Positions 1-54,979 of a stretch of DNA of 54,979 nt are shown here, piece by piece. The position numbers were made by a program, and so were the translations under genes. Each line of letters opens with the position of its first letter. Within the stretch, counting starts at the first letter, position 1. The notes under the pieces are model-generated. The model searched no databases, was not told the origin of the DNA, and saw only the letters and a list, made by a program, of their open reading frames with translations. The stretch is from Parvibaculum sp. (GTDB lineage: Bacteria > Pseudomonadota > Alphaproteobacteria > Parvibaculales > Parvibaculaceae). The stretch lies in assembly GCF_002684405.1 (NCBI RefSeq), contig NZ_NYVD01000129.1, positions 1 to 54,979 of the forward strand, in the 5' to 3' direction.

Positions 1-915
1 GCCGCCTGGGACGAGGGCGGCACGAAGAAAGAGCGAGCGCTCATCCTGCGCCGCGATCCGGAAGCGAGCCTCATCGAGACGGAGCGCGACCTCGAATACA
101 ATGCCTACAAGGCGTTCCACCCGACCGGCCTGCCGGTGCCCGAGCCGCTTTTCCTGGAAACGGAAACCAAATGGCTCGACCGCCCGTTCTTCGTGATGGA
201 ACAGATCATGGATAGTCAGGCGGCCTCGCCGTTCTCTCCCGATCCATTCGGCGAACTGAAGGACAAACTGGGCGATCAGTTCTGGCGTTATCTGGGGCAG
301 ATTTCCGGTGCCGATCCCGATGCCATCGGCTTTTCGGCGTCTATGGAACCGGTGAAGCCGGAAGAATGCTGGAAGCGCGAACTCGACAAATGGGAACAAG
401 TGATCGACGAGGACGAGCTGACGCCGCAGCCCATCGCGCGAGCGGCCATTCGTTGGCTCCGGCAAAACCCGCCGCCGCCGCCAAAGAAGCTTGCCGTCGT
501 GCATGGCGACTACCGCACCGGCAATTTCATGTTCAATGGTGCTGGAGAAATCACGGCGATCCTCGACTGGGAAATGTGCCATCTGGGCGATCCGCTGGAG
601 GATCTCGCCTGGGCGGCCGATCCGCTTTGGGCCTTCGGCAATCGCGAGCGGCCCGCGGGGCTCATCGACCGTGAGGAAGCCTTACGCATCTGGCAGGAAG
701 CCAGCGGCGTGACGCTCGACCGTGAGGCCTTCAAATGGTGGGAGGTGTTCGCCGCGGTGAAGGGCCTCGCCATCTGGATTTCTGCAGGCAAGGAATATCA
801 GAGCGGGTCCAACCGCGATCCGGTCCTCGCCTTTTCGAGCTGGTACTGCACGGATGTACATAACAGGCTGCTGGTGGCCCGTATGACCGAACTGAGGGAG
901 GAGGCACGCAAATGA
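1..915 (+). CDS. Phosphotransferase family protein (APH/choline kinase-like fold), 5' end outside the window
   Basis: The frame is open from the first base, so the start codon lies upstream; the GTG at 136 is internal. The kinase-fold catalytic loop is plain: VVHGDYRTGNFMF (the HGDxxxxN Brenner-type motif) is followed by ILDWEMCHLGDP, carrying the metal-binding Asp of this fold. Family members phosphorylate small hydroxylated or amino substrates. Relatives in alphaproteobacteria often lie beside acyl-CoA dehydrogenases and resemble the N-terminal domain of ACAD10/11, so an acyl- or hydroxyacyl-linked substrate is possible but inferred. The stop overlaps the next gene by four bases (ATGA), implying translational coupling. 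Antibiotic resistance is not supported by anything seen here. Confidence 0.88.
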   Translation, partial: AAWDEGGTKKERALILRRDPEASLIETERDLEYNAYKAFHPTGLPVPEPLFLETETKWLDRPFFVMEQIMDSQAASPFSPDPFGELKDKLGDQFWRYLGQISGADPDAIGFSASMEPVKPEECWKRELDKWEQVIDEDELTPQPIARAAIRWLRQNPPPPPKKLAVVHGDYRTGNFMFNGAGEITAILDWEMCHLGDPLEDLAWAADPLWAFGNRERPAGLIDREEALRIWQEASGVTLDREAFKWWEVFAAVKGLAIWISAGKEYQSGSNRDPVLAFSSWYCTDVHNRLLVARMTELREEARK

Positions 916-1358
916 AACCTGTCGTCGATAACGTCCTGCAGGGCTGTTTTGCGACCCTCCTGATGGAGGTTGCACCTCATCTGGGTGCGGAATATTCGGT
1001 GGGCGATGTCAGCGTGATGGGGCTGATGCTCTTCATGTCGGCCGAGGAATATGACCGCGCGGCGGAAGTCCGTACCGAGGACAATTCCGAGATGCGCTCC
1101 ATTTTTGCCGAGGCCGCATCCCAGATCGAGGATGCCGGACTTCGCCACCGCCTCAGCGATGCGTCCGATATACGCGACACGTCGCTGCGTATCAGTGCGC
1201 TCGATAGCGTGAACGATGCACTCAAAACCATGCTGATCGACCTTCAGACCTATCTGGAAGGGCAGAGTGGGGACTGGGCGACCCATATGGAACGCCGGAT
1301 CTGGAAGCATTTGTCGGACTCGGCGGAGAGGCGGAAGCTTCCCTATCCGACAATGTGA
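912..1358 (+). CDS. Conserved-looking hypothetical protein coupled to the phosphotransferase
   Basis: This 148-residue acidic, mostly helical protein has no signal peptide or membrane segment and no motif I recognise. Its ATG overlaps the phosphotransferase stop in ATGA, and the upstream gaGGAGGcacgca is a good ribosome site, so it is very likely a real gene co-expressed with its neighbour. The C-terminal half carries a Trp-rich stretch (GDWATHMERRIWKHL). Small partner proteins of this kind occur next to APH-like kinases of acyl-CoA degradation clusters, but I cannot name a family and assign no function. Confidence 0.72.
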   Translation: MKPVVDNVLQGCFATLLMEVAPHLGAEYSVGDVSVMGLMLFMSAEEYDRAAEVRTEDNSEMRSIFAEAASQIEDAGLRHRLSDASDIRDTSLRISALDSVNDALKTMLIDLQTYLEGQSGDWATHMERRIWKHLSDSAERRKLPYPTM

Positions 1359-1431
1359 TCTCAACAAGGCCCTTCGCGGCGGCAGCCGGGTGCGATATGA
1401 GTGATCGCATCGCTGTCGCCGCAGGCCAATC

Positions 1432-2619
1432 ATGCCGCTTTCTATCCGCCTTTCGATCTTTTACGGCTCGCTCTGCCTGTTCTCCGGCGTGCAGCTTCCG
1501 TTTTTCCCCGTCTGGCTGAAATCGGTGGGGCTGGGGTCGTCGGAAATCTCCATCATCATCGCGGGAAATATGCTGCTGCGTATCGCAGCCGGGCCGGTGT
1601 TCGCCTATACCGCCGACCGGTTGGACGACCGCCGCCGTGTCGTGGTGGCGCTCGCATGGAGTTCGGTGGCGGCGGGCTCGCTGCTTTTGCTGGTCAACGG
1701 GTTCTGGGCGATCCTGGCCGTCAGCATCGTGCTTATGTCCTGCTGGCCGTCCATCACGCCGCTGATCGAAACCATCGCCATGAAGGCGACGCGGGAAGGG
1801 CGTATCGACTACGGACGCGTGCGCATCTGGTGTTCGATTACCTTCATCGTGGCGAGTACCGGTACGGGCTGGCTGGTCGGCTGGTTCTCGGCATCCATCA
1901 TCGTCTTCTGCATGCTGGCCGGTCTTCTCACGACGCTGGCAGGAACCTTCCTTCTGGCGCGCGAGGTACCGCAGCCGAAAAAGCGCAAACGAAAGGGCGG
2001 GCAGCTTATCGCCACGCTCCAGATCGCGCGGCACCCTGTCTTCATGCTCGGTCTGGCGACGGGCGGGCTCATCCAGTCAAGCCATGCGGTCTACTACGCA
2101 TTCGGGTCTATCAACTGGCAGCGGTTGGGCTATAGCGACGGGCTGATCGGTATTCTCTGGGGGATCGGCGTCGTCGCCGAGATCCTGCTTTTCACGCAAT
2201 CGGGACGTGTTTTGCGTGTGGTTGGGGCGCCGCGTCTTTTGATGCTGGCGGCAGGCGCGGCGGTCATCCGCTGGACATTGCTCGCCTTCAATCCACCGTT
2301 CTGGCTTGTAATTTTCTGCCAGGCGCTGCACGGGTTGAGCTTCGGCGCGGCGCATCTGGGTGCGCTTCATTTCGTCGCCCAATCCTCACCGCCGTCGCTT
2401 GCCTCGACAGCGCAAAGTCTTTACGCCTCCATTTCCGCCGGGATTATGATGGGTGCGATGACGCTGGCCGCGGGGCCGCTTTACGACCGTTTCCTGTCGG
2501 AGGCCTATCTGCTGCCGGCTGCGACGGCGTTGGCTGCTTTCGCCGGGGCAATCCTGCTTCAAACCCGTTGGCAGGGTGGCCCGGTCGTTTCGGACGAGGA
2601 GGAAGAAGATGCCGGTTGA
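1432..2619 (+). CDS. MFS transporter, HcaT / MFS_1-like family
   Basis: This 395-residue polytopic protein has about twelve hydrophobic segments. The N-terminus (FYGSLCLFSGVQLPFFPVWL) resembles the 3-phenylpropionate transporter-like PPP/HcaT branch of the major facilitator superfamily. A cytoplasmic loop between TM2 and TM3 (YTADRLDDRRRVV) matches the usual MFS loop with its Asp and Arg residues, and a lysine/arginine-rich central loop (QPKKRKRKGG) separates the two six-helix halves. Aromatic acid or another small organic substrate is a family-level guess. The ribosome site is weak. The 3' end overlaps the following dioxygenase start by 11 bases, so the two probably share a transcript. Confidence 0.85.
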   Translation: MPLSIRLSIFYGSLCLFSGVQLPFFPVWLKSVGLGSSEISIIIAGNMLLRIAAGPVFAYTADRLDDRRRVVVALAWSSVAAGSLLLLVNGFWAILAVSIVLMSCWPSITPLIETIAMKATREGRIDYGRVRIWCSITFIVASTGTGWLVGWFSASIIVFCMLAGLLTTLAGTFLLAREVPQPKKRKRKGGQLIATLQIARHPVFMLGLATGGLIQSSHAVYYAFGSINWQRLGYSDGLIGILWGIGVVAEILLFTQSGRVLRVVGAPRLLMLAAGAAVIRWTLLAFNPPFWLVIFCQALHGLSFGAAHLGALHFVAQSSPPSLASTAQSLYASISAGIMMGAMTLAAGPLYDRFLSEAYLLPAATALAAFAGAILLQTRWQGGPVVSDEEEEDAG

Positions 2620-3466
2620 AATCATTCCCACAGGCGCGGCGCTGGGCGCGGAAGTACGCGGGCTCGATCTGTCCCGCCCGTTGAGCGATGATGATTTCGA
2701 GGCAGTTCTTCAGGCCTGGTACGATCACATCGTGTTGCTGTTCCGTAGACAGAAAATTTCGGACGACGACCTGATCGGGTTTTCACGCCGCTTCGGCGAT
2801 CTCGACATCGCGCCTGCCAGCGCGACGGACATGGCAGGTTCGCAAACCAAATCACGACCGGAGATCTGGATCATTTCCAATGTCGTCGAGGACGGAAAAC
2901 CTATCGGTGCGTTGGGCGACAAGGAGGCGGAGTGGCATACAGACATGTCCTATGTCGATGAGCCGCCCATGGCGAGCTGCCTCTATTCGCTCGAAATTCC
3001 CGACAGCGGCGGCGATACGAGCTTTGCCAATATGTACAAGGCGCTTGAAGAGCTGCCGGATGATTTGCGCGCGGCCATAGAGGGGCGGGTCTGCAATCAT
3101 GACTCGAGCACGACCAGCGTGGGCGAGCTTCGGGCGGGCGCGAATGAGGTGATCGACGTCACGAAAGCGCCGGGAGCGAAACACCCCGTCATCCGGACTC
3201 ATCCGGCAACGGGCGGCAAGTCGCTTTATCTGGGGCGGCGTCTCAACGGCTATATCGAAGACTTGCCGGTTGCCGAAAGCGAGGCGCTGCTCGATCGGCT
3301 CTGGGCCCATTGCGCCAAGCCCGAATTTGCGTGGACGCATCAATGGGCGGTCGGCGATCTTCTGATCTGGGACAATCGCTGTGCGATTCATCGGCGCGAT
3401 GCTTTTGACGGCTCACAGCGGCGCGTGATGCACCGGGCGCAGATCAAAGGCAAACAGCCTTTCTGA
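2609..3466 (+). CDS. TauD/TfdA-family Fe(II)/2-oxoglutarate-dependent dioxygenase
   Basis: At 285 residues it has the usual length of the family. The facial triad is visible: H110 and D112 in EWHTDMSY, and the distal His in WDNRCAIHRRDAF, followed by the Arg-rich C-terminus expected to bind 2-oxoglutarate. These enzymes couple oxidative decarboxylation of 2-oxoglutarate to substrate hydroxylation, classically of sulfonates, phenoxy-acids or related small acids; the substrate here is unknown. I chose the ATG at 2609 because it follows a strong gaggaggaagaag ribosome site; an in-frame upstream start at 2576 would extend deep into the MFS gene. The overlap with the carrier gene suggests uptake and oxidation of the same compound. 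Confidence 0.9.
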   Translation: MPVEIIPTGAALGAEVRGLDLSRPLSDDDFEAVLQAWYDHIVLLFRRQKISDDDLIGFSRRFGDLDIAPASATDMAGSQTKSRPEIWIISNVVEDGKPIGALGDKEAEWHTDMSYVDEPPMASCLYSLEIPDSGGDTSFANMYKALEELPDDLRAAIEGRVCNHDSSTTSVGELRAGANEVIDVTKAPGAKHPVIRTHPATGGKSLYLGRRLNGYIEDLPVAESEALLDRLWAHCAKPEFAWTHQWAVGDLLIWDNRCAIHRRDAFDGSQRRVMHRAQIKGKQPF

Positions 3467-3591
3467 AAACTCCGGTTTCTGACGTCGCGGCAAACTGGCC
3501 TTCCCGCAGCGTGTGCAGCACGGGATTGACAGGGCGTGTCTGACGGGCAGCCTAGCGCGCATCGACATCAGAATTCAGGGAGGAAATATCC

Positions 3592-4605
3592 ATGCGCGCG
3601 ATGGAAATTCAGGGCGATTTCGGCATCGATAATCTGAAACTTGCCGAGCGCGAAACCCCGAAAGCGGGACCGGGCGAGATCGTCATCCGGATGAAGGCCG
3701 CCTCACTCAACTATCGCGACCTTGCGACCGTCGCGGCTCTCCATGGCGTTCGGGGACAGCTCCCGCTCGTCCCCTTGTCCGACGGGTGCGGTGAAGTCGT
3801 GGAAGCGGGTGAGGGCGTCACGCGCGTGGAGGTGGGCGATCGGGTCGCGCCGAGCTTCTTTCAGGGATGGATTTCCGGCGCACCGACCCTGGAGGCTCTG
3901 GGGACATCCTTGGGCGGACCCATCGACGGTTGCGCCCAGGATTATATGCGCTTGTCGGCGGAGGGTGTGTCGAAGGCGCCCGACAATCTGTCCGATGAGG
4001 AAGTGGCCTGTCTGCCTTGCGCGGGGCTGACGGCGTGGCGCGCCTTGATGGTCGAAGGCCGGGTGAAGCCGGGCGACACGGTATTGGTGCAGGGTACGGG
4101 GGGCGTGTCGATCTTTGCGCTGCAATTCGCCAAGGCGGCGGGCGCGCGGGTCATCGTTACCTCTTCATCGGACGCAAAGCTGGAACGCACGCGCGAGCTT
4201 GGCGCCGACATGTTCATCAACTACGCCAAGACCCCGGACTGGGCGACGGAGACGCGCAAGCTCACCGGCGGACGCGGTGTCGATCACATCGTGGAAGTCG
4301 GCGGTGCGGAGACCTTTCAGCATTCCATCATGGCGGCGCGCCTTGGCGGGCACATCGCGGTAATCGGTCTTCTGTCGGGTATGATGAAGGACCTTAATGT
4401 CGCGGCGATCTTCTCGCAGAATCTGAAGATCAGCGGCATCACGGTGGGTAGCCGGACGATGTTCGAGGATATGTCGCGGGCCATTGTCGCCAATGACATC
4501 CATCCCGTGATCGACCAGCGCTTCGGGCTGGAGGATGCACAAGAGGCGTTCCGCACCATGGAGAGCGCATCGCATTTCGGCAAGATCGTGCTCAACCACG
4601 CTTGA
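3592..4605 (+). CDS. Zinc-independent MDR-family NAD(P)-dependent oxidoreductase (quinone oxidoreductase-like)
   Basis: This 337-residue medium-chain dehydrogenase/reductase has an N-terminal GroES-like domain (AASLNYRDLATVAAL, then DGCGEVVEAGEGV) and a Rossmann domain with VQGTGGVSIFALQFAKAAGA at about residues 165-185. The four-cysteine structural-zinc loop is absent and the catalytic zinc Cys/His ligands are replaced, placing it with quinone oxidoreductase/enoyl reductase-like members rather than zinc alcohol dehydrogenases. The start at 3592 has an ideal agggaggaaatatcc site. It has its own 125-bp upstream region and converges on the epimerase gene 24 bp downstream. The physiological substrate cannot be inferred. 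Confidence 0.88.
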   Translation: MRAMEIQGDFGIDNLKLAERETPKAGPGEIVIRMKAASLNYRDLATVAALHGVRGQLPLVPLSDGCGEVVEAGEGVTRVEVGDRVAPSFFQGWISGAPTLEALGTSLGGPIDGCAQDYMRLSAEGVSKAPDNLSDEEVACLPCAGLTAWRALMVEGRVKPGDTVLVQGTGGVSIFALQFAKAAGARVIVTSSSDAKLERTRELGADMFINYAKTPDWATETRKLTGGRGVDHIVEVGGAETFQHSIMAARLGGHIAVIGLLSGMMKDLNVAAIFSQNLKISGITVGSRTMFEDMSRAIVANDIHPVIDQRFGLEDAQEAFRTMESASHFGKIVLNHA

Positions 4606-4629
4606 GCCGCTGATTAAGAGGCAGCGGGG

Positions 4630-5610
4630 TTAGCCCCAGAGTTCCGACTCGGGCGGGTGGACTTCGCTGCCGTCATAACGAAGCGCCGGACTGCGATCGC
4701 GTGCGAGAAGCAGCGGGCCGTCGAGATCGACGAACTCGGCGCGTTGGGCCAGCAGCATCGCCGGCGCCATGGCAAGCGATGTCGCGACCATGCAGCCGAC
4801 CATGACGCGCAGTCCGCGTCTTTCCGCGCAACGCAGCACGGCGAGCGCTTCGGTCAGGCCGCCGGTTTTGTCCAGCTTCACATTCACATAGTCGTAAAGG
4901 CCCACCAGACGGCGCATGCCTTCGATGCCGTGCGCGGATTCGTCGGCGCAAAGGGGAATGGGGGATTCGATCCCGCGAAGCGCCTCGTCGTCCTTGGCCG
5001 GAAGCGGCTGCTCGATCAGGCTGACGCCGAGCTTTGCCAGTTCGCTCGCAAGCGGGCGTACCTCGTCGGGTGTCCAGGCTTCATTGGCGTCGACGATAAG
5101 AGCCGGGCTGGGCGCTCCCTCGCGCACGGCGCGCAGGCGGTCGATATCGTTGCCGCCGCCCATCTTGATTTTCAGCAGTGGACGGTCCGATGCGCGTCTG
5201 GCCGCCTCGCGCATGGCGTCAGGTTCGTCGAGGCTGATCGTGTAGGCGGTGCGCCGGGGCAGGGGCTGCGGCAGCCCGGCAAGCTTCCAGGCGCGCTGGC
5301 CGGTTTTCTTGGCCTGCAAATCCCACAGCGCGCAGTCGATGGCGTTGCGCGCGGCGCCGCGCGGCATGTTGCGCTGGAGGTCTTCCCGGCTTAGTCCGTC
5401 CCGCAGAGCTGGCTCCTGCGCGCGGATCGCAGCGACTACTTCCTTCTCGCTTTCGCCGTAGCGCAAATAGGGGACGCATTCTCCGTGGCCGGCGAAACCA
5501 CCTTCCTCAATCGTTACGGCAATGGTCCGAGCTTCTGTCTTGGCGCCTCGCGAGATGACGAAGGCCTCTCGTAGCGGCCAGGACTCGGCTTCGATATAGA
5601 CGGTTCGCAT
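4630..5610 (-). CDS. L-Ala-D/L-Glu (dipeptide) epimerase, enolase superfamily
   Basis: This 326-residue enzyme shows the muconate-lactonizing/dipeptide-epimerase layout: capping N-terminal domain, then a barrel with the KxK pair (PLLKIKMGG, K147/K149), metal ligands D174 (VDANEAW), E200 (LIEQPL) and D223 (CADESAH), and the second catalytic Lys region YVNVKLDKTGG. Family members epimerise L-Ala-D-Glu from murein recycling to L-Ala-L-Glu; some prefer other dipeptides, so specificity is inferred. ATG at 5610 has no strong Shine-Dalgarno. The 151-bp region upstream separates it from the CHASE2 gene on the same strand, and I see no clear promoter match there. Confidence 0.88.
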   Translation of the reverse strand: MRTVYIEAESWPLREAFVISRGAKTEARTIAVTIEEGGFAGHGECVPYLRYGESEKEVVAAIRAQEPALRDGLSREDLQRNMPRGAARNAIDCALWDLQAKKTGQRAWKLAGLPQPLPRRTAYTISLDEPDAMREAARRASDRPLLKIKMGGGNDIDRLRAVREGAPSPALIVDANEAWTPDEVRPLASELAKLGVSLIEQPLPAKDDEALRGIESPIPLCADESAHGIEGMRRLVGLYDYVNVKLDKTGGLTEALAVLRCAERRGLRVMVGCMVATSLAMAPAMLLAQRAEFVDLDGPLLLARDRSPALRYDGSEVHPPESELWG

Positions 5611-5761
5611 CGGATAATTGTGTGTGATCTGACGTAAAAGGGGAATCGGGCTGAGATAATCGCGTTAAAGTTGCATAACACCAAGACCTGAATTGGCACA
5701 TTGGATATATGCGGAATGTGGCTGAAAACAGTCCCCGCCCGATGCGGTCAGGATATTCGTG

Positions 5762-7999
5762 TCAGATGCGGCCCGCGAACCAGGCGCCGTTCCAGTTATC
5801 GCCCGGCGGGTTTTCCTGGTAGTAGGCAATGCGGCTTTCGTAGAAATCGTAAAGCGTGGGAATGGCGCCGTTGAGCTTTCGGCATTCTGCGATAGCCGCC
5901 TTCGCTTCGTTCCAGCGCTGGTTGCGATAGGCGGCGAAGATCAGGGCATGGGCTTCCTGCAGCGCGCGGAATTTCGGGTTGGCGCGCATGATCGGATCGC
6001 CCAGCAGCGCAAACACGCGGCGGCCTTCCGGGTGGCGCGGGGTCGAGACGAGGTCGATTTCCAGCAGTGCATAGCGGTCGCCCACCGCCTTTTGCGAGCC
6101 TTCGCCGACAATGATGGCGGGGCCGAAATGGCGGGCGTTCTTCTGCAGATAGGCGGCAAAGCCGACCGGTTCGCCCATCACGCCATAGTCGAAGCGCTGG
6201 ATGGCGCCCAGATTGCCGGTAATGGCCGGGCCGGTATCGATGCCGATGGACAGGCTGAGCGGGACATGGCTCAGATGCTGCCGGCGCGCATCTTCTTCGA
6301 GGAATTCATTGAGCGCTTCCAGGTTTTCGACCATGCGCAGCGCCGCGTCGCAGCCTTTGGAAGCGTGGTTCGGCGCATCGAGCGGCGCATTCCAGATCGC
6401 ATAAAGCGTGTCGCCCACATTGCGGTCCACCATGCCGTTGCGTTCCAGCACGATCTTGGTCATCGGTGAGAAGAAGCGGTTCAGAATGTCGGCATAGGCT
6501 TCCGGATCTTCCAGATAGCGATCCGAAATCACGTTGAAACCGCGCAGGCCCACCACGACCGATGTCACGTCGCGAAGCTGGCCTTCGGACTGGATGAGCT
6601 TGGGGTGTGCCTTGACCTTTGCCAGTCCCGCTTCCGACAGGCGGTTGCCGAACTGGGTTTCGAGGAAACGGATCTGGTCTTCGGTATGGAGCCGCGTCAT
6701 CAGGCCGCCCGTCAGCCAGACAGTCAGCAGGGTGACGCTTGCCAGGGCCGGGTCGATAAGCCAGCGGTGCATGTCGAAGGCATACCAGGAACCATAGGCG
6801 GCGCCTCCGATCAGGATCAGGGTGAAGGCCAGGCTCCAGCGGAAGCGGAGTTGCGTCACCGCGACAATCACTAGCACGCCGGCCAGGAAGATGAAGGCCT
6901 GTTCGGCCGTGGCGGCCCAGCCAGGCCGGGTCAGGAAGGCCCCGTCGGCGATCTGATCGATCGCATTCGCCATGATCTCGCCGCTCGCCATGGGAATGCC
7001 GATGGGCGTGCCATAGAGCATGCGCTTGCCGTTGACGGAGACGCCGACTACGGCGATCCGGTTGTCAAACGAGGGGATGTCGGATGCGCCGGTGAGTACC
7101 TTCCAGGCCGGAACGGAAAGCTGTGAGCCCGCTTTTGCGAAATAGAGGCGGAGGCTGCCATCCTTGAGTGTGGCGACATCGAGGTCGGTGCCGGCGATTT
7201 CCACATGGGAGACGCCGGGTTCGAGATCGAAGGAGAGGCCGTTTGCCGGTTCGGAGACGATGCTGCGATAGCCCGTCCCCCCGTGCGAGACGCGGAGGGC
7301 TTCCAGCGCGTTGGACGGGTAGAGTGTGCCTTCGATTTCGGTGAGCGCCGGAATGGAATGGACTGTCCTTCCGGTCTCCTGCGCCGGGATCGTGGCGCCC
7401 ATGCCATCGGCGATCGCCTCGATTTGCGGCAGGCTCGGCCGCCATTCGTCGAACCGGGGCACGAAGTGGCGTGGGTCGCCGCCCGTCATGTCGAGCGGCG
7501 CGGCAAGGCGAGGCTTGCGCGGCGGATGAAGGGAAGGCAGGCCGGGTGTGAAACTGGCGACGAGTTTGGCGTTCTTCGCGGCATTTTTGAGCTGGGTGAC
7601 GCCTTGGGGTAGCCGTCCGGCGAGCCCTTCGGGAAGGTATCCCCAGAGGCTGCGCAATTCGCTTGCCGATGTCGGATCGGGCTCGGAAATCGGCATGTCG
7701 AGCAGGATGGTGCGCGCGCCCTGTTTTTTCAGGGCGACGAGCAGGTTGGCCAGGCGCTTTTGCGGCCAGGGCCATGCGCCGAAGCGGCTGGAGGTTTCGG
7801 CGTCGATATCCACATAGACGGCGTGTGGGCCGCCGGCCGAAGGCGTGCGGGGCAGAATTTGCTGATAGCCGTCGAAAACCAGATTCCGCAAATAGGTGCC
7901 GGCACCTCCCGCGTCGTAAATCGACACGAGAAGAGCGAGCACCAGGACCAGCCCCGGCAGCAGCGCAGACAGTCGTCGGAACGTGGGTGTCGGATTCAT
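5762..7999 (-). CDS. CHASE2-domain membrane protein with degenerate class III cyclase domain
   Basis: From the ATG at 7999 (745 residues) there is one N-terminal membrane segment (about 13-30), a large periplasmic CHASE2 sensor (35-350), three C-terminal membrane segments (366-434) and a cyclase-homology domain (478-640), then a helical tail. An extended reading from 8113 would lack a ribosome site and a plausible membrane start. The cyclase fold is recognisable (VDRNVGDTLYAIWNAP; SIGIDTGPAITGNLG; RFDYGVMGEPVGFAAYL), but the first metal Asp of the D-x-x-G-F motif is Gly484, the purine-selecting Lys is Arg526, and the transition-state Asn and Arg of the usual VNLAAR motif are Gly613 and Tyr617. 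D530 and D604 remain. I infer a sensor that binds or signals without nucleotide cyclisation. Confidence 0.87.
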   Translation of the reverse strand: MNPTPTFRRLSALLPGLVLVLALLVSIYDAGGAGTYLRNLVFDGYQQILPRTPSAGGPHAVYVDIDAETSSRFGAWPWPQKRLANLLVALKKQGARTILLDMPISEPDPTSASELRSLWGYLPEGLAGRLPQGVTQLKNAAKNAKLVASFTPGLPSLHPPRKPRLAAPLDMTGGDPRHFVPRFDEWRPSLPQIEAIADGMGATIPAQETGRTVHSIPALTEIEGTLYPSNALEALRVSHGGTGYRSIVSEPANGLSFDLEPGVSHVEIAGTDLDVATLKDGSLRLYFAKAGSQLSVPAWKVLTGASDIPSFDNRIAVVGVSVNGKRMLYGTPIGIPMASGEIMANAIDQIADGAFLTRPGWAATAEQAFIFLAGVLVIVAVTQLRFRWSLAFTLILIGGAAYGSWYAFDMHRWLIDPALASVTLLTVWLTGGLMTRLHTEDQIRFLETQFGNRLSEAGLAKVKAHPKLIQSEGQLRDVTSVVVGLRGFNVISDRYLEDPEAYADILNRFFSPMTKIVLERNGMVDRNVGDTLYAIWNAPLDAPNHASKGCDAALRMVENLEALNEFLEEDARRQHLSHVPLSLSIGIDTGPAITGNLGAIQRFDYGVMGEPVGFAAYLQKNARHFGPAIIVGEGSQKAVGDRYALLEIDLVSTPRHPEGRRVFALLGDPIMRANPKFRALQEAHALIFAAYRNQRWNEAKAAIAECRKLNGAIPTLYDFYESRIAYYQENPPGDNWNGAWFAGRI

Positions 8000-8135
8000 A
8001 CTCTCTTGCCAGCCCCGGAAGCGGACCCCGGTCCGCTTCAAATGCCCTAAATTGACCGATATTGCGAGCTTTCTGTCCCGATCCGGGACATGGGCTCGCC
8101 ACTCTGCAATCAATTTGCATCTTCCGTTCCATTCG

Positions 8136-8171
8136 ACGGGAAAAGAAAAGGGCCCCGAAGCGGGACCCTTT
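8136..8171 (-). terminator. Rho-independent terminator of the cytochrome c gene
   Basis: On the minus strand AAAGGG-T-CCCG pairs with CGGG-G-CCCTTT around a three-base loop, followed by a T-rich run (TCTTTTC). It begins about 40 bp after the cytochrome stop codon. Confidence 0.85.
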
Positions 8172-8209
8172 CATATCGGCAAATGGTTGCCGCTATATGG
8201 CGGAGAGGC

Positions 8210-8638
8210 TCATTCCTCGGGAAGGCCGCCTGTGTCCTGGATCAGATAGGTGATCAGGTCGTCGCGGTCCTTTTCCTTCTTCAGGCCGGGGAAGGACATG
8301 AAGGTTCCGGGGACATCCTTCCGCGGGTTTTTCAGATAGACGAACATCACATCCGGGGTCCATTCCTTGTGTTCCCCAGCGAATTTCTTCATTCCATCGG
8401 AATATTTGTAGCCTTCATGAGTGGCAATCCCGCGCTTGAAGATGCCGTACAGGTTCGGTCCGACGCGATTGGGACCGCCTTCATTGGCTGTATGACATGC
8501 CTTGCAAAGCTTGAAGACTTTTTCGCCGTGTTTGGCGTCGCCCTTGGTGAAGCCGCCATCCGCTGCGAAGGCGGGGGCTGCGAAGCTCGCCGCCAGAACA
8601 AGTGCCGCCGTGCCTTTTAGCCATTTCTCAAAACGCAT
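8210..8638 (-). CDS. Secreted class I c-type cytochrome (cytochrome c2-like)
   Basis: The 142-residue precursor starts at the ATG at 8638 behind an aggaagggaaag site; the open frame further upstream lacks one. A signal peptide (KGTAALVLAASFAAPAFA, cleaved near residue 25) targets the periplasm. Haem attachment is C45-x-x-C48-H49 (CKACH), and the distal ligand is very likely Met114 in GTFMSFPGLKKEKDRDDLITYL, the typical ending of mitochondrial-type and c2 cytochromes. It probably carries electrons between the bc1 complex and an oxidase or other acceptor. It is monocistronic, with its own terminator, and divergent from the lipid-transport operon. Confidence 0.93.
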   Translation of the reverse strand: MRFEKWLKGTAALVLAASFAAPAFAADGGFTKGDAKHGEKVFKLCKACHTANEGGPNRVGPNLYGIFKRGIATHEGYKYSDGMKKFAGEHKEWTPDVMFVYLKNPRKDVPGTFMSFPGLKKEKDRDDLITYLIQDTGGLPEE

Positions 8639-8738
8639 GATCTTTCCCTTCCTCAAGCATGCCAGGCAGAGACCCGGATAATTCCTTTTCGTCCGCCGAC
8701 AGGCGGTCCGTCTGGAACCTAAACCTGAACCCTGTCGA

Positions 8739-10007
8739 TTGCATGCGTCAAACTGGCGCGCCCGGCCCTTGCGCGTCGCCGTGCTGGCCGTCAAAGTGGC
8801 GCCATCGCTAAATATTACATCCGAGTCACCATTGGGTATTTTCCGCAACCACCAGAAAAATCCGCCCGATTCCGAGGGAGCGGCCGGTATTTCCCTTGAA
8901 GAGGAGGGGGATACGCTGGTCTTGCGGGCGTCCGGCGAGTGGGTGGTGGCTGCGATTTCCGGCGTCGACCGGCAATTGCGTGGCTTCGATGCCAAGAGCG
9001 GACAGGTGACGCGGGCGGTTTTCGATCTTGGCGAGGTGACCCGCTTCGATACCTCCGCCGCGGTGATTCTTTCGCGCTGCGCCTATGCGTTGGAAGAGGC
9101 CGGGGCTCGGGTCGAATTCCAGAACCTGAATGAAGCCCAGTCGCTTCTACTCGACAAGCTGGGGCAGGATGGACCGCCCGCGCCGGTTGAAGAGCACGAG
9201 GTCGGTCTCTACGCCCATGTGGCCGGTAATATGGGCGATGCCGTTATCGCCGTCAGCCGGGAGGCGGTGGGGATTATCGAGTTTCTCGGCGAGGTTGTCG
9301 CCGCCGTCGGACGGGTGTTCAGGCGGCCTGCGCGTCTGCGCTGGGTGCCGTTCGTTCATCACATGGAGAGGGCGGGGTTCGACGCGCTGCCGCTCGTCTG
9401 TCTGCTGACTTTCCTGATCGGCGCCGTGCTTGCGCAGCAAGGGGCCACGCAGCTTTCGAAATTCGGCGCGGATTACTTCACCGTCAATATGGTGACAATC
9501 GTCTTTCTTCGGGAAGTCGGCCTGCTGCTGACGGCCATCATCGTGGCGGGCCGATCGGGCAGTGCGTTCACCGCGGAAATCGGATCGATGAAGATGCGCG
9601 AGGAAATAGACGCCATGCGCACGCTCGGTCTCGACCCGATGGACATGCTTATCCTGCCGCGCGTGCTGGCTTTGATCGTCACGCTGCCCATGCTCGCCTT
9701 CGTGGCCGATTTGATGGGGCTTCTCGGCGGCGGGGTCGTGTCTTTTTTCATGCTCGGCATGTCGCCCGGCCTTTATATCGACAGGGTTCGGGATGCGGCG
9801 GATTTCTGGACATTCGCCGTCGGTATTATCAAAGCGCCCTTCATGGCGGCGATGATTGCAATGGTCGGGTGCAGGGCGGGGTTGCTCGTTACCGGAAGTG
9901 CGGAATCCGTTGGCCAGCAGACCACGCATTCGGTGGTTCGGGCGATTTTCCTCGTCATCATCGTCGATGCGATATTCGCCATGTTCTTCACAGCGGTGGG
10001 GGTATAG
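8739..10007 (+). CDS. mlaE: MlaE-family permease with N-terminal STAS domain (MlaB-MlaE fusion)
   Basis: The reading frame gives 422 residues. Residues about 50-135 form a STAS domain (AVFDLGEVTRFDTSAAVILSR) like stand-alone MlaB, and residues 190-420 are the MlaE/YrbE permease with about five membrane segments and the conserved EIGSMKMREEIDAMRTLGLDP coupling loop. It should be the membrane subunit of an ABC complex moving phospholipid between inner and outer membrane. The start is uncertain: ATG 8739 has no ribosome site, and TTG 8832, just before the STAS region, is an alternative. It lies 3 bp ahead of the ATPase gene. Such STAS-permease fusions are known in alphaproteobacteria. Confidence 0.9.
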   Translation: MHASNWRARPLRVAVLAVKVAPSLNITSESPLGIFRNHQKNPPDSEGAAGISLEEEGDTLVLRASGEWVVAAISGVDRQLRGFDAKSGQVTRAVFDLGEVTRFDTSAAVILSRCAYALEEAGARVEFQNLNEAQSLLLDKLGQDGPPAPVEEHEVGLYAHVAGNMGDAVIAVSREAVGIIEFLGEVVAAVGRVFRRPARLRWVPFVHHMERAGFDALPLVCLLTFLIGAVLAQQGATQLSKFGADYFTVNMVTIVFLREVGLLLTAIIVAGRSGSAFTAEIGSMKMREEIDAMRTLGLDPMDMLILPRVLALIVTLPMLAFVADLMGLLGGGVVSFFMLGMSPGLYIDRVRDAADFWTFAVGIIKAPFMAAMIAMVGCRAGLLVTGSAESVGQQTTHSVVRAIFLVIIVDAIFAMFFTAVGV

Positions 10008-10010
10008 GGC

Positions 10011-10787
10011 ATGAGCGCCGACTCCTCGGACAACATCATCGAAGTGGAAGGTCTCGGTACGAGGTTCGGCGATAACGTCATCCATGAAAATCTCGACCTT
10101 CAGGTGAGGCGCGGCGAGGTCATCGGTATTGTCGGCGGCTCGGGAACGGGGAAATCCGTCCTGCTGCGAACAATCCTCGGGCTCAAGAAACCGGATCAGG
10201 GACGGATTCGCGTCTTTGGCGAAAATCTGCAGGAACTCCCGGAGGCGGAGCGGCGGACCTATGAGCGGCGCTGGGGCGTGCTCTTTCAGGATGGTGCGCT
10301 GTTTTCCGCGCTCACCGTTGCGCAAAATGTGCAGGTGCCCTATCGCGAGCATCTTCACATGGAACCCGATCTGATGGACGAACTGGCCGCCGCCAAGATC
10401 CAGATGTCGGGACTGCCCGCCAATGCGTTTTCTCTCTACCCCTCGGAGCTGTCGGGCGGGATGCGCAAGAGGGCGGGGCTTGCCCGGGCGCTGGCGCTGG
10501 ATCCGGAAATCCTCTTTCTGGACGAGCCGACGGCAGGCCTCGATCCCATCGGCGCGGCGGCTTTTGACGAATTGATCGGCGATCTGAAACAAACGCTTGG
10601 CCTGACCGTTTTCATGGTCACGCACGATCTCGACTCGCTTTACGCGATCTGTGACAGAATTGCGGTTCTGGCGGAGCGGCAAGTTATTCTCGTGGGGACG
10701 GTGGACGATATGCTGACAAGCGACCATCCGTGGATTCACGAGTATTTTCACGGACCTCGCGCACGGGCGGCCATCAAGAAGGGCTGA
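10011..10787 (+). CDS. mlaF: MlaF-type ABC transporter ATPase
   Basis: The 258-residue ATPase has Walker A (GGSGTGKSV), a Q-loop (VLFQDGALFSALTV, the MlaF/Mkl type), the signature LSGGMRKRAGLARAL and Walker B LFLDEPTAGLDP, then the switch His in VTHDLDS. The GGM version of the signature is characteristic of the MCE-associated ATPases. It powers lipid transfer with the MlaE and MlaD homologues encoded on either side. Spacing is 3 bp upstream and 23 bp downstream, consistent with one operon. Confidence 0.94.
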   Translation: MSADSSDNIIEVEGLGTRFGDNVIHENLDLQVRRGEVIGIVGGSGTGKSVLLRTILGLKKPDQGRIRVFGENLQELPEAERRTYERRWGVLFQDGALFSALTVAQNVQVPYREHLHMEPDLMDELAAAKIQMSGLPANAFSLYPSELSGGMRKRAGLARALALDPEILFLDEPTAGLDPIGAAAFDELIGDLKQTLGLTVFMVTHDLDSLYAICDRIAVLAERQVILVGTVDDMLTSDHPWIHEYFHGPRARAAIKKG

Positions 10788-10810
10788 ACTCAGCCGAAGG
10801 AGCGGACTCC

Positions 10811-11719
10811 ATGGAGATCAAAAGCAATAATGTGCTGATCGGCACTTTCACGCTCATTACCGTCTTCGGCGTTTTCCTGTTCGTCATGTGGCTGAGCCAT
10901 GTGCAGGTGAACCAGCAATATGACGAGTATGAGATCGTTTTCGACGGATCGGTTTCCGGACTGAGCGTGGGCGGTGCGGTGCAGTATAACGGCCTGCCTG
11001 TAGGGACGGTGCGGGACCTTCATTTGATGAAGAACAATCCCAATAAGGTTGTCGCGCTTATCCGCGTCGATGGGCGCACGCCCGTCAAAGAGGATTCCGT
11101 CGCTCAGCTGGAGCTTGCCGGCATTACAGGCGTCGCCTTCATTCAGCTTTCGGGTGGCAGTCCCAAATCGCCGCGGCTGGAGGCGAAGGGCGACCAGTAT
11201 TATCCGATCATCAAAGCCGAACAGAGCACCCTGCAGGAAATAGCGACCGCCGCCCCGAAGACGCTGCAAAAGATCGACAAGCTGGTATCGTCGGTCGGCC
11301 ATATCGTCGACGAAAACCGCGAGTCGATAAGAGATACGCTGCAGAACCTGGAGAAGATGAGCAAGGTGATGTCCGATGGCAGTTCCGATATGGAGAAGGC
11401 CATAAAGGAATTGTCGGAGGCGTCGGTTCATCTGAACAATATCAGCCGCAATGCCGATAAGCTGATAGCCGGCGACGGGAAAGAGCTTGTTGTCGAAGCG
11501 CGCAAAGCGGTGGAATCCTACCGCAAGGTCGGGGACCAGCTCGACCGGATGATAAAAACGAGCGGTCCGGCGGTCAGCGACGGTTTGCAACAATTGCCGC
11601 AGCTCGTTGCCGAAACGCGTTCGCTCGTCACGTCGCTCAACGGCATTGCCAATCGTGCGCAAGACGATCCGGCGCGTTACTTCATCGGTAATCGCGTACC
11701 GGAAGTGGAAGCGAAATGA
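10811..11719 (+). CDS. mlaD: MlaD/MCE-domain periplasmic lipid-binding subunit
   Basis: I start at the ATG at 10811 behind gccgaaggagcg, giving 302 residues; an open-frame extension to 10730 lies inside mlaF. One N-terminal membrane anchor (NVLIGTFTLITVFGVFLFVMW) precedes an MCE domain at about 40-120 (GLSVGGAVQYNGLPVGTVRDL; LAGITGVAFIQLSGG). The long helical C-terminal half (roughly 140-290) should make the coiled tube or ring contacts seen in MCE proteins. The tail is longer than that of E. coli MlaD (183 residues), as in PqiB-like or organellar TGD2-like members. Confidence 0.93.
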   Translation: MEIKSNNVLIGTFTLITVFGVFLFVMWLSHVQVNQQYDEYEIVFDGSVSGLSVGGAVQYNGLPVGTVRDLHLMKNNPNKVVALIRVDGRTPVKEDSVAQLELAGITGVAFIQLSGGSPKSPRLEAKGDQYYPIIKAEQSTLQEIATAAPKTLQKIDKLVSSVGHIVDENRESIRDTLQNLEKMSKVMSDGSSDMEKAIKELSEASVHLNNISRNADKLIAGDGKELVVEARKAVESYRKVGDQLDRMIKTSGPAVSDGLQQLPQLVAETRSLVTSLNGIANRAQDDPARYFIGNRVPEVEAK

Positions 11720-12366
11720 GAGAGGTCAGGATGAGCCGGATATCGAAAATCCTTCGCGGCGCGGTCGTGGCCGCGTCTCTTGCTTCGCTTGGCGGGTGCG
11801 CATTGGTCGATGTCGCCAGCGAGCCTGCGCCGCGCTTCTTCATGCTGACGCCGCCAGCCCTTCAATCGAAGGCGCCGACCATGCCGGTGCAGCTTTCCGT
11901 TCAGGAATTCACAACCAGCGCGGCACTCGAAACCAGCCGGATCGTCTATCAGCCTTCGGAAAATGAAATCAAATATTATGCGGGCGCGCGTTGGGCGGAC
12001 CAGACCCCGGCCATGATCCGGCAGCTGATGATCGAAACGCTCGAACGGAGCGGGGGCTTCGCCGCTGTGCTGGGCGAGGGATCTCCGGCGCAGGCTGATT
12101 ATGCATTGACCGGCGACATCCGGCGCTTCGCGGCGATGCCTGCAGCGGGAAATGAAAAGCGGGTCGAAGTCGAGCTGCTGGCGCGGCTGATCGAGAAGGA
12201 CACGGGCCGTATCGTTGGGACGAAACTCTTCTCCGAAACGGTTACGTCGCCCGATGGCCGCATGGACAATGTGGTGGGCGCCTATAACGCGGCGCTGGGC
12301 AATGTCCTGTCGAAGCTTTCGGGCTGGACGGCCGCGACGCTGAAGGCGGCTGAGCCCGTCGGTTAG
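11716..12366 (+). CDS. ABC-type transport auxiliary lipoprotein (PqiC/YmbA-like)
   Basis: The start codon overlaps the mlaD stop (ATGA), giving 216 residues; a second ATG at 11731 has a good gagaggtcagg site and gives a cleaner lipoprotein signal. The lipobox is LASLGGC, followed by APRFFMLTPP, the usual beginning of the ABC_trans_aux family. These outer-membrane lipoproteins partner MCE transporters (PqiC with PqiAB). Together with the three upstream genes this makes a complete MCE system in which the lipoprotein takes the place of the soluble MlaC carrier; no mlaC-like gene is present here. It converges on the coiled-coil gene 16 bp away. Confidence 0.87.
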   Translation: MREVRMSRISKILRGAVVAASLASLGGCALVDVASEPAPRFFMLTPPALQSKAPTMPVQLSVQEFTTSAALETSRIVYQPSENEIKYYAGARWADQTPAMIRQLMIETLERSGGFAAVLGEGSPAQADYALTGDIRRFAAMPAAGNEKRVEVELLARLIEKDTGRIVGTKLFSETVTSPDGRMDNVVGAYNAALGNVLSKLSGWTAATLKAAEPVG

Positions 12367-12382
12367 GCCTGCCGTTTGCGGT

Positions 12383-14587
12383 TTAGCTCAGTTTACCGCT
12401 GGTCTGGGCCAGCATCAGATAGACCTTGCCGGTGTCGGATGTGAGGTAGGTTTCGACCAGAATATTGCTGCGGTCGCGTGCCGAGGCTGCGCCGAGCAGT
12501 TCCTCGAAGGTCGAGACGTAGCGATCGACATAGGTACGGAATTCGCCGTCGCTCTTGTACTTCGAGGCTATCTGGTCGAACAGTTCCCGGCCCGACAGAT
12601 TGTAGAGACGGCGGGTGAAGACATTCCGCTCGCCCGCCTGGTAGCGCCGCCACAGATCCGGCGGCGGGCTTTGCTCCAGTGCTCGGTCGAGATCGATCGC
12701 CAGCGATTGCAGCGTTTCAAAGACATTCACGGACGCCCGCTGGAACGCATCCTCGTTCATCCCGGGATCGGGCATGGCTTGCTCGGTCTGCTGCTCGCCG
12801 GCGGCGGCCAGCAGTTCCGACATCGCCCAGGGACGCTCGCCTTTTTCGTCGGCGCGTGTGGAGCTCTGCCGCGGCAGGTCGTGAAGCGGCTCGTGCGTTC
12901 GGCGTGAGGGCTGTTCCGGGGCGGGGCTGGAGCGATCGATCACGCGGGCATGGCGCACTACGATCTCTGCGATGCTGGCCAGTGCCGAGACCTGATCTTC
13001 CAGCACCTTGCGCAGTGCGTCGGCGCTTTCCATCGCTTCGTCCGGCAGGTCGTCGATACGCCGGGAGAGTTCATCGCTGGCTAGCTGCAGGTCGCCGCTG
13101 GCCGTGCGGGCGGTATTGCCGAGTTGTTCCATGACACCGGAGAGGCGCGAGGTGGTGTCTTCTCCCTGCGCGACGGTGCGTTCGATGAGGGAGTGGAATT
13201 CGTTGCCGCGCTTGTCGAGATCGGCATGGATGGCTGCCGTCACACGGCCCACCTCCTCGCGCATTTCGGCGGTTGCCGCTTTCAGGCGGTCGGTGGTGTT
13301 CGATATGGCGTCGGCTGCGCTTTTGTTCACTTCGTTGTCGAGCGCACTGCCGGCATCTTTCAGTTCCTGCACCGTGGCGCCAATTGCGCGTGTCGCCGCG
13401 CCTGCCGAGCGGCTGACGGCGGCCGAGGTCGTTTCCGCTTCCTCCGCGGCGCGGGCCAGTTCGGCCGATACGCTTTCGCGTAGCGCCGTCGCCTTGTCGT
13501 GGGCGCGGGCGAAATTGTCGTCGATCCCCTGGGAAAGCTGTCCAACAGCCTTGCTGATCTGATCGGTATGGCCGGCAAGCGCCGTGTCGGCAGCTTGCAT
13601 GGTGTCGCGGTGCAACTCGAAGATCGACTGGAGGCGAACATGCTCCTTTTCCAGCCGTTGGGCGGCTTCCGCGATGAGGTCGCGCTGGGTTTCGTAGCGC
13701 TGCGATAGTTCCTCGGCGCGGTTGAGCGCATTGCTCGATACGACTTCGAGGCGGGATGACTGGCGGTCCAGCATGGCGGCGGTGGCGTCGGCCCCGACAC
13801 GGGCCGCTTCGCCGGTGCGCGACAGGGCTTCCGTTTGTGAGGAGAGGCGCGTGGTGGCTTCTGCAATGCCGGTTTCCGCCTCCTGTGCCACCGTACGCAC
13901 CGCATCGACTTCATCGCGGATTGCGCGGGAAATCGTATCGCTCTGCGATCCCAGTGTATGGGAAAGCTCTTCCAGGTTTTGCCGGTGGCGTTTCAGCAGT
14001 TCTTCCATGGTGCGGGTGCGGAATTCGGCCCGGCCGGTTCCCCGCTCGATCTCGGCAACTTCGCCGGTCACGACATCCTTGAGGCTCGTGGCGCGTTGTA
14101 CCGCTTCGTCGAGGCCTGATTTCAGGTCGTCGAGTTCGCGGCGGACCGCCTGCGCGATGGAGGCGATTTCGCCGGTTGCGGTATCTTCCGGATCGGAGAG
14201 GCGGATGGCAGTCCGGGCCAGCGCCTCCGACATCAGCCTCATCTCCTGCCCGCGCCAGACCGTGTAGGTCAGCATCCAGATCAGCAGAAGCGGGAAGAGG
14301 AGGGCGGCGCCCAGCACCGCCAGCTGTTCGGGCGCCTGGGCGCGCAGGACTTCGGGGCCGTAAAATCCCCAGAGATATGCCCCCTCCACGCCGAGAACGA
14401 AAATGCTCGCCAGTACGGCCAGCGTCAGGATGCGCGGATTGGGCCGGCGCGAAATCATGCGGTAGAGGGCGCCGCCGGACGGGCTGTCCTCATTCGCCGC
14501 GCGCACGCCCGCTGCCGTTGCCGCCACGGGGGCGGGCTTTTCTTCAGGGGAAGTGGGGGCGTCGCTCGCCAAGTCGCTGTTTTTCAT
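12383..14587 (-). CDS. Two-TM, long coiled-coil protein, TipN-like in architecture
   Basis: The 734-residue protein has a disordered, Pro/Ala-rich cytoplasmic start, two closely spaced membrane helices at about 52-73 and 85-110 (LTLAVLASIFVLGVEGAYLW; LAVLGAALLFPLLLIWML), then about 450 residues of Ala/Glu/Arg-rich coiled coil. A conserved-looking globular C-terminus follows (NVFTRRLYNLSGRELFDQIASKY ... ETYLTSDTGKVYLML). Caulobacter TipN, a pole-marking protein that positions the flagellum, has two N-terminal TMs followed by a long coiled coil. Homology is inferred from layout and from the SDTGKxYL ending, not shown. Coiled-coil segments resemble many unrelated proteins, so only the TM pair and C-terminus are informative. 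Confidence 0.8.
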   Translation of the reverse strand: MKNSDLASDAPTSPEEKPAPVAATAAGVRAANEDSPSGGALYRMISRRPNPRILTLAVLASIFVLGVEGAYLWGFYGPEVLRAQAPEQLAVLGAALLFPLLLIWMLTYTVWRGQEMRLMSEALARTAIRLSDPEDTATGEIASIAQAVRRELDDLKSGLDEAVQRATSLKDVVTGEVAEIERGTGRAEFRTRTMEELLKRHRQNLEELSHTLGSQSDTISRAIRDEVDAVRTVAQEAETGIAEATTRLSSQTEALSRTGEAARVGADATAAMLDRQSSRLEVVSSNALNRAEELSQRYETQRDLIAEAAQRLEKEHVRLQSIFELHRDTMQAADTALAGHTDQISKAVGQLSQGIDDNFARAHDKATALRESVSAELARAAEEAETTSAAVSRSAGAATRAIGATVQELKDAGSALDNEVNKSAADAISNTTDRLKAATAEMREEVGRVTAAIHADLDKRGNEFHSLIERTVAQGEDTTSRLSGVMEQLGNTARTASGDLQLASDELSRRIDDLPDEAMESADALRKVLEDQVSALASIAEIVVRHARVIDRSSPAPEQPSRRTHEPLHDLPRQSSTRADEKGERPWAMSELLAAAGEQQTEQAMPDPGMNEDAFQRASVNVFETLQSLAIDLDRALEQSPPPDLWRRYQAGERNVFTRRLYNLSGRELFDQIASKYKSDGEFRTYVDRYVSTFEELLGAASARDRSNILVETYLTSDTGKVYLMLAQTSGKLS

Positions 14588-14774
14588 CTGGTTTCGCCGG
14601 AGCCATGAAGCCGCAATTTCGCCTCATAGGGTGTCGGAAGGCCGCAAAGGCGTCAACTTGAAGACACACTCGGAATCAAAGGTGCAGGAAAGGCGACAAT
14701 TTTAACGATTCAGCCATGTCGAATCGGTAGCCTTTTTCTTTGTAACTGTGGGGTACCGGCTGAGGAGCCAAGGC

Positions 14775-15149
14775 ATGAAACCGATGAAACTGGCCGAGGA
14801 TACCGTTTGTATGCCCGTCGCCGCGAATGCCCGCCCGATCGATCTGGTGCATCTCTCCAAATACACGCTCGGTAATCGCGATCTGGAAAATGAGCTCATG
14901 GGCCTTTTCCGGGCGCAGGCCGACGTCTATCTGGGCCGTCTCGCCGAGGCGGCCAATGATGAGGACTGGGTGTCTGCGGCACATAGCCTGAAGGGCAGCG
15001 CAAAGGCCCTCGGTGCGTGGCGGCTGGCCGATCTGGCGGAGTTCGCAGAACGCGGCGCGGCCGTGTCCGAGCGGGCCGATGCGCTGGAAGAGATCAGGGT
15101 GGCGGTCGCGGCCGTAAACGCCTTTATCGACGGCTTCCGCGAAGCTTAG
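14775..15149 (+). CDS. Hpt-domain phosphotransfer protein
   Basis: From the ATG at 14775 (site ctgaggagccaaggc) there are 124 residues. The single domain is a four-helix Hpt bundle with the phospho-accepting His70 in AAHSLKGSAKALGA, the classic HxLKG motif. Such free Hpt proteins relay phosphoryl groups between hybrid kinases and response regulators; in alphaproteobacteria ChpT-like relays feed CtrA, but this protein is not ChpT-like (too short, and it has the canonical Hpt motif). No kinase or regulator gene is adjacent. It diverges from the coiled-coil gene over a 187-bp region and converges on the sulfatase gene. Confidence 0.85.
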   Translation: MKPMKLAEDTVCMPVAANARPIDLVHLSKYTLGNRDLENELMGLFRAQADVYLGRLAEAANDEDWVSAAHSLKGSAKALGAWRLADLAEFAERGAAVSERADALEEIRVAVAAVNAFIDGFREA

Positions 15150-15161
15150 GGAAGCCGGGCG

Positions 15162-16706
15162 TCAGTATCTCGCGGCGGGCCGTGCAACGGGGCCGTCGTC
15201 CGTGAGGGCAATATGCGTGAGCGTTTGTTCGTCATGGTTCATGCGCCATGAGAGCAGTTTCTGCGCATAGTCGAGTACGAGTGGCAGATAGGCCGGGTCG
15301 TTTGCCCGGTTCACCATCTCGTGCGGATCTTTCTCCAAATCGAAAAAGAGCGGCGGCAAATGCGTGAAGTGGACGTATTTGAACCGGTCGTCGCGGATGA
15401 TGTTCATCGTGCATTGATGCAGCGTCAGGCCGAGTTTCTTCTCCGCCGTGTCGTCGGCCGGGTCGCGGAAATCGAATTCCCAATGCGCTTGCCTGCGCCA
15501 TGATGCCGGTGTTTCCGGGCCTTCGAGGAAGGGGCGGAGCGAGGCGCCGTCACATTGGACGGGTGTTTCCGCGCCGATCAGGTCCAGCATGGTGGGCATG
15601 ATGTCCACGTTTTCAGTGAAGCTCCGAACGACCTTGCCGCGTTCCGCATCGGCAGCGGGGCGGGGATCGCGGATGATGAGCGGAATACGGTAGGAAGCGT
15701 CGAAATAGCCGCCTTTGCCCAGCAGCCAGTGATCGCCCATCTGCTCGCCATGATCGGAGGTGAAGACGATGAGCGTATTGTCCCAGAGGCCGAGTTCCTT
15801 CAGCGAGGCGAAGACACGGCCCAGCGCATCATCCACTTCGCTCATCAGGCCGTAATAGACTGCCTTCATGCGGCGGAGCTTCTTTTCATCGTCCGGGCAG
15901 GTGTAGAGCTTGCGGGAAAGCTGATGGGCAAGCCAGGGATGTTGGTCGCCTTCCTCCTCGCGCGTTCCGGCGCGGACGAAGCCCGGCACCTCTGCGGGGT
16001 CGTACATGGAGGAATAGGGTTTCGGCGCCACGAAAGGCGGATGCGGGCGCAGCAGGGAGAGATGGGCGATGAAGGGGCCGTCTGCCTCCTTCAGGTAGTC
16101 CATCAGCCGGTTGGTGAGGAAGGCCGTGTCGTCTATCTCGGGCCCGTAGATGAGCGGGCGGGGATGCGGTGCGCCGTCCTCATATTCGGGGCCGGGCGCG
16201 CGGACGCCATAGGCATGGCGGATGTCGTCCGGCACCTCGTAGCCGTTGGCGGACAGCCAATCGGTCCAGGGTGTAGGCCAGGTGCCCATCATGCAAACGG
16301 GGCGGATGCCGGGCAGGGGACCTTCATAGGTTCGGAGCCAAGGGCTGTCATCCTGAAGTTCCCGCGGGTCGTTTGCGGTGTCGGTATAGCCGAAAAGCAC
16401 CGGATCGTAGCCGATGCGGCCGGCTTCCAGCGCCCAGTTGGTGTGGCGGGCATCGAGCGGGGTGCCATTGGTGCCGGAGCGGTGGTTCTGGAGGTACATG
16501 CCGGTATGGAGCGTGGCCCGGGACGGCCCGCAAGGTGCGGCATTGGCGAAATGATTGGCGAAAAGCACGCCGTCCGCCGCCAGCGCGTCCAGATGCGGCG
16601 TTTTCACCATCGGGTGGCCCAGCGCGGACAGGCAGTCCCCCCGCCACTGGTCGGCCGTGATAAAAAGGATATTGAGCGGCTTTTCCCTTGTCGCGTCGGC
16701 GGTCAT
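15162..16706 (-). CDS. Sulfatase-superfamily hydrolase (arylsulfatase / phosphonate monoester hydrolase-like)
   Basis: The 514-residue protein has no signal peptide. C59 in APCGPSRATLHTG is the Cys to be converted to formylglycine (C-x-P-S-R). Metal ligands include D19 in FITADQWRGD and the later pair in VFTSDHGEQMGDHWLLGKGG. GYFDASYRIPLIIRDPR and the cytoplasmic location fit the phosphonate monoester hydrolase/phosphodiesterase branch better than secreted arylsulfatases; substrate class remains inferred. I chose ATG 16706 with aagggg upstream over the in-frame TTG two codons earlier. Activity needs a formylglycine-generating system, which is not in this window. Confidence 0.88.
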   Translation of the reverse strand: MTADATREKPLNILFITADQWRGDCLSALGHPMVKTPHLDALAADGVLFANHFANAAPCGPSRATLHTGMYLQNHRSGTNGTPLDARHTNWALEAGRIGYDPVLFGYTDTANDPRELQDDSPWLRTYEGPLPGIRPVCMMGTWPTPWTDWLSANGYEVPDDIRHAYGVRAPGPEYEDGAPHPRPLIYGPEIDDTAFLTNRLMDYLKEADGPFIAHLSLLRPHPPFVAPKPYSSMYDPAEVPGFVRAGTREEEGDQHPWLAHQLSRKLYTCPDDEKKLRRMKAVYYGLMSEVDDALGRVFASLKELGLWDNTLIVFTSDHGEQMGDHWLLGKGGYFDASYRIPLIIRDPRPAADAERGKVVRSFTENVDIMPTMLDLIGAETPVQCDGASLRPFLEGPETPASWRRQAHWEFDFRDPADDTAEKKLGLTLHQCTMNIIRDDRFKYVHFTHLPPLFFDLEKDPHEMVNRANDPAYLPLVLDYAQKLLSWRMNHDEQTLTHIALTDDGPVARPAARY

Positions 16707-16821
16707 CCCCAAATCCCCTTACTTAGATACCGGGCTTGCCCAAAAGCGGCTGGACGGGCGGCAAGTCATCATGATAACTCCCTGCGAGCCTGATTTTCCG
16801 ACATCACGGACAAAAGAATAA

Positions 16822-17148
<327 letters not shown>

Positions 17149-17161
17149 TTTTCCTTTAAAT

Positions 17162-17467
17162 TCAATCGGTTCCGGTCTTCTGCGCTCTGGCGTCGAAGAC
17201 CGTGTATTCGTGCTCGATCGACTTCTCGATCAGCAGCCGCCAGAGCGGCTCGGCGATGGCGGGGGAGAGGCCGGCGCGTTCGGCCTCGGCTACGACTTTC
17301 GCCACCACATCCTCGATCCGGGCATCGTCGCGCACGGCGCTGCGCTCACCCTTGATGTGACCGGCCTGCTCGATATAGCCCTGCCTTTCCGCCAATAATT
17401 TCACGAGTTCCCGGTCGAGCCGGTCGATCTCGCGGCGGACTTCCTGCATCGTGTTGCATTTCACCAT
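17162..17467 (-). CDS. Chorismate mutase, AroQ class
   Basis: This 101-residue all-helical protein matches stand-alone AroQ mutases in length. It has the N-terminal EVRREIDRLDRELVKLLAERQGYI helix with the Arg that binds chorismate, the central Lys/Arg region (IKGERSAVRDDARIEDVVAKV) and the C-terminal LWRLLIEKSIEHEY helix. It converts chorismate to prephenate for Phe/Tyr synthesis. No secretion signal is present, so it is the cytoplasmic type. The ATG at 17467 includes the KCNTM lead-in that resembles known family starts; M at 17449 is a shorter alternative. Confidence 0.92.
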   Translation of the reverse strand: MVKCNTMQEVRREIDRLDRELVKLLAERQGYIEQAGHIKGERSAVRDDARIEDVVAKVVAEAERAGLSPAIAEPLWRLLIEKSIEHEYTVFDARAQKTGTD

Positions 17468-17708
17468 GGGGGGCTCCGGGCATTTTCTCTAGAACTGAAA
17501 CGGACCGCATATGTGCTGCAGCGCGTCACGCTGCGCGCACAACATAGGCAGAACGGCGCGTTTGTCACGGGCTGAAATGCGCTTGAATGAGCATGGTTCG
17601 GGCAAGGTTGGAGCGAGATTGAGCGTGAGGCGGGGCGAGATTGCGCGCATGCGCCCCCTGCGCTCATGGGTCGCCTCTTCGTGGCGCCAATTCGGGGGTA
17701 TTTTTCTC

Positions 17709-17737
17709 TTGGCTCGCGGGCGCAGCGCACCTATATA
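17709..17737 (+). promoter_or_regulatory. Candidate sigma-70 promoter for the ferredoxin reductase gene
   Basis: TTGGCT and TATATA are separated by 17 bp, about 90 bp before the reductase start. This lies in the 359-bp gene-free stretch 17468-17826 between divergent genes, where apart from the palindrome at 17775 I see nothing else I can support. Two short hexamers alone make this tentative. Confidence 0.4.
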
Positions 17738-17754
17738 TGCAGCCGAACTTGTGA

Positions 17755-18858
<1,104 letters not shown>

Positions 18859-18904
18859 TTGTCGCCGGGCTTTTCGTTGCCGGGTGAGAGTAGGAGTTCG
18901 CGTG

Positions 18905-19228
18905 ATGCATATCGTTCTGGTTGACGGCCATGGCGCCGAGCACAAGCTGGAGGCGCTGGAAGGCTGGCGGGTGATGGAAATCATCCGCGATCACGGCTAT
19001 CCCATCGTGGCCGAATGCGGCGGGGCCTGCGCCTGCGGGACGTGCCAAGTGGAAGTCGATCCGAACTGGGCGGCGAAACTGCATGAGCCGCGCGAGGACG
19101 AACTCGACATGCTGGACGAGAATTACGGTGGCGAGTGGTCGCGGCTGTCCTGCCAGATCCTGATGTCGGAAGAGCTGGACGGTCTTCGCGTCCGCCTGGC
19201 GCCGATTTCGGTGAAGGAAGCGGCCTGA
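18905..19228 (+). CDS. [2Fe-2S] ferredoxin, second copy
   Basis: From the ATG at 18905 (gtaggag upstream) it has 107 residues with ligands C38, C44, C47 (CGGACACGTC) and C83 (RLSCQI). C42 again is an extra cysteine in the loop. It is a paralogue of the ferredoxin at 16828 but diverged outside the cluster loop. Immediately downstream of the reductase and ahead of a strong terminator, it is almost certainly co-transcribed with it and is the best candidate partner. Confidence 0.94.
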   Translation: MHIVLVDGHGAEHKLEALEGWRVMEIIRDHGYPIVAECGGACACGTCQVEVDPNWAAKLHEPREDELDMLDENYGGEWSRLSCQILMSEELDGLRVRLAPISVKEAA

Positions 19229-19254
19229 TATTTCATCGCCGATGAAGCGAATTT

Positions 19255-19287
19255 AACGGGCCCTCTTTAAGAGGGCCCGTTTCGTTT
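19255..19287 (+). terminator. Strong rho-independent terminator after the reductase-ferredoxin pair
   Basis: AACGGGCCCTCTT is followed almost directly by its exact complement AAGAGGGCCCGTT and TTCGTTT. It starts 26 bp after the ferredoxin stop. Confidence 0.88.
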
Positions 19288-19302
19288 GCCGTCTCAGGCT
19301 TT

Positions 19303-20184
19303 ATGATGCCGGGCATGAACGACACCATTGCGCTTATCGAGAACAGTTTCGAAATCTGGCCCGGGTTGTTGCGTTTCGCGGCGGCGGGCGAGGGGGCTCA
19401 TGCCGCGCTTGCCGCTGCGATGGATGCCGCGCGGGAAACGTCGGGGGCGCTTCTTTCGGATGCGGAACTGCTTTCCAGCGGATTGCCGGATGTGCTGCCG
19501 CGCAGCGCCGCGGCGCGCCGTGTGACGGAGCATGTGCATCGCGTGGCCGATGCGGCGCGGCTGGAGCCCGGCCGGTTGCCGCCCGTGGTGGCGGCGTTGC
19601 CGGGCGCGGTCTGCGATCATGTGCTGGAGGCCATGGAAGAGGCCAGTGGCGACGGCTGCGAATTTCTGCTCGTGTCGCTCGGCGACGCCATGGCGGTGAA
19701 GATGGCGCGGGGGATGGCGATGCCCTTCATCCCGCATATGCCGCCGGTGCTCTGCGAATTCCTGACAGCGCTGGGACCGGGCGTTACGGGCGGCGCGGCG
19801 ATGGCGGGCATCAGGGCGGAATTTCCGACCGAGGGACTTGCCGACATGGTGGGCGTGGCCGGGCGCTCGGCCGCCGAAGCCGCCTATATGGCGGTTCTGC
19901 TCTCCGACGCGGTTTATGCCGGTGGCGTTTCCATAAGGCAGGAACCGCTTCGCGACCGTATCGCCGCCATGTCATGGGAAGGGCGGAAGACGGTCTTCCA
20001 GACCGGCGCGATGGAACCGGATGCGATCCAGGAGGCCTTGTCGGGCGGTGCGCGGCGGGCATCGGCGCTGCGCGAGGCCCGGCTTCTACGCGCCGCCGTG
20101 ATCGGGCTCAAGGGGCGGGGGCGGACCATCGGGCCGGTGGATGGCGACAAGCTTTTGCGGTTCGGCGTTTCCGAGTGGCGCTAG
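19303..20184 (+). CDS. Hypothetical protein, Ala-rich helical
   Basis: This 293-residue frame has strong third-position GC bias and no competing long frame of better quality, so it is probably coding. It is rich in Ala, Gly, Met and Arg, predominantly helical, with no signal peptide, clear membrane segment or recognised motif; stretches such as FEIWPGLLRFAAAGEGAHAAL and LPGAVCDHVLEAMEEASGDG may be repeated helical units. The start could be any of the ATGs at 19303, 19306 or 19315, and the ribosome site is poor. It stands between the terminator and a methyltransferase gene that has its own good ribosome site. No function assigned. Confidence 0.6.
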   Translation: MMPGMNDTIALIENSFEIWPGLLRFAAAGEGAHAALAAAMDAARETSGALLSDAELLSSGLPDVLPRSAAARRVTEHVHRVADAARLEPGRLPPVVAALPGAVCDHVLEAMEEASGDGCEFLLVSLGDAMAVKMARGMAMPFIPHMPPVLCEFLTALGPGVTGGAAMAGIRAEFPTEGLADMVGVAGRSAAEAAYMAVLLSDAVYAGGVSIRQEPLRDRIAAMSWEGRKTVFQTGAMEPDAIQEALSGGARRASALREARLLRAAVIGLKGRGRTIGPVDGDKLLRFGVSEWR

Positions 20185-20234
20185 GCGCGCAGGCTCGTCA
20201 TAATCCCTCCCCGATAAAGGGGAGGTACAATTTC

Positions 20235-20852
20235 ATGGGTTTTTACGAGCGACGCATCCTGCCGCATGTCATCAACAAGGCCTGCGGCACCAAGCCGATC
20301 GACTATCAGCGCCGCAAGGTGGTACCGGCCGCGGAGGGCGTGGTCCTCGAAATCGGCATCGGCACCGGGCTTAACCTGCCATATTACGACACGAACAAGG
20401 TGACGCGGCTGATCGGGCTCGATCCGTCGGAGGAATCCTGGGTGCTGGCGGGTGAGCGCGCGCAGGCGCTGCCTTTCGATGTGGAATTCGTGGGCCTGCC
20501 GGGCGAGGAAATTCCGCTGGAGGCGAAAAGCGTCGATACGGTGCTCGTCACCTACAGCCTGTGCACCATTCCCGATCCGGTGAAGGCGCTGGAAGGCATG
20601 CGGCGCGTGCTGAAGCCGGGCGGCAAGCTCATTTTCTGCGAGCATGGCGCGGCGCCGGACGAGGCGACGCTGAAATGGCAGAACCGGATCAACCCGATGT
20701 GGAAAGTGCTTTTCGGGGGCTGCCACATCAACCGCAACATGACGGAGCTGATCCGGCAGGGCGGGTTCACCATCGACGAGATGGAGACCATGTATCTGCC
20801 GTCCACGCCGAAGATCGCCGGGTTCAATTATTGGGGCGCGGCGAAGGCATGA
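20235..20852 (+). CDS. Class I SAM-dependent methyltransferase
   Basis: The ATG at 20235 follows ggggaggtacaatttc, giving 205 residues. Motif I is VVLEIGIGTGLNLPYY, the acidic motif after beta-2 is LIGLDPSEE, and the post-I region VDTVLVTYSLCTIPDPVKALEGMRRVLKPGGKLIFCEHG is typical of UbiE/Methyltransf_11 proteins. The C-terminal HINRNMTELIRQGGF fits small phospholipid N-methyltransferase-like or METTL7-like members, so a membrane lipid or hydrophobic substrate is possible. The stop overlaps the sulfotransferase-like start by four bases. Confidence 0.9.
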   Translation: MGFYERRILPHVINKACGTKPIDYQRRKVVPAAEGVVLEIGIGTGLNLPYYDTNKVTRLIGLDPSEESWVLAGERAQALPFDVEFVGLPGEEIPLEAKSVDTVLVTYSLCTIPDPVKALEGMRRVLKPGGKLIFCEHGAAPDEATLKWQNRINPMWKVLFGGCHINRNMTELIRQGGFTIDEMETMYLPSTPKIAGFNYWGAAKA

Positions 20853-21469
20853 GCCTCGATGTCATCGGCGCCGGGTTCGGGCGGACGGGGACGTTGTCGC
20901 TCAAGCAGGCGCTGGAAGAACTCGGTTTCGTCAAATGCCACCATATGACGGAAGTGTTCCAGAACCCCGATCAGGCACCGCTGTTTCTCGCCGCCGCGCG
21001 CGGCGAGACGGTGGACTGGGAGACGGTCTTCAAGGGCTATCGGGCGATGGTGGATTTTCCCGGTTGTTCTTTCTGGCGGGAGCTGTCGGAGGCCTTTCCG
21101 CAGGCCAAGGTGGTGCTTTCCACGCGCGATCCGCAGAGCTGGTTCAAGAGCGCGTCGGAGACGATTTTTCAGGCCGTGCAGATGCAGGTCGACGATCCGG
21201 TCATGAAGCAGGTCAGCGAAATGGCGCGAGAGATCGTGCTCGAAAAGACCTTTGGCGGGGACATTTCCGAGGCGCATGCGGTGGAGGTGTTCAAGGCGCA
21301 TGAGGCGGAGGTGAAGCGCGCGATCCCGGCCGACCGGCTGCTTGTCTTCGAGGCGAAGATGGGGTGGGAGCCGCTTTGCGATTTCCTCGGCGTGAAGGTG
21401 CCGGAGACGCCTTATCCGCGGACCAATAGCAGCGAAGAATTCCAGGCGAATATGGCCGGGAGAAAGTAA
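20849..21469 (+). CDS. Sulfotransferase-family (P-loop) protein
   Basis: This 206-residue protein begins with the 5'-phosphosulfate-binding-type loop GAGFGRTGTLSLKQALEELG, followed later by VVLSTRDPQSWFKS, the 3'-phosphate-binding Arg/Ser region of sulfotransferases. It resembles the NAD-dependent epimerase/sulfotransferase-like family common in alphaproteobacteria and metazoa (DUF4790-like naming is uncertain). The acceptor is unknown. ATGA overlap with the methyltransferase gene implies coupled expression and perhaps sequential modification of one substrate. Confidence 0.82.
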   Translation: MSLDVIGAGFGRTGTLSLKQALEELGFVKCHHMTEVFQNPDQAPLFLAAARGETVDWETVFKGYRAMVDFPGCSFWRELSEAFPQAKVVLSTRDPQSWFKSASETIFQAVQMQVDDPVMKQVSEMAREIVLEKTFGGDISEAHAVEVFKAHEAEVKRAIPADRLLVFEAKMGWEPLCDFLGVKVPETPYPRTNSSEEFQANMAGRK

Positions 21470-21513
21470 GGCCGGGAAAGGCGGCGGCTTGACTCTTTCC
21501 GGTCGCAAATCTA

Positions 21514-21528
21514 GAACAAAACAAGAAC
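21514..21528. promoter_or_regulatory. LexA box upstream of imuA
   Basis: GAAC-AAAACAA-GAAC is an exact match to the alphaproteobacterial direct-repeat LexA operator GAAC-N7-GAAC. It ends 20 bp before the imuA start codon, where bound repressor would cover the promoter or early transcript. Confidence 0.88.
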
Positions 21529-21548
21529 ATAATTCTTGAGGCCGCACC

Positions 21549-22382
21549 ATGAGCAAGGCCGCCCTTATTGCCGATCTGAAAGCGCGGATTGCCGCCTGCG
21601 AGGCGGGCGGCCGTCATGAGGCTGTGCAAAGGGGAGCGATTTCTCTCGGAAACGAAGCCCTGGATGCCGGTTTGCCGGGCGGCGGGTTGAAGCGCGGCGC
21701 GCTGCATGAGGTGTCGGCGGGCGAATATCGGGATATGGGCGCTGCGACCGGGTTTCTCGCGGCGCTGGCGGCGCGCTGCCAGCAGGCGGGTCATGACGCG
21801 CCGCTTCTCTGGTGCCAGATGGCGGCGCCGCCTTTCGATATGGGACCGCTTTATGCGCCGGGGCTGGCCGGGTTCGGGCTCGATCCGGCACGGCTGATCC
21901 TCGCGTCGCCCGCGAAGCCCGTGGAGCTTTTATGGGTGATGGAGGAGGCGCTGAGGGCCGGCGTGCTTTCAGGCGTGGTCGGCGAGATCGACGGGCGGTC
22001 GGCGGCGTTCGACCTGACGGCGACGCGGCGGCTGCAACTGGCGGCGGAGGAAACGGGTACGCCCGTGCTGCTTTTCACCGGGCACCGGCAAGAAGGCGAG
22101 GGTGGGGCGAGCGCGGCCACGACGCGCTGGGCGGTCGGCCCGGCGCCGGGCCGTGTGGAGGCGGATCGGGATTTTTTCGGGAACGGTTTTCCGGGGCTCG
22201 TCGGAGACCCGGTTTGGCAGGTCCGCCTTCGGAAAGCGAGAGGCGGGGTGCCTGCGTCATGGCTACTGCGCTGGAAGGCGGCGGCGTGCGCGTTCGAGGT
22301 GGGAGAGGGAGCGGAGAAGGGAACCGATCTGTCTACGGAGGATATGGCGGGCGAGGTGCCGGCCCTGCGGCGGACGGGGTGA
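21549..22382 (+). CDS. imuA: ImuA, SOS mutasome accessory protein
   Basis: This 277-residue RecA/SulA-like protein has RGAISLGNEALDAGLPGGGLKRGALHEVSAG near the N-terminus, the hallmark of ImuA, and the following GAATGFLAALAARC in place of a canonical Walker A. ImuA cooperates with ImuB and the DnaE2 polymerase in damage-induced mutagenesis and translesion synthesis. The LexA box directly upstream supports SOS control. Unlike the usual tight imuA-imuB-dnaE2 operon, it is separated from imuB by 870 bp holding two oppositely oriented small genes and an intergenic repeat. Confidence 0.9.
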   Translation: MSKAALIADLKARIAACEAGGRHEAVQRGAISLGNEALDAGLPGGGLKRGALHEVSAGEYRDMGAATGFLAALAARCQQAGHDAPLLWCQMAAPPFDMGPLYAPGLAGFGLDPARLILASPAKPVELLWVMEEALRAGVLSGVVGEIDGRSAAFDLTATRRLQLAAEETGTPVLLFTGHRQEGEGGASAATTRWAVGPAPGRVEADRDFFGNGFPGLVGDPVWQVRLRKARGGVPASWLLRWKAAACAFEVGEGAEKGTDLSTEDMAGEVPALRRTG

Positions 22383-22397
22383 GGGTGTCGCGCTTTT

Positions 22398-22487
22398 TCG
22401 TCATGGCCCGACTTGTTCGGGCCATCCACGTCTTTGACATTGTGAAAGAAAGACGTGGATGCCCCGCATGAAGCGGGGCATGACGAC
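22398..22487. repeat. Dispersed-type intergenic palindromic element
   Basis: A compound palindrome: outer arms TCGTCATG and CATGACGA, two small hairpins (GGCCCGA/TCGGGCC and GCCCCGC/GCGGGGC), and an inner 12-bp inverted repeat ATCCACGTCTTT / AAAGACGTGGAT. This form (hairpin, GTGGAT arms, hairpin) is typical of dispersed intergenic repeats in alphaproteobacterial genomes. Only one copy is in this window, so dispersal is inferred. It may also end the imuA transcript. Confidence 0.75.
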
Positions 22488-22507
22488 ACAGGAGGAAGGG
22501 AACCGCC

Positions 22508-22807
22508 TCACCGCCAATAATAGGGCGGGTAGCCGGGGCTGTAATAGGGCCACCAGGGGCGGTTCATGCGGTCGAGGTCGCGTGAGCGGGTTTCCGCCTT
22601 GATGGCGCGGATTTCTCTCAGCTTCAGCAGGCAATTGCTGAAATCGTCCGTCCCCTCCTTGAAGCCGAGGCGCGTGCATTCCGCCTTGTCGGCTGCGAGC
22701 CGGGCCTGAGCCTGCGCGGCTTCCTCGCCCGGCGTCGTGCAGGCGGCGGTGAAAAGCGGAAGCGAAAGGGCGAAAGCCAGAAAAAGAGGTTTCATCATGC
22801 GTTTCAT
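22508..22807 (-). CDS. Small lipoprotein, paralogue of the gene at 22845
   Basis: This 99-residue precursor has a signal ending LFTAAC, a plausible lipobox Cys. The mature part contains AECTRLGFKEGTDDFSNCLLKLREIRAIK, with two Cys flanking a GFKEGT motif, then a Pro/Tyr/Trp-rich tail (PWWPYYSPGYPPYYWR). The Cys-GFKEGT-Cys core is shared with its neighbour, so the two arose by tandem duplication. An envelope location is inferred; function is unknown. It is encoded against the imuA/imuB strand. Confidence 0.8.
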   Translation of the reverse strand: MKRMMKPLFLAFALSLPLFTAACTTPGEEAAQAQARLAADKAECTRLGFKEGTDDFSNCLLKLREIRAIKAETRSRDLDRMNRPWWPYYSPGYPPYYWR

Positions 22808-22844
22808 GGAACCGACCTCACCTTACTCGTGACCAAAGCGCATT

Positions 22845-23102
22845 TTACAGGCCGATCCCGACGCCGAGACCGAAACCGAAATTGGGGTTGTCGTTCATTT
22901 CCTTGCGGGCCCGGATTTCCCGCATCTTCAGGATGCAATTGCCGAATTCCTCGGTGCCTTCCTTGAAGCCGAGGTCCTTGCAGTTCTGCCGGTCTTCCAG
23001 TCTTTGCTGAGCTTGCCGTTCCTCCGTATTCGCGCAGGCGGTAAGCCCCAGAGCGGGCAGGGCGAGCATGGTTACGGCAAGTGGAATGCGCAGGCTTTTC
23101 AT
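22845..23102 (-). CDS. Small lipoprotein, paralogue of the gene at 22508
   Basis: This 85-residue precursor has the lipobox LGLTAC and the mature core NCKDLGFKEGTEEFGNCILKMREIRARK, nearly the same as its downstream paralogue, and a short Gly-rich end (FGFGLGVGIGL) instead of the aromatic tail. Both sit 37 bp apart in the same direction, divergent from imuB, so the pair is probably one transcript from the 150-bp region before imuB. The two core cysteines may form a disulfide. Function unknown. Confidence 0.8.
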   Translation of the reverse strand: MKSLRIPLAVTMLALPALGLTACANTEERQAQQRLEDRQNCKDLGFKEGTEEFGNCILKMREIRARKEMNDNPNFGFGLGVGIGL

Positions 23103-23221
23103 TGTCGAAGCTCCCGTCAGTGGTTGGGTACAGGCTAACCATAAAGATGACGAAAGGGCGGCAATTCTTTCGGGTCGCGTCGATTCGACTCGCGTCGGGG
23201 CGGGTCTCGAGTCAGAATAAT

Positions 23222-23236
23222 GTTCCTTTTTTGTTC
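23222..23236. promoter_or_regulatory. LexA box upstream of imuB
   Basis: GTTC-CTTTTTT-GTTC matches the other orientation of the direct-repeat LexA operator (GTTC-N7-GTTC). It ends 19 bp before the imuB ATG at 23256 and therefore also argues against the in-frame ATG at 23220, which would lie just upstream of the operator. Confidence 0.87.
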
Positions 23237-23255
23237 TATTTTACGTTCAGGTGTG

Positions 23256-24902
23256 ATGACCGAAAAACGGCGCATTGCCTCGCTTTTTTTGCCGGACTGG
23301 CCGATGGAGCGCTTTCTGCGGGAAAGGCGCGGCCATGTGGAGCGTTCTCATGGGGAGGCCGCGGCGGCCAATGGTCGCGCCGTGTCTCCGGCGGGGCCTC
23401 GGGCGCCGGCCGCCGCCATCGTTCTTGCTGCGCCGGGGGCGGGGGGAATGCGGGTGACGGCCTGCAACGGTTCCGCCCGGGCGGCGGGGATTACGCCCGG
23501 CCAGCTCGTGCCGGATGCGACGGCGCTTTGTCCCTCCGTCGGGGTTTACGACGCCGCGCCGGAGGCGGACCGGGCCGCGCTCGACAAGCTCGCGCGCTGG
23601 TGCGGACGCTATACGCCCTGGAGCGTGGCGGACCCGGTGGGCGAGGCGAATGGCGAACCGGATGGCGTGCTGCTCGACATCAGCGGCTGCGCGCATCTTT
23701 TCGGCGGCGAAGAGGCGCTGCTTGACGAGATCGCGTCGCGGTTCGGGCGGTTCGGCTTCGGGGTGCGGGCGGGTGTCGCGTCCACGCCGGGCGCGGCCTG
23801 GGCGCTGGCCCGTTATGGCCGCGAGGCGCTGACCGTTTTGTCGCCGGGCGGCGAGCGGCAGGCATTGGCGTCCCTGCCGGTCGCGGCCCTGCGGTTGCCG
23901 TCCAATGTGGCGGACGGGCTTGCCCGGCTGGGGCTCAGGCGCGTGGGCGATCTCTATGACAAGCCGCGCGGGCCGCTGACGGCGCGGTTCGGCCCCCTGC
24001 TTGCGCGGCGGCTCGACGAGGCGCTGGGCCATGCGCCCGAACCGATTTCGCCCTCGCTGCCGCATGTGCCGTTTCGCACGCGGCTTCATTTCGCCGAGCC
24101 GATTGCGCGGCTGGAGCATGTGGAAGAGGCGGTGATGCGGCTGGCGGGCGATCTTTGTTCGCTGCTGGCCGGAGAGCACAAGGGCGCGCGGCGGCTGCGG
24201 CTGTCTCTCTATCGCGTCGATGGCGAGGTGCGCGAGCTTCATGCGGGCACGAGCGCGCCCAGCCATGAAACGCGGCATGTGGCGCGGCTGTTTCGCGAAA
24301 AGCTCGACGGGGCGGGGGAGGATTTCGATGCGGGGTTCGGTATCGAGGCGATGAGCCTTGCCTGTCTGGCCGTGGACGATCTTGCGCCGTCGCAGGAGGG
24401 GCTGACGGGCGAGGGGGCCCAGGCGCATGACCTTGCCATGCTGATCGATCGTCTGGGCAACCGGCTGGGGTCGGGGCGCATCGCGCGGGCGGAGCCGCGG
24501 GCGAGCCATATTCCAGAACGCGCCGTCGCATCCGTGCCCGCCATGCGGGGCGCGTCGCCCGCGCTTGCGGGATGGGCGCGCGAGACGGCGCATCTGCCGG
24601 AGGGCGTGTCGCGGCCGTTGAGGTTGTTGCGCGCGGCGGAGCCGGTGGAGGTGGTGGCCGAAGTGCCGGAAGGGCCGCCGCGCATCTTTCGCTGGCGGCG
24701 CGTGACCTATCGGGTCGCGCGGGCGGAAGGACCGGAGCGCATCGCACCGGAATGGTGGCGCCGGGAAAAGGGGGGCGGGCGCACGCGCGATTATTACCGG
24801 GTGGAGGATATGCAAGGCCGCCGCTTCTGGCTCTACCGCGACGGGCTTTACGCGCGCGACGAGGACGTGCCGCGCTGGTATCTGCACGGGGTTTTCGCAT
24901 GA
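23256..24902 (+). CDS. imuB: ImuB, non-catalytic Y-family polymerase-like protein
   Basis: From ATG 23256 this is 548 residues. The N-terminus RRIASLFLPDWPMERFL is the Y-family palm start in which the metal-binding Asp residues of DinB are replaced, as expected for ImuB, a scaffold rather than a polymerase. Recognisable parts include VTACNGSARAAGITPGQLVPDA, LDISGCAHLFGGEEALL and the little-finger-like region, and the C-terminus RDYYRVEDMQGRRFWLYRDGLY is the conserved ImuB ending. It links DnaE2 to the beta clamp. It has its own LexA box, and its stop overlaps the following DUF559 gene by four bases. Confidence 0.92.
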   Translation: MTEKRRIASLFLPDWPMERFLRERRGHVERSHGEAAAANGRAVSPAGPRAPAAAIVLAAPGAGGMRVTACNGSARAAGITPGQLVPDATALCPSVGVYDAAPEADRAALDKLARWCGRYTPWSVADPVGEANGEPDGVLLDISGCAHLFGGEEALLDEIASRFGRFGFGVRAGVASTPGAAWALARYGREALTVLSPGGERQALASLPVAALRLPSNVADGLARLGLRRVGDLYDKPRGPLTARFGPLLARRLDEALGHAPEPISPSLPHVPFRTRLHFAEPIARLEHVEEAVMRLAGDLCSLLAGEHKGARRLRLSLYRVDGEVRELHAGTSAPSHETRHVARLFREKLDGAGEDFDAGFGIEAMSLACLAVDDLAPSQEGLTGEGAQAHDLAMLIDRLGNRLGSGRIARAEPRASHIPERAVASVPAMRGASPALAGWARETAHLPEGVSRPLRLLRAAEPVEVVAEVPEGPPRIFRWRRVTYRVARAEGPERIAPEWWRREKGGGRTRDYYRVEDMQGRRFWLYRDGLYARDEDVPRWYLHGVFA

Positions 24903-25363
24903 GCGATAAAGCGTACCCTCATATTCTGGGAGGATACCCCCATCCAAACCTTCCCCCTCGGCGAGGGGGAAGGCTTCCGGGCAACACGGCTCGGGCCCGC
25001 TATCTGCGCCGGAATATGACGAAGGCGGAGCAAGTGCTGTGGCGTCATTTGCGCATGAAGCAGATGGCAGGCTGGCGCTTCCGCCGTCAGTCGCCCGTGG
25101 GGCCTTACGTTGCCGATTTTCTCTGTCTGGATCCGCCTCTCATCATCGAACTGGATGGCGGGCAGCATGATCGCCGGAAGCCGCATGACGAAAAGCGAAC
25201 GGCATTTCTGAATGCCAAGGGGTTTCGTGTCTTACGTTTCTGGAACAATGAGGTTCTGACGAATATCGGCGGCGTGTTGACGGTCATTCGGGAAGAAGGC
25301 TTTGCGCTCCTTGAAAGTCCTCCCCCGCTTGCGGGGGAGGATTTAGGTGGGGGTGAGGCGTGA
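24899..25363 (+). CDS. DUF559-family endonuclease-like protein inside the mutasome operon
   Basis: This 154-residue protein has the DUF559 core at about residues 37-130: RRNMTKAEQVLWRHLR, FRRQSPVGPYVADFLC, then IIELDGGQHD, which holds the acidic and Gln residues of a PD-(D/E)xK/Vsr-like active site, and GFRVLRFWNNEVL. The start ATG overlaps the imuB stop (ATGA) and the stop overlaps the GTG start of dnaE2 (GTGA), so translation is coupled throughout. Residues outside the core (PHPNLPPRRGG; SPPPLAGEDLGGG) are translated from repeat elements flanking the gene. I infer a cassette insertion that kept the operon readable. Its role in DNA repair is unproven. Confidence 0.85.
   Translation: MSDKAYPHILGGYPHPNLPPRRGGRLPGNTARARYLRRNMTKAEQVLWRHLRMKQMAGWRFRRQSPVGPYVADFLCLDPPLIIELDGGQHDRRKPHDEKRTAFLNAKGFRVLRFWNNEVLTNIGGVLTVIREEGFALLESPPPLAGEDLGGGEA
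24935..24977. repeat. Left palindromic repeat flanking the DUF559 core
   Basis: The hairpin CCTTCCCCCTC-GGC-GAGGGGGAAGG is preceded by ACCCCCATCCAAA. It is an inverted copy of the element at 25315: the reverse complement of that one reads ACCCCCACCTAAAT followed by a CCTCCCCCGC hairpin. Such elements occur singly as intergenic repeats in many alphaproteobacteria. Confidence 0.78.
25315..25360. repeat. Right palindromic repeat flanking the DUF559 core
   Basis: The hairpin CCTCCCCCGC-TT-GCGGGGGAGG is followed by ATTTAGGTGGGGGTGAG. With the left copy in opposite orientation it brackets the DUF559 core, and its last bases provide the stop of that gene and the start of dnaE2. Confidence 0.78.
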
Positions 25364-28300
25364 GCGGATTTGCGGAACTGGCCGTTACCAGCAATTTCAG
25401 TTTCCTGCGCGGGGGCTCGCATGCGGACGAGCTGGTGTTGCAGGCCAGGGCGCTGGGGCTCGAAGCGATCGGGGTTGCCGACCGGAACACGCTGGCGGGG
25501 GGGGGGCGTGCGCATGCCTCGGCGAAGGCGCATGGGATGCGGCTGCTTGTCGGGGCAAGGCTCATGCTGACGGACGGGTTCGAGGCGATTGCCTATCCGC
25601 GGGACCGGGCCGCCTATGCGCGGCTGACGACGCTGCTGACGCTGGGCAATCGACGCGCGCCCAAGGGGGAATGCCATCTCGTGATGGAGGATGTGTTGGC
25701 GCATGGCGAGGGGTTCTGCTTCATCGCCATGCCGCCGGCAAAGCCGGGCGCGGCGTTCCGGGACAATCTGCGCGTGCTGTCCGATGCGTTTCCCGGGTCG
25801 GTCTGGCTCGGCGTTTCTCCGGCCTATGCAGGAGACGACGGGCGGCGGCAGGCGCGGCTTGCGGCGATGGCGCGGGAAACGGGCGTGCCGCTGATGGCGA
25901 CGAATGATGTGCTTTATCATGTGTCGGCGCGAAAGCCCCTGCAGGATGTGCTCACCTGCATTCGGGAGCACGTGACGCTGGAGGAGGCGGGCTATCTCAT
26001 CGAGGCCAATGCGGAGCGCCATCTGAAACCGGCGGACGAGATGCACCGTTTGCTCGGCCATCTGCCGGAGGCGCTGGCCGCGACCGCGGAGATCGTGGCG
26101 CGGTGCGGTTTCTCGCTCGACGAGCTGGCTTACGAATATCCCGACGACACTTTTTCCGCGACGGAGACGCCGCAGGAACTGCTGGAACGGCTGACATGGG
26201 AAGGGCTTGAGGAACGCTATCCGCAAGGCTGTGATGAAAAGCTCAGACAGACATTGCGCCATGAGCTTCAGCTCATCGGGGAGATGCGCTATGCGCCTTA
26301 TTTTCTCACCGTCTATGACATCGTTCGTTATGCGCGCGAGCAGGACATTCTCTGTCAGGGACGGGGGTCGGCCGCCAACTCTGCCGTTTGCTACTGTCTC
26401 GGCATCACCTCGGTGGACCCGACGCAGATCGATCTTCTGTTCGAGCGTTTCATCTCGCTGGAACGCAAGGAGCCGCCTGATATCGATGTCGATTTCGAGC
26501 ATGAGCGGCGCGAAGAGGTGATCCAGTACATCTATGAGAAATACGGGCGCCATCGCGCCGGGCTGGCGGCGACCGTCATCACCTATCGTTCGCGCAGCGC
26601 GGTGCGCGAAGTGGGCAAGGTGTTCGGCCTGTCGGAGGATGTGGTGGCGGCGCTGGCGAAATCCGGCTGGGGATCGAGCTCGAAAGGCGTTTCGCATGAG
26701 CGCGCGGCGGAAGCCGGGCTCGATCCGACGGATGGGCGGCTGCAACAGGTGCTGGCGCTGTCGGGCGAACTCATCGGGTTTCCACGCCATCTCTCGCAGC
26801 ATGTGGGCGGGTTCGTCATCACGCGCGGCGCGCTTAGCGAGGTGGTGCCGATCCAGAACGCGGCGATGGAAGACCGCACCATCGTCGAATGGGACAAGGA
26901 CGACCTCGATACGCTCGGTATACTGAAGATCGACGTGCTGGCGCTCGGCATGCTGAGCTGTATCCGCCGCGCCTTCGAGCTGCTCGATACGCATTACGGC
27001 GTGACGATGGGGCTTGCCGATGTGCCGCATGACGATGCCCGCGTCTATGGCATGCTGTGCGAGGCGGATTCCATCGGCGTCTTCCAGGTGGAAAGCCGGG
27101 CGCAGATGACCATGCTGCCACGGCTCAGGCCGCGAAAGTTCTACGACCTCGTGGTGGAGGTGGCGATTGTCCGCCCCGGTCCCATTCAGGGCGACATGGT
27201 GCATCCCTATCTGCGCCGTCGCCACGGCAAGGAGCCGGTCGAGTTTCCTTCCGACGCGCTGCGCGAGGTGCTGGGCAAGACCTATGGCGTGCCGCTCTTT
27301 CAGGAGCAGGCGATGAAGATGGCGATTGTCGCGGCGGGGTTCAGCCCGCAGGAAGCCGATTTGCTGCGCCGGGCCATGGCGACTTTCCGCAAGACGGGCA
27401 CGATCGGTCATTACCGCGAAAAGTTCATCGCCGGCATGGAGGCAAACGGGTACGAGACCGATTTCGCCGAGCGCTGTTTCAAGCAGATCGAGGGATTTGC
27501 CGATTACGGCTTTCCCGAAAGCCATGCGGCGAGCTTCGCGCTGCTCGCCTATGTGTCGGCCTGGCTCAAATATTACTACCCGGATGTTTTCTGCGCGGCG
27601 ATTTTGAACTCGCAGCCCATGGGCTTTTACGCGCCCGCCCAGCTCGTGCGCGATGCGCGCGAACATGGCGCGGAGATGCGCGCGGTCGATGTGAATTTCA
27701 GCAATTGGGACTGCGCGCTTGAACCGCTCGACAAGGCCGAAGAGGCAAAGCTGCCCGGCAACCGGTGTGCGGTACGGCTGGGCCTCCGCCAGGTGAAGGG
27801 GTTCCATGCGGGCGATGGCGAAACCGTCGAGGCGCGGCGGGGCAAGGGGTTCGACAGCGTTCGGCATATGTGGCTCGCAACGGGGCTGGCGCCGCGCGTG
27901 GTGGAACGGCTGGCGGATGCGGATGCTTTCCGTTCCCTCGGGCTCGACAGGCGCGCCGCGCTCTGGGCCGTGCGGGGGCTCGGCGGGTATGGGGGCGGAC
28001 ATAAGAGCGGATATGGGGGCGGACAGAACGGCAAGATGCCGGCGGCGCTGCCGCTTTTCGCTGCGATGGAGGAGGGCGGTTTCCAGACGGAAGAGGAAAC
28101 GGCGCTGCCGCCCATGCCGCTGGGCGAGCATGTCGCGCTGGATTATTCGACGCTGCGCCTGTCGCTGAAGGCGCATCCGGTTTCATTTCTGCGCTCGCGC
28201 CTTGTTGCGCGGGGCGTGGCGGCGAATGAAAGGCTGCAGCATATCGACGATCGGAAGCGCGTGAGCGTGGCGGGGATCGTGCTGGCGCGTCAGCGGCCTG

Positions 28301-28581
28301 GCACGGCGAGCGGCGTCATCTTCGCGACGCTGGAGGATGAAACGGGGATTGCCAACATCGTGATCTGGCCCCGGGTGTTCGAGACCTATCGCCGGATCGT
28401 GCTGACCTCGCGGCTGATGATGGTGCGCGGCCGCGTACAGAAGGAAGGGCGCGTTATCCATGTGGTGGCCGACGAGCTGACCGACCTGACGGATGAGCTG
28501 GGGCTTCTCTACGGCATGGACGAGAGTTCCATCAGGGGGCGAACGGCGCGTTTGCTTCCCAATAGCCGCGATTTTCACTGA
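25360..28581 (+). CDS. dnaE2: DnaE2, error-prone DNA polymerase III alpha-like subunit
   Basis: At 1073 residues from GTG 25360 it has the expected length. The PHP-type N-terminus begins AELAVTSNFSFLRGGSHADELV, the family's usual opening. The polymerase core contains GRGSAANSAVCYCLGIT, the catalytic PDIDVDFEHERR and the third carboxylate in LGILKIDVLALGM, then SQHVGGFVITRGAL and an OB-fold near the end (VSVAGIVLARQRPGTASGVIFATLEDETG). DnaE2 does mutagenic translesion synthesis with ImuA and ImuB. An odd feature is YGGGHKSGYGGGQNGK at about 876-891, encoded by an imperfect 24-bp tandem repeat (27989-28035) placed before the OB domain. Confidence 0.95.
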   Translation: MSGFAELAVTSNFSFLRGGSHADELVLQARALGLEAIGVADRNTLAGGGRAHASAKAHGMRLLVGARLMLTDGFEAIAYPRDRAAYARLTTLLTLGNRRAPKGECHLVMEDVLAHGEGFCFIAMPPAKPGAAFRDNLRVLSDAFPGSVWLGVSPAYAGDDGRRQARLAAMARETGVPLMATNDVLYHVSARKPLQDVLTCIREHVTLEEAGYLIEANAERHLKPADEMHRLLGHLPEALAATAEIVARCGFSLDELAYEYPDDTFSATETPQELLERLTWEGLEERYPQGCDEKLRQTLRHELQLIGEMRYAPYFLTVYDIVRYAREQDILCQGRGSAANSAVCYCLGITSVDPTQIDLLFERFISLERKEPPDIDVDFEHERREEVIQYIYEKYGRHRAGLAATVITYRSRSAVREVGKVFGLSEDVVAALAKSGWGSSSKGVSHERAAEAGLDPTDGRLQQVLALSGELIGFPRHLSQHVGGFVITRGALSEVVPIQNAAMEDRTIVEWDKDDLDTLGILKIDVLALGMLSCIRRAFELLDTHYGVTMGLADVPHDDARVYGMLCEADSIGVFQVESRAQMTMLPRLRPRKFYDLVVEVAIVRPGPIQGDMVHPYLRRRHGKEPVEFPSDALREVLGKTYGVPLFQEQAMKMAIVAAGFSPQEADLLRRAMATFRKTGTIGHYREKFIAGMEANGYETDFAERCFKQIEGFADYGFPESHAASFALLAYVSAWLKYYYPDVFCAAILNSQPMGFYAPAQLVRDAREHGAEMRAVDVNFSNWDCALEPLDKAEEAKLPGNRCAVRLGLRQVKGFHAGDGETVEARRGKGFDSVRHMWLATGLAPRVVERLADADAFRSLGLDRRAALWAVRGLGGYGGGHKSGYGGGQNGKMPAALPLFAAMEEGGFQTEEETALPPMPLGEHVALDYSTLRLSLKAHPVSFLRSRLVARGVAANERLQHIDDRKRVSVAGIVLARQRPGTASGVIFATLEDETGIANIVIWPRVFETYRRIVLTSRLMMVRGRVQKEGRVIHVVADELTDLTDELGLLYGMDESSIRGRTARLLPNSRDFH

Positions 28582-28587
28582 AGGCGG

Positions 28588-29046
28588 CTATCTTATCCTG
28601 CCATTGTATTTGCCGAAGGCGAGTTCGTTGCTGTTCTTCGGGCGCCATATCTTCTCGACGATCACGCCGGAAAGCTCCGTGACGAGAAAAAGACCGATAG
28701 CGGGCGTGGCGCCCTGATAGAGCGCGAACAGGATCAGAACCGATACGGCCAAACGGCCCAGCGAATCGATCCGCGCGTTGAACTCGCTCGGGTCGTGGAG
28801 CCTGGCAAGCGCCCAGACGACCCCGAGCAGGCCGGTGACATGGATAAACAGCATCGAAATGGGGTTCAGAACCGGAAAACCGGTAAACCAGCCTATCGCA
28901 TAATCCAGCCGATAGAGGAGCGTGATGACCCATTCTCCGACAAAGGGAATGGCAAGGGGCAGGGTGATTGCGAGATCGAGCCAGGCAAAGGCCCGTGTCA
29001 GCCGTCGACGCCGGGGCGACTCCTTCATTCTTTCCATGTTTTCCAT
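28588..29046 (-). CDS. Small integral membrane protein, unknown function
   Basis: I take the ATG at 29046 (152 residues); ATGs at 29037 and 29028 are equally possible and the ribosome site is weak. After a basic start (MKESPRRRRLTRAFAW) there are about four hydrophobic segments (LDLAITLPLAIPFVGEWVITLLY, PISMLFIHVTGLLGVVWAL, LAVSVLILFALYQGATPAIGLFLVTEL) and a polar C-terminal tail. No family is recognised. It converges with dnaE2 six bases away and is divergent from the exporter operon. Confidence 0.72.
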   Translation of the reverse strand: MENMERMKESPRRRRLTRAFAWLDLAITLPLAIPFVGEWVITLLYRLDYAIGWFTGFPVLNPISMLFIHVTGLLGVVWALARLHDPSEFNARIDSLGRLAVSVLILFALYQGATPAIGLFLVTELSGVIVEKIWRPKNSNELAFGKYNGRIR

Positions 29047-29158
29047 GTCCCTATTGCGGCCTCCAATGCGACGATAGGTCAACCCCGGGGACGCCATTTA
29101 GCGGCTGTTTCTGATATAAGGGGCAGCGCGGGTATGGCGTCACGAGAGCGGGTTGCGA

Positions 29159-30175
29159 ATGTCCAGAAAATTCCTCTGGGTCGGTGGGCTGATATTGCTG
29201 GGCGTCCTCGCGGGCGGCCTTTTTCTGATTTTCAGCCCGGCAAGTGTACAGACGGTAAAGCCGCATCGCGGCGAGGCGGTGGAAGCGGTCTATGCCACGG
29301 GGACGGTCGAATCCGTTCGTTACGCCTATGTTGGGTCCAAGGTTATCGGCCGTGTGACCGATGTGCCGGTGCGCGAGGGAGAAAAGGTGAGCGAGGGGCA
29401 GGTGCTCGCCGTTCTCGATGCCCGTGAGGCCATTTCACAGCTTCAGGAAGCGCGGGCGAAGCTCGATCTTGCCCGCTCCGATCTTTCGCGCGCCAGGCGC
29501 CTCTTCAAGGGCGGTCATGTTTCCAAAGCGGCGCTCGATCAGGCGGTGAGCGTGTCGCAGGCCGCCGAAAGCGCCGTCGAGGGCGCCAAGGCAAGGCTCG
29601 ACGAGCATTTCATTCTGGCGCCGCTCACAGGCGAAGTTCTGCGTTCGGTGAAGCAGATCAAGCCCGGCGACATGGTGGGCGCCAACCAGAATCTTTTCCT
29701 GATCGGCGATCCCTCTTCGCTGGAAATCAACGCCGAGGTCGATGAGGAAGACATTCCGCGCATCAAGCCGGGGCAGGTCGCGCTCATTCGCGCGGATGCG
29801 TTTTCCGGCCAGGCGCTGAAGGGCAGGGTGAGCCGGATCACGCCGCATGGCGACCCGGTGGCGCGGACCTATCGCGTCTATATTTTGCTGCCGTCCGACA
29901 CGCCGCTGCTTTCCGGCATGACGACGGAAATCAATATCGTCGTCGATGAGCGCAAGGATGCGCTGCTTGTGCCCGTTACGGCGATATCGGGCGCGGGGGT
30001 CTGGGTGTTCAAGGATGGCCGGGCGCATCTTGCCGATGTGACGCTCGGCACGGTGGGCGAGGAAATGGCGGAGATCAAAAGCGGTCTCGACGACACGGCC
30101 GAGGTTATCGCGAACCCGCCGTCCGGTCTTGAAGAGGGGCAGCGTGTGCAGGCGGCCCCGGCCGAAAAGGACTAG
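29159..30175 (+). CDS. Periplasmic adaptor (membrane fusion protein) of an ABC exporter
   Basis: The 338-residue protein starts at ATG 29159. It has one N-terminal anchor (FLWVGGLILLGVLAGGLFLIF), then the HlyD/MacA layout: a lipoyl half (VGSKVIGRVTDVPVREGEKVSEGQVLAVLD), a helical hairpin (REAISQLQEARAKLDLARSDLSRARRLF), the second lipoyl half (LTGEVLRSVKQIKPGDMV) and beta-barrel domains ending in ALLVPVTAISGAGVWVFKDG. The hairpin is short, as in MacA/DevB-like adaptors. It is followed 7 bp later by the permease and then the ATPase, the DevB-DevC-DevA order. Confidence 0.9.
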   Translation: MSRKFLWVGGLILLGVLAGGLFLIFSPASVQTVKPHRGEAVEAVYATGTVESVRYAYVGSKVIGRVTDVPVREGEKVSEGQVLAVLDAREAISQLQEARAKLDLARSDLSRARRLFKGGHVSKAALDQAVSVSQAAESAVEGAKARLDEHFILAPLTGEVLRSVKQIKPGDMVGANQNLFLIGDPSSLEINAEVDEEDIPRIKPGQVALIRADAFSGQALKGRVSRITPHGDPVARTYRVYILLPSDTPLLSGMTTEINIVVDERKDALLVPVTAISGAGVWVFKDGRAHLADVTLGTVGEEMAEIKSGLDDTAEVIANPPSGLEEGQRVQAAPAEKD

Positions 30176-30182
30176 GGCCCCC

Positions 30183-31433
30183 ATGTTCTGGCGTGTCGCC
30201 TTTTCCATCGCGGCTGCGCAGCTGACCCATCGGCGCCGGCAGACCGTCGTGTCGGTGCTGGGCGTGGCGCTGGGCGTGGGCTTCTTTATCGGCGTCTCCA
30301 GCATCATGTCCGGCTCGGAAAAGGATTTCGTGGACCGGCTGGTGAACAGCTCGCCGCATATCACCGTCAAGGACGAGTTCCGCCACCCTGCCAAGCAGCC
30401 GGTCTTCATCCGGTTTCCCAAGGCGGCGGTGAAGCTGGAAAACGTCAAGCCGCGGGAATATCTGCGCGGCATCAAGAACTATGGCGAGAAGGTGGAGGAA
30501 CTGTCGAAGCGGCCGGGCTATATCGCCGAAGCCGCGCTGACGGGACAGGCCATCGTGCGCTATGCCAACAAGGATGTGAGCGCCTCGCTGATCGGCATCG
30601 ATCCGTCCAAGGAAAAACTGCTGACCAAGGTTGCCGAGGATATGAGGGAGGGCAGCCTCGAGCGGCTGCGCACCGCATCCGACGGGATCGTGATCGGCTC
30701 GGGCATGTCCACCAGGCTGAGCCTGAAGCTCGGCGATCTCGCGACGGTGGTGTCTCCGGCGGGGCTGGTGAAACGTATGAAGGTGGTGGGGATCTTCCAC
30801 ACCGGCAATCTGCTGCTCGACGAGGGGCAGATCTACATGCTGCTCAAGGATGCGCAGGTGCTGCTCGACAAGCCCTTCATCGCCAACCAGCTTCGCATCA
30901 AGGTGCCCGATCCGAACCAGGCGGAGGCCATCGCCGCGGGGCTGGAAGCGCGCTGGGGCTATCGCTCGGAAAGCTGGCAGGAAGTGAACCGGGACATTCT
31001 CGGTCTTTTCATCATCCGTAATGCGATCATGTATTCCATCGTCTCGGCGATCATGATCGTGGCCTCGTTCGGCATCTTCAACATCATCTCGACGGTGGTG
31101 CTGGAGAAGCGCCGCGACATTGCCATCCTGATGTCGATGGGATTTCGCGAGGCCGACATCCAGTACATCTTTCTGATGCAGGGTTTTCTTGTCGGCGTGC
31201 TCGGCATGCTGATGGGGTGGGCTATCGGCTGGGGCCTGCTGGGTATTCTGGGGCAGGTGAAGTTCAACGTGCCAGGCATGGCGGACCGGCAGGGCTTCGT
31301 CCTCGACTGGGGCATCTTTCAATGGGCGGTCGGCGGTGCCTTCTCGCTGATCGCAGCGATCGGCGCGGCCTGGATCCCGGCGCGCAAGGCGGCGCAGGTG
31401 CAGCCGGTGGACATCATCCGGGGGGCTGTGTGA
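30183..31433 (+). CDS. ABC exporter permease, MacB/LolE/DevC type (FtsX fold)
   Basis: This 416-residue permease starts at ATG 30183. It has an N-terminal TM (QTVVSVLGVALGVGFFIGVSSIMSGSEKDF), a large periplasmic domain (about 45-270) and three C-terminal TMs of the FtsX domain (AIMYSIVSAIMIVASFGIFNIIS, FLVGVLGMLMGWAIGWGLLGIL, WAVGGAFSLIAAIGAAWIPA). The cytoplasmic loop VLEKRRDIAILMSMGFREADI is the coupling segment that meets the ATPase. This is the mechanotransmission class, which pushes substrates out of the periplasm rather than across the inner membrane. The stop and the next start share one base (TGATG). Confidence 0.91.
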   Translation: MFWRVAFSIAAAQLTHRRRQTVVSVLGVALGVGFFIGVSSIMSGSEKDFVDRLVNSSPHITVKDEFRHPAKQPVFIRFPKAAVKLENVKPREYLRGIKNYGEKVEELSKRPGYIAEAALTGQAIVRYANKDVSASLIGIDPSKEKLLTKVAEDMREGSLERLRTASDGIVIGSGMSTRLSLKLGDLATVVSPAGLVKRMKVVGIFHTGNLLLDEGQIYMLLKDAQVLLDKPFIANQLRIKVPDPNQAEAIAAGLEARWGYRSESWQEVNRDILGLFIIRNAIMYSIVSAIMIVASFGIFNIISTVVLEKRRDIAILMSMGFREADIQYIFLMQGFLVGVLGMLMGWAIGWGLLGILGQVKFNVPGMADRQGFVLDWGIFQWAVGGAFSLIAAIGAAWIPARKAAQVQPVDIIRGAV

Positions 31434-32143
31434 TGGGGGCGGCACGGCTCCAGGAAGGTGTTCTCGTCGAGGCGCGCAACGTAACGCGCATTCTCGATCT
31501 CGCCGTGCCGGTGCGGCTCGTTCACGATATCGACCTGAAAGTGGAGAGCGGCGAGTTCGTCACGATCACCGGGCCGTCCGGCTCCGGCAAATCCTCGCTG
31601 CTCTATCTGCTCGGGCTGCTGGATGTGCCGAGCGAAGGCGAGGTGCTGATCGGCGGACAGACGACGGCGGGGCTTTCGTCGAACGAGCTGGCGGCGCTGC
31701 GGCTATCGCGTCTCGGCTTCGTCTTCCAGTTTCATTTCCTGCTGCCGGAATTCAGCGTGCTGCATAATGTGGCGCTGCCCATGCGGCGTCTCGGGCGGCT
31801 GAGCGAAAAGGAGCTGACGGAGCGCGGTCTGGCGCTTCTCGACCGGCTGGGGATCGCCGACCAGGCGGAGAAGATGCCGGACCAGCTTTCGGGCGGCCAG
31901 CGCCAGCGCGTGGCGATTGCGCGCTCGCTCGGCAACGATCCGCATATCATTCTGGCGGACGAGCCCACCGGCAATCTCGATACGAAAAACAGCGAGGTGG
32001 TGCGCGATATCTTCCGGCGGCTGGCGGAGGAAGAGGGGCGCACCATCATCGCGGTCACGCATGAGCCCGCCTTCGCGGAAGCGGCGATGCGCAATGTGCA
32101 TCTGGTGGATGGCGAGATCGTGTCGGATACGAAACACGGCTAG
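31433..32143 (+). CDS. ABC exporter ATPase, LolD/MacB/DevA type
   Basis: The 236-residue ATPase has Walker A ITGPSGSGKSSLLYLLGLLD, signature LSGGQRQRVAIARSL, Walker B IILADEPTGNLDTKN and the switch His (AVTHEPAFAEAA). GNLD after Walker B and the short length place it in the LolD/MacB group. The first TGATG overlap and the preceding adaptor make a three-gene exporter. Since the permease is not a LolC/LolE pair and an adaptor is present, I favour efflux or secretion over lipoprotein sorting. The substrate is unknown. Confidence 0.92.
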   Translation: MGAARLQEGVLVEARNVTRILDLAVPVRLVHDIDLKVESGEFVTITGPSGSGKSSLLYLLGLLDVPSEGEVLIGGQTTAGLSSNELAALRLSRLGFVFQFHFLLPEFSVLHNVALPMRRLGRLSEKELTERGLALLDRLGIADQAEKMPDQLSGGQRQRVAIARSLGNDPHIILADEPTGNLDTKNSEVVRDIFRRLAEEEGRTIIAVTHEPAFAEAAMRNVHLVDGEIVSDTKHG

Positions 32144-32167
32144 CGCAGGGCCGTCTTTCCGCCGCCC

Positions 32168-32851
32168 TCAGGCGTAGGCGACCCAGCCGCGCCAGGTGAA
32201 GGCCGCATAGAACTGGCTGACATCCGAGAAACCGGCGGTGCGGAAAATCGCCTCGTCGTCCTCCGGCTCGATGGCAGGCAGGCTGGCATCGACGGCGGCG
32301 CGGGCGTTTTCGGCGATGGCTGGCTCGATGCCGGCGGCGATAGCGAAGGCCGCATAGCGCGACAGCCAGAGCGCCCGTTCGGCGGCGCTTTGCGGAAAGC
32401 TGGCGTGGACCGCCACAAAAGGGGCGCCGGGTGCGAGGCGGCGGTGGATTTCCGCCACGGTGCGCTCGCGTTCTTCGCGTTCCAGAAAATGCAGGGTCAG
32501 GAGGCATACCGCCGCATCGAACGGGCCCTCCGGCGCATCTTCGATATAGCCCTCATGCAAGTCTACACGATCGGCCAGCGGCCCGAGGGTGCGGGCGGCG
32601 AGTTTCAGCATTTCCGGGGCGGGGTCCACGCCGTCGAAGGTCCAGCCGGGCTGGGCTTCGGCGAGCGCTTTCAGCTCCATACCGCCGCCGGCGCCGAGCA
32701 CCAGAATGCGCGCGTCCTGCGGGGCGCGTTCGGCCAGTAGGATCGCCGTCATGCGGTGCATATCCGCAAGGCCCGGCACGAAGCGCATGGGGCCGTCGGT
32801 ATAGCGCGCCACGGCTTCGGGGTCCTCGAAAGATTTCAGGAACTGGTTCAC
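32168..32851 (-). CDS. Class I SAM-dependent methyltransferase
   Basis: This 227-residue enzyme has motif I ARILVLGAGGGMELKALA, the acidic motif FDGVDPAPEM and the post-I stretch PFDAAVCLLTLHFL, followed by RRLAPGAPFVAVHASFP, as in tellurite-resistance/TehB-like and small-molecule methyltransferases. The substrate is unknown. It starts 15 bp after the Rrf2-type regulator on the same strand, so it is likely the regulator's co-transcribed target. Confidence 0.87.
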   Translation of the reverse strand: MNQFLKSFEDPEAVARYTDGPMRFVPGLADMHRMTAILLAERAPQDARILVLGAGGGMELKALAEAQPGWTFDGVDPAPEMLKLAARTLGPLADRVDLHEGYIEDAPEGPFDAAVCLLTLHFLEREERERTVAEIHRRLAPGAPFVAVHASFPQSAAERALWLSRYAAFAIAAGIEPAIAENARAAVDASLPAIEPEDDEAIFRTAGFSDVSQFYAAFTWRGWVAYA

Positions 32852-32866
32852 GGTGCGGTTTTCCTT

Positions 32867-33310
32867 TCAGGCACAGAGATGCGCGGGGCTGTGGATCGCT
32901 GCGTGTATGCGCGATTGCAGGGCGGCGAGGGACAGATCCGCGAAACGGGCAAGGAGCAGGGCTTCGGCGTCGCGAAACGCGCCGTCGAGCGTTTCGTTGA
33001 CGGCCTGCTCGATGAGGCAGTCCGGGTTCTGCGTCCGGTGAGTGAGGGAGAGCAGGGGGCCGCCGCCGAGCGCGAGATAGACGTCGCGCAGCGTCAGCTC
33101 CGCCAGAGGGCGGGAGAGGGTCCAGCCGCCGTGATGTCCCTTCCTCGATTGCACGATGCCGTGTTCGCGAAGTCCTCCCATCAGGCGGCGGATCACGACG
33201 GGATTGGTGTTCATCGCCGAAGCGAGCAGCCCGGAGGTGACGGGCTCCTCCATATCCGCCATGTGCAGCAGGAGATGAAGGGCGAGGGACAATTGGCTGT
33301 TGGATTTCAT
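32867..33310 (-). CDS. Rrf2-family transcriptional regulator
   Basis: From ATG 33310 the protein has 147 residues: winged helix with SQLSLALHLLLHMADMEEPVTSGLLASAMNTNPVVIRRLMGGLREHGIVQSRKGHHGGWTL, the Rrf2 DNA-binding region including the GGWTL wing. Of the three cysteines that ligate Fe-S clusters in IscR/NsrR only one is present near the expected region (NPDC), and one lies at the C-terminus (HLCA), so it is probably a cluster-free, YwnA-like or thiol-sensing member. A longer frame to 33346 would read through the palindrome at 33308-33330, which overlaps the chosen start and suggests autorepression. Confidence 0.88.
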   Translation of the reverse strand: MKSNSQLSLALHLLLHMADMEEPVTSGLLASAMNTNPVVIRRLMGGLREHGIVQSRKGHHGGWTLSRPLAELTLRDVYLALGGGPLLSLTHRTQNPDCLIEQAVNETLDGAFRDAEALLLARFADLSLAALQSRIHAAIHSPAHLCA

Positions 33311-33330
33311 GTAACTTTTATAGTTACATG
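33308..33330. promoter_or_regulatory. Palindrome over the Rrf2 gene start, probable operator
   Basis: CATGTAACT-N5-AGTTACATG is a perfect 9-bp inverted repeat with spacer TTTAT, AT-rich in an otherwise GC-rich region. The left CAT is the start codon of the regulator read on the minus strand. Confidence 0.78.
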
Positions 33331-33457
33331 AAAGGGCGGGCGTCAAGAGCCTCCCGCGACCGCGACCGCGAGACGGGCAGGGCTGGATTGCGTTGTCGGC
33401 TGACGCCTCCTCGCAATGACGTTTATGAGTTAGCGCGAGAGTTCCCGCTTTTTGCGT

Positions 33458-34633
33458 TTAGCGCGAAAGTTCGCGCATGGCACCGTCGAGGCCTTCCAGC
33501 GTCAGCGGGAACATGCGCTCGGCCATGATCTGTTTCACGATCTGGAGCGAGGGCGTGTATTCCCAGTGGCGCTCGGCGACAGGGTTCAGCCAGACGCAGT
33601 TTTCGTAGATCTGGTTGACGCGCTCGAGCCAGATGCCGCCGGGCTCTTCGTTCCAGTGTTCCACCGAGCCGCCCGCATAGGTGATCTCATAGGGGCTCAT
33701 GGTGGCGTCGCCGACGAAGATGACCTTGTAGTCGGACGGATATTTGTGGAGCACGTCCCAGGTATCCATCTTCTCGGTATGGCGGCGGCGATTGTCCTTC
33801 CACACGCCTTCGTAAAGGCAGTTGTGGAAGTAGAAATATTCCATGTTCTTGAATTCCGTCCGCGCGGCGGAAAACAGCTCCTCGCAGAGCTTGATATGGC
33901 TGTCCATGGAGCCGCCGATATCGAAGAAGATCAGCACGTTGATCTTGTTGCGGCGTTCCGGGACCATCTTGATGTCGAGATAGCCGTTTTGCGCGGTGGA
34001 GCGGATCGTATCGTCGAGATCGAGTTCGGTCGGTGCGCCGTCGCGGGCGAAGCGGCGCAGGCGCCTGAGCGCCACCTTGATGTTGCGCGTGCCGAGTTCG
34101 ACCTGATCGTCGAGGTTTTTATATTCGCGCTTGTCCCAGACCTTCACGGCCTTGCCGTGGCGGCCTTCCTTCTGGCCGATGCGGACGCCTTCCGGATTGT
34201 AGCCGTTCGCACCGAAGGGGGAGGTGCCGCCCGTGCCGATCCACTTGTTGCCGCCTTCATGGCGCTCGTCCTGTTCCTCGAGGCGCTTTTGCAGCTCCTC
34301 CATGATCTTTTCCCAGCCGCCCAGTGCCTCGATCTCGGCTTTCTCTTCCTCGGTGAGGAATTTCTCGGTCAGCGAGCGCAGCCATTCTTCCGGGATTTCG
34401 GCGAGGTCCGCCTCGCTCATCATGTCGAGGCCCTTGAAGACATGGGAGAAGACGCGGTCGAACTTGTCGAGATTGCGTTCGTCCTTCACCAGCGCGGAGC
34501 GGGAGAGGAAATAGAAATCCTCCACATTCTGCTCGATGACATGCGCGTCCAGCGCTTCGAGCAGGGTGAGATATTCGCGCAGGCTGACCGGCACATTGTT
34601 GGTGCGGAGTTCCTGGAAGAAATTGACGAACAT
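33458..34633 (-). CDS. VWA-domain protein, CoxE-like, partner of the MoxR ATPase
   Basis: This 391-residue cytoplasmic protein has an N-terminal helical part (FFQELRTNNVPVSLREYLTLLEAL, the CoxE opening), a charged linker (KIMEELQKRLEEQDERHEGG, then GTSPFGANGYNPEGVRIGQ) and a C-terminal von Willebrand A domain with MIDAS residues in FFDIGGSMDSH and later GDATMSPYEI. MoxR ATPases and CoxE-type VWA proteins act together as chaperones that insert metals or mature complexes. The MoxR gene lies on the same strand 690 bp upstream, with a secreted protein gene on the opposite strand between. Confidence 0.9.
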   Translation of the reverse strand: MFVNFFQELRTNNVPVSLREYLTLLEALDAHVIEQNVEDFYFLSRSALVKDERNLDKFDRVFSHVFKGLDMMSEADLAEIPEEWLRSLTEKFLTEEEKAEIEALGGWEKIMEELQKRLEEQDERHEGGNKWIGTGGTSPFGANGYNPEGVRIGQKEGRHGKAVKVWDKREYKNLDDQVELGTRNIKVALRRLRRFARDGAPTELDLDDTIRSTAQNGYLDIKMVPERRNKINVLIFFDIGGSMDSHIKLCEELFSAARTEFKNMEYFYFHNCLYEGVWKDNRRRHTEKMDTWDVLHKYPSDYKVIFVGDATMSPYEITYAGGSVEHWNEEPGGIWLERVNQIYENCVWLNPVAERHWEYTPSLQIVKQIMAERMFPLTLEGLDGAMRELSR

Positions 34634-34744
34634 GCGGTGCGGGCCCTCCCGGGGCGGTATTCAGAAATATCCAAGTTGCGCTAATCTAACCCTCATGCGC
34701 CCCGGTTTGAAGGGGCGAGACCGCAGGGAATGGGGGAGGCGGAA

Positions 34745-35263
34745 ATGGGGCGTTTCCTGACCTTTTTGCCGATGCTGCTTGTTCTGGCCGCCGGACCGGG
34801 ATTTTCGGCGGATGCGGGCGATCCGGCGGCGAAGGCCATTGAGGGCTGTCTGGCCTCCTATGACGCGGCCGCCATGCAGGAAAAGGCCGACGGGGCGCCG
34901 CTCAAGGGGGCGACTTCCTATTGCACCGACAAATTCTTCGAGGCGTGCGCCGAAGGGCGGGGCTGGACGCAATCCGCGATGAATGAGTGCCAGGGCGAGG
35001 CGACGGGCTACTGGATGGGGCAGGTCAGGCAGCGGATGGCGGCGGTGAAGGCGCTGGGCTCGCCCGAAATCGACAAATGGCTCGAAGAATCGGCGGCGAG
35101 CTTCGAGGCCTATCGAAAGGTGCGCTGCGACCGGTTCGACATGACGCAGGGCACGATGTATGTGGCGATCAAGGAAGGCTGCGAGACGGATATGGCGCGC
35201 GAGCGGGCGGAGGATCTCGACGATTTCCTTGGCAGCGAGCCGCTGATCGCCAAGCCGGAATGA
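34745..35263 (+). CDS. Secreted LprI/DUF1311-like protein
   Basis: From ATG 34745 (site gggggaggcgga) the precursor has 172 residues with a signal peptide (FLTFLPMLLVLAAGPGFSA). The mature protein has five cysteines; the C-terminal part YRKVRCDRFDMTQGTMYVAIKEGCETDMARERAEDL matches the LprI/DUF1311 pattern (C...GTM...C...RA..L). Some members inhibit lysozyme; that role is not shown here. It sits between moxR and its VWA partner on the other strand, ahead of a shared terminator. Confidence 0.78.
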   Translation: MGRFLTFLPMLLVLAAGPGFSADAGDPAAKAIEGCLASYDAAAMQEKADGAPLKGATSYCTDKFFEACAEGRGWTQSAMNECQGEATGYWMGQVRQRMAAVKALGSPEIDKWLEESAASFEAYRKVRCDRFDMTQGTMYVAIKEGCETDMARERAEDLDDFLGSEPLIAKPE

Positions 35264-35299
35264 AAAAAGCCGGAGCGGGAGGACCCGATCCGGCTTTTC
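35263..35299. terminator. Bidirectional terminator between the LprI-like gene and moxR
   Basis: AAAAGCCGGA and TCCGGCTTTT pair around a 14-base loop. A-run and T-run on the two sides let it serve the plus-strand gene and the convergent MoxR gene. Confidence 0.8.
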
Positions 35300-35323
35300 A
35301 GTGCTTTTCGATGGACGCGACGC

Positions 35324-36169
35324 CTAGTTCCGTTCGCGCCGGGCGAGGAAGGCGAGGCGTTCGAAGAGGTGAACGTCCTGCTCGTTCTTCAACAGCGCGC
35401 CGTGGAGCGGCGGGATGAGCTTGGTCGGGTCCTTCTCGCGCAGCGTCTCCGGCGAGATGTCCTCGGACATGAGAAGCTTCAGCCAGTCCAGAAGTTCAGA
35501 CGTGGAGGGCTTTTTCTTCAGGCCCGGCACTTCGCGGATCTCGTAGAAGATCGACAGCGCTTCCTTGACGAGCTGGCCCTTCAGGCCCGGGAAATGGACG
35601 TCGATGATGGCCTGCATCGTCTCGTCGTCCGGGAACTTGATGTAATGGAAGAAGCAGCGGCGCAGGAAGGCGTCCGGCAGTTCCTTCTCATTGTTGGAGG
35701 TGATGATGACGATGGGGCGCTGGGCGGCCTTGATGGTTTCGTTCGTCTCGTAGACGTAGAACTCCATCCGGTCGAGTTCCTGCAGCAGGTCGTTCGGGAA
35801 TTCGATATCGGCCTTGTCGATCTCGTCGATCAGCAGGATCGGGCGCTTCTCGCGCTCGAAGGCTTCCCAGAGCTTGCCCTTGGCGATGTAGTTGCGGATG
35901 TCGTGCACGCGCTCGTCGCCGAGCTGGCTGTCGCGCAGGCGGGACACCGCGTCATACTCGTAAAGGCCCTGATGCGCCTTGGTGGTGGACTTGATGTGCC
36001 AGGTGATGAGCTCGGCATCCAGCGCCTTGGCGATTTCCTCGGCCAGCACCGTCTTGCCGGTGCCGGGCTCGCCCTTCACCAGCAGCGGGCGCTCAAGCGT
36101 GATCGCGGCATTGACCGCCACGCGAAGGTCTTCGGTGGCGACGTAATTCTTTGTTCCCTCGAACTTCAT
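35324..36169 (-). CDS. MoxR-family AAA+ ATPase
   Basis: This 281-residue ATPase starts at ATG 36169. Walker A is GEPGTGKT (33-40), Walker B ILLIDEIDKAD, sensor 1 VIITSNNEKELPDAFLRRCFFHYI with the Arg finger region, and a lid domain that includes SELLDWLKLL. The sequence matches the CoxD/APE-type MoxR subgroup that accompanies CoxE-like proteins. It probably remodels a metalloenzyme or respiratory complex using the VWA protein as adaptor. A GCCATATATGGC palindrome at 36262-36273, about 95 bp before the start, could be its operator. Confidence 0.92.
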   Translation of the reverse strand: MKFEGTKNYVATEDLRVAVNAAITLERPLLVKGEPGTGKTVLAEEIAKALDAELITWHIKSTTKAHQGLYEYDAVSRLRDSQLGDERVHDIRNYIAKGKLWEAFEREKRPILLIDEIDKADIEFPNDLLQELDRMEFYVYETNETIKAAQRPIVIITSNNEKELPDAFLRRCFFHYIKFPDDETMQAIIDVHFPGLKGQLVKEALSIFYEIREVPGLKKKPSTSELLDWLKLLMSEDISPETLREKDPTKLIPPLHGALLKNEQDVHLFERLAFLARRERN

Positions 36170-36292
36170 GCGACTAGTGATCTCCCTCGGCACTATAGGT
36201 TTGTTTAGCAATGTCTGGACGCGACGAAACTAGGGCGTCGGCTGCCTGCGTTCAAGGAAAAGCCATATATGGCCGCGATCGGGGCCCCGACA

Positions 36293-36307
36293 CGGCAAAT
36301 ACTGCCG
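36293..36307. promoter_or_regulatory. CGGCA-N5-TGCCG palindrome upstream of flgE (FlbD/ftr-like)
   Basis: CGGCA-AATAC-TGCCG lies about 100 bp upstream of the flgE sigma-54-type promoter in the 303-bp gap between moxR and flgE. It is one of four identical-pattern sites in flagellar intergenic regions here. A partial second copy (GCCGGGCAAAGG) follows at about 36324. Confidence 0.72.
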
Positions 36308-36394
36308 GGCGGCGGGCACAGAGTGCCGGGCAAAGGGGGCGGCGGACGGTGCCGGGAATTCCACAAGTCATTGAAATTATTCAATGATAGGGCG

Positions 36395-36410
36395 TGGTCC
36401 TGTTCTTGCT
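36395..36410 (+). promoter_or_regulatory. Sigma-54-type promoter of flgE
   Basis: TGGTCC...TTGCT with the invariant GG-N10-GC spacing; the -12 half is perfect and the -24 half is imperfect (TGGTCC for TGGCAC). Transcription would start about 50 bp before flgE. Confidence 0.65.
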
Positions 36411-36472
36411 CCTTGAGGCGCAAGCCAAGTCCCGCGGCAAGAGGTCCGGGACATCAAGCATGGAGACAGGCC

Positions 36473-37828
36473 ATGAGTTTCTACGGGACGATGACCACCG
36501 CCGTTACCGGCATCCGCGCGCAGTCCAGCGCGCTGGGCAATATTTCCGACAATATCGCCAATTCGCAGACGACGGGCTTCAAGCGTACGGAAACGAGCTT
36601 CGAAGACATCGTGACCGCTTCCACCAGCCGGAACCATCTGCCGGGCGCGGTGATGGCAAAGCCGAGCTACACCAATACGGTGCAGGGCTCGATCGATGCC
36701 TCCGCGACCAAAACCCATATGGCGATCAATGGCAGCGGCTATTTCATCGTGTCTTCGCCGGTCGCGACCGTGGATGGCAAGCCGGTCTATGACGAGGTCG
36801 ACTATTACACGCGGCGCGGCGACTTCTCGCTCGACAAATATGGCTATCTGACGAACCAGTCGGGCTATTCGCTTCAGGGCCTGATGGTCGATCCGGACAC
36901 CGGCAATCCCGTCGGCGACACGCCGGGCCTGATCCAGATCAGCCGCGACTTCCTCAAGGCGCGGCCCACGGATGTGATTTCCTATGAGGCGAACCTGCCG
37001 TCCTATCCGAAGACGGCGGTGGCGGACCCGGATATCGCCAACAGCGAATTGCTGACGCCGGGCGATCTGGGCACGGCGGACCTTTCGGTCGTGCCGGCCA
37101 ACCAGGAAACCGCGTTTCTCGACCGCAGCCTGTCTGGCGGGGCGGTGACGGCCTATGACACGCTCGGCCAGCCGATCAGCGTGCAGCTTCGCTGGGCGAA
37201 GGTGGACAATGAGGCAGGCGGCGGCGACCAGTGGCAGCTCTTCTACAAGAGCGACGACAGCGCGACCGGCGCTGCCACCAAATGGACCAATGTCGGCCAG
37301 GACTACAATTTTACCGACGGCCAGATGGATCCGCCGGTCAATTCCGTCACCGTTACGGGCATGGCGGTCAATGGCGTCAGTCTGGGCGATGTGACGATCG
37401 ATCACGGCGCTGCGAGCATCACGCAGTGGGACGAGGGCAACGGCACGGTGTCGGTCAACAATCTCGACCAGACCGGCTATCCGTCCGGTTCGCTGGTGGG
37501 GATCGCGGTGGGCGACAATGGCCGTATCACCGGCACCTATTCCAACGGCAAGACGGTGGATCTGGCCGAGGTATCGCTGGCGAATTTCGGCAATGCGAAC
37601 GCGCTCAACAAGGTCGACGGCACAGCCTTCGAGGCCACGCAGGAATCGGGCGAGGCGTTCCTGACGAAGGGCGCTGAGGTGGTCGGTTCTTCGCTCGAAG
37701 CCTCGAATGTCGATCTGGCGGACGAGTTCGCCAAGCTGATCACGACGCAGCAGGCCTATACGGCGGGATCGCGCATCATTACCGCCGTCGACCAGCTCAC
37801 GCAGGAAACGCTGAACATGAAGCGCTAA
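36473..37828 (+). CDS. flgE: FlgE, flagellar hook protein
   Basis: The ATG at 36473 (site ggagacaggcc) gives 451 residues. The N-terminus SFYGTMTTAVTGIRAQSSALGNISDNIANSQTTGFKRTETSFEDIV is the rod/hook D0 helix with the NIANxxTxGFK motif, and the C-terminus LADEFAKLITTQQAYTAGSRIITAVDQLTQETLNMKR is its partner D0 helix; the middle (GDFSLDKYGYLTNQSGY) is the hook D1 domain. It polymerises into the universal joint of the flagellum. It begins a plus-strand operon with flgK and flgL and has its own enhancer-like site and sigma-54 promoter. Confidence 0.95.
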   Translation: MSFYGTMTTAVTGIRAQSSALGNISDNIANSQTTGFKRTETSFEDIVTASTSRNHLPGAVMAKPSYTNTVQGSIDASATKTHMAINGSGYFIVSSPVATVDGKPVYDEVDYYTRRGDFSLDKYGYLTNQSGYSLQGLMVDPDTGNPVGDTPGLIQISRDFLKARPTDVISYEANLPSYPKTAVADPDIANSELLTPGDLGTADLSVVPANQETAFLDRSLSGGAVTAYDTLGQPISVQLRWAKVDNEAGGGDQWQLFYKSDDSATGAATKWTNVGQDYNFTDGQMDPPVNSVTVTGMAVNGVSLGDVTIDHGAASITQWDEGNGTVSVNNLDQTGYPSGSLVGIAVGDNGRITGTYSNGKTVDLAEVSLANFGNANALNKVDGTAFEATQESGEAFLTKGAEVVGSSLEASNVDLADEFAKLITTQQAYTAGSRIITAVDQLTQETLNMKR

Positions 37829-37868
37829 GGCGCTTCATGCCGGGTCCCAGCATTAAGGGCAACAGGAT

Positions 37869-39740
37869 ATGAGCCTTACACAGGCGCTCAACGCCGCGCG
37901 CAGCGGCCTCGCCGCCAGCCAGGCCGGCATCGATGTGACGTCGCGCAATATCGCGAACGCCAATACGGTCGGCTATACGGCCAAATCCATCGATCAGACC
38001 AATCTGATCGTCGCGGGCGAAAGCCGCGGCGTGACGAGGCTGGCCGCGCAGCGTCATGTCGATGCCTTTCTGCAGCAGCAGATCCGGACGGAGAGTGCGG
38101 CAACCTCCGCGCTGACGGCCAAATCGGACATGCTGTCGCGTCTCGACCGGATGTTCGGCTCGCCGGAGTCCGAGACGTCCATCTCGGCGTCGATCGACAA
38201 GCTGGCCGCCCGGCTCTCCGATCTCATCACGAGCCCGGAAGATTCCGCCGCCCGGCTGACCTTTCTCAATCAGGCCAAGCACGTCGCGACCGACCTCAAC
38301 AGCATGTCCAAGACGGTGCAGGACCTGCGGCTGGAGGCGGAGCAGAATATCTCCGACGGCATTGCGCAGGCCAATACGCTGCTGAAAAAGGTCGCCAATC
38401 TCAACCAGCAGATTTCGCAGCGCGTGGGCAGTTCGCTTTCCGCCGCCGACCTGCAGGACCAGCGGGACCTGGCGATCAACGAATTGTCGAAGCTCATGGA
38501 CATCAAGGTCAATGAGCGCGACGACGGCACGGTGACGGTGTTCACCGGCGGCGGACAGTTGCTGCTGGACAAGACGCCGGCGGATCTCAGCTTCGACCAG
38601 CACACGCAGATCAACGCCTCATCCGTCTATGACACCGATCCGGCCAAGCGCACGGTGGGGACGGTCAGCCTCGTTTCCGGGTCGACCAGGGTCGACCTGG
38701 TGGCGGCGGGGGCATTCAAGGGCGGCTCCATCGGCGGTTATCTGGAACTGCGCGACAAGATCCTTCCCGAAGCGCAGAACCAGCTCGACGAAATCGCCAG
38801 CCAGCTCGCGCTTTCCATGTCGCAGGAAAAGGTCGACGGCGCGGCTGCGACCAGCGGCGCGGCGGCCGGCTTCGACCTCGATACGAGCGCGCTTCAGGAC
38901 GGCAATTCGATCAGCCTGACCTATGATGTCGGCGGGACGAGCCAGACGGTGACCTTCGTCTGGGTGGACGATGCGTCAGCGCTGCCGCTTTCCGATACGG
39001 ATACGGCGCAGACCGGCGACACGGTGGTGGGGATCGATTTCAACCAGCCCATGGCGGGTATCGTCGCCGACATGCAGGCGGCGCTGCCCGCCGCGGTGCA
39101 GGTGTCGAACCCGTCGGGCAATACGATCCGCATTCTGGACGACGGTGCGGCGGGCACTTCAAATATCAATTCGCTGAGTGCGACGGTGACGCCGACCTCG
39201 TTGACGGATAGCGGCACCGGGCTTGCGCTGTTCGTCGATGGCGGGCAGGGCAAGCTCTTCACGAATGCGCAAGGCGCGGTCGACCAGAAGACGGGCTTTG
39301 CCGCGCGCATTACGATCAATCCCGACGTCGTGGCCGACGACTCGCTGCTCGTGACCTATCAGACGGTGGGCGGCACGAATTCGGCGGGCGACTCCTCCCG
39401 GCCGGTCGATCTCTACAACCGGCTGACGCAGGCGGGCAGGGCATTTTCGCCGTCCACGGGGATCGGCGGCACGAGTTCTCCCTATACGGGGTCTCTCGCC
39501 TCCTTTGCGCAGCGCGTCGTCTCCTATCAGTCGACCCAGGCTTCCAACGCGAAGAACGACCTTGCCTCCCAGGAGGTCGTGTCGCAATCGCTTCAGGACC
39601 GCTTCGACAGCGAGACGGGCGTCAATGTGGATAACGAACTTTCCAGTCTTCTCGTGCTGCAAAACGCCTATTCGGCGAATGCACGGGTGATGACCACGGT
39701 CTCCCAGCTTTTCGACGTGCTTATGAGCATCGGCAGGTAA
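37869..39740 (+). CDS. flgK: FlgK, hook-associated protein 1
   Basis: This 623-residue protein has the start SLTQALNAARSGLAASQAGIDVTSRNIANANTVGYTAKS, helical FlgK-type regions (VANLNQQIS; SAADLQDQRDLAINELSKLMDIKV; VFTGGGQLLLD) and the C-terminal ELSSLLVLQNAYSANARVMTTVSQLFDVLMSIGR. It makes the junction between hook and filament. It is 40 bp after flgE and 5 bp before flgL, so it is part of the same transcript. Confidence 0.94.
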   Translation: MSLTQALNAARSGLAASQAGIDVTSRNIANANTVGYTAKSIDQTNLIVAGESRGVTRLAAQRHVDAFLQQQIRTESAATSALTAKSDMLSRLDRMFGSPESETSISASIDKLAARLSDLITSPEDSAARLTFLNQAKHVATDLNSMSKTVQDLRLEAEQNISDGIAQANTLLKKVANLNQQISQRVGSSLSAADLQDQRDLAINELSKLMDIKVNERDDGTVTVFTGGGQLLLDKTPADLSFDQHTQINASSVYDTDPAKRTVGTVSLVSGSTRVDLVAAGAFKGGSIGGYLELRDKILPEAQNQLDEIASQLALSMSQEKVDGAAATSGAAAGFDLDTSALQDGNSISLTYDVGGTSQTVTFVWVDDASALPLSDTDTAQTGDTVVGIDFNQPMAGIVADMQAALPAAVQVSNPSGNTIRILDDGAAGTSNINSLSATVTPTSLTDSGTGLALFVDGGQGKLFTNAQGAVDQKTGFAARITINPDVVADDSLLVTYQTVGGTNSAGDSSRPVDLYNRLTQAGRAFSPSTGIGGTSSPYTGSLASFAQRVVSYQSTQASNAKNDLASQEVVSQSLQDRFDSETGVNVDNELSSLLVLQNAYSANARVMTTVSQLFDVLMSIGR

Positions 39741-39745
39741 CGAAC

Positions 39746-41236
39746 ATGCATATTTCCACGCTTTCCCAGTCGCTTAATCTGCAGACCTCGATCAACAAGA
39801 TGCGCTCGGAGTTCACCACGCTCCAGCAGCAGCTGAGTTCGGGCGTGATCTCGGACAGCTATGGCGGGCTGGGGACCGACAAGAATGTCGTGCTGTCGCT
39901 GCAGAGCCAGATGCGCAATCTGGGGTCCTACAACGATACGATCAACCTGACCTCGCTTCGGGTGAAGTCCATGGCGGACTCGCTGACGCGGGTTTCCGAT
40001 ATTTCGTCCGGCCTGCGGCTGACGGGCGCCACCACCGAGTTCGACATGGTGAGCGGGACGCAGAACAGCGGGCAGCTTTCGGCGGGCATGAATCTCGACG
40101 AGCTGGTCAATCTGCTGAACCTCAATGTCGAGGACCGCTATCTTTTCGCCGGGTCTGCGACGCAGAAAAAGCCGGTGGAACTGCCCGATGCGATGCTCAA
40201 CGGCGATGCGAGCCATGCGGGCCTGACGCAGTTTGTCGACGAACGCCGCCAGGCGGATATGGGGGCGAACGGTCTTGGCCGTCTCGATGTGACCTCGCCG
40301 GCGGCCGACACGGTGACGGTGGGCGAGCAGACGGGCATTTTCGGTTTCAAGATGACCGGCGTCTCTTCCAGTCTCGCCAACGCCACGGTGACGGGTCCGA
40401 CGGGCACGCCGGCGTCGATGAGCGTTCAGTTCGGCGCGAGCCAGCCGTCGGGCGGCGATACGATCAGCATGGATTTCGACCTGCCGGACGGCACGACGAC
40501 GCGCGTTACGCTGACGGCGACGACGGACGATCCGCCGGCGGAGGGACAATTCACGATCGGCGCGAGTGCCGCGGATACGGCGACGAATTTTCAGGCCGCG
40601 CTCTCCGCCTCGCTCAAGACGGAAGCGGCGACGAGCCTGCGCGCGGCCTCATCGGTGCAGGCCGCCAACGAGTTCTTCGATTTCGACGGCAGCCATCCGC
40701 CACAACGTGTGGACGGACCGCCTTTCGACACGGCGACGGGACTGCGCGACGCGACGAGCGACGATACGGTGTTCTGGTACAAGGGCGACCTGACGCTTGA
40801 GCCGGGCGCGAACATGACCGCGGTGATCGACGACGACCGCATCATCAAATATGGCGCACAGGCCAACCAGACCTCGCTTCGCGATACGGTGAAGGCGGCG
40901 GCGCTGCTGTCGGCGGTGACCTATGACAAGGCCGATCCGCATGCGGAGCAGGCCTATAAGGACCTGACCTCGCGCGTTTCGACCATCACCGCGCCCTCCG
41001 GGGCGGAGACGGTGGAAGGGGTGGTGACGCAGCTCGGGCTGACCGCCTCCACCTTGAAGGAGACGCTCGACAGGAACGATCAGATGCAGGGCCTCGCCTC
41101 GGGCGTTCTGGGCGACAAGATGGGCATCGACGAATATGAAGTCGGCGCCAAGCTCACCACGCTGCGGACGCAGCTTCAGGCGAGCTACCAGGTGACGTCG
41201 ATGCTTTCGCAAATGTCGCTGGTGAACTTCCTCTAA
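39746..41236 (+). CDS. flgL: FlgL, hook-associated protein 3 (flagellin fold)
   Basis: At 496 residues it has flagellin-like D0/D1 helices (MHISTLSQSLNLQTSINKMRSEFTTLQQQLSSG) and at the C-terminus AKLTTLRTQLQASYQVTSMLSQMSLVNFL. The central variable region is long, so it exceeds E. coli FlgL (317 residues). Position directly behind flgK and the LNLNVEDRYLFAGSATQKKPV segment, the usual FlgL FxGxxxxxxPV motif, decide FlgL over a third flagellin. A bidirectional terminator follows. Confidence 0.9.
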   Translation: MHISTLSQSLNLQTSINKMRSEFTTLQQQLSSGVISDSYGGLGTDKNVVLSLQSQMRNLGSYNDTINLTSLRVKSMADSLTRVSDISSGLRLTGATTEFDMVSGTQNSGQLSAGMNLDELVNLLNLNVEDRYLFAGSATQKKPVELPDAMLNGDASHAGLTQFVDERRQADMGANGLGRLDVTSPAADTVTVGEQTGIFGFKMTGVSSSLANATVTGPTGTPASMSVQFGASQPSGGDTISMDFDLPDGTTTRVTLTATTDDPPAEGQFTIGASAADTATNFQAALSASLKTEAATSLRAASSVQAANEFFDFDGSHPPQRVDGPPFDTATGLRDATSDDTVFWYKGDLTLEPGANMTAVIDDDRIIKYGAQANQTSLRDTVKAAALLSAVTYDKADPHAEQAYKDLTSRVSTITAPSGAETVEGVVTQLGLTASTLKETLDRNDQMQGLASGVLGDKMGIDEYEVGAKLTTLRTQLQASYQVTSMLSQMSLVNFL

Positions 41237-41283
41237 TCCCTCGATGCATTTCCCGGGCCTGTCGTGTTCGACGGGCACCGGTC

Positions 41284-41314
41284 AAAAAAAGGGCCCTCCA
41301 TCGGGGCCCTTTTC
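41284..41314. terminator. Bidirectional terminator between flgL and flaF
   Basis: AAAAGGGCCC and GGGCCCTTTT pair around a 7-base loop; the A run and T run on either side serve both flgL and the convergent flaF. Confidence 0.86.
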
Positions 41315-41340
41315 GTTTTCGGGGAAATGAGGGGAAAGGA

Positions 41341-41721
41341 TTACGGCCGGCCGGCGAGACCGGCGGCGATGTCGCGATTGATGGAAATCAGCGGATCGAA
41401 GAGCTGCGGGCGAGGCTCGCGCTGGGCTTCGATCTCGGCTGTGCGCTTGAAGATGAACAGGGCCAGATTGGCAATGTTCTGTTTGATCTCATGGGGCAGG
41501 GGATGCTCCTTCTCCGCAGCCGAGGATGCAAAGACGGTCCAGATCTGGCGGTTGTAGAGGAGGGCGTCCTCTTCGTCGCAATAGCCTTCCTGCCAGGCGT
41601 CCTTTGCGCGTTGAAGTCTGCCCGCGGCCTTGGTCAGCAATTCCGCTTCGAACGAGCGTGGATCGCTGGAATTTACTGCTCGACGGTTTGCCGCGGCGTA
41701 GGCTTCATGTGCTTGAGACAT
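41341..41721 (-). CDS. flaF: FlaF, flagellin secretion/biosynthesis regulator
   Basis: This 126-residue protein matches FlaF in length and sequence: AHEAYAAANRRAVNSSDPRSFEAELLTKAAGRL, then EEDALLYNRQIWTVFASSAAE and LPHEIKQNIANLALFIFKRT. In Caulobacter FlaF is needed for flagellin translation and export and opposes FlbT. The gene overlaps flbT by 17 bases, so the antagonistic pair is made in fixed ratio. Confidence 0.93.
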   Translation of the reverse strand: MSQAHEAYAAANRRAVNSSDPRSFEAELLTKAAGRLQRAKDAWQEGYCDEEDALLYNRQIWTVFASSAAEKEHPLPHEIKQNIANLALFIFKRTAEIEAQREPRPQLFDPLISINRDIAAGLAGRP

Positions 41722-42097
41722 TCCCCAATAGCTCCCCTTCGTACCCGATCAGCTTTCGAGCTGCCTTGAGAGCTTTATACATTTCGCCGGTTAATATTTT
41801 GCTGTTCACGTCGTCGATATAGGCGCGCGTACTCGGCGCGGCCTCCAGCACCTGCTTGACCAGATCGAAGTACATATCGTGGTGCTGGCGGGGGTCCGGC
41901 GAGAGATACATCATCTGCACGACGAGATAGATCTTCTTGCAGGGCGTATCCGCCTCGTCGAGCCGAAGAATGTCCTTTTCGCGGAGGATCGGCGTCGTTC
42001 CCTCGATGAAGAGGCGGGTCCGCTGGTCGTCATTGGTGATGACGCTGTCGCCCAGAATAAAACGCTCGCCCGGCTTCAATTCCACCTTCAAGGCCAT
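41705..42097 (-). CDS. flbT: FlbT, post-transcriptional repressor of flagellin
   Basis: This 130-residue protein has the FlbT opening ALKVELKPGERFILGDSVITNDDQRTRLFIEGTTPILREKDIL and the central PCKKIYLVVQMMYLSPDP. FlbT binds flagellin mRNA leaders in Caulobacter and destabilises them before hook completion. The 271 bp upstream (42098-42368) holds the flagellin terminator and a CCGGCAAACC half-palindrome; I see no confident promoter there. Confidence 0.94.
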   Translation of the reverse strand: MALKVELKPGERFILGDSVITNDDQRTRLFIEGTTPILREKDILRLDEADTPCKKIYLVVQMMYLSPDPRQHHDMYFDLVKQVLEAAPSTRAYIDDVNSKILTGEMYKALKAARKLIGYEGELLGNVSST

Positions 42098-42291
42098 GTC
42101 GCACTGTCCTTCCTGTGTCGTGAAAGTCTGGCCGACGGGATCGTCGCCAGGGGCACGTCACATGTTTTCAGTCAGTGTCCTATCCGCAGGAACGGCCCCG
42201 TTCCCAAGGGGATAGAACATGGTCGCGGCATTGCTGCCTGCCCGAATCACCCGGGGCAGTATACGCCCATGGTTTGCCGGCTGAAATCCAA

Positions 42292-42320
42292 CAAAAAAGA
42301 CGGGGGCCGAAGCCCCCGTC
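42292..42320 (-). terminator. Terminator of the downstream flagellin gene
   Basis: GACGGGGGC and GCCCCCGTC pair around CCGAA-type bases and, read on the minus strand, are followed by six T. It is 49 bp past the flagellin stop. Confidence 0.87.
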
Positions 42321-42368
42321 CAATACTCGATACCGTACTCCGTACTAAAACCGGTACCCGGCCTCCCC

Positions 42369-43487
42369 TTAGCGGAGGAAGGAGAGCACTGCCTGGTCGG
42401 CCTGGTTGGCCATCGACAGCGAGGTGGTGGACAGAGACTGGCGGGTCTGCAGGGCCAGCATGTTCGCTCCTTCCTCGTTGGTGTCGGCAAGCGTCAGGTC
42501 GCCGGCACCGGAGTCCAGGATGTTGATCAAGTTCGACGTGAAGTCCTGGCGGTTCTGCACGACCGAGAGGTTGCCACCGAAAGTCGAGGACTGAGCGCGG
42601 AGCGTGTTCGTCGCCGCGTTCAGCTCCGACACGGCGCTCGCAACCTTGGCGTCGCTCGAGAAGTCGGCCGTGTTGATGCCGAGGCCCGTCGAGTTGTAGC
42701 TCACGCCCGTGATGTCGAGTTTGGACGAGCCGTCCTCGTTGAACTTCACGGTCAGGTTGTCGCCATTGAGCAGGTTGACGCCGTTGAAGCTCGCATCGGT
42801 CGCCAGCTGGTCGATCTGCGTGCGCAGGCTGTTGTAGTCCGTCTCGTAGCTCGCGCGGGCTTCCGTCACCGTTTCGCCATTGGTCGAGCTGTCGGAGTTG
42901 ATGCCCAGCGACGTGGCGGCGGCCGCACCGAAGGAGAGATCTTCGCCGCTTGCGAGCGAGAAGCCCAGCGTGCCGTCGCCATTGTCGGTGACCGACAGGC
43001 CCGTGACGCCAGCCGTGTCGAGCACGGTCTTGAGGTCGCCGGCATCGGTGATGTTGGCCGAGATGGTGACCGTGGCCGCCGTCGCGCCGCCCACGATGAT
43101 GTCGAGCGCTTCATTGGTACCGGCAGACGTGCTGAAGTCATGCGCGGTGACCGAAGAAGAGGTCAGCGTCGTCGCCGTCGCCTTGGCCTGAAGAGCCTGG
43201 TTGGCGGTGGACTTGGCCTGGTCGACCAGCTTCTGGATCGAGGTGAGGCCCTGGTCGGCAGACTTCAGCGTCTGTACCGCGAGCTTCGTGGAGTCCTGAA
43301 GAGCCGTCAGGTCGGAGGCGCGGTTGGACAGGCCCTGAGCCGTGAAGAACGACTGCGGGTTGTCGAGAGCGCTGTTGACCTTCTTACCGGTGGACAGACG
43401 CGAAGACGTCTGCGCCATCATGTCGGCCGTGTTCTGGAGGGAGAGAAGGTTCTGACGAACCGAAGCAGAAAGAGCAATACCACCCAT
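42369..43487 (-). CDS. Flagellin, copy B
   Basis: This 372-residue flagellin has conserved D0/D1 ends: ALSASVRQNLLSLQNTADMMAQTSSRLSTGKKVNSALDNPQSFFTAQGLSNRASDL and, at the C-terminus, SSTFGGNLSVVQNRQDFTSNLINIL then LADTNEEGANMLALQTRQSLSTTSLSMANQADQAVLSFLR. The central domain is Ala/Thr/Gly-rich and differs from copy A. The alphaproteobacterial LADTNEEGA(N/K) segment is shared with copy A. Its leader holds a weak sigma-54 match, and a terminator separates it from the upstream copy. The surface Ser/Thr residues could be glycosylated by the FlmG-like enzyme nearby. Confidence 0.95.
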   Translation of the reverse strand: MGGIALSASVRQNLLSLQNTADMMAQTSSRLSTGKKVNSALDNPQSFFTAQGLSNRASDLTALQDSTKLAVQTLKSADQGLTSIQKLVDQAKSTANQALQAKATATTLTSSSVTAHDFSTSAGTNEALDIIVGGATAATVTISANITDAGDLKTVLDTAGVTGLSVTDNGDGTLGFSLASGEDLSFGAAAATSLGINSDSSTNGETVTEARASYETDYNSLRTQIDQLATDASFNGVNLLNGDNLTVKFNEDGSSKLDITGVSYNSTGLGINTADFSSDAKVASAVSELNAATNTLRAQSSTFGGNLSVVQNRQDFTSNLINILDSGAGDLTLADTNEEGANMLALQTRQSLSTTSLSMANQADQAVLSFLR

Positions 43488-43556
43488 TTTAGATTTCCTT
43501 TCCTAGGAATGATCGTCAAAAGCTCGTCCTGAGCTCTGAATGGACGATAGGGGCGG

Positions 43557-43571
43557 GCCTCTTAAGAGCCA
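43557..43571 (-). promoter_or_regulatory. Weak sigma-54-type promoter of flagellin B
   Basis: On the minus strand TGGCTC...AGGC has GG-N10-GC spacing about 70 bp before the start codon, but the core falls in a perfect GGCCTCTTAAGAGCC-like palindrome, which may instead be an operator. Confidence 0.35.
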
Positions 43572-43602
43572 GTAAACAGAATTGCGATTTCAGTCGTGGA
43601 CA

Positions 43603-43630
43603 CAAAAAAAGCGGGGCACGAGGCCCCGCC
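43603..43630 (-). terminator. Terminator of flagellin A
   Basis: GCGGGGC and GCCCCGC pair around ACGAG; on the minus strand a run of seven T follows. It is 26 bp past the flagellin A stop. Confidence 0.87.
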
Positions 43631-43655
43631 TGATTTCGTCGTGGTAATTTTCGGG

Positions 43656-44852
43656 TTAACCGAAGAGGCGCAGCACACCCTGTTCGGCCTGGTTGGCCAG
43701 CGAGAGCGCCGTGGTGCCCAACTGCTGGCGCGTCTGAAGGGCGAGCAGCTTGGCGCCTTCTTCATTCGTGTCGGCCAGCGTCAGGTTGGAGGCGCCGGTC
43801 TGCAGCGTGTCCACGAGGTTCTTGGTGAAGTCCTGGCGGATTTCCACCACACCCAGATTGCCGCCGAAGGTGGAGGCCTGCTGGCGCAGAACATCCGTGG
43901 TGGAGTTCAGGCCATTGATCAGATCACTGATGTTGCTGTCGGACTCGAATTCGTGATTGCCGTCCGATGCGCCAACCGTGGAGATGTTCAGAAGACCGTC
44001 CGGCGTCAGCTGGACGCCCTGAATATCCATCTTGCTGCTCTGATCTTCATTGAAGAAGACGCTCAGCATATCGCCCTTGAGCAGGTTGACGCCCTTATAG
44101 CTCGCATCGTCCGCCAACTGCTTGATCTGGTCGCGCAGATTGTTGAAGTCCGTTTCGTATTTGTCGCGGTTCACGCCGTTGGACGAGGACGTCTTCGTGC
44201 CGAGCAGTTTGGAGAGCGCGGTATTGTCGGCGGAGTCCGTCGTGACGGCGACCGCGCGGCCCGAGGCGGCTTCCAGATGAATCTGGCCGTCCTCGATGGA
44301 GGCGGTGACGCCTTCGCCGGTCAGGTCGCCACCCGCATCGGTGTTGATCGCATCGACAAGCGCCTTGATGTCGCTCGAGGCGGTAATGGCGTAGTCGAAA
44401 GTCTTTTCGCCGACCGTGAGCGTGATCGTTTCACCGGAGGTGAAGCCGCGGGATGTATCGGTCAGCGTGTTGGTCGCGCCGGACGCCGTGGTGCCGGTGC
44501 CGACGACATCGGTGGATGCCTTGCCGGTCAGCGTGGTCGCGCTGATCTTGGTTTCCAGCGCCTGGTTCGCCGTCGCCTTCAGGCTTTCGACAAGTTTCTG
44601 GATCGATGTGATGCCCTGATCGGCGGCCTTCAGCGTCTGAATGGATTGCCCCATGCTATCGAGCAGGGTGTTCAGATCGGAGGCGCGGTTGTTCAGGCCC
44701 TGTGCCGTGAAATAGGCGGTCGGGTTGTCGATCGCGCTATTCACCTTCAGGCCGGTCGAGAGACGAAGGTTCGTCTCCGAAAGCATCTTCTGCGTGTTCT
44801 GCATGCTGAGCAGATTGGAGCGGATCGCTCCGGAAAGAACCACATCAGCCAT
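43656..44852 (-). CDS. Flagellin, copy A
   Basis: This 398-residue flagellin has ADVVLSGAIRSNLLSMQNTQKMLSETNLRLSTGLKVNSAIDNPTAYFTAQGLNNRASDL and a C-terminus TFGGNLGVVEIRQDFTKNLVDTL, LADTNEEGAKLLALQTRQQLGTTALSLANQAEQGVLRLFG. I prefer ATG 44852 because gagg lies nine bases upstream; ATG 44858 is too close. A long leader of about 160 nt follows a good sigma-54-type promoter at 45027, and a GCCGGCAAAACC half-palindrome lies just before the ribosome site, in the region where FlbT would act on the mRNA. Confidence 0.95.
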   Translation of the reverse strand: MADVVLSGAIRSNLLSMQNTQKMLSETNLRLSTGLKVNSAIDNPTAYFTAQGLNNRASDLNTLLDSMGQSIQTLKAADQGITSIQKLVESLKATANQALETKISATTLTGKASTDVVGTGTTASGATNTLTDTSRGFTSGETITLTVGEKTFDYAITASSDIKALVDAINTDAGGDLTGEGVTASIEDGQIHLEAASGRAVAVTTDSADNTALSKLLGTKTSSSNGVNRDKYETDFNNLRDQIKQLADDASYKGVNLLKGDMLSVFFNEDQSSKMDIQGVQLTPDGLLNISTVGASDGNHEFESDSNISDLINGLNSTTDVLRQQASTFGGNLGVVEIRQDFTKNLVDTLQTGASNLTLADTNEEGAKLLALQTRQQLGTTALSLANQAEQGVLRLFG

Positions 44853-45026
44853 TGTCATCTACCTCTAGGGTTTTGCCGGCTCGTCGTATCATCACGGCAC
44901 AGCGGCTATACTCGGAATTAATGCTTAATTCAGCGTAAACGGATCTGGATCTTTCCTTCTCCGCTGTGGCTTCTCACGCTTCCGAGCGCCAGATTCCACG
45001 CCGCGTCACTACTGGCATGCTATATC

Positions 45027-45041
45027 GCACAAGCCGTGCCA
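45027..45041 (-). promoter_or_regulatory. Sigma-54-type promoter of flagellin A
   Basis: On the minus strand TGGCACG-GCTT-GTGC: perfect -24 element, GG-N10-GC spacing, near-perfect -12. It lies in the 298-bp gene-free stretch 44853-45150. Confidence 0.72.
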
Positions 45042-45116
45042 TATCCATTTTTTCAATAAAAACAATCGGTTGAGTGTTTTTGAGGGCCCCGTGGGCGGCA
45101 ATTGATGCGCGGCCCG

Positions 45117-45131
45117 CGGCAAAGTTTGCCG
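45117..45131. promoter_or_regulatory. CGGCA-N5-TGCCG palindrome upstream of flagellin A (FlbD/ftr-like)
   Basis: CGGCA-AAGTT-TGCCG is centred about 97 bp upstream of the -12 element of the flagellin promoter; GTCGGCAGG directly after it may be a second half-site. Confidence 0.72.
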
Positions 45132-45150
45132 GTCGGCAGGCAGGAAATGC

Positions 45151-46788
45151 TCAGCCGATCAGGCGCTTTGCCGCTTCCTGGCGGAACAGGGAAACCAGGG
45201 CCTCGCGGTCCCAGAAGGGCGCCTGAGGGTAAACGGTGAGGGAGGGATACCAGGGCAGGCTGCCCGTGCCGAGCTGGTTGGCATTCTCGATCGGGGCGAA
45301 GACGAGGGCGTTGGCTCCCAGCGCGCCGGCCATTTCGGTCGCCGCGTTCCATGATCCGACCGTGAGATCGAGTTCGCACAGAAGCGCGGCCACGCCTTCA
45401 AGGTCGTCATGGGTGTCGAGACCCGGCATTTCGTGGATCGTGATGCCGAGTTCCTGCCTTGCTTTGGCGAGCTCTTCCTCGGGTTTCGAATATTGAAGGC
45501 TCACAATGTCGAAGCGGTCGTCGTCCAGAAGCGGCTTCCAGTCGGAAAGCTGCGTGGCATAGAGATCGCGCAGCGCGTTCGAGATACCCGAGCGCCAGGT
45601 GATGCCGATCTTGGGCCGCGGCCCCAGAGAAGAGAGCCATTCGCGCGCCCGGGCCCGTTTTTCGGGGCAGGCGACGAGCCGGGGCGGGTTTTTCGGGAAT
45701 GCGTCCAGGCTGCGGCGAAGATGAATGGACGGCATGGCGGCCGGCGCGGTGAGGTCGAAATCGATGTCGCCGTAATTTTCAAAGCCCGATGCAAGGCGCG
45801 TTTCGGCCCGCACCGTCGCGCCGGGCCATGTGCGCTGGTAGAGCGGCACCACGCGCGGATCGGTTTCGATGATGACATGGCCCGCGCGCTCCACGATGTC
45901 GTGATAGACGGTGGAAAAGCGGAAATCGTCGCCCAACCCCTGTTCGCGCCAGAGGAAAATCGTCTTGTCTGCGAGGTCTTCGTCTTTCCAGATGAGACCG
46001 GGGAAGGGGCGCAGCGGCGTGCGCGTGCCGGATTCGAAACCGTAGCCGTAAAGATCCCAGCCATTCTCTATATCGCCGGTGGCGAGCAGGGCGAGGGCGA
46101 GGTTCCAGAGGATTTTGGCATTGTGAGGCGTGACGGACAGCGCCTGCTGATAAAGCTGGATCGCCTCTTGCGTGCGTCCGGCGTTCTGAAGCATCGAGCC
46201 CAGGTTGACGGCGGCCTGGATCAGGTCCGGCTTCAGCATCAGGGCGCGCCGATAGCAGGCCTCCGACTCGTCGAACATGGCGGCATTGGCCAGATAGCGA
46301 CCAAGATTGCTGTAAGCCTCGGCATTGTCGGGAAACATCTCGATGACTTCCGAGACGAGATCGACCGCGGCCTGCGTTTCGCCGCGCTCGTCGAGGATCG
46401 AGGCGAGGTTGATCCGCGCAGACGCGATCCGCGGCTCCTTGCGCATCAGTTTGCGATAGATCTCTTCGGCGCGTTTCTTCTCGCCGCATTCGGCAAAGGC
46501 GAGGGCGACCTCGAACTGTTTCTGCAGGTCCTGTCCGGCACGCCGGGATGCCTTTTCGAGGTGTTTGCAGGCTTCTTCGGTCTCATCGAGCAGGGTCAGG
46601 GCCTGCGCCATGACGAGGCGTGCCTGATGCGTGTCGGGCTTCTCGGCCAGCACGGCATCCAGATACTGGATGGCCTTCAGCGGGTCGCAGGCCTTTACCG
46701 CGTCCGCTGCCAGATCCAGCTTTTGCCGGAGGCTGGTTGCCTCGATGGAAATTACCGGATCCGTTGCGATTTCGATTTCGAACGCCAT
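45151..46788 (-). CDS. TPR-glycosyltransferase, FlmG-like (flagellin glycosylation)
   Basis: From ATG 46788 (gagggtgggc upstream) this is 545 residues. Residues about 25-240 are tandem TPRs (DPLKAIQYLDAVLAEKPDTHQARLVMAQAL; AYSNLGRYLANAAMFDESEACYRRALMLKPD). Residues 260-545 form a GT-B-like domain (LWREQGLGDDFRFSTVYHDIV, PKIGITWRSGISNALRD, EGVAALLCELDLTVGSWNAATEMAGALGANALVF). Caulobacter FlmG, formerly FlbA, has TPRs that bind flagellin and a glycosyltransferase domain that adds pseudaminic acid. Position next to two flagellin genes supports that role. The sugar-nucleotide pathway is not in this window. Confidence 0.85.
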   Translation of the reverse strand: MAFEIEIATDPVISIEATSLRQKLDLAADAVKACDPLKAIQYLDAVLAEKPDTHQARLVMAQALTLLDETEEACKHLEKASRRAGQDLQKQFEVALAFAECGEKKRAEEIYRKLMRKEPRIASARINLASILDERGETQAAVDLVSEVIEMFPDNAEAYSNLGRYLANAAMFDESEACYRRALMLKPDLIQAAVNLGSMLQNAGRTQEAIQLYQQALSVTPHNAKILWNLALALLATGDIENGWDLYGYGFESGTRTPLRPFPGLIWKDEDLADKTIFLWREQGLGDDFRFSTVYHDIVERAGHVIIETDPRVVPLYQRTWPGATVRAETRLASGFENYGDIDFDLTAPAAMPSIHLRRSLDAFPKNPPRLVACPEKRARAREWLSSLGPRPKIGITWRSGISNALRDLYATQLSDWKPLLDDDRFDIVSLQYSKPEEELAKARQELGITIHEMPGLDTHDDLEGVAALLCELDLTVGSWNAATEMAGALGANALVFAPIENANQLGTGSLPWYPSLTVYPQAPFWDREALVSLFRQEAAKRLIG

Positions 46789-46852
46789 GCCCACCCTCGT
46801 TCAATCCGGCCGACGCCGGTGCCCAACGCCATGGAAAATGGCCGAAACTTGG

Positions 46853-46867
46853 TTAGCGCATGGTTAA
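46853..46867. promoter_or_regulatory. CtrA-type box upstream of the FlmG-like gene
   Basis: On the minus strand TTAACCAT-GCG-CTAACC: the 8-mer TTAACCAT plus the TTAA-N7-CTAA form of the CtrA motif, 65 bp before the start codon. Confidence 0.6.
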
Positions 46868-46882
46868 GCCCGGTCGGGCGGA

Positions 46883-47347
46883 TCAGGCGCGCTCGTCGAA
46901 GGCGATGGAATTGTCGCGTGCGCGGGTCTGGCGAATGGCGGCATTCTCGCCATATCCGCCCGCCGGCGCCTTCTGGCGGCTGACCCCTTCCGCAACCGCG
47001 TGGATCAGCCGGTCGGAGACCGATTTCGTGGCGAGCAGGGTCTCTTCGTTCCGGCGCAGCGTCTCGTCGAGATCGTGCATGGCCGCTTTCAGCTCGTTGA
47101 TCTTTTCGGAAGGCGCGCGGTCGATGAGTGCGGTGCGCTGGCGTACGGCCTGACTGTCCATGGCGTAGTCATTGGCCACGCGGATCTTCTCGGCCTGCAA
47201 TTCGCCCAAAGCGCCGATCTTGCGGGCCTGCAGGGCCTCGGTTTCGCGCGTCAGGATCGAGGTGAGGCTCGTCGTCAGGCGGAGCAGGCGCTCGGCAAGT
47301 TCAGCAGGCGGGAGTTGCTCGGCGGGAGTGCGGCGCTCGGCGCTCAT
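46883..47347 (-). CDS. FlgN-like flagellar export chaperone
   Basis: This 154-residue all-helical protein (ELAERLLRLTTSLTSILTRETEALQARKIGALGELQAEKIRVANDYAMDSQAV ... IDRAPSEKINELKAAMHDLDETLRRNEETLLATKSVSDRLI) fits the FlgN/FlbY-like chaperones of FlgK and FlgL: the LxxETxAL segment and paired long helices. Assignment is moderate because helical families look alike. Its ATG overlaps the rod-binding gene stop (ATGA). Confidence 0.72.
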   Translation of the reverse strand: MSAERRTPAEQLPPAELAERLLRLTTSLTSILTRETEALQARKIGALGELQAEKIRVANDYAMDSQAVRQRTALIDRAPSEKINELKAAMHDLDETLRRNEETLLATKSVSDRLIHAVAEGVSRQKAPAGGYGENAAIRQTRARDNSIAFDERA

Positions 47348-47673
47348 TGGTGTTGCTCCTGAAGCTTGATGATTTCCGAATAGACGGTGTCGGCAAGGCC
47401 GATGCCGCCGGATTTGGTCATTTCCTGGCTGTACTGGTCCACCAGCAGGGAGCGGAACATTTCCTCGCCCTGTCCGCCGCCGAATGTCTCGTCCGTTTTC
47501 ACGCCCTTGAACATCGACTGGAACATGCTGGAGAGGAACTGGGACTCGAAGTCCTGCGCCGCAGCCCAGGCTTTCGGGTCCTTGCCCTGCGGTGTGTTGG
47601 CGGCGTGCTGCGCGCCGCCGACATGCACATAGGCGGACTGGAAGGCGCCGGAGGGAAGGGCGGTCATGTCCAT
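47344..47673 (-). CDS. Rod-binding protein (FlgJ N-terminal domain only)
   Basis: The 109-residue protein from ATG 47673 contains the Rod-binding domain: AAQDFESQFLSSMFQSMFKGVKTDETFGGGQGEEMFRSLLVDQYSQEMTKSGGIGLADTVYSEIIK. The muramidase half of E. coli FlgJ is absent, as usual in alphaproteobacteria, so a separate hydrolase must open the murein. The start overlaps the flgI stop (TGATG); a GTG one codon earlier is an alternative. Confidence 0.9.
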   Translation of the reverse strand: MDMTALPSGAFQSAYVHVGGAQHAANTPQGKDPKAWAAAQDFESQFLSSMFQSMFKGVKTDETFGGGQGEEMFRSLLVDQYSQEMTKSGGIGLADTVYSEIIKLQEQHQ

Positions 47674-48809
47674 CACATCACCTCGATTTCGGCCTGCAGC
47701 GCGCCGGCGGATTTGATCGCCTGCAGAATGGTGATCATGTCGCGCGGGCTGACACCCAGCGCATTGAGCCCGTCCACCAGCTCGGCAAGGGAGATCGAGC
47801 CGTCGAGGATGCCGAGCTTGCGGTCTTTCTGCTCGTCCACCTGCACATTGGTGCGCGGCACGACGACGGTCTGGCCCTTGTTGGCGAAGGGGTTGGGCTG
47901 GCTGACCTGCGGCGTTTCCTGCACGGAGATCGTCAGATTGCCCTGGGCGATGGCCACGCGGCTGACACGCACGTCCTGACCCATAACGATGACGCCGGAG
48001 CTTTCGTCGATCACGACACGCGCGGGCGCATCGGGCTCGACACGGAGCTGCTCGATTTCGGTCAGCAGGCCGACCACGTCGTCGCGGAATTTCGGCGGAA
48101 TCCTGAGGTCGATGGTGGTGGGGTTGTCGGCCTTGGCCGCATCCCCGCCAAGATAGGCATTGATGGCGGCGGAAACGCGCTGGGCGGTCGTCAGGTCCGG
48201 ATTGCGCAGCGCCAGGCGCAGCGTCTTCATATCCGACAGCTTGAAATCGATTTCCTTTTCGACGATGGCGCCATTGGCGATACGGCCATTGGTGGGCACG
48301 CCGCGCACCACGGAGGCCGCCTGGCCCTGCGCGGCAAAGCCGCCGGTGGCGAGCGATCCTTGCGCGACGGCATAGACCTGACCGTCGGCGCCCATGAGCG
48401 GGGTCACCAGCAGGACGCCGCCCTGCAGATTGGTGGCATCGCCAAGGGCGCTGACCGTCACGTCGATGCGGGTGCCCTGCGGCGCGAAGGGCGGCAGGTT
48501 TGCCGACACCATCACGGCGGCCACATTGTCGGTCTTGAGCGCGGTGCCGCGCGTGTTGACGCCGAGCCGTTCGAGCATGCCGATCAGGCTTTGCTGGGTG
48601 AAGGGAGCGTTGCGCAGCGTGTCGCCGGTGCCGTTGAGGCCGACAACGAGGCCGTAACCGACCAGCATGTTGTCGCGAATACCTTCCACATCGACGATGT
48701 CCTTGATGCGCGAGGCGCCCTGCGCCGGCATGACGATCATGGCCAGCAGGCAGGCAAGGGCGGCAAAAGCCGCGGCAATGCGATGGGAAGAAAAGAGAAT
48801 GCGGAACAT
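47673..48809 (-). CDS. flgI: FlgI, flagellar P-ring protein
   Basis: ATG 48809 gives 378 residues with a signal peptide (IAAAFAALACLLAMIVMPAQGA). The mature protein shows the FlgI signatures ASRIKDIVDVEGIRDNMLVGYGLVVGLNGTGD, VSALGDATNLQGGVLLVTPL, and near the C-terminus SISLAELVDGLNALGVSPRDMITILQAIKSAGALQAEIEV. It forms the periplasmic ring around the rod. The open frame extends to 48869, but that start would overlie the sigma-54 promoter. The operon continues into the rod-binding and FlgN-like genes with overlapping codons. Confidence 0.96.
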   Translation of the reverse strand: MFRILFSSHRIAAAFAALACLLAMIVMPAQGASRIKDIVDVEGIRDNMLVGYGLVVGLNGTGDTLRNAPFTQQSLIGMLERLGVNTRGTALKTDNVAAVMVSANLPPFAPQGTRIDVTVSALGDATNLQGGVLLVTPLMGADGQVYAVAQGSLATGGFAAQGQAASVVRGVPTNGRIANGAIVEKEIDFKLSDMKTLRLALRNPDLTTAQRVSAAINAYLGGDAAKADNPTTIDLRIPPKFRDDVVGLLTEIEQLRVEPDAPARVVIDESSGVIVMGQDVRVSRVAIAQGNLTISVQETPQVSQPNPFANKGQTVVVPRTNVQVDEQKDRKLGILDGSISLAELVDGLNALGVSPRDMITILQAIKSAGALQAEIEVM

Positions 48810-48852
48810 GAGAGGGGGTACTCGTTTTTCGCCAGCGATCCTGCCCCTATCT

Positions 48853-48868
48853 AGCGAATGCCGTGCCA
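48853..48868 (-). promoter_or_regulatory. Sigma-54-type promoter of the flgI operon
   Basis: On the minus strand TGGCACG-GCAT-TCGCT: perfect -24, GG-N10-GC spacing, one mismatch in TTGC. Transcription would start about 32 bp before flgI. Confidence 0.72.
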
Positions 48869-48988
48869 AAGCCGATCAGGGCTTCCAGCGTTCTGTAAGC
48901 TGTTGAATTTACTCGCTTTCGATGGCGGGCGCCGCATAGCGCAGGGCGGGCCCCGCGGTGCCGGGCGGCAGCGCTTTCCGGCCTCAGG

Positions 48989-49003
48989 CGGCAAAAACTG
49001 CCG
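48989..49003. promoter_or_regulatory. CGGCA-N5-TGCCG palindrome between flgI and fliX (FlbD/ftr-like)
   Basis: CGGCA-AAAAC-TGCCG lies about 130 bp upstream of the flgI -24 element and only 16 bp from the CtrA-type box of fliX, so a protein bound here could activate flgI and affect fliX. Confidence 0.72.
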
Positions 49004-49018
49004 GGAGAGGGGGCGGAT

Positions 49019-49033
49019 TTAACCCCGCCTTAA
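49019..49033. promoter_or_regulatory. CtrA-type box upstream of fliX
   Basis: TTAA-CCCCGCC-TTAA is an exact TTAA-N7-TTAA match, 58 bp before the fliX start codon, where it would overlap a -35 region. fliX is CtrA-controlled in Caulobacter. Confidence 0.68.
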
Positions 49034-49090
49034 GCCTCGCGATCCATTCTCCATAGTCATAAAGCGCATGGGTGAGCGCAGTTGGGGGCC

Positions 49091-49531
49091 ATGATGAAAA
49101 TCGGGCAGACAAAGAGCACATCGGGAACGCAAGGCAAGCGATCCGCCGGTTCGGCGGCGTCGGGCGCGGGTTCCAGCTTTTCCATCGGCGAAACAGGGCA
49201 GGCGCGCGCAAGCGCGGGCCTGAGTGCGCCGGCATCGATCGGCGCGGTCGATGCGCTGCTGGCTCTTCAGGGAGCCGAGGCGGCGGATGATGCGCTGGGC
49301 GCACCGCGCCGCGCCATGGAACGCGCAGAGGACATGCTCGATATTCTGGATCAGGTGAAGATCGACCTGCTCTCGGGCAAGATGCCGGTCAACCGGCTGA
49401 CCCGTCTTCTGGGCGTGGTCGGGCGCAAGAGGGGCCATGTGGCCGATCCGAACCTCCAGGACGTTCTCGACCAGATCGAGCTTCGGGCGCGGGTGGAACT
49501 GGCCAAATTCGGCAATTATCCCGAAAACTGA
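49091..49531 (+). CDS. fliX: FliX, flagellar assembly checkpoint regulator
   Basis: This 146-residue protein has a Ser/Gly/Ala-rich N-terminus and the conserved FliX helical C-terminus: SIGAVDALLALQGAEAADDAL, RRAMERAEDMLDILDQVKIDLLSGKMPVNRLTRLLGVV, NLQDVLDQIELRARVELAKF. In Caulobacter FliX couples early flagellar assembly to activity of FlbD, the sigma-54 activator. The divergent arrangement with flgI is the Caulobacter arrangement. ATG at 49091 follows gttgggggcc; a second ATG at 49094 is possible. Confidence 0.93.
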   Translation: MMKIGQTKSTSGTQGKRSAGSAASGAGSSFSIGETGQARASAGLSAPASIGAVDALLALQGAEAADDALGAPRRAMERAEDMLDILDQVKIDLLSGKMPVNRLTRLLGVVGRKRGHVADPNLQDVLDQIELRARVELAKFGNYPEN

Positions 49532-49631
49532 GCTGATTTTGCTGCTTTTTGCGGCAATTTGGCCTTTTGCCAAGTCATTGCGTCAGTTGAATTTTCACGG
49601 ATATTTCATCGGCGAATCGCTGACTGCGCAG

Positions 49632-49660
49632 TTGAGAATCGTAGGGTCTCTCCATATACT
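49632..49660 (+). promoter_or_regulatory. Sigma-70 promoter of dksA
   Basis: TTGAGA and TATACT are separated by 17 bp, each one or two bases from consensus, about 40 bp before the dksA start. Confidence 0.68.
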
Positions 49661-49704
49661 CCGCCGCGCTTGGTTAGGGCTCGTTTGAGGGAGTGACCGT
49701 CGGT

Positions 49705-50121
49705 ATGGCAGTGCGTTTACCCAAAGGCTATACGCCATCGGACGATGAGCCGTTTATGAACAAACGGCAGAAGGAATATTTCCGTCTCAAGCTGGAGAAG
49801 TGGAAAGACGACATCCTGAAGGAAAATCGCGAGACGCTGCAGCACCTTCAGGACGATTCTTCCAACCATCCGGATATCGCGGACCGCGCCTCGAGCGAAA
49901 CGGAACGCTCGCTCGAACTGCGGACGCGCGACCGGCAGCGCAAGCTGATCTCCAAGATCGATGCGGCGCTGCGCCGGCTCGAGGACGGAACCTACGGATA
50001 TTGCGAGGAGACGGGTGAGCCGATCAGCCTGAAGCGGCTGGACGCGCGCCCCATCGCCACCTTGTCGATCGAGGCGCAGGAACGCCACGAGCGGCGGGAA
50101 AAGGTCTATCGCGACGACTGA
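49705..50121 (+). CDS. dksA: DksA-type RNA polymerase-binding factor, one-cysteine form
   Basis: This 138-residue protein starts at ATG 49705. It has the coiled-coil secondary-channel arm (KRQKEYFRLKLEKWKDDILKENRETLQHLQDD), with the acidic tip residues in SNHPDIADRASSETE, and the globular part YGYCEETGEPISLKRLDARPIATLSIEAQERHERREK. The four zinc cysteines of E. coli DksA are reduced to one (CEET ... ATLS), the known alphaproteobacterial form. It modulates rRNA and other promoters with ppGpp. It lies inside the flagellar cluster but has its own promoter and terminator. Confidence 0.94.
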   Translation: MAVRLPKGYTPSDDEPFMNKRQKEYFRLKLEKWKDDILKENRETLQHLQDDSSNHPDIADRASSETERSLELRTRDRQRKLISKIDAALRRLEDGTYGYCEETGEPISLKRLDARPIATLSIEAQERHERREKVYRDD

Positions 50122-50147
50122 TTGCGGTCGGCGAAACCGGACGAAAG

Positions 50148-50180
50148 AACGCGGCCCCCGCATGGAGGGCCGCGTTTTTT
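50148..50180 (+). terminator. Terminator of dksA
   Basis: AACGCGGCCC and GGGCCGCGTT pair around nine bases and are followed by further T; 26 bp after the stop. Confidence 0.87.
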
Positions 50181-50218
50181 ATTGGGTAAGGTTGCCTGTC
50201 GGATGCGCCGGGTGATCC

Positions 50219-50971
50219 TTAGAAGGGCATCAGGATGTCGTAGAGCTGCTGGCCGTAGCGCGGCTGCTGCACATCGGTGATCTGGCCGCGGCCGCCATAG
50301 GAAATCCGGGCCTCGGCGATCTGGGTGTGTTCGATGGTGTTGGTGTTGGAGATATCCTCCGGCCGCACCACGCCCTGAACGGTGAGTTCGCGCACCTCGT
50401 TGTTCACGCGCACTTCCTGACGGCCCGCAATGACGAGATTGCCGTTGGGCAGCGTCTGGGTCACGACCGCGGCGATGGTGAGGGCGATGGATTCCTTGCG
50501 GTTGACGGAGCCGGAACCGGCGCTGGAGCTCTTGCTGCCGGCGCCGACCAGTTTCGTCGGGTCCACGGCGTCGGGCAGGACGTGCTTCAGATTGCTTTCC
50601 AGGCCCATGAAATTGCTGAGATTGGCGTCTTCGGAATTGTCGCGGCTGCGCTTGGAGGTGTTGTCCACCTTGGCGCTGTCGGCAATGTCGATCTTGACGG
50701 TGAGAATGTCGCCCACGCGGCTGGCGCGCTGATCGCGGAAGAAGGCGCGGGAGCCGGAGCGCCAGAGCGAATTGGGCTGATAGGTGATCTTTTCCGGCTG
50801 CGGCATGGGCATGCCCACGCGCTGGTTTACCTCGGCGGTCAACCCCGCGCCGACCGGCGCGAGGGCAGGGGCCTGGCCGATATTCTCGATGCGGTCCACG
50901 GCGCTGCAGCCGGCAAGCAGGGCGCCGAGCAGGGCGAAGGCGGAGAATTTGACGAGAGAACGCGGGATCAT
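50219..50971 (-). CDS. flgH: FlgH, flagellar L-ring lipoprotein
   Basis: This 250-residue precursor has a lipoprotein signal (LLGALLAGC, lipobox LAGC) and the FlgH body: SLWRSGSRAFFRDQRASRVGDILTVKIDI, then NLVIAGRQEVRVNNEVRELTVQGVVRPEDISNTNTI and the closing ARISYGGRGQITDVQQPRYGQQLYDILMPF. It forms the outer-membrane ring. It is the last gene of the minus-strand flgF-flgG-flgA-flgH operon, 49 bp after flgA. Confidence 0.96.
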   Translation of the reverse strand: MIPRSLVKFSAFALLGALLAGCSAVDRIENIGQAPALAPVGAGLTAEVNQRVGMPMPQPEKITYQPNSLWRSGSRAFFRDQRASRVGDILTVKIDIADSAKVDNTSKRSRDNSEDANLSNFMGLESNLKHVLPDAVDPTKLVGAGSKSSSAGSGSVNRKESIALTIAAVVTQTLPNGNLVIAGRQEVRVNNEVRELTVQGVVRPEDISNTNTIEHTQIAEARISYGGRGQITDVQQPRYGQQLYDILMPF

Positions 50972-51020
50972 GGAAACAACCTTTAACTTTGGGTCCGGTG
51001 CCGAATGTTAATCGCGGAGA

Positions 51021-52019
51021 TCAGCCCTTGGCCGCGCCGCCGCCAAGCGATGCCTGGGCGGGGGAGGATGCGTCGATGCTGATCGTGTTCGGCGCGGATA
51101 CCGTGCCTTCGATGGTGCGGTTGGAACGGATATTCATGATACGGACGACATCGCCGATGGCGCCGTCTTCAAGCGCGCGGCCGCGGGCGGTGAGCGTCAG
51201 GGCGCCGGTCTTGTAGATGACGTCCACCTGCGAGCCCTTGCTGACGAGGACGGGCGGCTCCATGTCGGACAGGCGCAGCGGCACGCCCGCGCGCACCGGG
51301 CGGCGCGGCGACATGCCCTTGAGCTGGTTTTCGGCGCCGATGATGTTGCCGGCGACGCGGCTGGCGGGGAGCTTCACCCATTCGATGTCGCGGGCTCTCA
51401 CGACCTCGCCCGGCGTCATGTCGCGCGACAGCACGGGCACGTCGCGCACCGGATAGGCGCGGCCGGACACGCGGCGCAGCGGGGCGAGCGCATCGTCGGC
51501 GGGCGCGCGGATGGCGGCGGCGAAGGTGCCGTTTCGGTTGTTCCAGGCAAGCTGTTCGACCTTTACCGTGAGGGGCGCGCCGTCCGCCACCTGGATGCCG
51601 GACAGGCCTTGCGCGAAATCCACCTGAAGGGAAGACGGGTCGCTGAGCGAGGGCGAGCGCGCCGTTACGGCGTTGGCGATGGAAGCGGCGATTTCGGTTT
51701 CGGGCACCTGAACGCCTGCGCGGGCGATCACGACATGGGTGAGGCCTGCATGATTGTGCCAGTCGATACCGTTGCGCCGCGCGGCAAGCGAAATGCGCGA
51801 GACGGAAAGCTGACCGGCAAGACCGGGCGCGGGTGCCTGGGCGATGACGACATCGGCAGCCTGGCCCGCATCGTCGAAGAGATCGCCCAGCGTCACCACA
51901 TCCTGCGACACGGTGACGGCGGGATGAAGCTCGGCGGCGGCAAGCGGCGCGGCGCCGCCCGCGACAAGCAGAAGGCCGAGCGCGACGGTGCGACAGGAGG
52001 CGAGAAGAGTGCGGATCAT
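51021..52019 (-). CDS. flgA: FlgA, P-ring assembly chaperone
   Basis: The 332-residue precursor has a signal peptide (VALGLLLVAGGAAPLAAA) and a C-terminal SAF/FlgA domain: VLSRDMTPGEVVRARDIEWVKLPASR, RRPVRAGVPLRLSDMEPPVLVSKGSQVDVIYKTGALTLTARGRALEDGAIGDVVRI. At over 300 residues it is longer than E. coli FlgA (219), with an extra N-terminal domain (ELHPAVTVSQDVVTLGDLFDDAG) usual in alphaproteobacteria. FlgA helps FlgI assemble around the rod. Confidence 0.93.
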   Translation of the reverse strand: MIRTLLASCRTVALGLLLVAGGAAPLAAAELHPAVTVSQDVVTLGDLFDDAGQAADVVIAQAPAPGLAGQLSVSRISLAARRNGIDWHNHAGLTHVVIARAGVQVPETEIAASIANAVTARSPSLSDPSSLQVDFAQGLSGIQVADGAPLTVKVEQLAWNNRNGTFAAAIRAPADDALAPLRRVSGRAYPVRDVPVLSRDMTPGEVVRARDIEWVKLPASRVAGNIIGAENQLKGMSPRRPVRAGVPLRLSDMEPPVLVSKGSQVDVIYKTGALTLTARGRALEDGAIGDVVRIMNIRSNRTIEGTVSAPNTISIDASSPAQASLGGGAAKG

Positions 52020-52031
52020 CGGTCTCGCTCC

Positions 52032-52817
52032 TTACTTCACGTTGGAGGTGACGGACATCATTTCGTCCGAGGCGGAGATGATCTTGGCGTTCATCTCATA
52101 GGCGCGCTGGGCGGTGATGAGCGAGGTGATTTCGTTCACCGCGTTCACATTCGAGGTTTCCAGAAAGCGCTGCTGCAGCGAGCCGAAACCGGTGTCGTCG
52201 GGATTGCCCAGCGTTGCGGCGCCGCTTGCCGTGGTTTCCTGGAAGAGATTGTTGCCCATCGGGTCGAGGCCGGACTCGTTCTGGAAGGTGGCGAGTTCCA
52301 GCGTGCCGACGATCTGCGGATCGGTCTGGCCGGGGATCTTGGCCTGGACCTGTCCGTCGCTGGAAATGGTGACGTCGGTCGCGTCCTGCGGGATGGTGAT
52401 GCCGGGGGCCACGGTGTAGCCGTCGGCGGTCACGATCTGCCCGTCGGGGGAAAGCTGGAAAGAGCCCGCGCGGGTATAGGCGTCTTCGCCGCTGGGCATC
52501 TGCACATGGAAGAAGCCGCGGCCCTGAATGGCGACGTCGAGATCGTTCCCGGTGTTCTGGTAGCCGCCCTGCGACATGATGCGGTAGACGGAGCCCGTTT
52601 TCACGCCGAGGCCGACCTGAATGCCGGCGGGCACCACCGTGCCGCTGTCCGACGAGTTGGTGCCGACGCGGCGCAGGTTCTGGTAGAGCAGGTCCTGAAA
52701 CTCGGCGCGCTGACGCTTGAAGCCCGTGGTGCTCATATTCGCGATGTTGTTCGAGATGACCTCGACGTTGAGCTGCTGGGCCATCATGCCGGTGGCTGCG
52801 ATGCTGAGGGACTGCAT
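52032..52817 (-). CDS. flgG: FlgG, distal rod protein
   Basis: This 261-residue protein has MQSLSIAATGMMAQQLNVEVISNNIANMSTTGFKRQRAEFQDLLYQNLRRVG, the characteristic distal-rod lead, GDLDVAIQGRGFF-like text (GNDLDVAIQGRGFFHVQM) and the C-terminus FLETSNVNAVNEITSLITAQRAYEMNAKIISASDEMMSVTSNVK. Length equals that of enteric FlgG. It is 38 bp downstream of flgF and 12 bp before flgA. Confidence 0.97.
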   Translation of the reverse strand: MQSLSIAATGMMAQQLNVEVISNNIANMSTTGFKRQRAEFQDLLYQNLRRVGTNSSDSGTVVPAGIQVGLGVKTGSVYRIMSQGGYQNTGNDLDVAIQGRGFFHVQMPSGEDAYTRAGSFQLSPDGQIVTADGYTVAPGITIPQDATDVTISSDGQVQAKIPGQTDPQIVGTLELATFQNESGLDPMGNNLFQETTASGAATLGNPDDTGFGSLQQRFLETSNVNAVNEITSLITAQRAYEMNAKIISASDEMMSVTSNVK

Positions 52818-52855
52818 GTTCTAGATCCTCTTTCTCAAAATTCCGCGGCGGCGCT

Positions 52856-53587
52856 TCAGGCGGCCTGGCCGAGTTTGGATATGGCGTCGCGGCGCATCTG
52901 GTCGGCGCTGTCGACGAGTTTCTGGGCACTCGCATAGGAGCGGGTGACATCGATCATGTTCGTCATCTGGAGGATGGCGTTGACGTTGGAGCCTTCCAGC
53001 GCGCCCTGCACGACATGCGGCTTTTCGACGGGCACTTCCGCCTGGTCGGTGGTGTAGAGCGTGCCGCCCGCGGCCTTCAGCAGGCGTTCATTGTCGAATT
53101 CGACGAGGCCGAGCTTGCCGCGCTGTCCCTGATCGGTCGAAATCGTGCCGTCGCGCGCGATGGAGATGTCCTCTTCGTCGGGGCGGAAGGTGATGACCGA
53201 GCCATTGTCGTCGAGCACGGGATTGCCGGAGACATCGACAAGCCGTCCCTGCGCATCGAGCGAGAAATGGCCGTTGCGGGTGTAGCGGATGCCTGCATCG
53301 GTCTGGACCTTGAAATAGCCCTTGCCGGAAATGGCGGCGTCCATCGGGTTGCCGGTCGGTTCCAGCTTGCCGTCGGCCAGATCGCGGTTGAGGCCGATAT
53401 CCTGGACGAAGGAGAGCGACTTGTCGGGGGCATCCTCGGTCGCGACCGGCATGACGTATTCGTCGAACAGCATGGATTCCGACTTGTAGCCATTGGTGTT
53501 CATGTTCGCGAGGTTGTTCGCGATGATGGACATGTTCCGTTGCATGGCCATCTGTCTCGACAATCCGATGAGCAGTGCGTTTTCCAT
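52856..53587 (-). CDS. flgF: FlgF, proximal rod protein
   Basis: This 243-residue protein begins MENALLIGLSRQMAMQRNMSIIANNLANMNTNGYKSES, contains AISGKGYFKVQTDAGIRYTRNGHFSLDAQGRLVDVSGNPVL, and ends ALEGSNVNAILQMTNMIDVTRSYASAQKLVDSADQMRRDAISKLGQ. It is the proximal rod component and first gene of the operon, with a sigma-54-type promoter about 60 bp upstream. Confidence 0.95.
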   Translation of the reverse strand: MENALLIGLSRQMAMQRNMSIIANNLANMNTNGYKSESMLFDEYVMPVATEDAPDKSLSFVQDIGLNRDLADGKLEPTGNPMDAAISGKGYFKVQTDAGIRYTRNGHFSLDAQGRLVDVSGNPVLDDNGSVITFRPDEEDISIARDGTISTDQGQRGKLGLVEFDNERLLKAAGGTLYTTDQAEVPVEKPHVVQGALEGSNVNAILQMTNMIDVTRSYASAQKLVDSADQMRRDAISKLGQAA

Positions 53588-53643
53588 GGTGCAGTCGTCC
53601 TAGGGTGGCTGTCCGGTTTTCGCTTCGATCCCGGACTTCCATG

Positions 53644-53659
53644 TGCAGGCGCTGTGCCA
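53644..53659 (-). promoter_or_regulatory. Sigma-54-type promoter of the flgF operon
   Basis: On the minus strand TGGCACA-GCGC-CTGCA: perfect TGGCAC, GG-N10-GC spacing, near-perfect -12. It is within the 331-bp gene-free stretch 53588-53918 shared with fliL. Confidence 0.75.
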
Positions 53660-53734
53660 GACAGATAACTCAATGAAATCAGTGGCTTGGGTTTTTCGTA
53701 CCGGCGGCGGGATTTGCTTGAGGAAGGCTTTACC

Positions 53735-53749
53735 CGGCAATATCTGCCG
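53735..53749. promoter_or_regulatory. CGGCA-N5-TGCCG palindrome between flgF and fliL (FlbD/ftr-like)
   Basis: CGGCA-ATATC-TGCCG is centred about 97 bp upstream of the flgF -12 element. Further towards fliL a GTTAAC at 53830-53835 could be a CtrA half-site for fliL, but no full TTAA-N7-TTAA is present there. Confidence 0.72.
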
Positions 53750-53918
53750 CTTTTCCGGCGCGCCTATATAAGGATTCGCGCGGGTGCGTACGCGCATCCA
53801 TGAAGGGAAGCCGGTCTGAAAAACTCTTCGTTAACTAAACTCCACGATGATCGATTTGTCGTGAAGCACATGTCCTGGGCAGGACGCTTCATGACGCGGG
53901 CAAAAAAGAGGTGGGGCT

Positions 53919-54416
53919 ATGACCGCGACAGATGTCGATCCGTCCACTGAAGTGGAAGGCGTCTCCGATAAATCTGAAAAGAAATCGGGACCCAACAAGC
54001 TTGTGCTTGTCGGGGGGCTCGTTGCGGTGTTGCTCGTCGTCGGGGGCGCAGGAGCCTGGTTCACGGGCATGCTGGGGGGCTCCGGCGCCCCGACGGAAGA
54101 GAAGGTGGCGGTCGCACCTGTTTTCTACGACCTTCCCGATTTCCTATCCAATCTGAGCGGTCCGCCGCCGCAGCGCTACCTGAAGATGCGGGTGTCGCTG
54201 CAGCTTGAAAACCAGGAAGCCAGCAAGATCGTCGATCAGCAGCTTCCCCGGGTACTGGACGGCTTTCAGACCTATCTCAGGCAGCTCCGTCCCGAAGACC
54301 TCAAGGGCTCGGCGGCGATGATGCGCCTGAAGGAAGAGCTTCTGCGGCGCCTGAATCTGGCGATTCAGCCGCCCGTGGTCAAAGACATCCTGTTCAAGGA
54401 AATCATCGTTCAGTAA
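53919..54416 (+). CDS. fliL: FliL, flagellar basal-body/stator-associated protein
   Basis: The 165-residue protein has an acidic cytoplasmic start, a basic flank (KSEKKSGPNK), one membrane helix (LVLVGGLVAVLLVVGGAGAWFTGML) and a periplasmic FliL domain (VFYDLPDFLSNLSGPPPQRYLKMRVSLQLENQEA ... LRLNLAIQPPVVKDILFKEIIVQ). FliL forms rings around stators and supports motor torque. It is followed after 15 bp by fliM, the fliL-fliM order of Caulobacter. Confidence 0.94.
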   Translation: MTATDVDPSTEVEGVSDKSEKKSGPNKLVLVGGLVAVLLVVGGAGAWFTGMLGGSGAPTEEKVAVAPVFYDLPDFLSNLSGPPPQRYLKMRVSLQLENQEASKIVDQQLPRVLDGFQTYLRQLRPEDLKGSAAMMRLKEELLRRLNLAIQPPVVKDILFKEIIVQ

Positions 54417-54431
54417 GCGGACCGAATTCTC

Positions 54432-54979
54432 ATGGCCGACGCCGATCTGCAAGACATGGAAGACAAGACCCTGGACGAGACGCAGGAGGATGCCGATGGC
54501 ACGTCCGAGCGCGTGCTGAACCAGGACGAAATCGACAACCTTCTCGGCTTCGAAGTCGAGGAAGAGGTGGCCGACGAACGCACGGGCATTCAGGCAATCG
54601 TCAATTCGGCGCTTGTTTCCTATGAGCGCCTGCCGATGCTCGAAATCGTTTTCGACCGGCTCGTCCGGCTGATGACGATCTCGCTTCGTAATTTCACCTC
54701 CGACAATGTCGAGGTTTCGCTCGACAATGTGTCGTCGATCCGCTTCGGCGACTATCTCAATTCGATCCCGCTGCCGGCGATCCTGAGCGTGTTCCGCGCG
54801 AAGGAGTGGGACAATTTCGGTATGTTCACCGTCGATTCCAACCTGATCTATTCGGTGGTCGACGTGCTGCTGGGCGGCCGCCGCGGCACCGCGGCGATGC
54901 GGATCGAGGGGCGACCCTATACGACGATCGAACTCAATCTCGTTCAGCGCATGATCGAGGTCGTGCTGCAGGACGTGCA
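54432..54979 (+). CDS. fliM: FliM, flagellar motor switch protein, 3' end outside the window
   Basis: ATG 54432 opens a frame that runs to the end of the window (182 complete codons). After an acidic extension of about 28 residues comes VLNQDEIDNLLGFE, the FliM CheY-P-binding motif. It is followed by RLVRLMTISLRNFTSDNVEVSL, SIRFGDYLNSIPLPAILSVFRAKEWDNFGMF, VDVLLGGRRG and TTIELNLVQRMIEVVLQDV of the middle domain. The N-terminal extension before the CheY motif is longer than in E. coli, where the motif is near the terminus. Confidence 0.95.
   Translation, partial: MADADLQDMEDKTLDETQEDADGTSERVLNQDEIDNLLGFEVEEEVADERTGIQAIVNSALVSYERLPMLEIVFDRLVRLMTISLRNFTSDNVEVSLDNVSSIRFGDYLNSIPLPAILSVFRAKEWDNFGMFTVDSNLIYSVVDVLLGGRRGTAAMRIEGRPYTTIELNLVQRMIEVVLQDV

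Follow-up and report, generated by a model that had tools for sequence, protein, structure and literature searches.

The question raised by this locus is whether the short palindromes in front of several flagellar genes in Parvibaculum are operators for the regulator FlbD and, if so, which genes they would switch on and which off. The window (the whole stretch of DNA that was analysed, 54,979 bases) contains exactly four exact matches to CGGCA-N5-TGCCG, at positions 36293, 45117, 48989 and 53735. These are the four sites named by the original prediction, and there are no others. Its rough estimate that such a pattern would be rare by chance is also borne out: the mean of shuffled sequences is 0.22 matches, the largest shuffle gives 2, and 0 of 100 shuffles reach four or more. 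Gene identities in the list that follows are from NCBIfam and Pfam matches, several NCBIfam equivalog models matching below their own cut-offs.

36293..36307, no strand: FlbD-type palindrome CGGCAAATACTGCCG, upstream of flgE (exact motif match)
36315..36327, no strand: second palindrome GGCACAGAGTGCC, 21 bp on, GGCA start to start (sequence; also in the sister genome)
36364..36376, reverse strand: IHF-like site, flgE (one mismatch)
36395..36409, forward strand: predicted sigma-54 promoter of flgE, TGGTCCTGTTCTTGC (sequence; counterpart in 13/13 congener loci)
36473..37828, forward strand: flgE, hook protein (FlgEFG subfamily model above its cut-off; FlgE equivalog models below theirs)
45117..45131, no strand: FlbD-type palindrome CGGCAAAGTTTGCCG, upstream of flagellin A (exact motif match)
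45060..45075, no strand: two overlapping IHF-like sites, flagellin A (one mismatch each)
45027..45041, reverse strand: predicted sigma-54 promoter of flagellin A, TGGCACGGCTTGTGC (sequence; 16/17 congener loci)
43656..44858, reverse strand: flagellin A (NCBIfam/Pfam)
48989..49003, no strand: FlbD-type palindrome CGGCAAAAACTGCCG, between flgI and fliX (exact motif match)
49019..49033, no strand: perfect CtrA-type box TTAACCCCGCCTTAA, fliX side (sequence; perfect box in 23/23 same-genus loci)
48896..48908, reverse strand: IHF-like site, flgI (one mismatch)
48854..48868, reverse strand: predicted sigma-54 promoter of flgI, TGGCACGGCATTCGC (sequence; 23/23 same-genus loci)
47673..48809, reverse strand: flgI, P-ring protein (NCBIfam; start chosen by eye)
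49091..49531, forward strand: fliX, regulator of FlbD in Caulobacter (PF10768, 137.3 bits against a cut-off of 25)
53735..53749, no strand: FlbD-type palindrome CGGCAATATCTGCCG, between flgF and fliL (exact motif match)
53677..53689, forward strand: IHF-like site, flgF (one mismatch)
53645..53659, reverse strand: predicted sigma-54 promoter of flgF, TGGCACAGCGCCTGC (sequence; 24/24 same-genus loci)
52856..53587, reverse strand: flgF, rod protein (NCBIfam)

At all four sites there is, as had been proposed, a GG-N10-GC promoter directed at flgE, flagellin A, flgI or flgF; the measured distances, 84–129 bp, are somewhat shorter than the proposed 95–140 bp. From the palindrome centre to the GG of the −24 element the distance is 96 bp at flgE, 84 bp at flagellin A, 129 bp at flgI and 84 bp at flgF, values in keeping with a Caulobacter-type FlbD regulon, in which some 100 bp separate the FlbD site from the promoter downstream of it. 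A putative IHF-like site with one mismatch is found between palindrome and promoter in all four cases. IHF-like is defined here as at most one mismatch to WATCAANNNNTTR, which we take to be the IHF consensus. Among relatives' spacers that hold both elements, an IHF-like site is present in 26/26 at flgI and 20/26 at flgF, where mononucleotide shuffles, a control that does not allow for A/T clustering, give an expectation of 0.8 and 1.3.

The favoured reading, with a probability of about 0.9, is that the palindromes are FlbD operators (ftr-type, CGGCA-RWWWY-TGCCG) through which late genes are switched on and early CtrA-type promoters are most likely blocked. The functional part of this reading, in which FlbD binds the sites, activates and represses promoters and is controlled by FliX, is modelled on Caulobacter. 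FlbD would be held back and then activated by FliX after the MS ring and export apparatus have been built. It would bind the palindromes, IHF would bend the DNA between palindrome and promoter, and FlbD would then contact sigma-54 polymerase at the promoters of the late genes (flgE, flagellin A, flgI, flgF and fliK-flgD). The palindrome adjoins a CtrA box at the early promoters of CtrA type, namely those of fliF, of flgB/fliP and on the fliX side of the flgI region. The most likely action of FlbD at these places is to block the promoter that CtrA activates, and the operon running from fliF to flbD itself would be among those blocked. One protein would thus close the early genes and open the late ones together.

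Directly observed are the sequence elements, how they are spaced and conserved, and the genes for FlbD, FliX, RpoN and CtrA. An FlbD homologue, whose absence would have counted against the proposal, is present; in this genome it is seen only as fragments, split over two contig ends. Its N-terminal part (NF050807 positions 1–146, 230 bits) is at the end of contig C103, after fliF, fliG, an unassigned gene and fliN, and its C-terminal part (NF050807 positions 229–452, 369 bits) is at the start of contig C151, before flhA. Both fragments score below the equivalog cut-off of 750 bits, while the intact FlbD proteins of four relatives score 790–820 bits; relatives have an unbroken flbD gene encoding the GAFTGA motif (seen in four). 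FliX, with the Pfam match listed above, falls below cut-off in the NCBIfam FliX equivalog models (best 142.8 against 153). RpoN is encoded (PF04552, 238.5 bits), and predicted sigma-54 promoters are found at class III/IV genes. CtrA and ChpT are also encoded, by genes on C151 that are less than 7 kb away from flbD (L023:6171-7649, near flbD-flhA and a fliI gene). FlbD, FliX, RpoN and the IHF-like sites complete the Caulobacter arrangement, which supports the FlbD-type regulon that had been suggested.

The arrangement is conserved in relatives. Counts were made with the 13-mer GGCA-N5-TGCC (exact matches), and the reversed motif served as control. Among same-genus loci, own genome included, the 13-mer is found upstream of flgI in 22/23, of flgF in 23/24, of fliF in 21/22 and of flgB in 12/23; the control is found in 0, 0, 1 and 0, respectively. 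Two further counts are from 18 congener stretches. Upstream of flgE the 13-mer is present in 12 of the 13 loci holding the flgE start (five stretches, with a truncated flgE or a paralogue as best match, were left out), and upstream of flagellin A in 11/17 (one stretch had no match, and in another the best match is the second flagellin). At a control position inside the flgE operon, upstream of flgK, it is present in 0/15 congener loci.

The same is seen at greater phylogenetic distance. Across 80 named flgI loci, 64 have the 13-mer, 1 has the reversed control and 73 have a predicted sigma-54 promoter; one of the 16 that lack the 13-mer has only 20 bp of upstream sequence. Other spacers of 0–11 bp in place of 5 occur in 1–9 of the 80. 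Eight of the 12 named flgI loci without FliX on the same stretch still have the 13-mer. A survey of 288 genomes of the class, own genome left out, shows CGGCAAANNNTGCCG at 416 places against 170 for the control in the 154 genomes with a FliX match, and at 148 places against 91 in the 134 genomes without one, an excess that is smaller but not absent. Within the order, motif places outnumber control places in 39/40 genomes.

Spacing is also conserved. The centre-to-GG distance at flgF is 84–85 bp in all 23 same-genus loci that have both elements, and at flgI it is 93–94, 114–116 or 125–129 bp (22 same-genus loci), distance classes to be expected of steps of one DNA turn. In named loci the distance from FlbD site to promoter clusters with a period near 10.5–11 (R 0.59–0.65), but the species are related and do not count as independent; the helical-phasing signal becomes weak (R 0.38–0.46) when every distance is entered a single time. 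The FlbD-CtrA distances given below likewise come from related, non-independent species.

The ten bases of CGGCA-N5-TGCCG had been offered as a sharper consensus, together with a scan of the genome for enrichment. In the own genome (3.42 Mb, 184 contigs) they occur at 34 places and the reversed control at 25, a modest excess, and the bare pattern is therefore weak evidence; unspecific when taken alone, it is rejected as a consensus as it stands. Three further perfect places are flagellar: C103:4583 (upstream of fliF), C103:7578 (in front of fliK-flgD, where a separate TGGC...TTGC element is present) and C183:4265 (between flgB and fliP, a small gene preceding fliP). The rod gene is called flgB from FlgB models that match only below cut-off, and it has no Pfam family at 1e-5.

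A refined motif is specific. In a matrix of 72 exact GGCA-N5-TGCC sites upstream of flgI, all from other, named genomes, the outer C/G is present in 77%, and the centre, for which the search did not ask, reads R-W-W-W-Y in 94, 76, 86, 76 and 94%. CGGCA-RWWWY-TGCCG has six exact places in the own genome, and all six are at flagellar promoters; this result is not a blind one, since RWWWY was written after the relatives' matrix and the own sites had been seen. A spread over unrelated regions is not seen for the refined motif. The seventh flagellar site (45117) is one base off the refined motif. Allowing one mismatch gives 25 places against 16 for the control and was rejected as a source of further targets. 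Only two of the 19 inexact places are flagellar (45117 in the window and C183:4179), and of the 17 others, 15 are in predicted coding regions, one of these 15 (L290) perhaps lying ahead of the true start.

There are 27 non-flagellar places with the bare pattern. Fourteen were inspected; eight are in regions predicted as coding by a crude gene finder, and five of the other six belong, as copies or close variants, to a single interspersed palindromic repeat. This repeat carries CGGCA-ACGAG-TGCCG (or ACAAG) and is found in the own genome at L003:212, L004:1501, L005:1501, L007:1501 and L014:1501. It is part of the genome's bare-pattern background.

The early promoters show a different layout. The full CtrA motif is given as TTAA-N7-TTAA (PMC4287350). 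A perfect box is present in 23/23 same-genus loci both in the flgI/fliX region, where the window has it at a distance of 30 bp from the palindrome (49019 against 48989), and at flgB. A predicted FlbD-type site is present at the class II fliF promoter, as in the Caulobacter regulon. The order at fliF is CGGCA-N5-TGCCG, 21 bp, a TTAA-N7-TTTA box, 23–24 bp, and an imperfect copy of the palindrome beginning CGGTA. The 21-bp spacing is found in 21/22 same-genus loci, and so is the imperfect copy, with 2 or 3 mismatches; the CtrA-like box has one mismatch to the CtrA consensus and is perfect in 0/22. A TGGCAY sigma-54 promoter was not found at fliF (0/22) or flgB (0/23) in same-genus loci. The region upstream of flgB (L025:4101-4428, on C183) has two conserved CtrA-like boxes, each adjoining an FlbD site or half-site. 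With these boxes conserved and a TGGCAY promoter missing from 23 same-genus loci, flgB may belong to the early genes here. The layout at early promoters fits direct repression of early genes as late ones turn on. The FlbD of Caulobacter is an activator of late genes and, acting through ftr4, a repressor of fliF (PMC3930126, PMC3096577).

Three other explanations have to be weighed against FlbD operators with a dual role. An origin of the palindromes by chance or as copies of an interspersed repeat might be suggested by the inspected non-flagellar places, at least 5/14 of which put the bare pattern inside the repeat and 8/14 in predicted coding regions. The repeat, however, centres on ACGAG or ACAAG and not on RWWWY, and the flagellar sites keep their position across species; this conservation refutes the reading, which can be dismissed for practical purposes. 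It is very improbable, too, that the sites belong to another sigma-54 activator. Three proteins besides the FlbD fragment do match Sigma54_activat strongly (one on C145, two on C125), but the sites are at flagellar operons, flbD is in a flagellar operon whose promoter carries one of them, and fliX adjoins another.

A less remote explanation, still an unlikely one, is that FlbD binds all sites purely as a sigma-54 activator and that nearness to CtrA boxes has no regulatory role. The single flgI/fliX palindrome can indeed serve the sigma-54 promoter alone. At fliF, however, where the TGGCAY promoter is lacking, the palindrome and its imperfect copy nevertheless flank the CtrA-like box at fixed spacing, and in Caulobacter without FliX, fliF-lacZ is reported to go up and fliK-lacZ down (PMC3096577). 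The dual role of FlbD is preferred. A broader form of it is put forward tentatively, at somewhat less than even odds: a composite FlbD-CtrA element, present at flagellar promoters in many alphaproteobacteria with steps of about one DNA turn, may be the switch at the centre of the flagellar hierarchy. FlbD bound beside CtrA, and at fliF also on the conserved imperfect second operator just downstream, would shut early promoters (among them those of its own operon and of fliX) at the same time as it opens the sigma-54 promoters.

Half-sites in the leaders of flagellin A and flbT had been suggested as extra or repressive sites.

44869-44880, reverse strand: half-site in the flagellin A leader (sequence)
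42271-42281, reverse strand: half-site in the flbT leader (sequence)

Both exist, but among 18 congener stretches they are shared only by the sister genome (G019), which goes against the suggestion. The GCCGGCAAA(A)CC half-sites were rejected as extra FlbD sites: the flagellin A form occurs in 1/33 congener flagellin leaders, one belonging to the sister genome, and most others read GGGCCAAACCC or similar at this position; the flbT form, common to the sister genome only, was rejected as well.

Both flagellin leaders have a TTTA-N7-TTAA (CtrA-like) box (44925-44939 and 43562-43576, reverse strand), and such a box is found at most 110 nt from the start in 31/33 congener flagellin leaders. Flagellin A would therefore have a CtrA-type promoter in addition to the FlbD/sigma-54 one. 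No FlbD palindrome is present in the 400 bp upstream of flagellin B. Conserved blocks surround the ribosome-binding site of the leaders (44859-44885 and 43488-43530, reverse strand). The flagellin A block is ACCCTGGAGGGT-like in most relatives, and the flagellin B block has GGCTC-N5-GAGCC followed by TTCCTAGGAAAGGA. FlbT, whose gene is at 41705-42097, could act on these blocks. The folding energies of the leaders are not clearly better than those of shuffles (z 0.51, −1.18, 0.19 and −1.02).

Taken as a whole, this is a Caulobacter-type FlbD/FliX regulon in a bacterium other than Caulobacter, nothing out of the ordinary but with very good support. Judged by published descriptions of the C. crescentus regulon, it shares with it FlbD, FliX, RpoN, the putative IHF-like sites, the site at fliF, and palindromes that precede the sigma-54 promoters of genes for rod, ring, hook and flagellin. 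PMC12421884 credits Fumeaux et al. with identifying FlbD sites in promoters of Caulobacter. The 21-bp spacing at fliF and the proximal CtrA-like box in flagellin leaders are seen here. FlbD is tied to flagellar synthesis in Bradyrhizobium diazoefficiens by a 2021 title (cited in PMC9977809), and FlbD mutants of Rhodospirillum centenum lack polar flagella (unpublished results cited in PMC2890560); these brief accounts describe no binding site. CtrA-activated flagellar promoters have the same TTAA-N7-TTAA boxes as fliX and flgB, but here the boxes are paired with FlbD-type palindromes. The fla2 promoters of R. sphaeroides differ in being, according to PMC6180460, CtrA-controlled without FlbD. 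No description of the palindrome or of an FlbD-CtrA spacing rule was found in the titles and abstract openings searched, a negative that proves little because most primary FlbD papers are outside that literature.

Added to the known system are the geometry, with the palindrome beside a CtrA box at early promoters, and a usable refined motif. CGGCA-RWWWY-TGCCG, spaced from a sigma-54 promoter or CtrA box, is a compact searchable signature for FlbD targets in many alphaproteobacteria, including Bradyrhizobium, Azospirillum and Rhodopseudomonas. With a fixed FlbD-CtrA spacing, the way in which FlbD turns off early genes becomes directly testable with a few promoter mutants.

The nearest FlgI among the matches listed, where very near records may be absent, is that of the metagenome-assembled HGW-Alphaproteobacteria-3 (83% identity). 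A 547-residue TPR-repeat protein is encoded between flagellin A and flgI (45151-46794, reverse strand); the domain search matched no glycosyltransferase domain in it. FlmG, the flagellin glycosyltransferase of Caulobacter, also starts with TPR repeats (PMC7591256). A DksA-type gene follows fliX at 49693-50121 (forward strand; Pfam).
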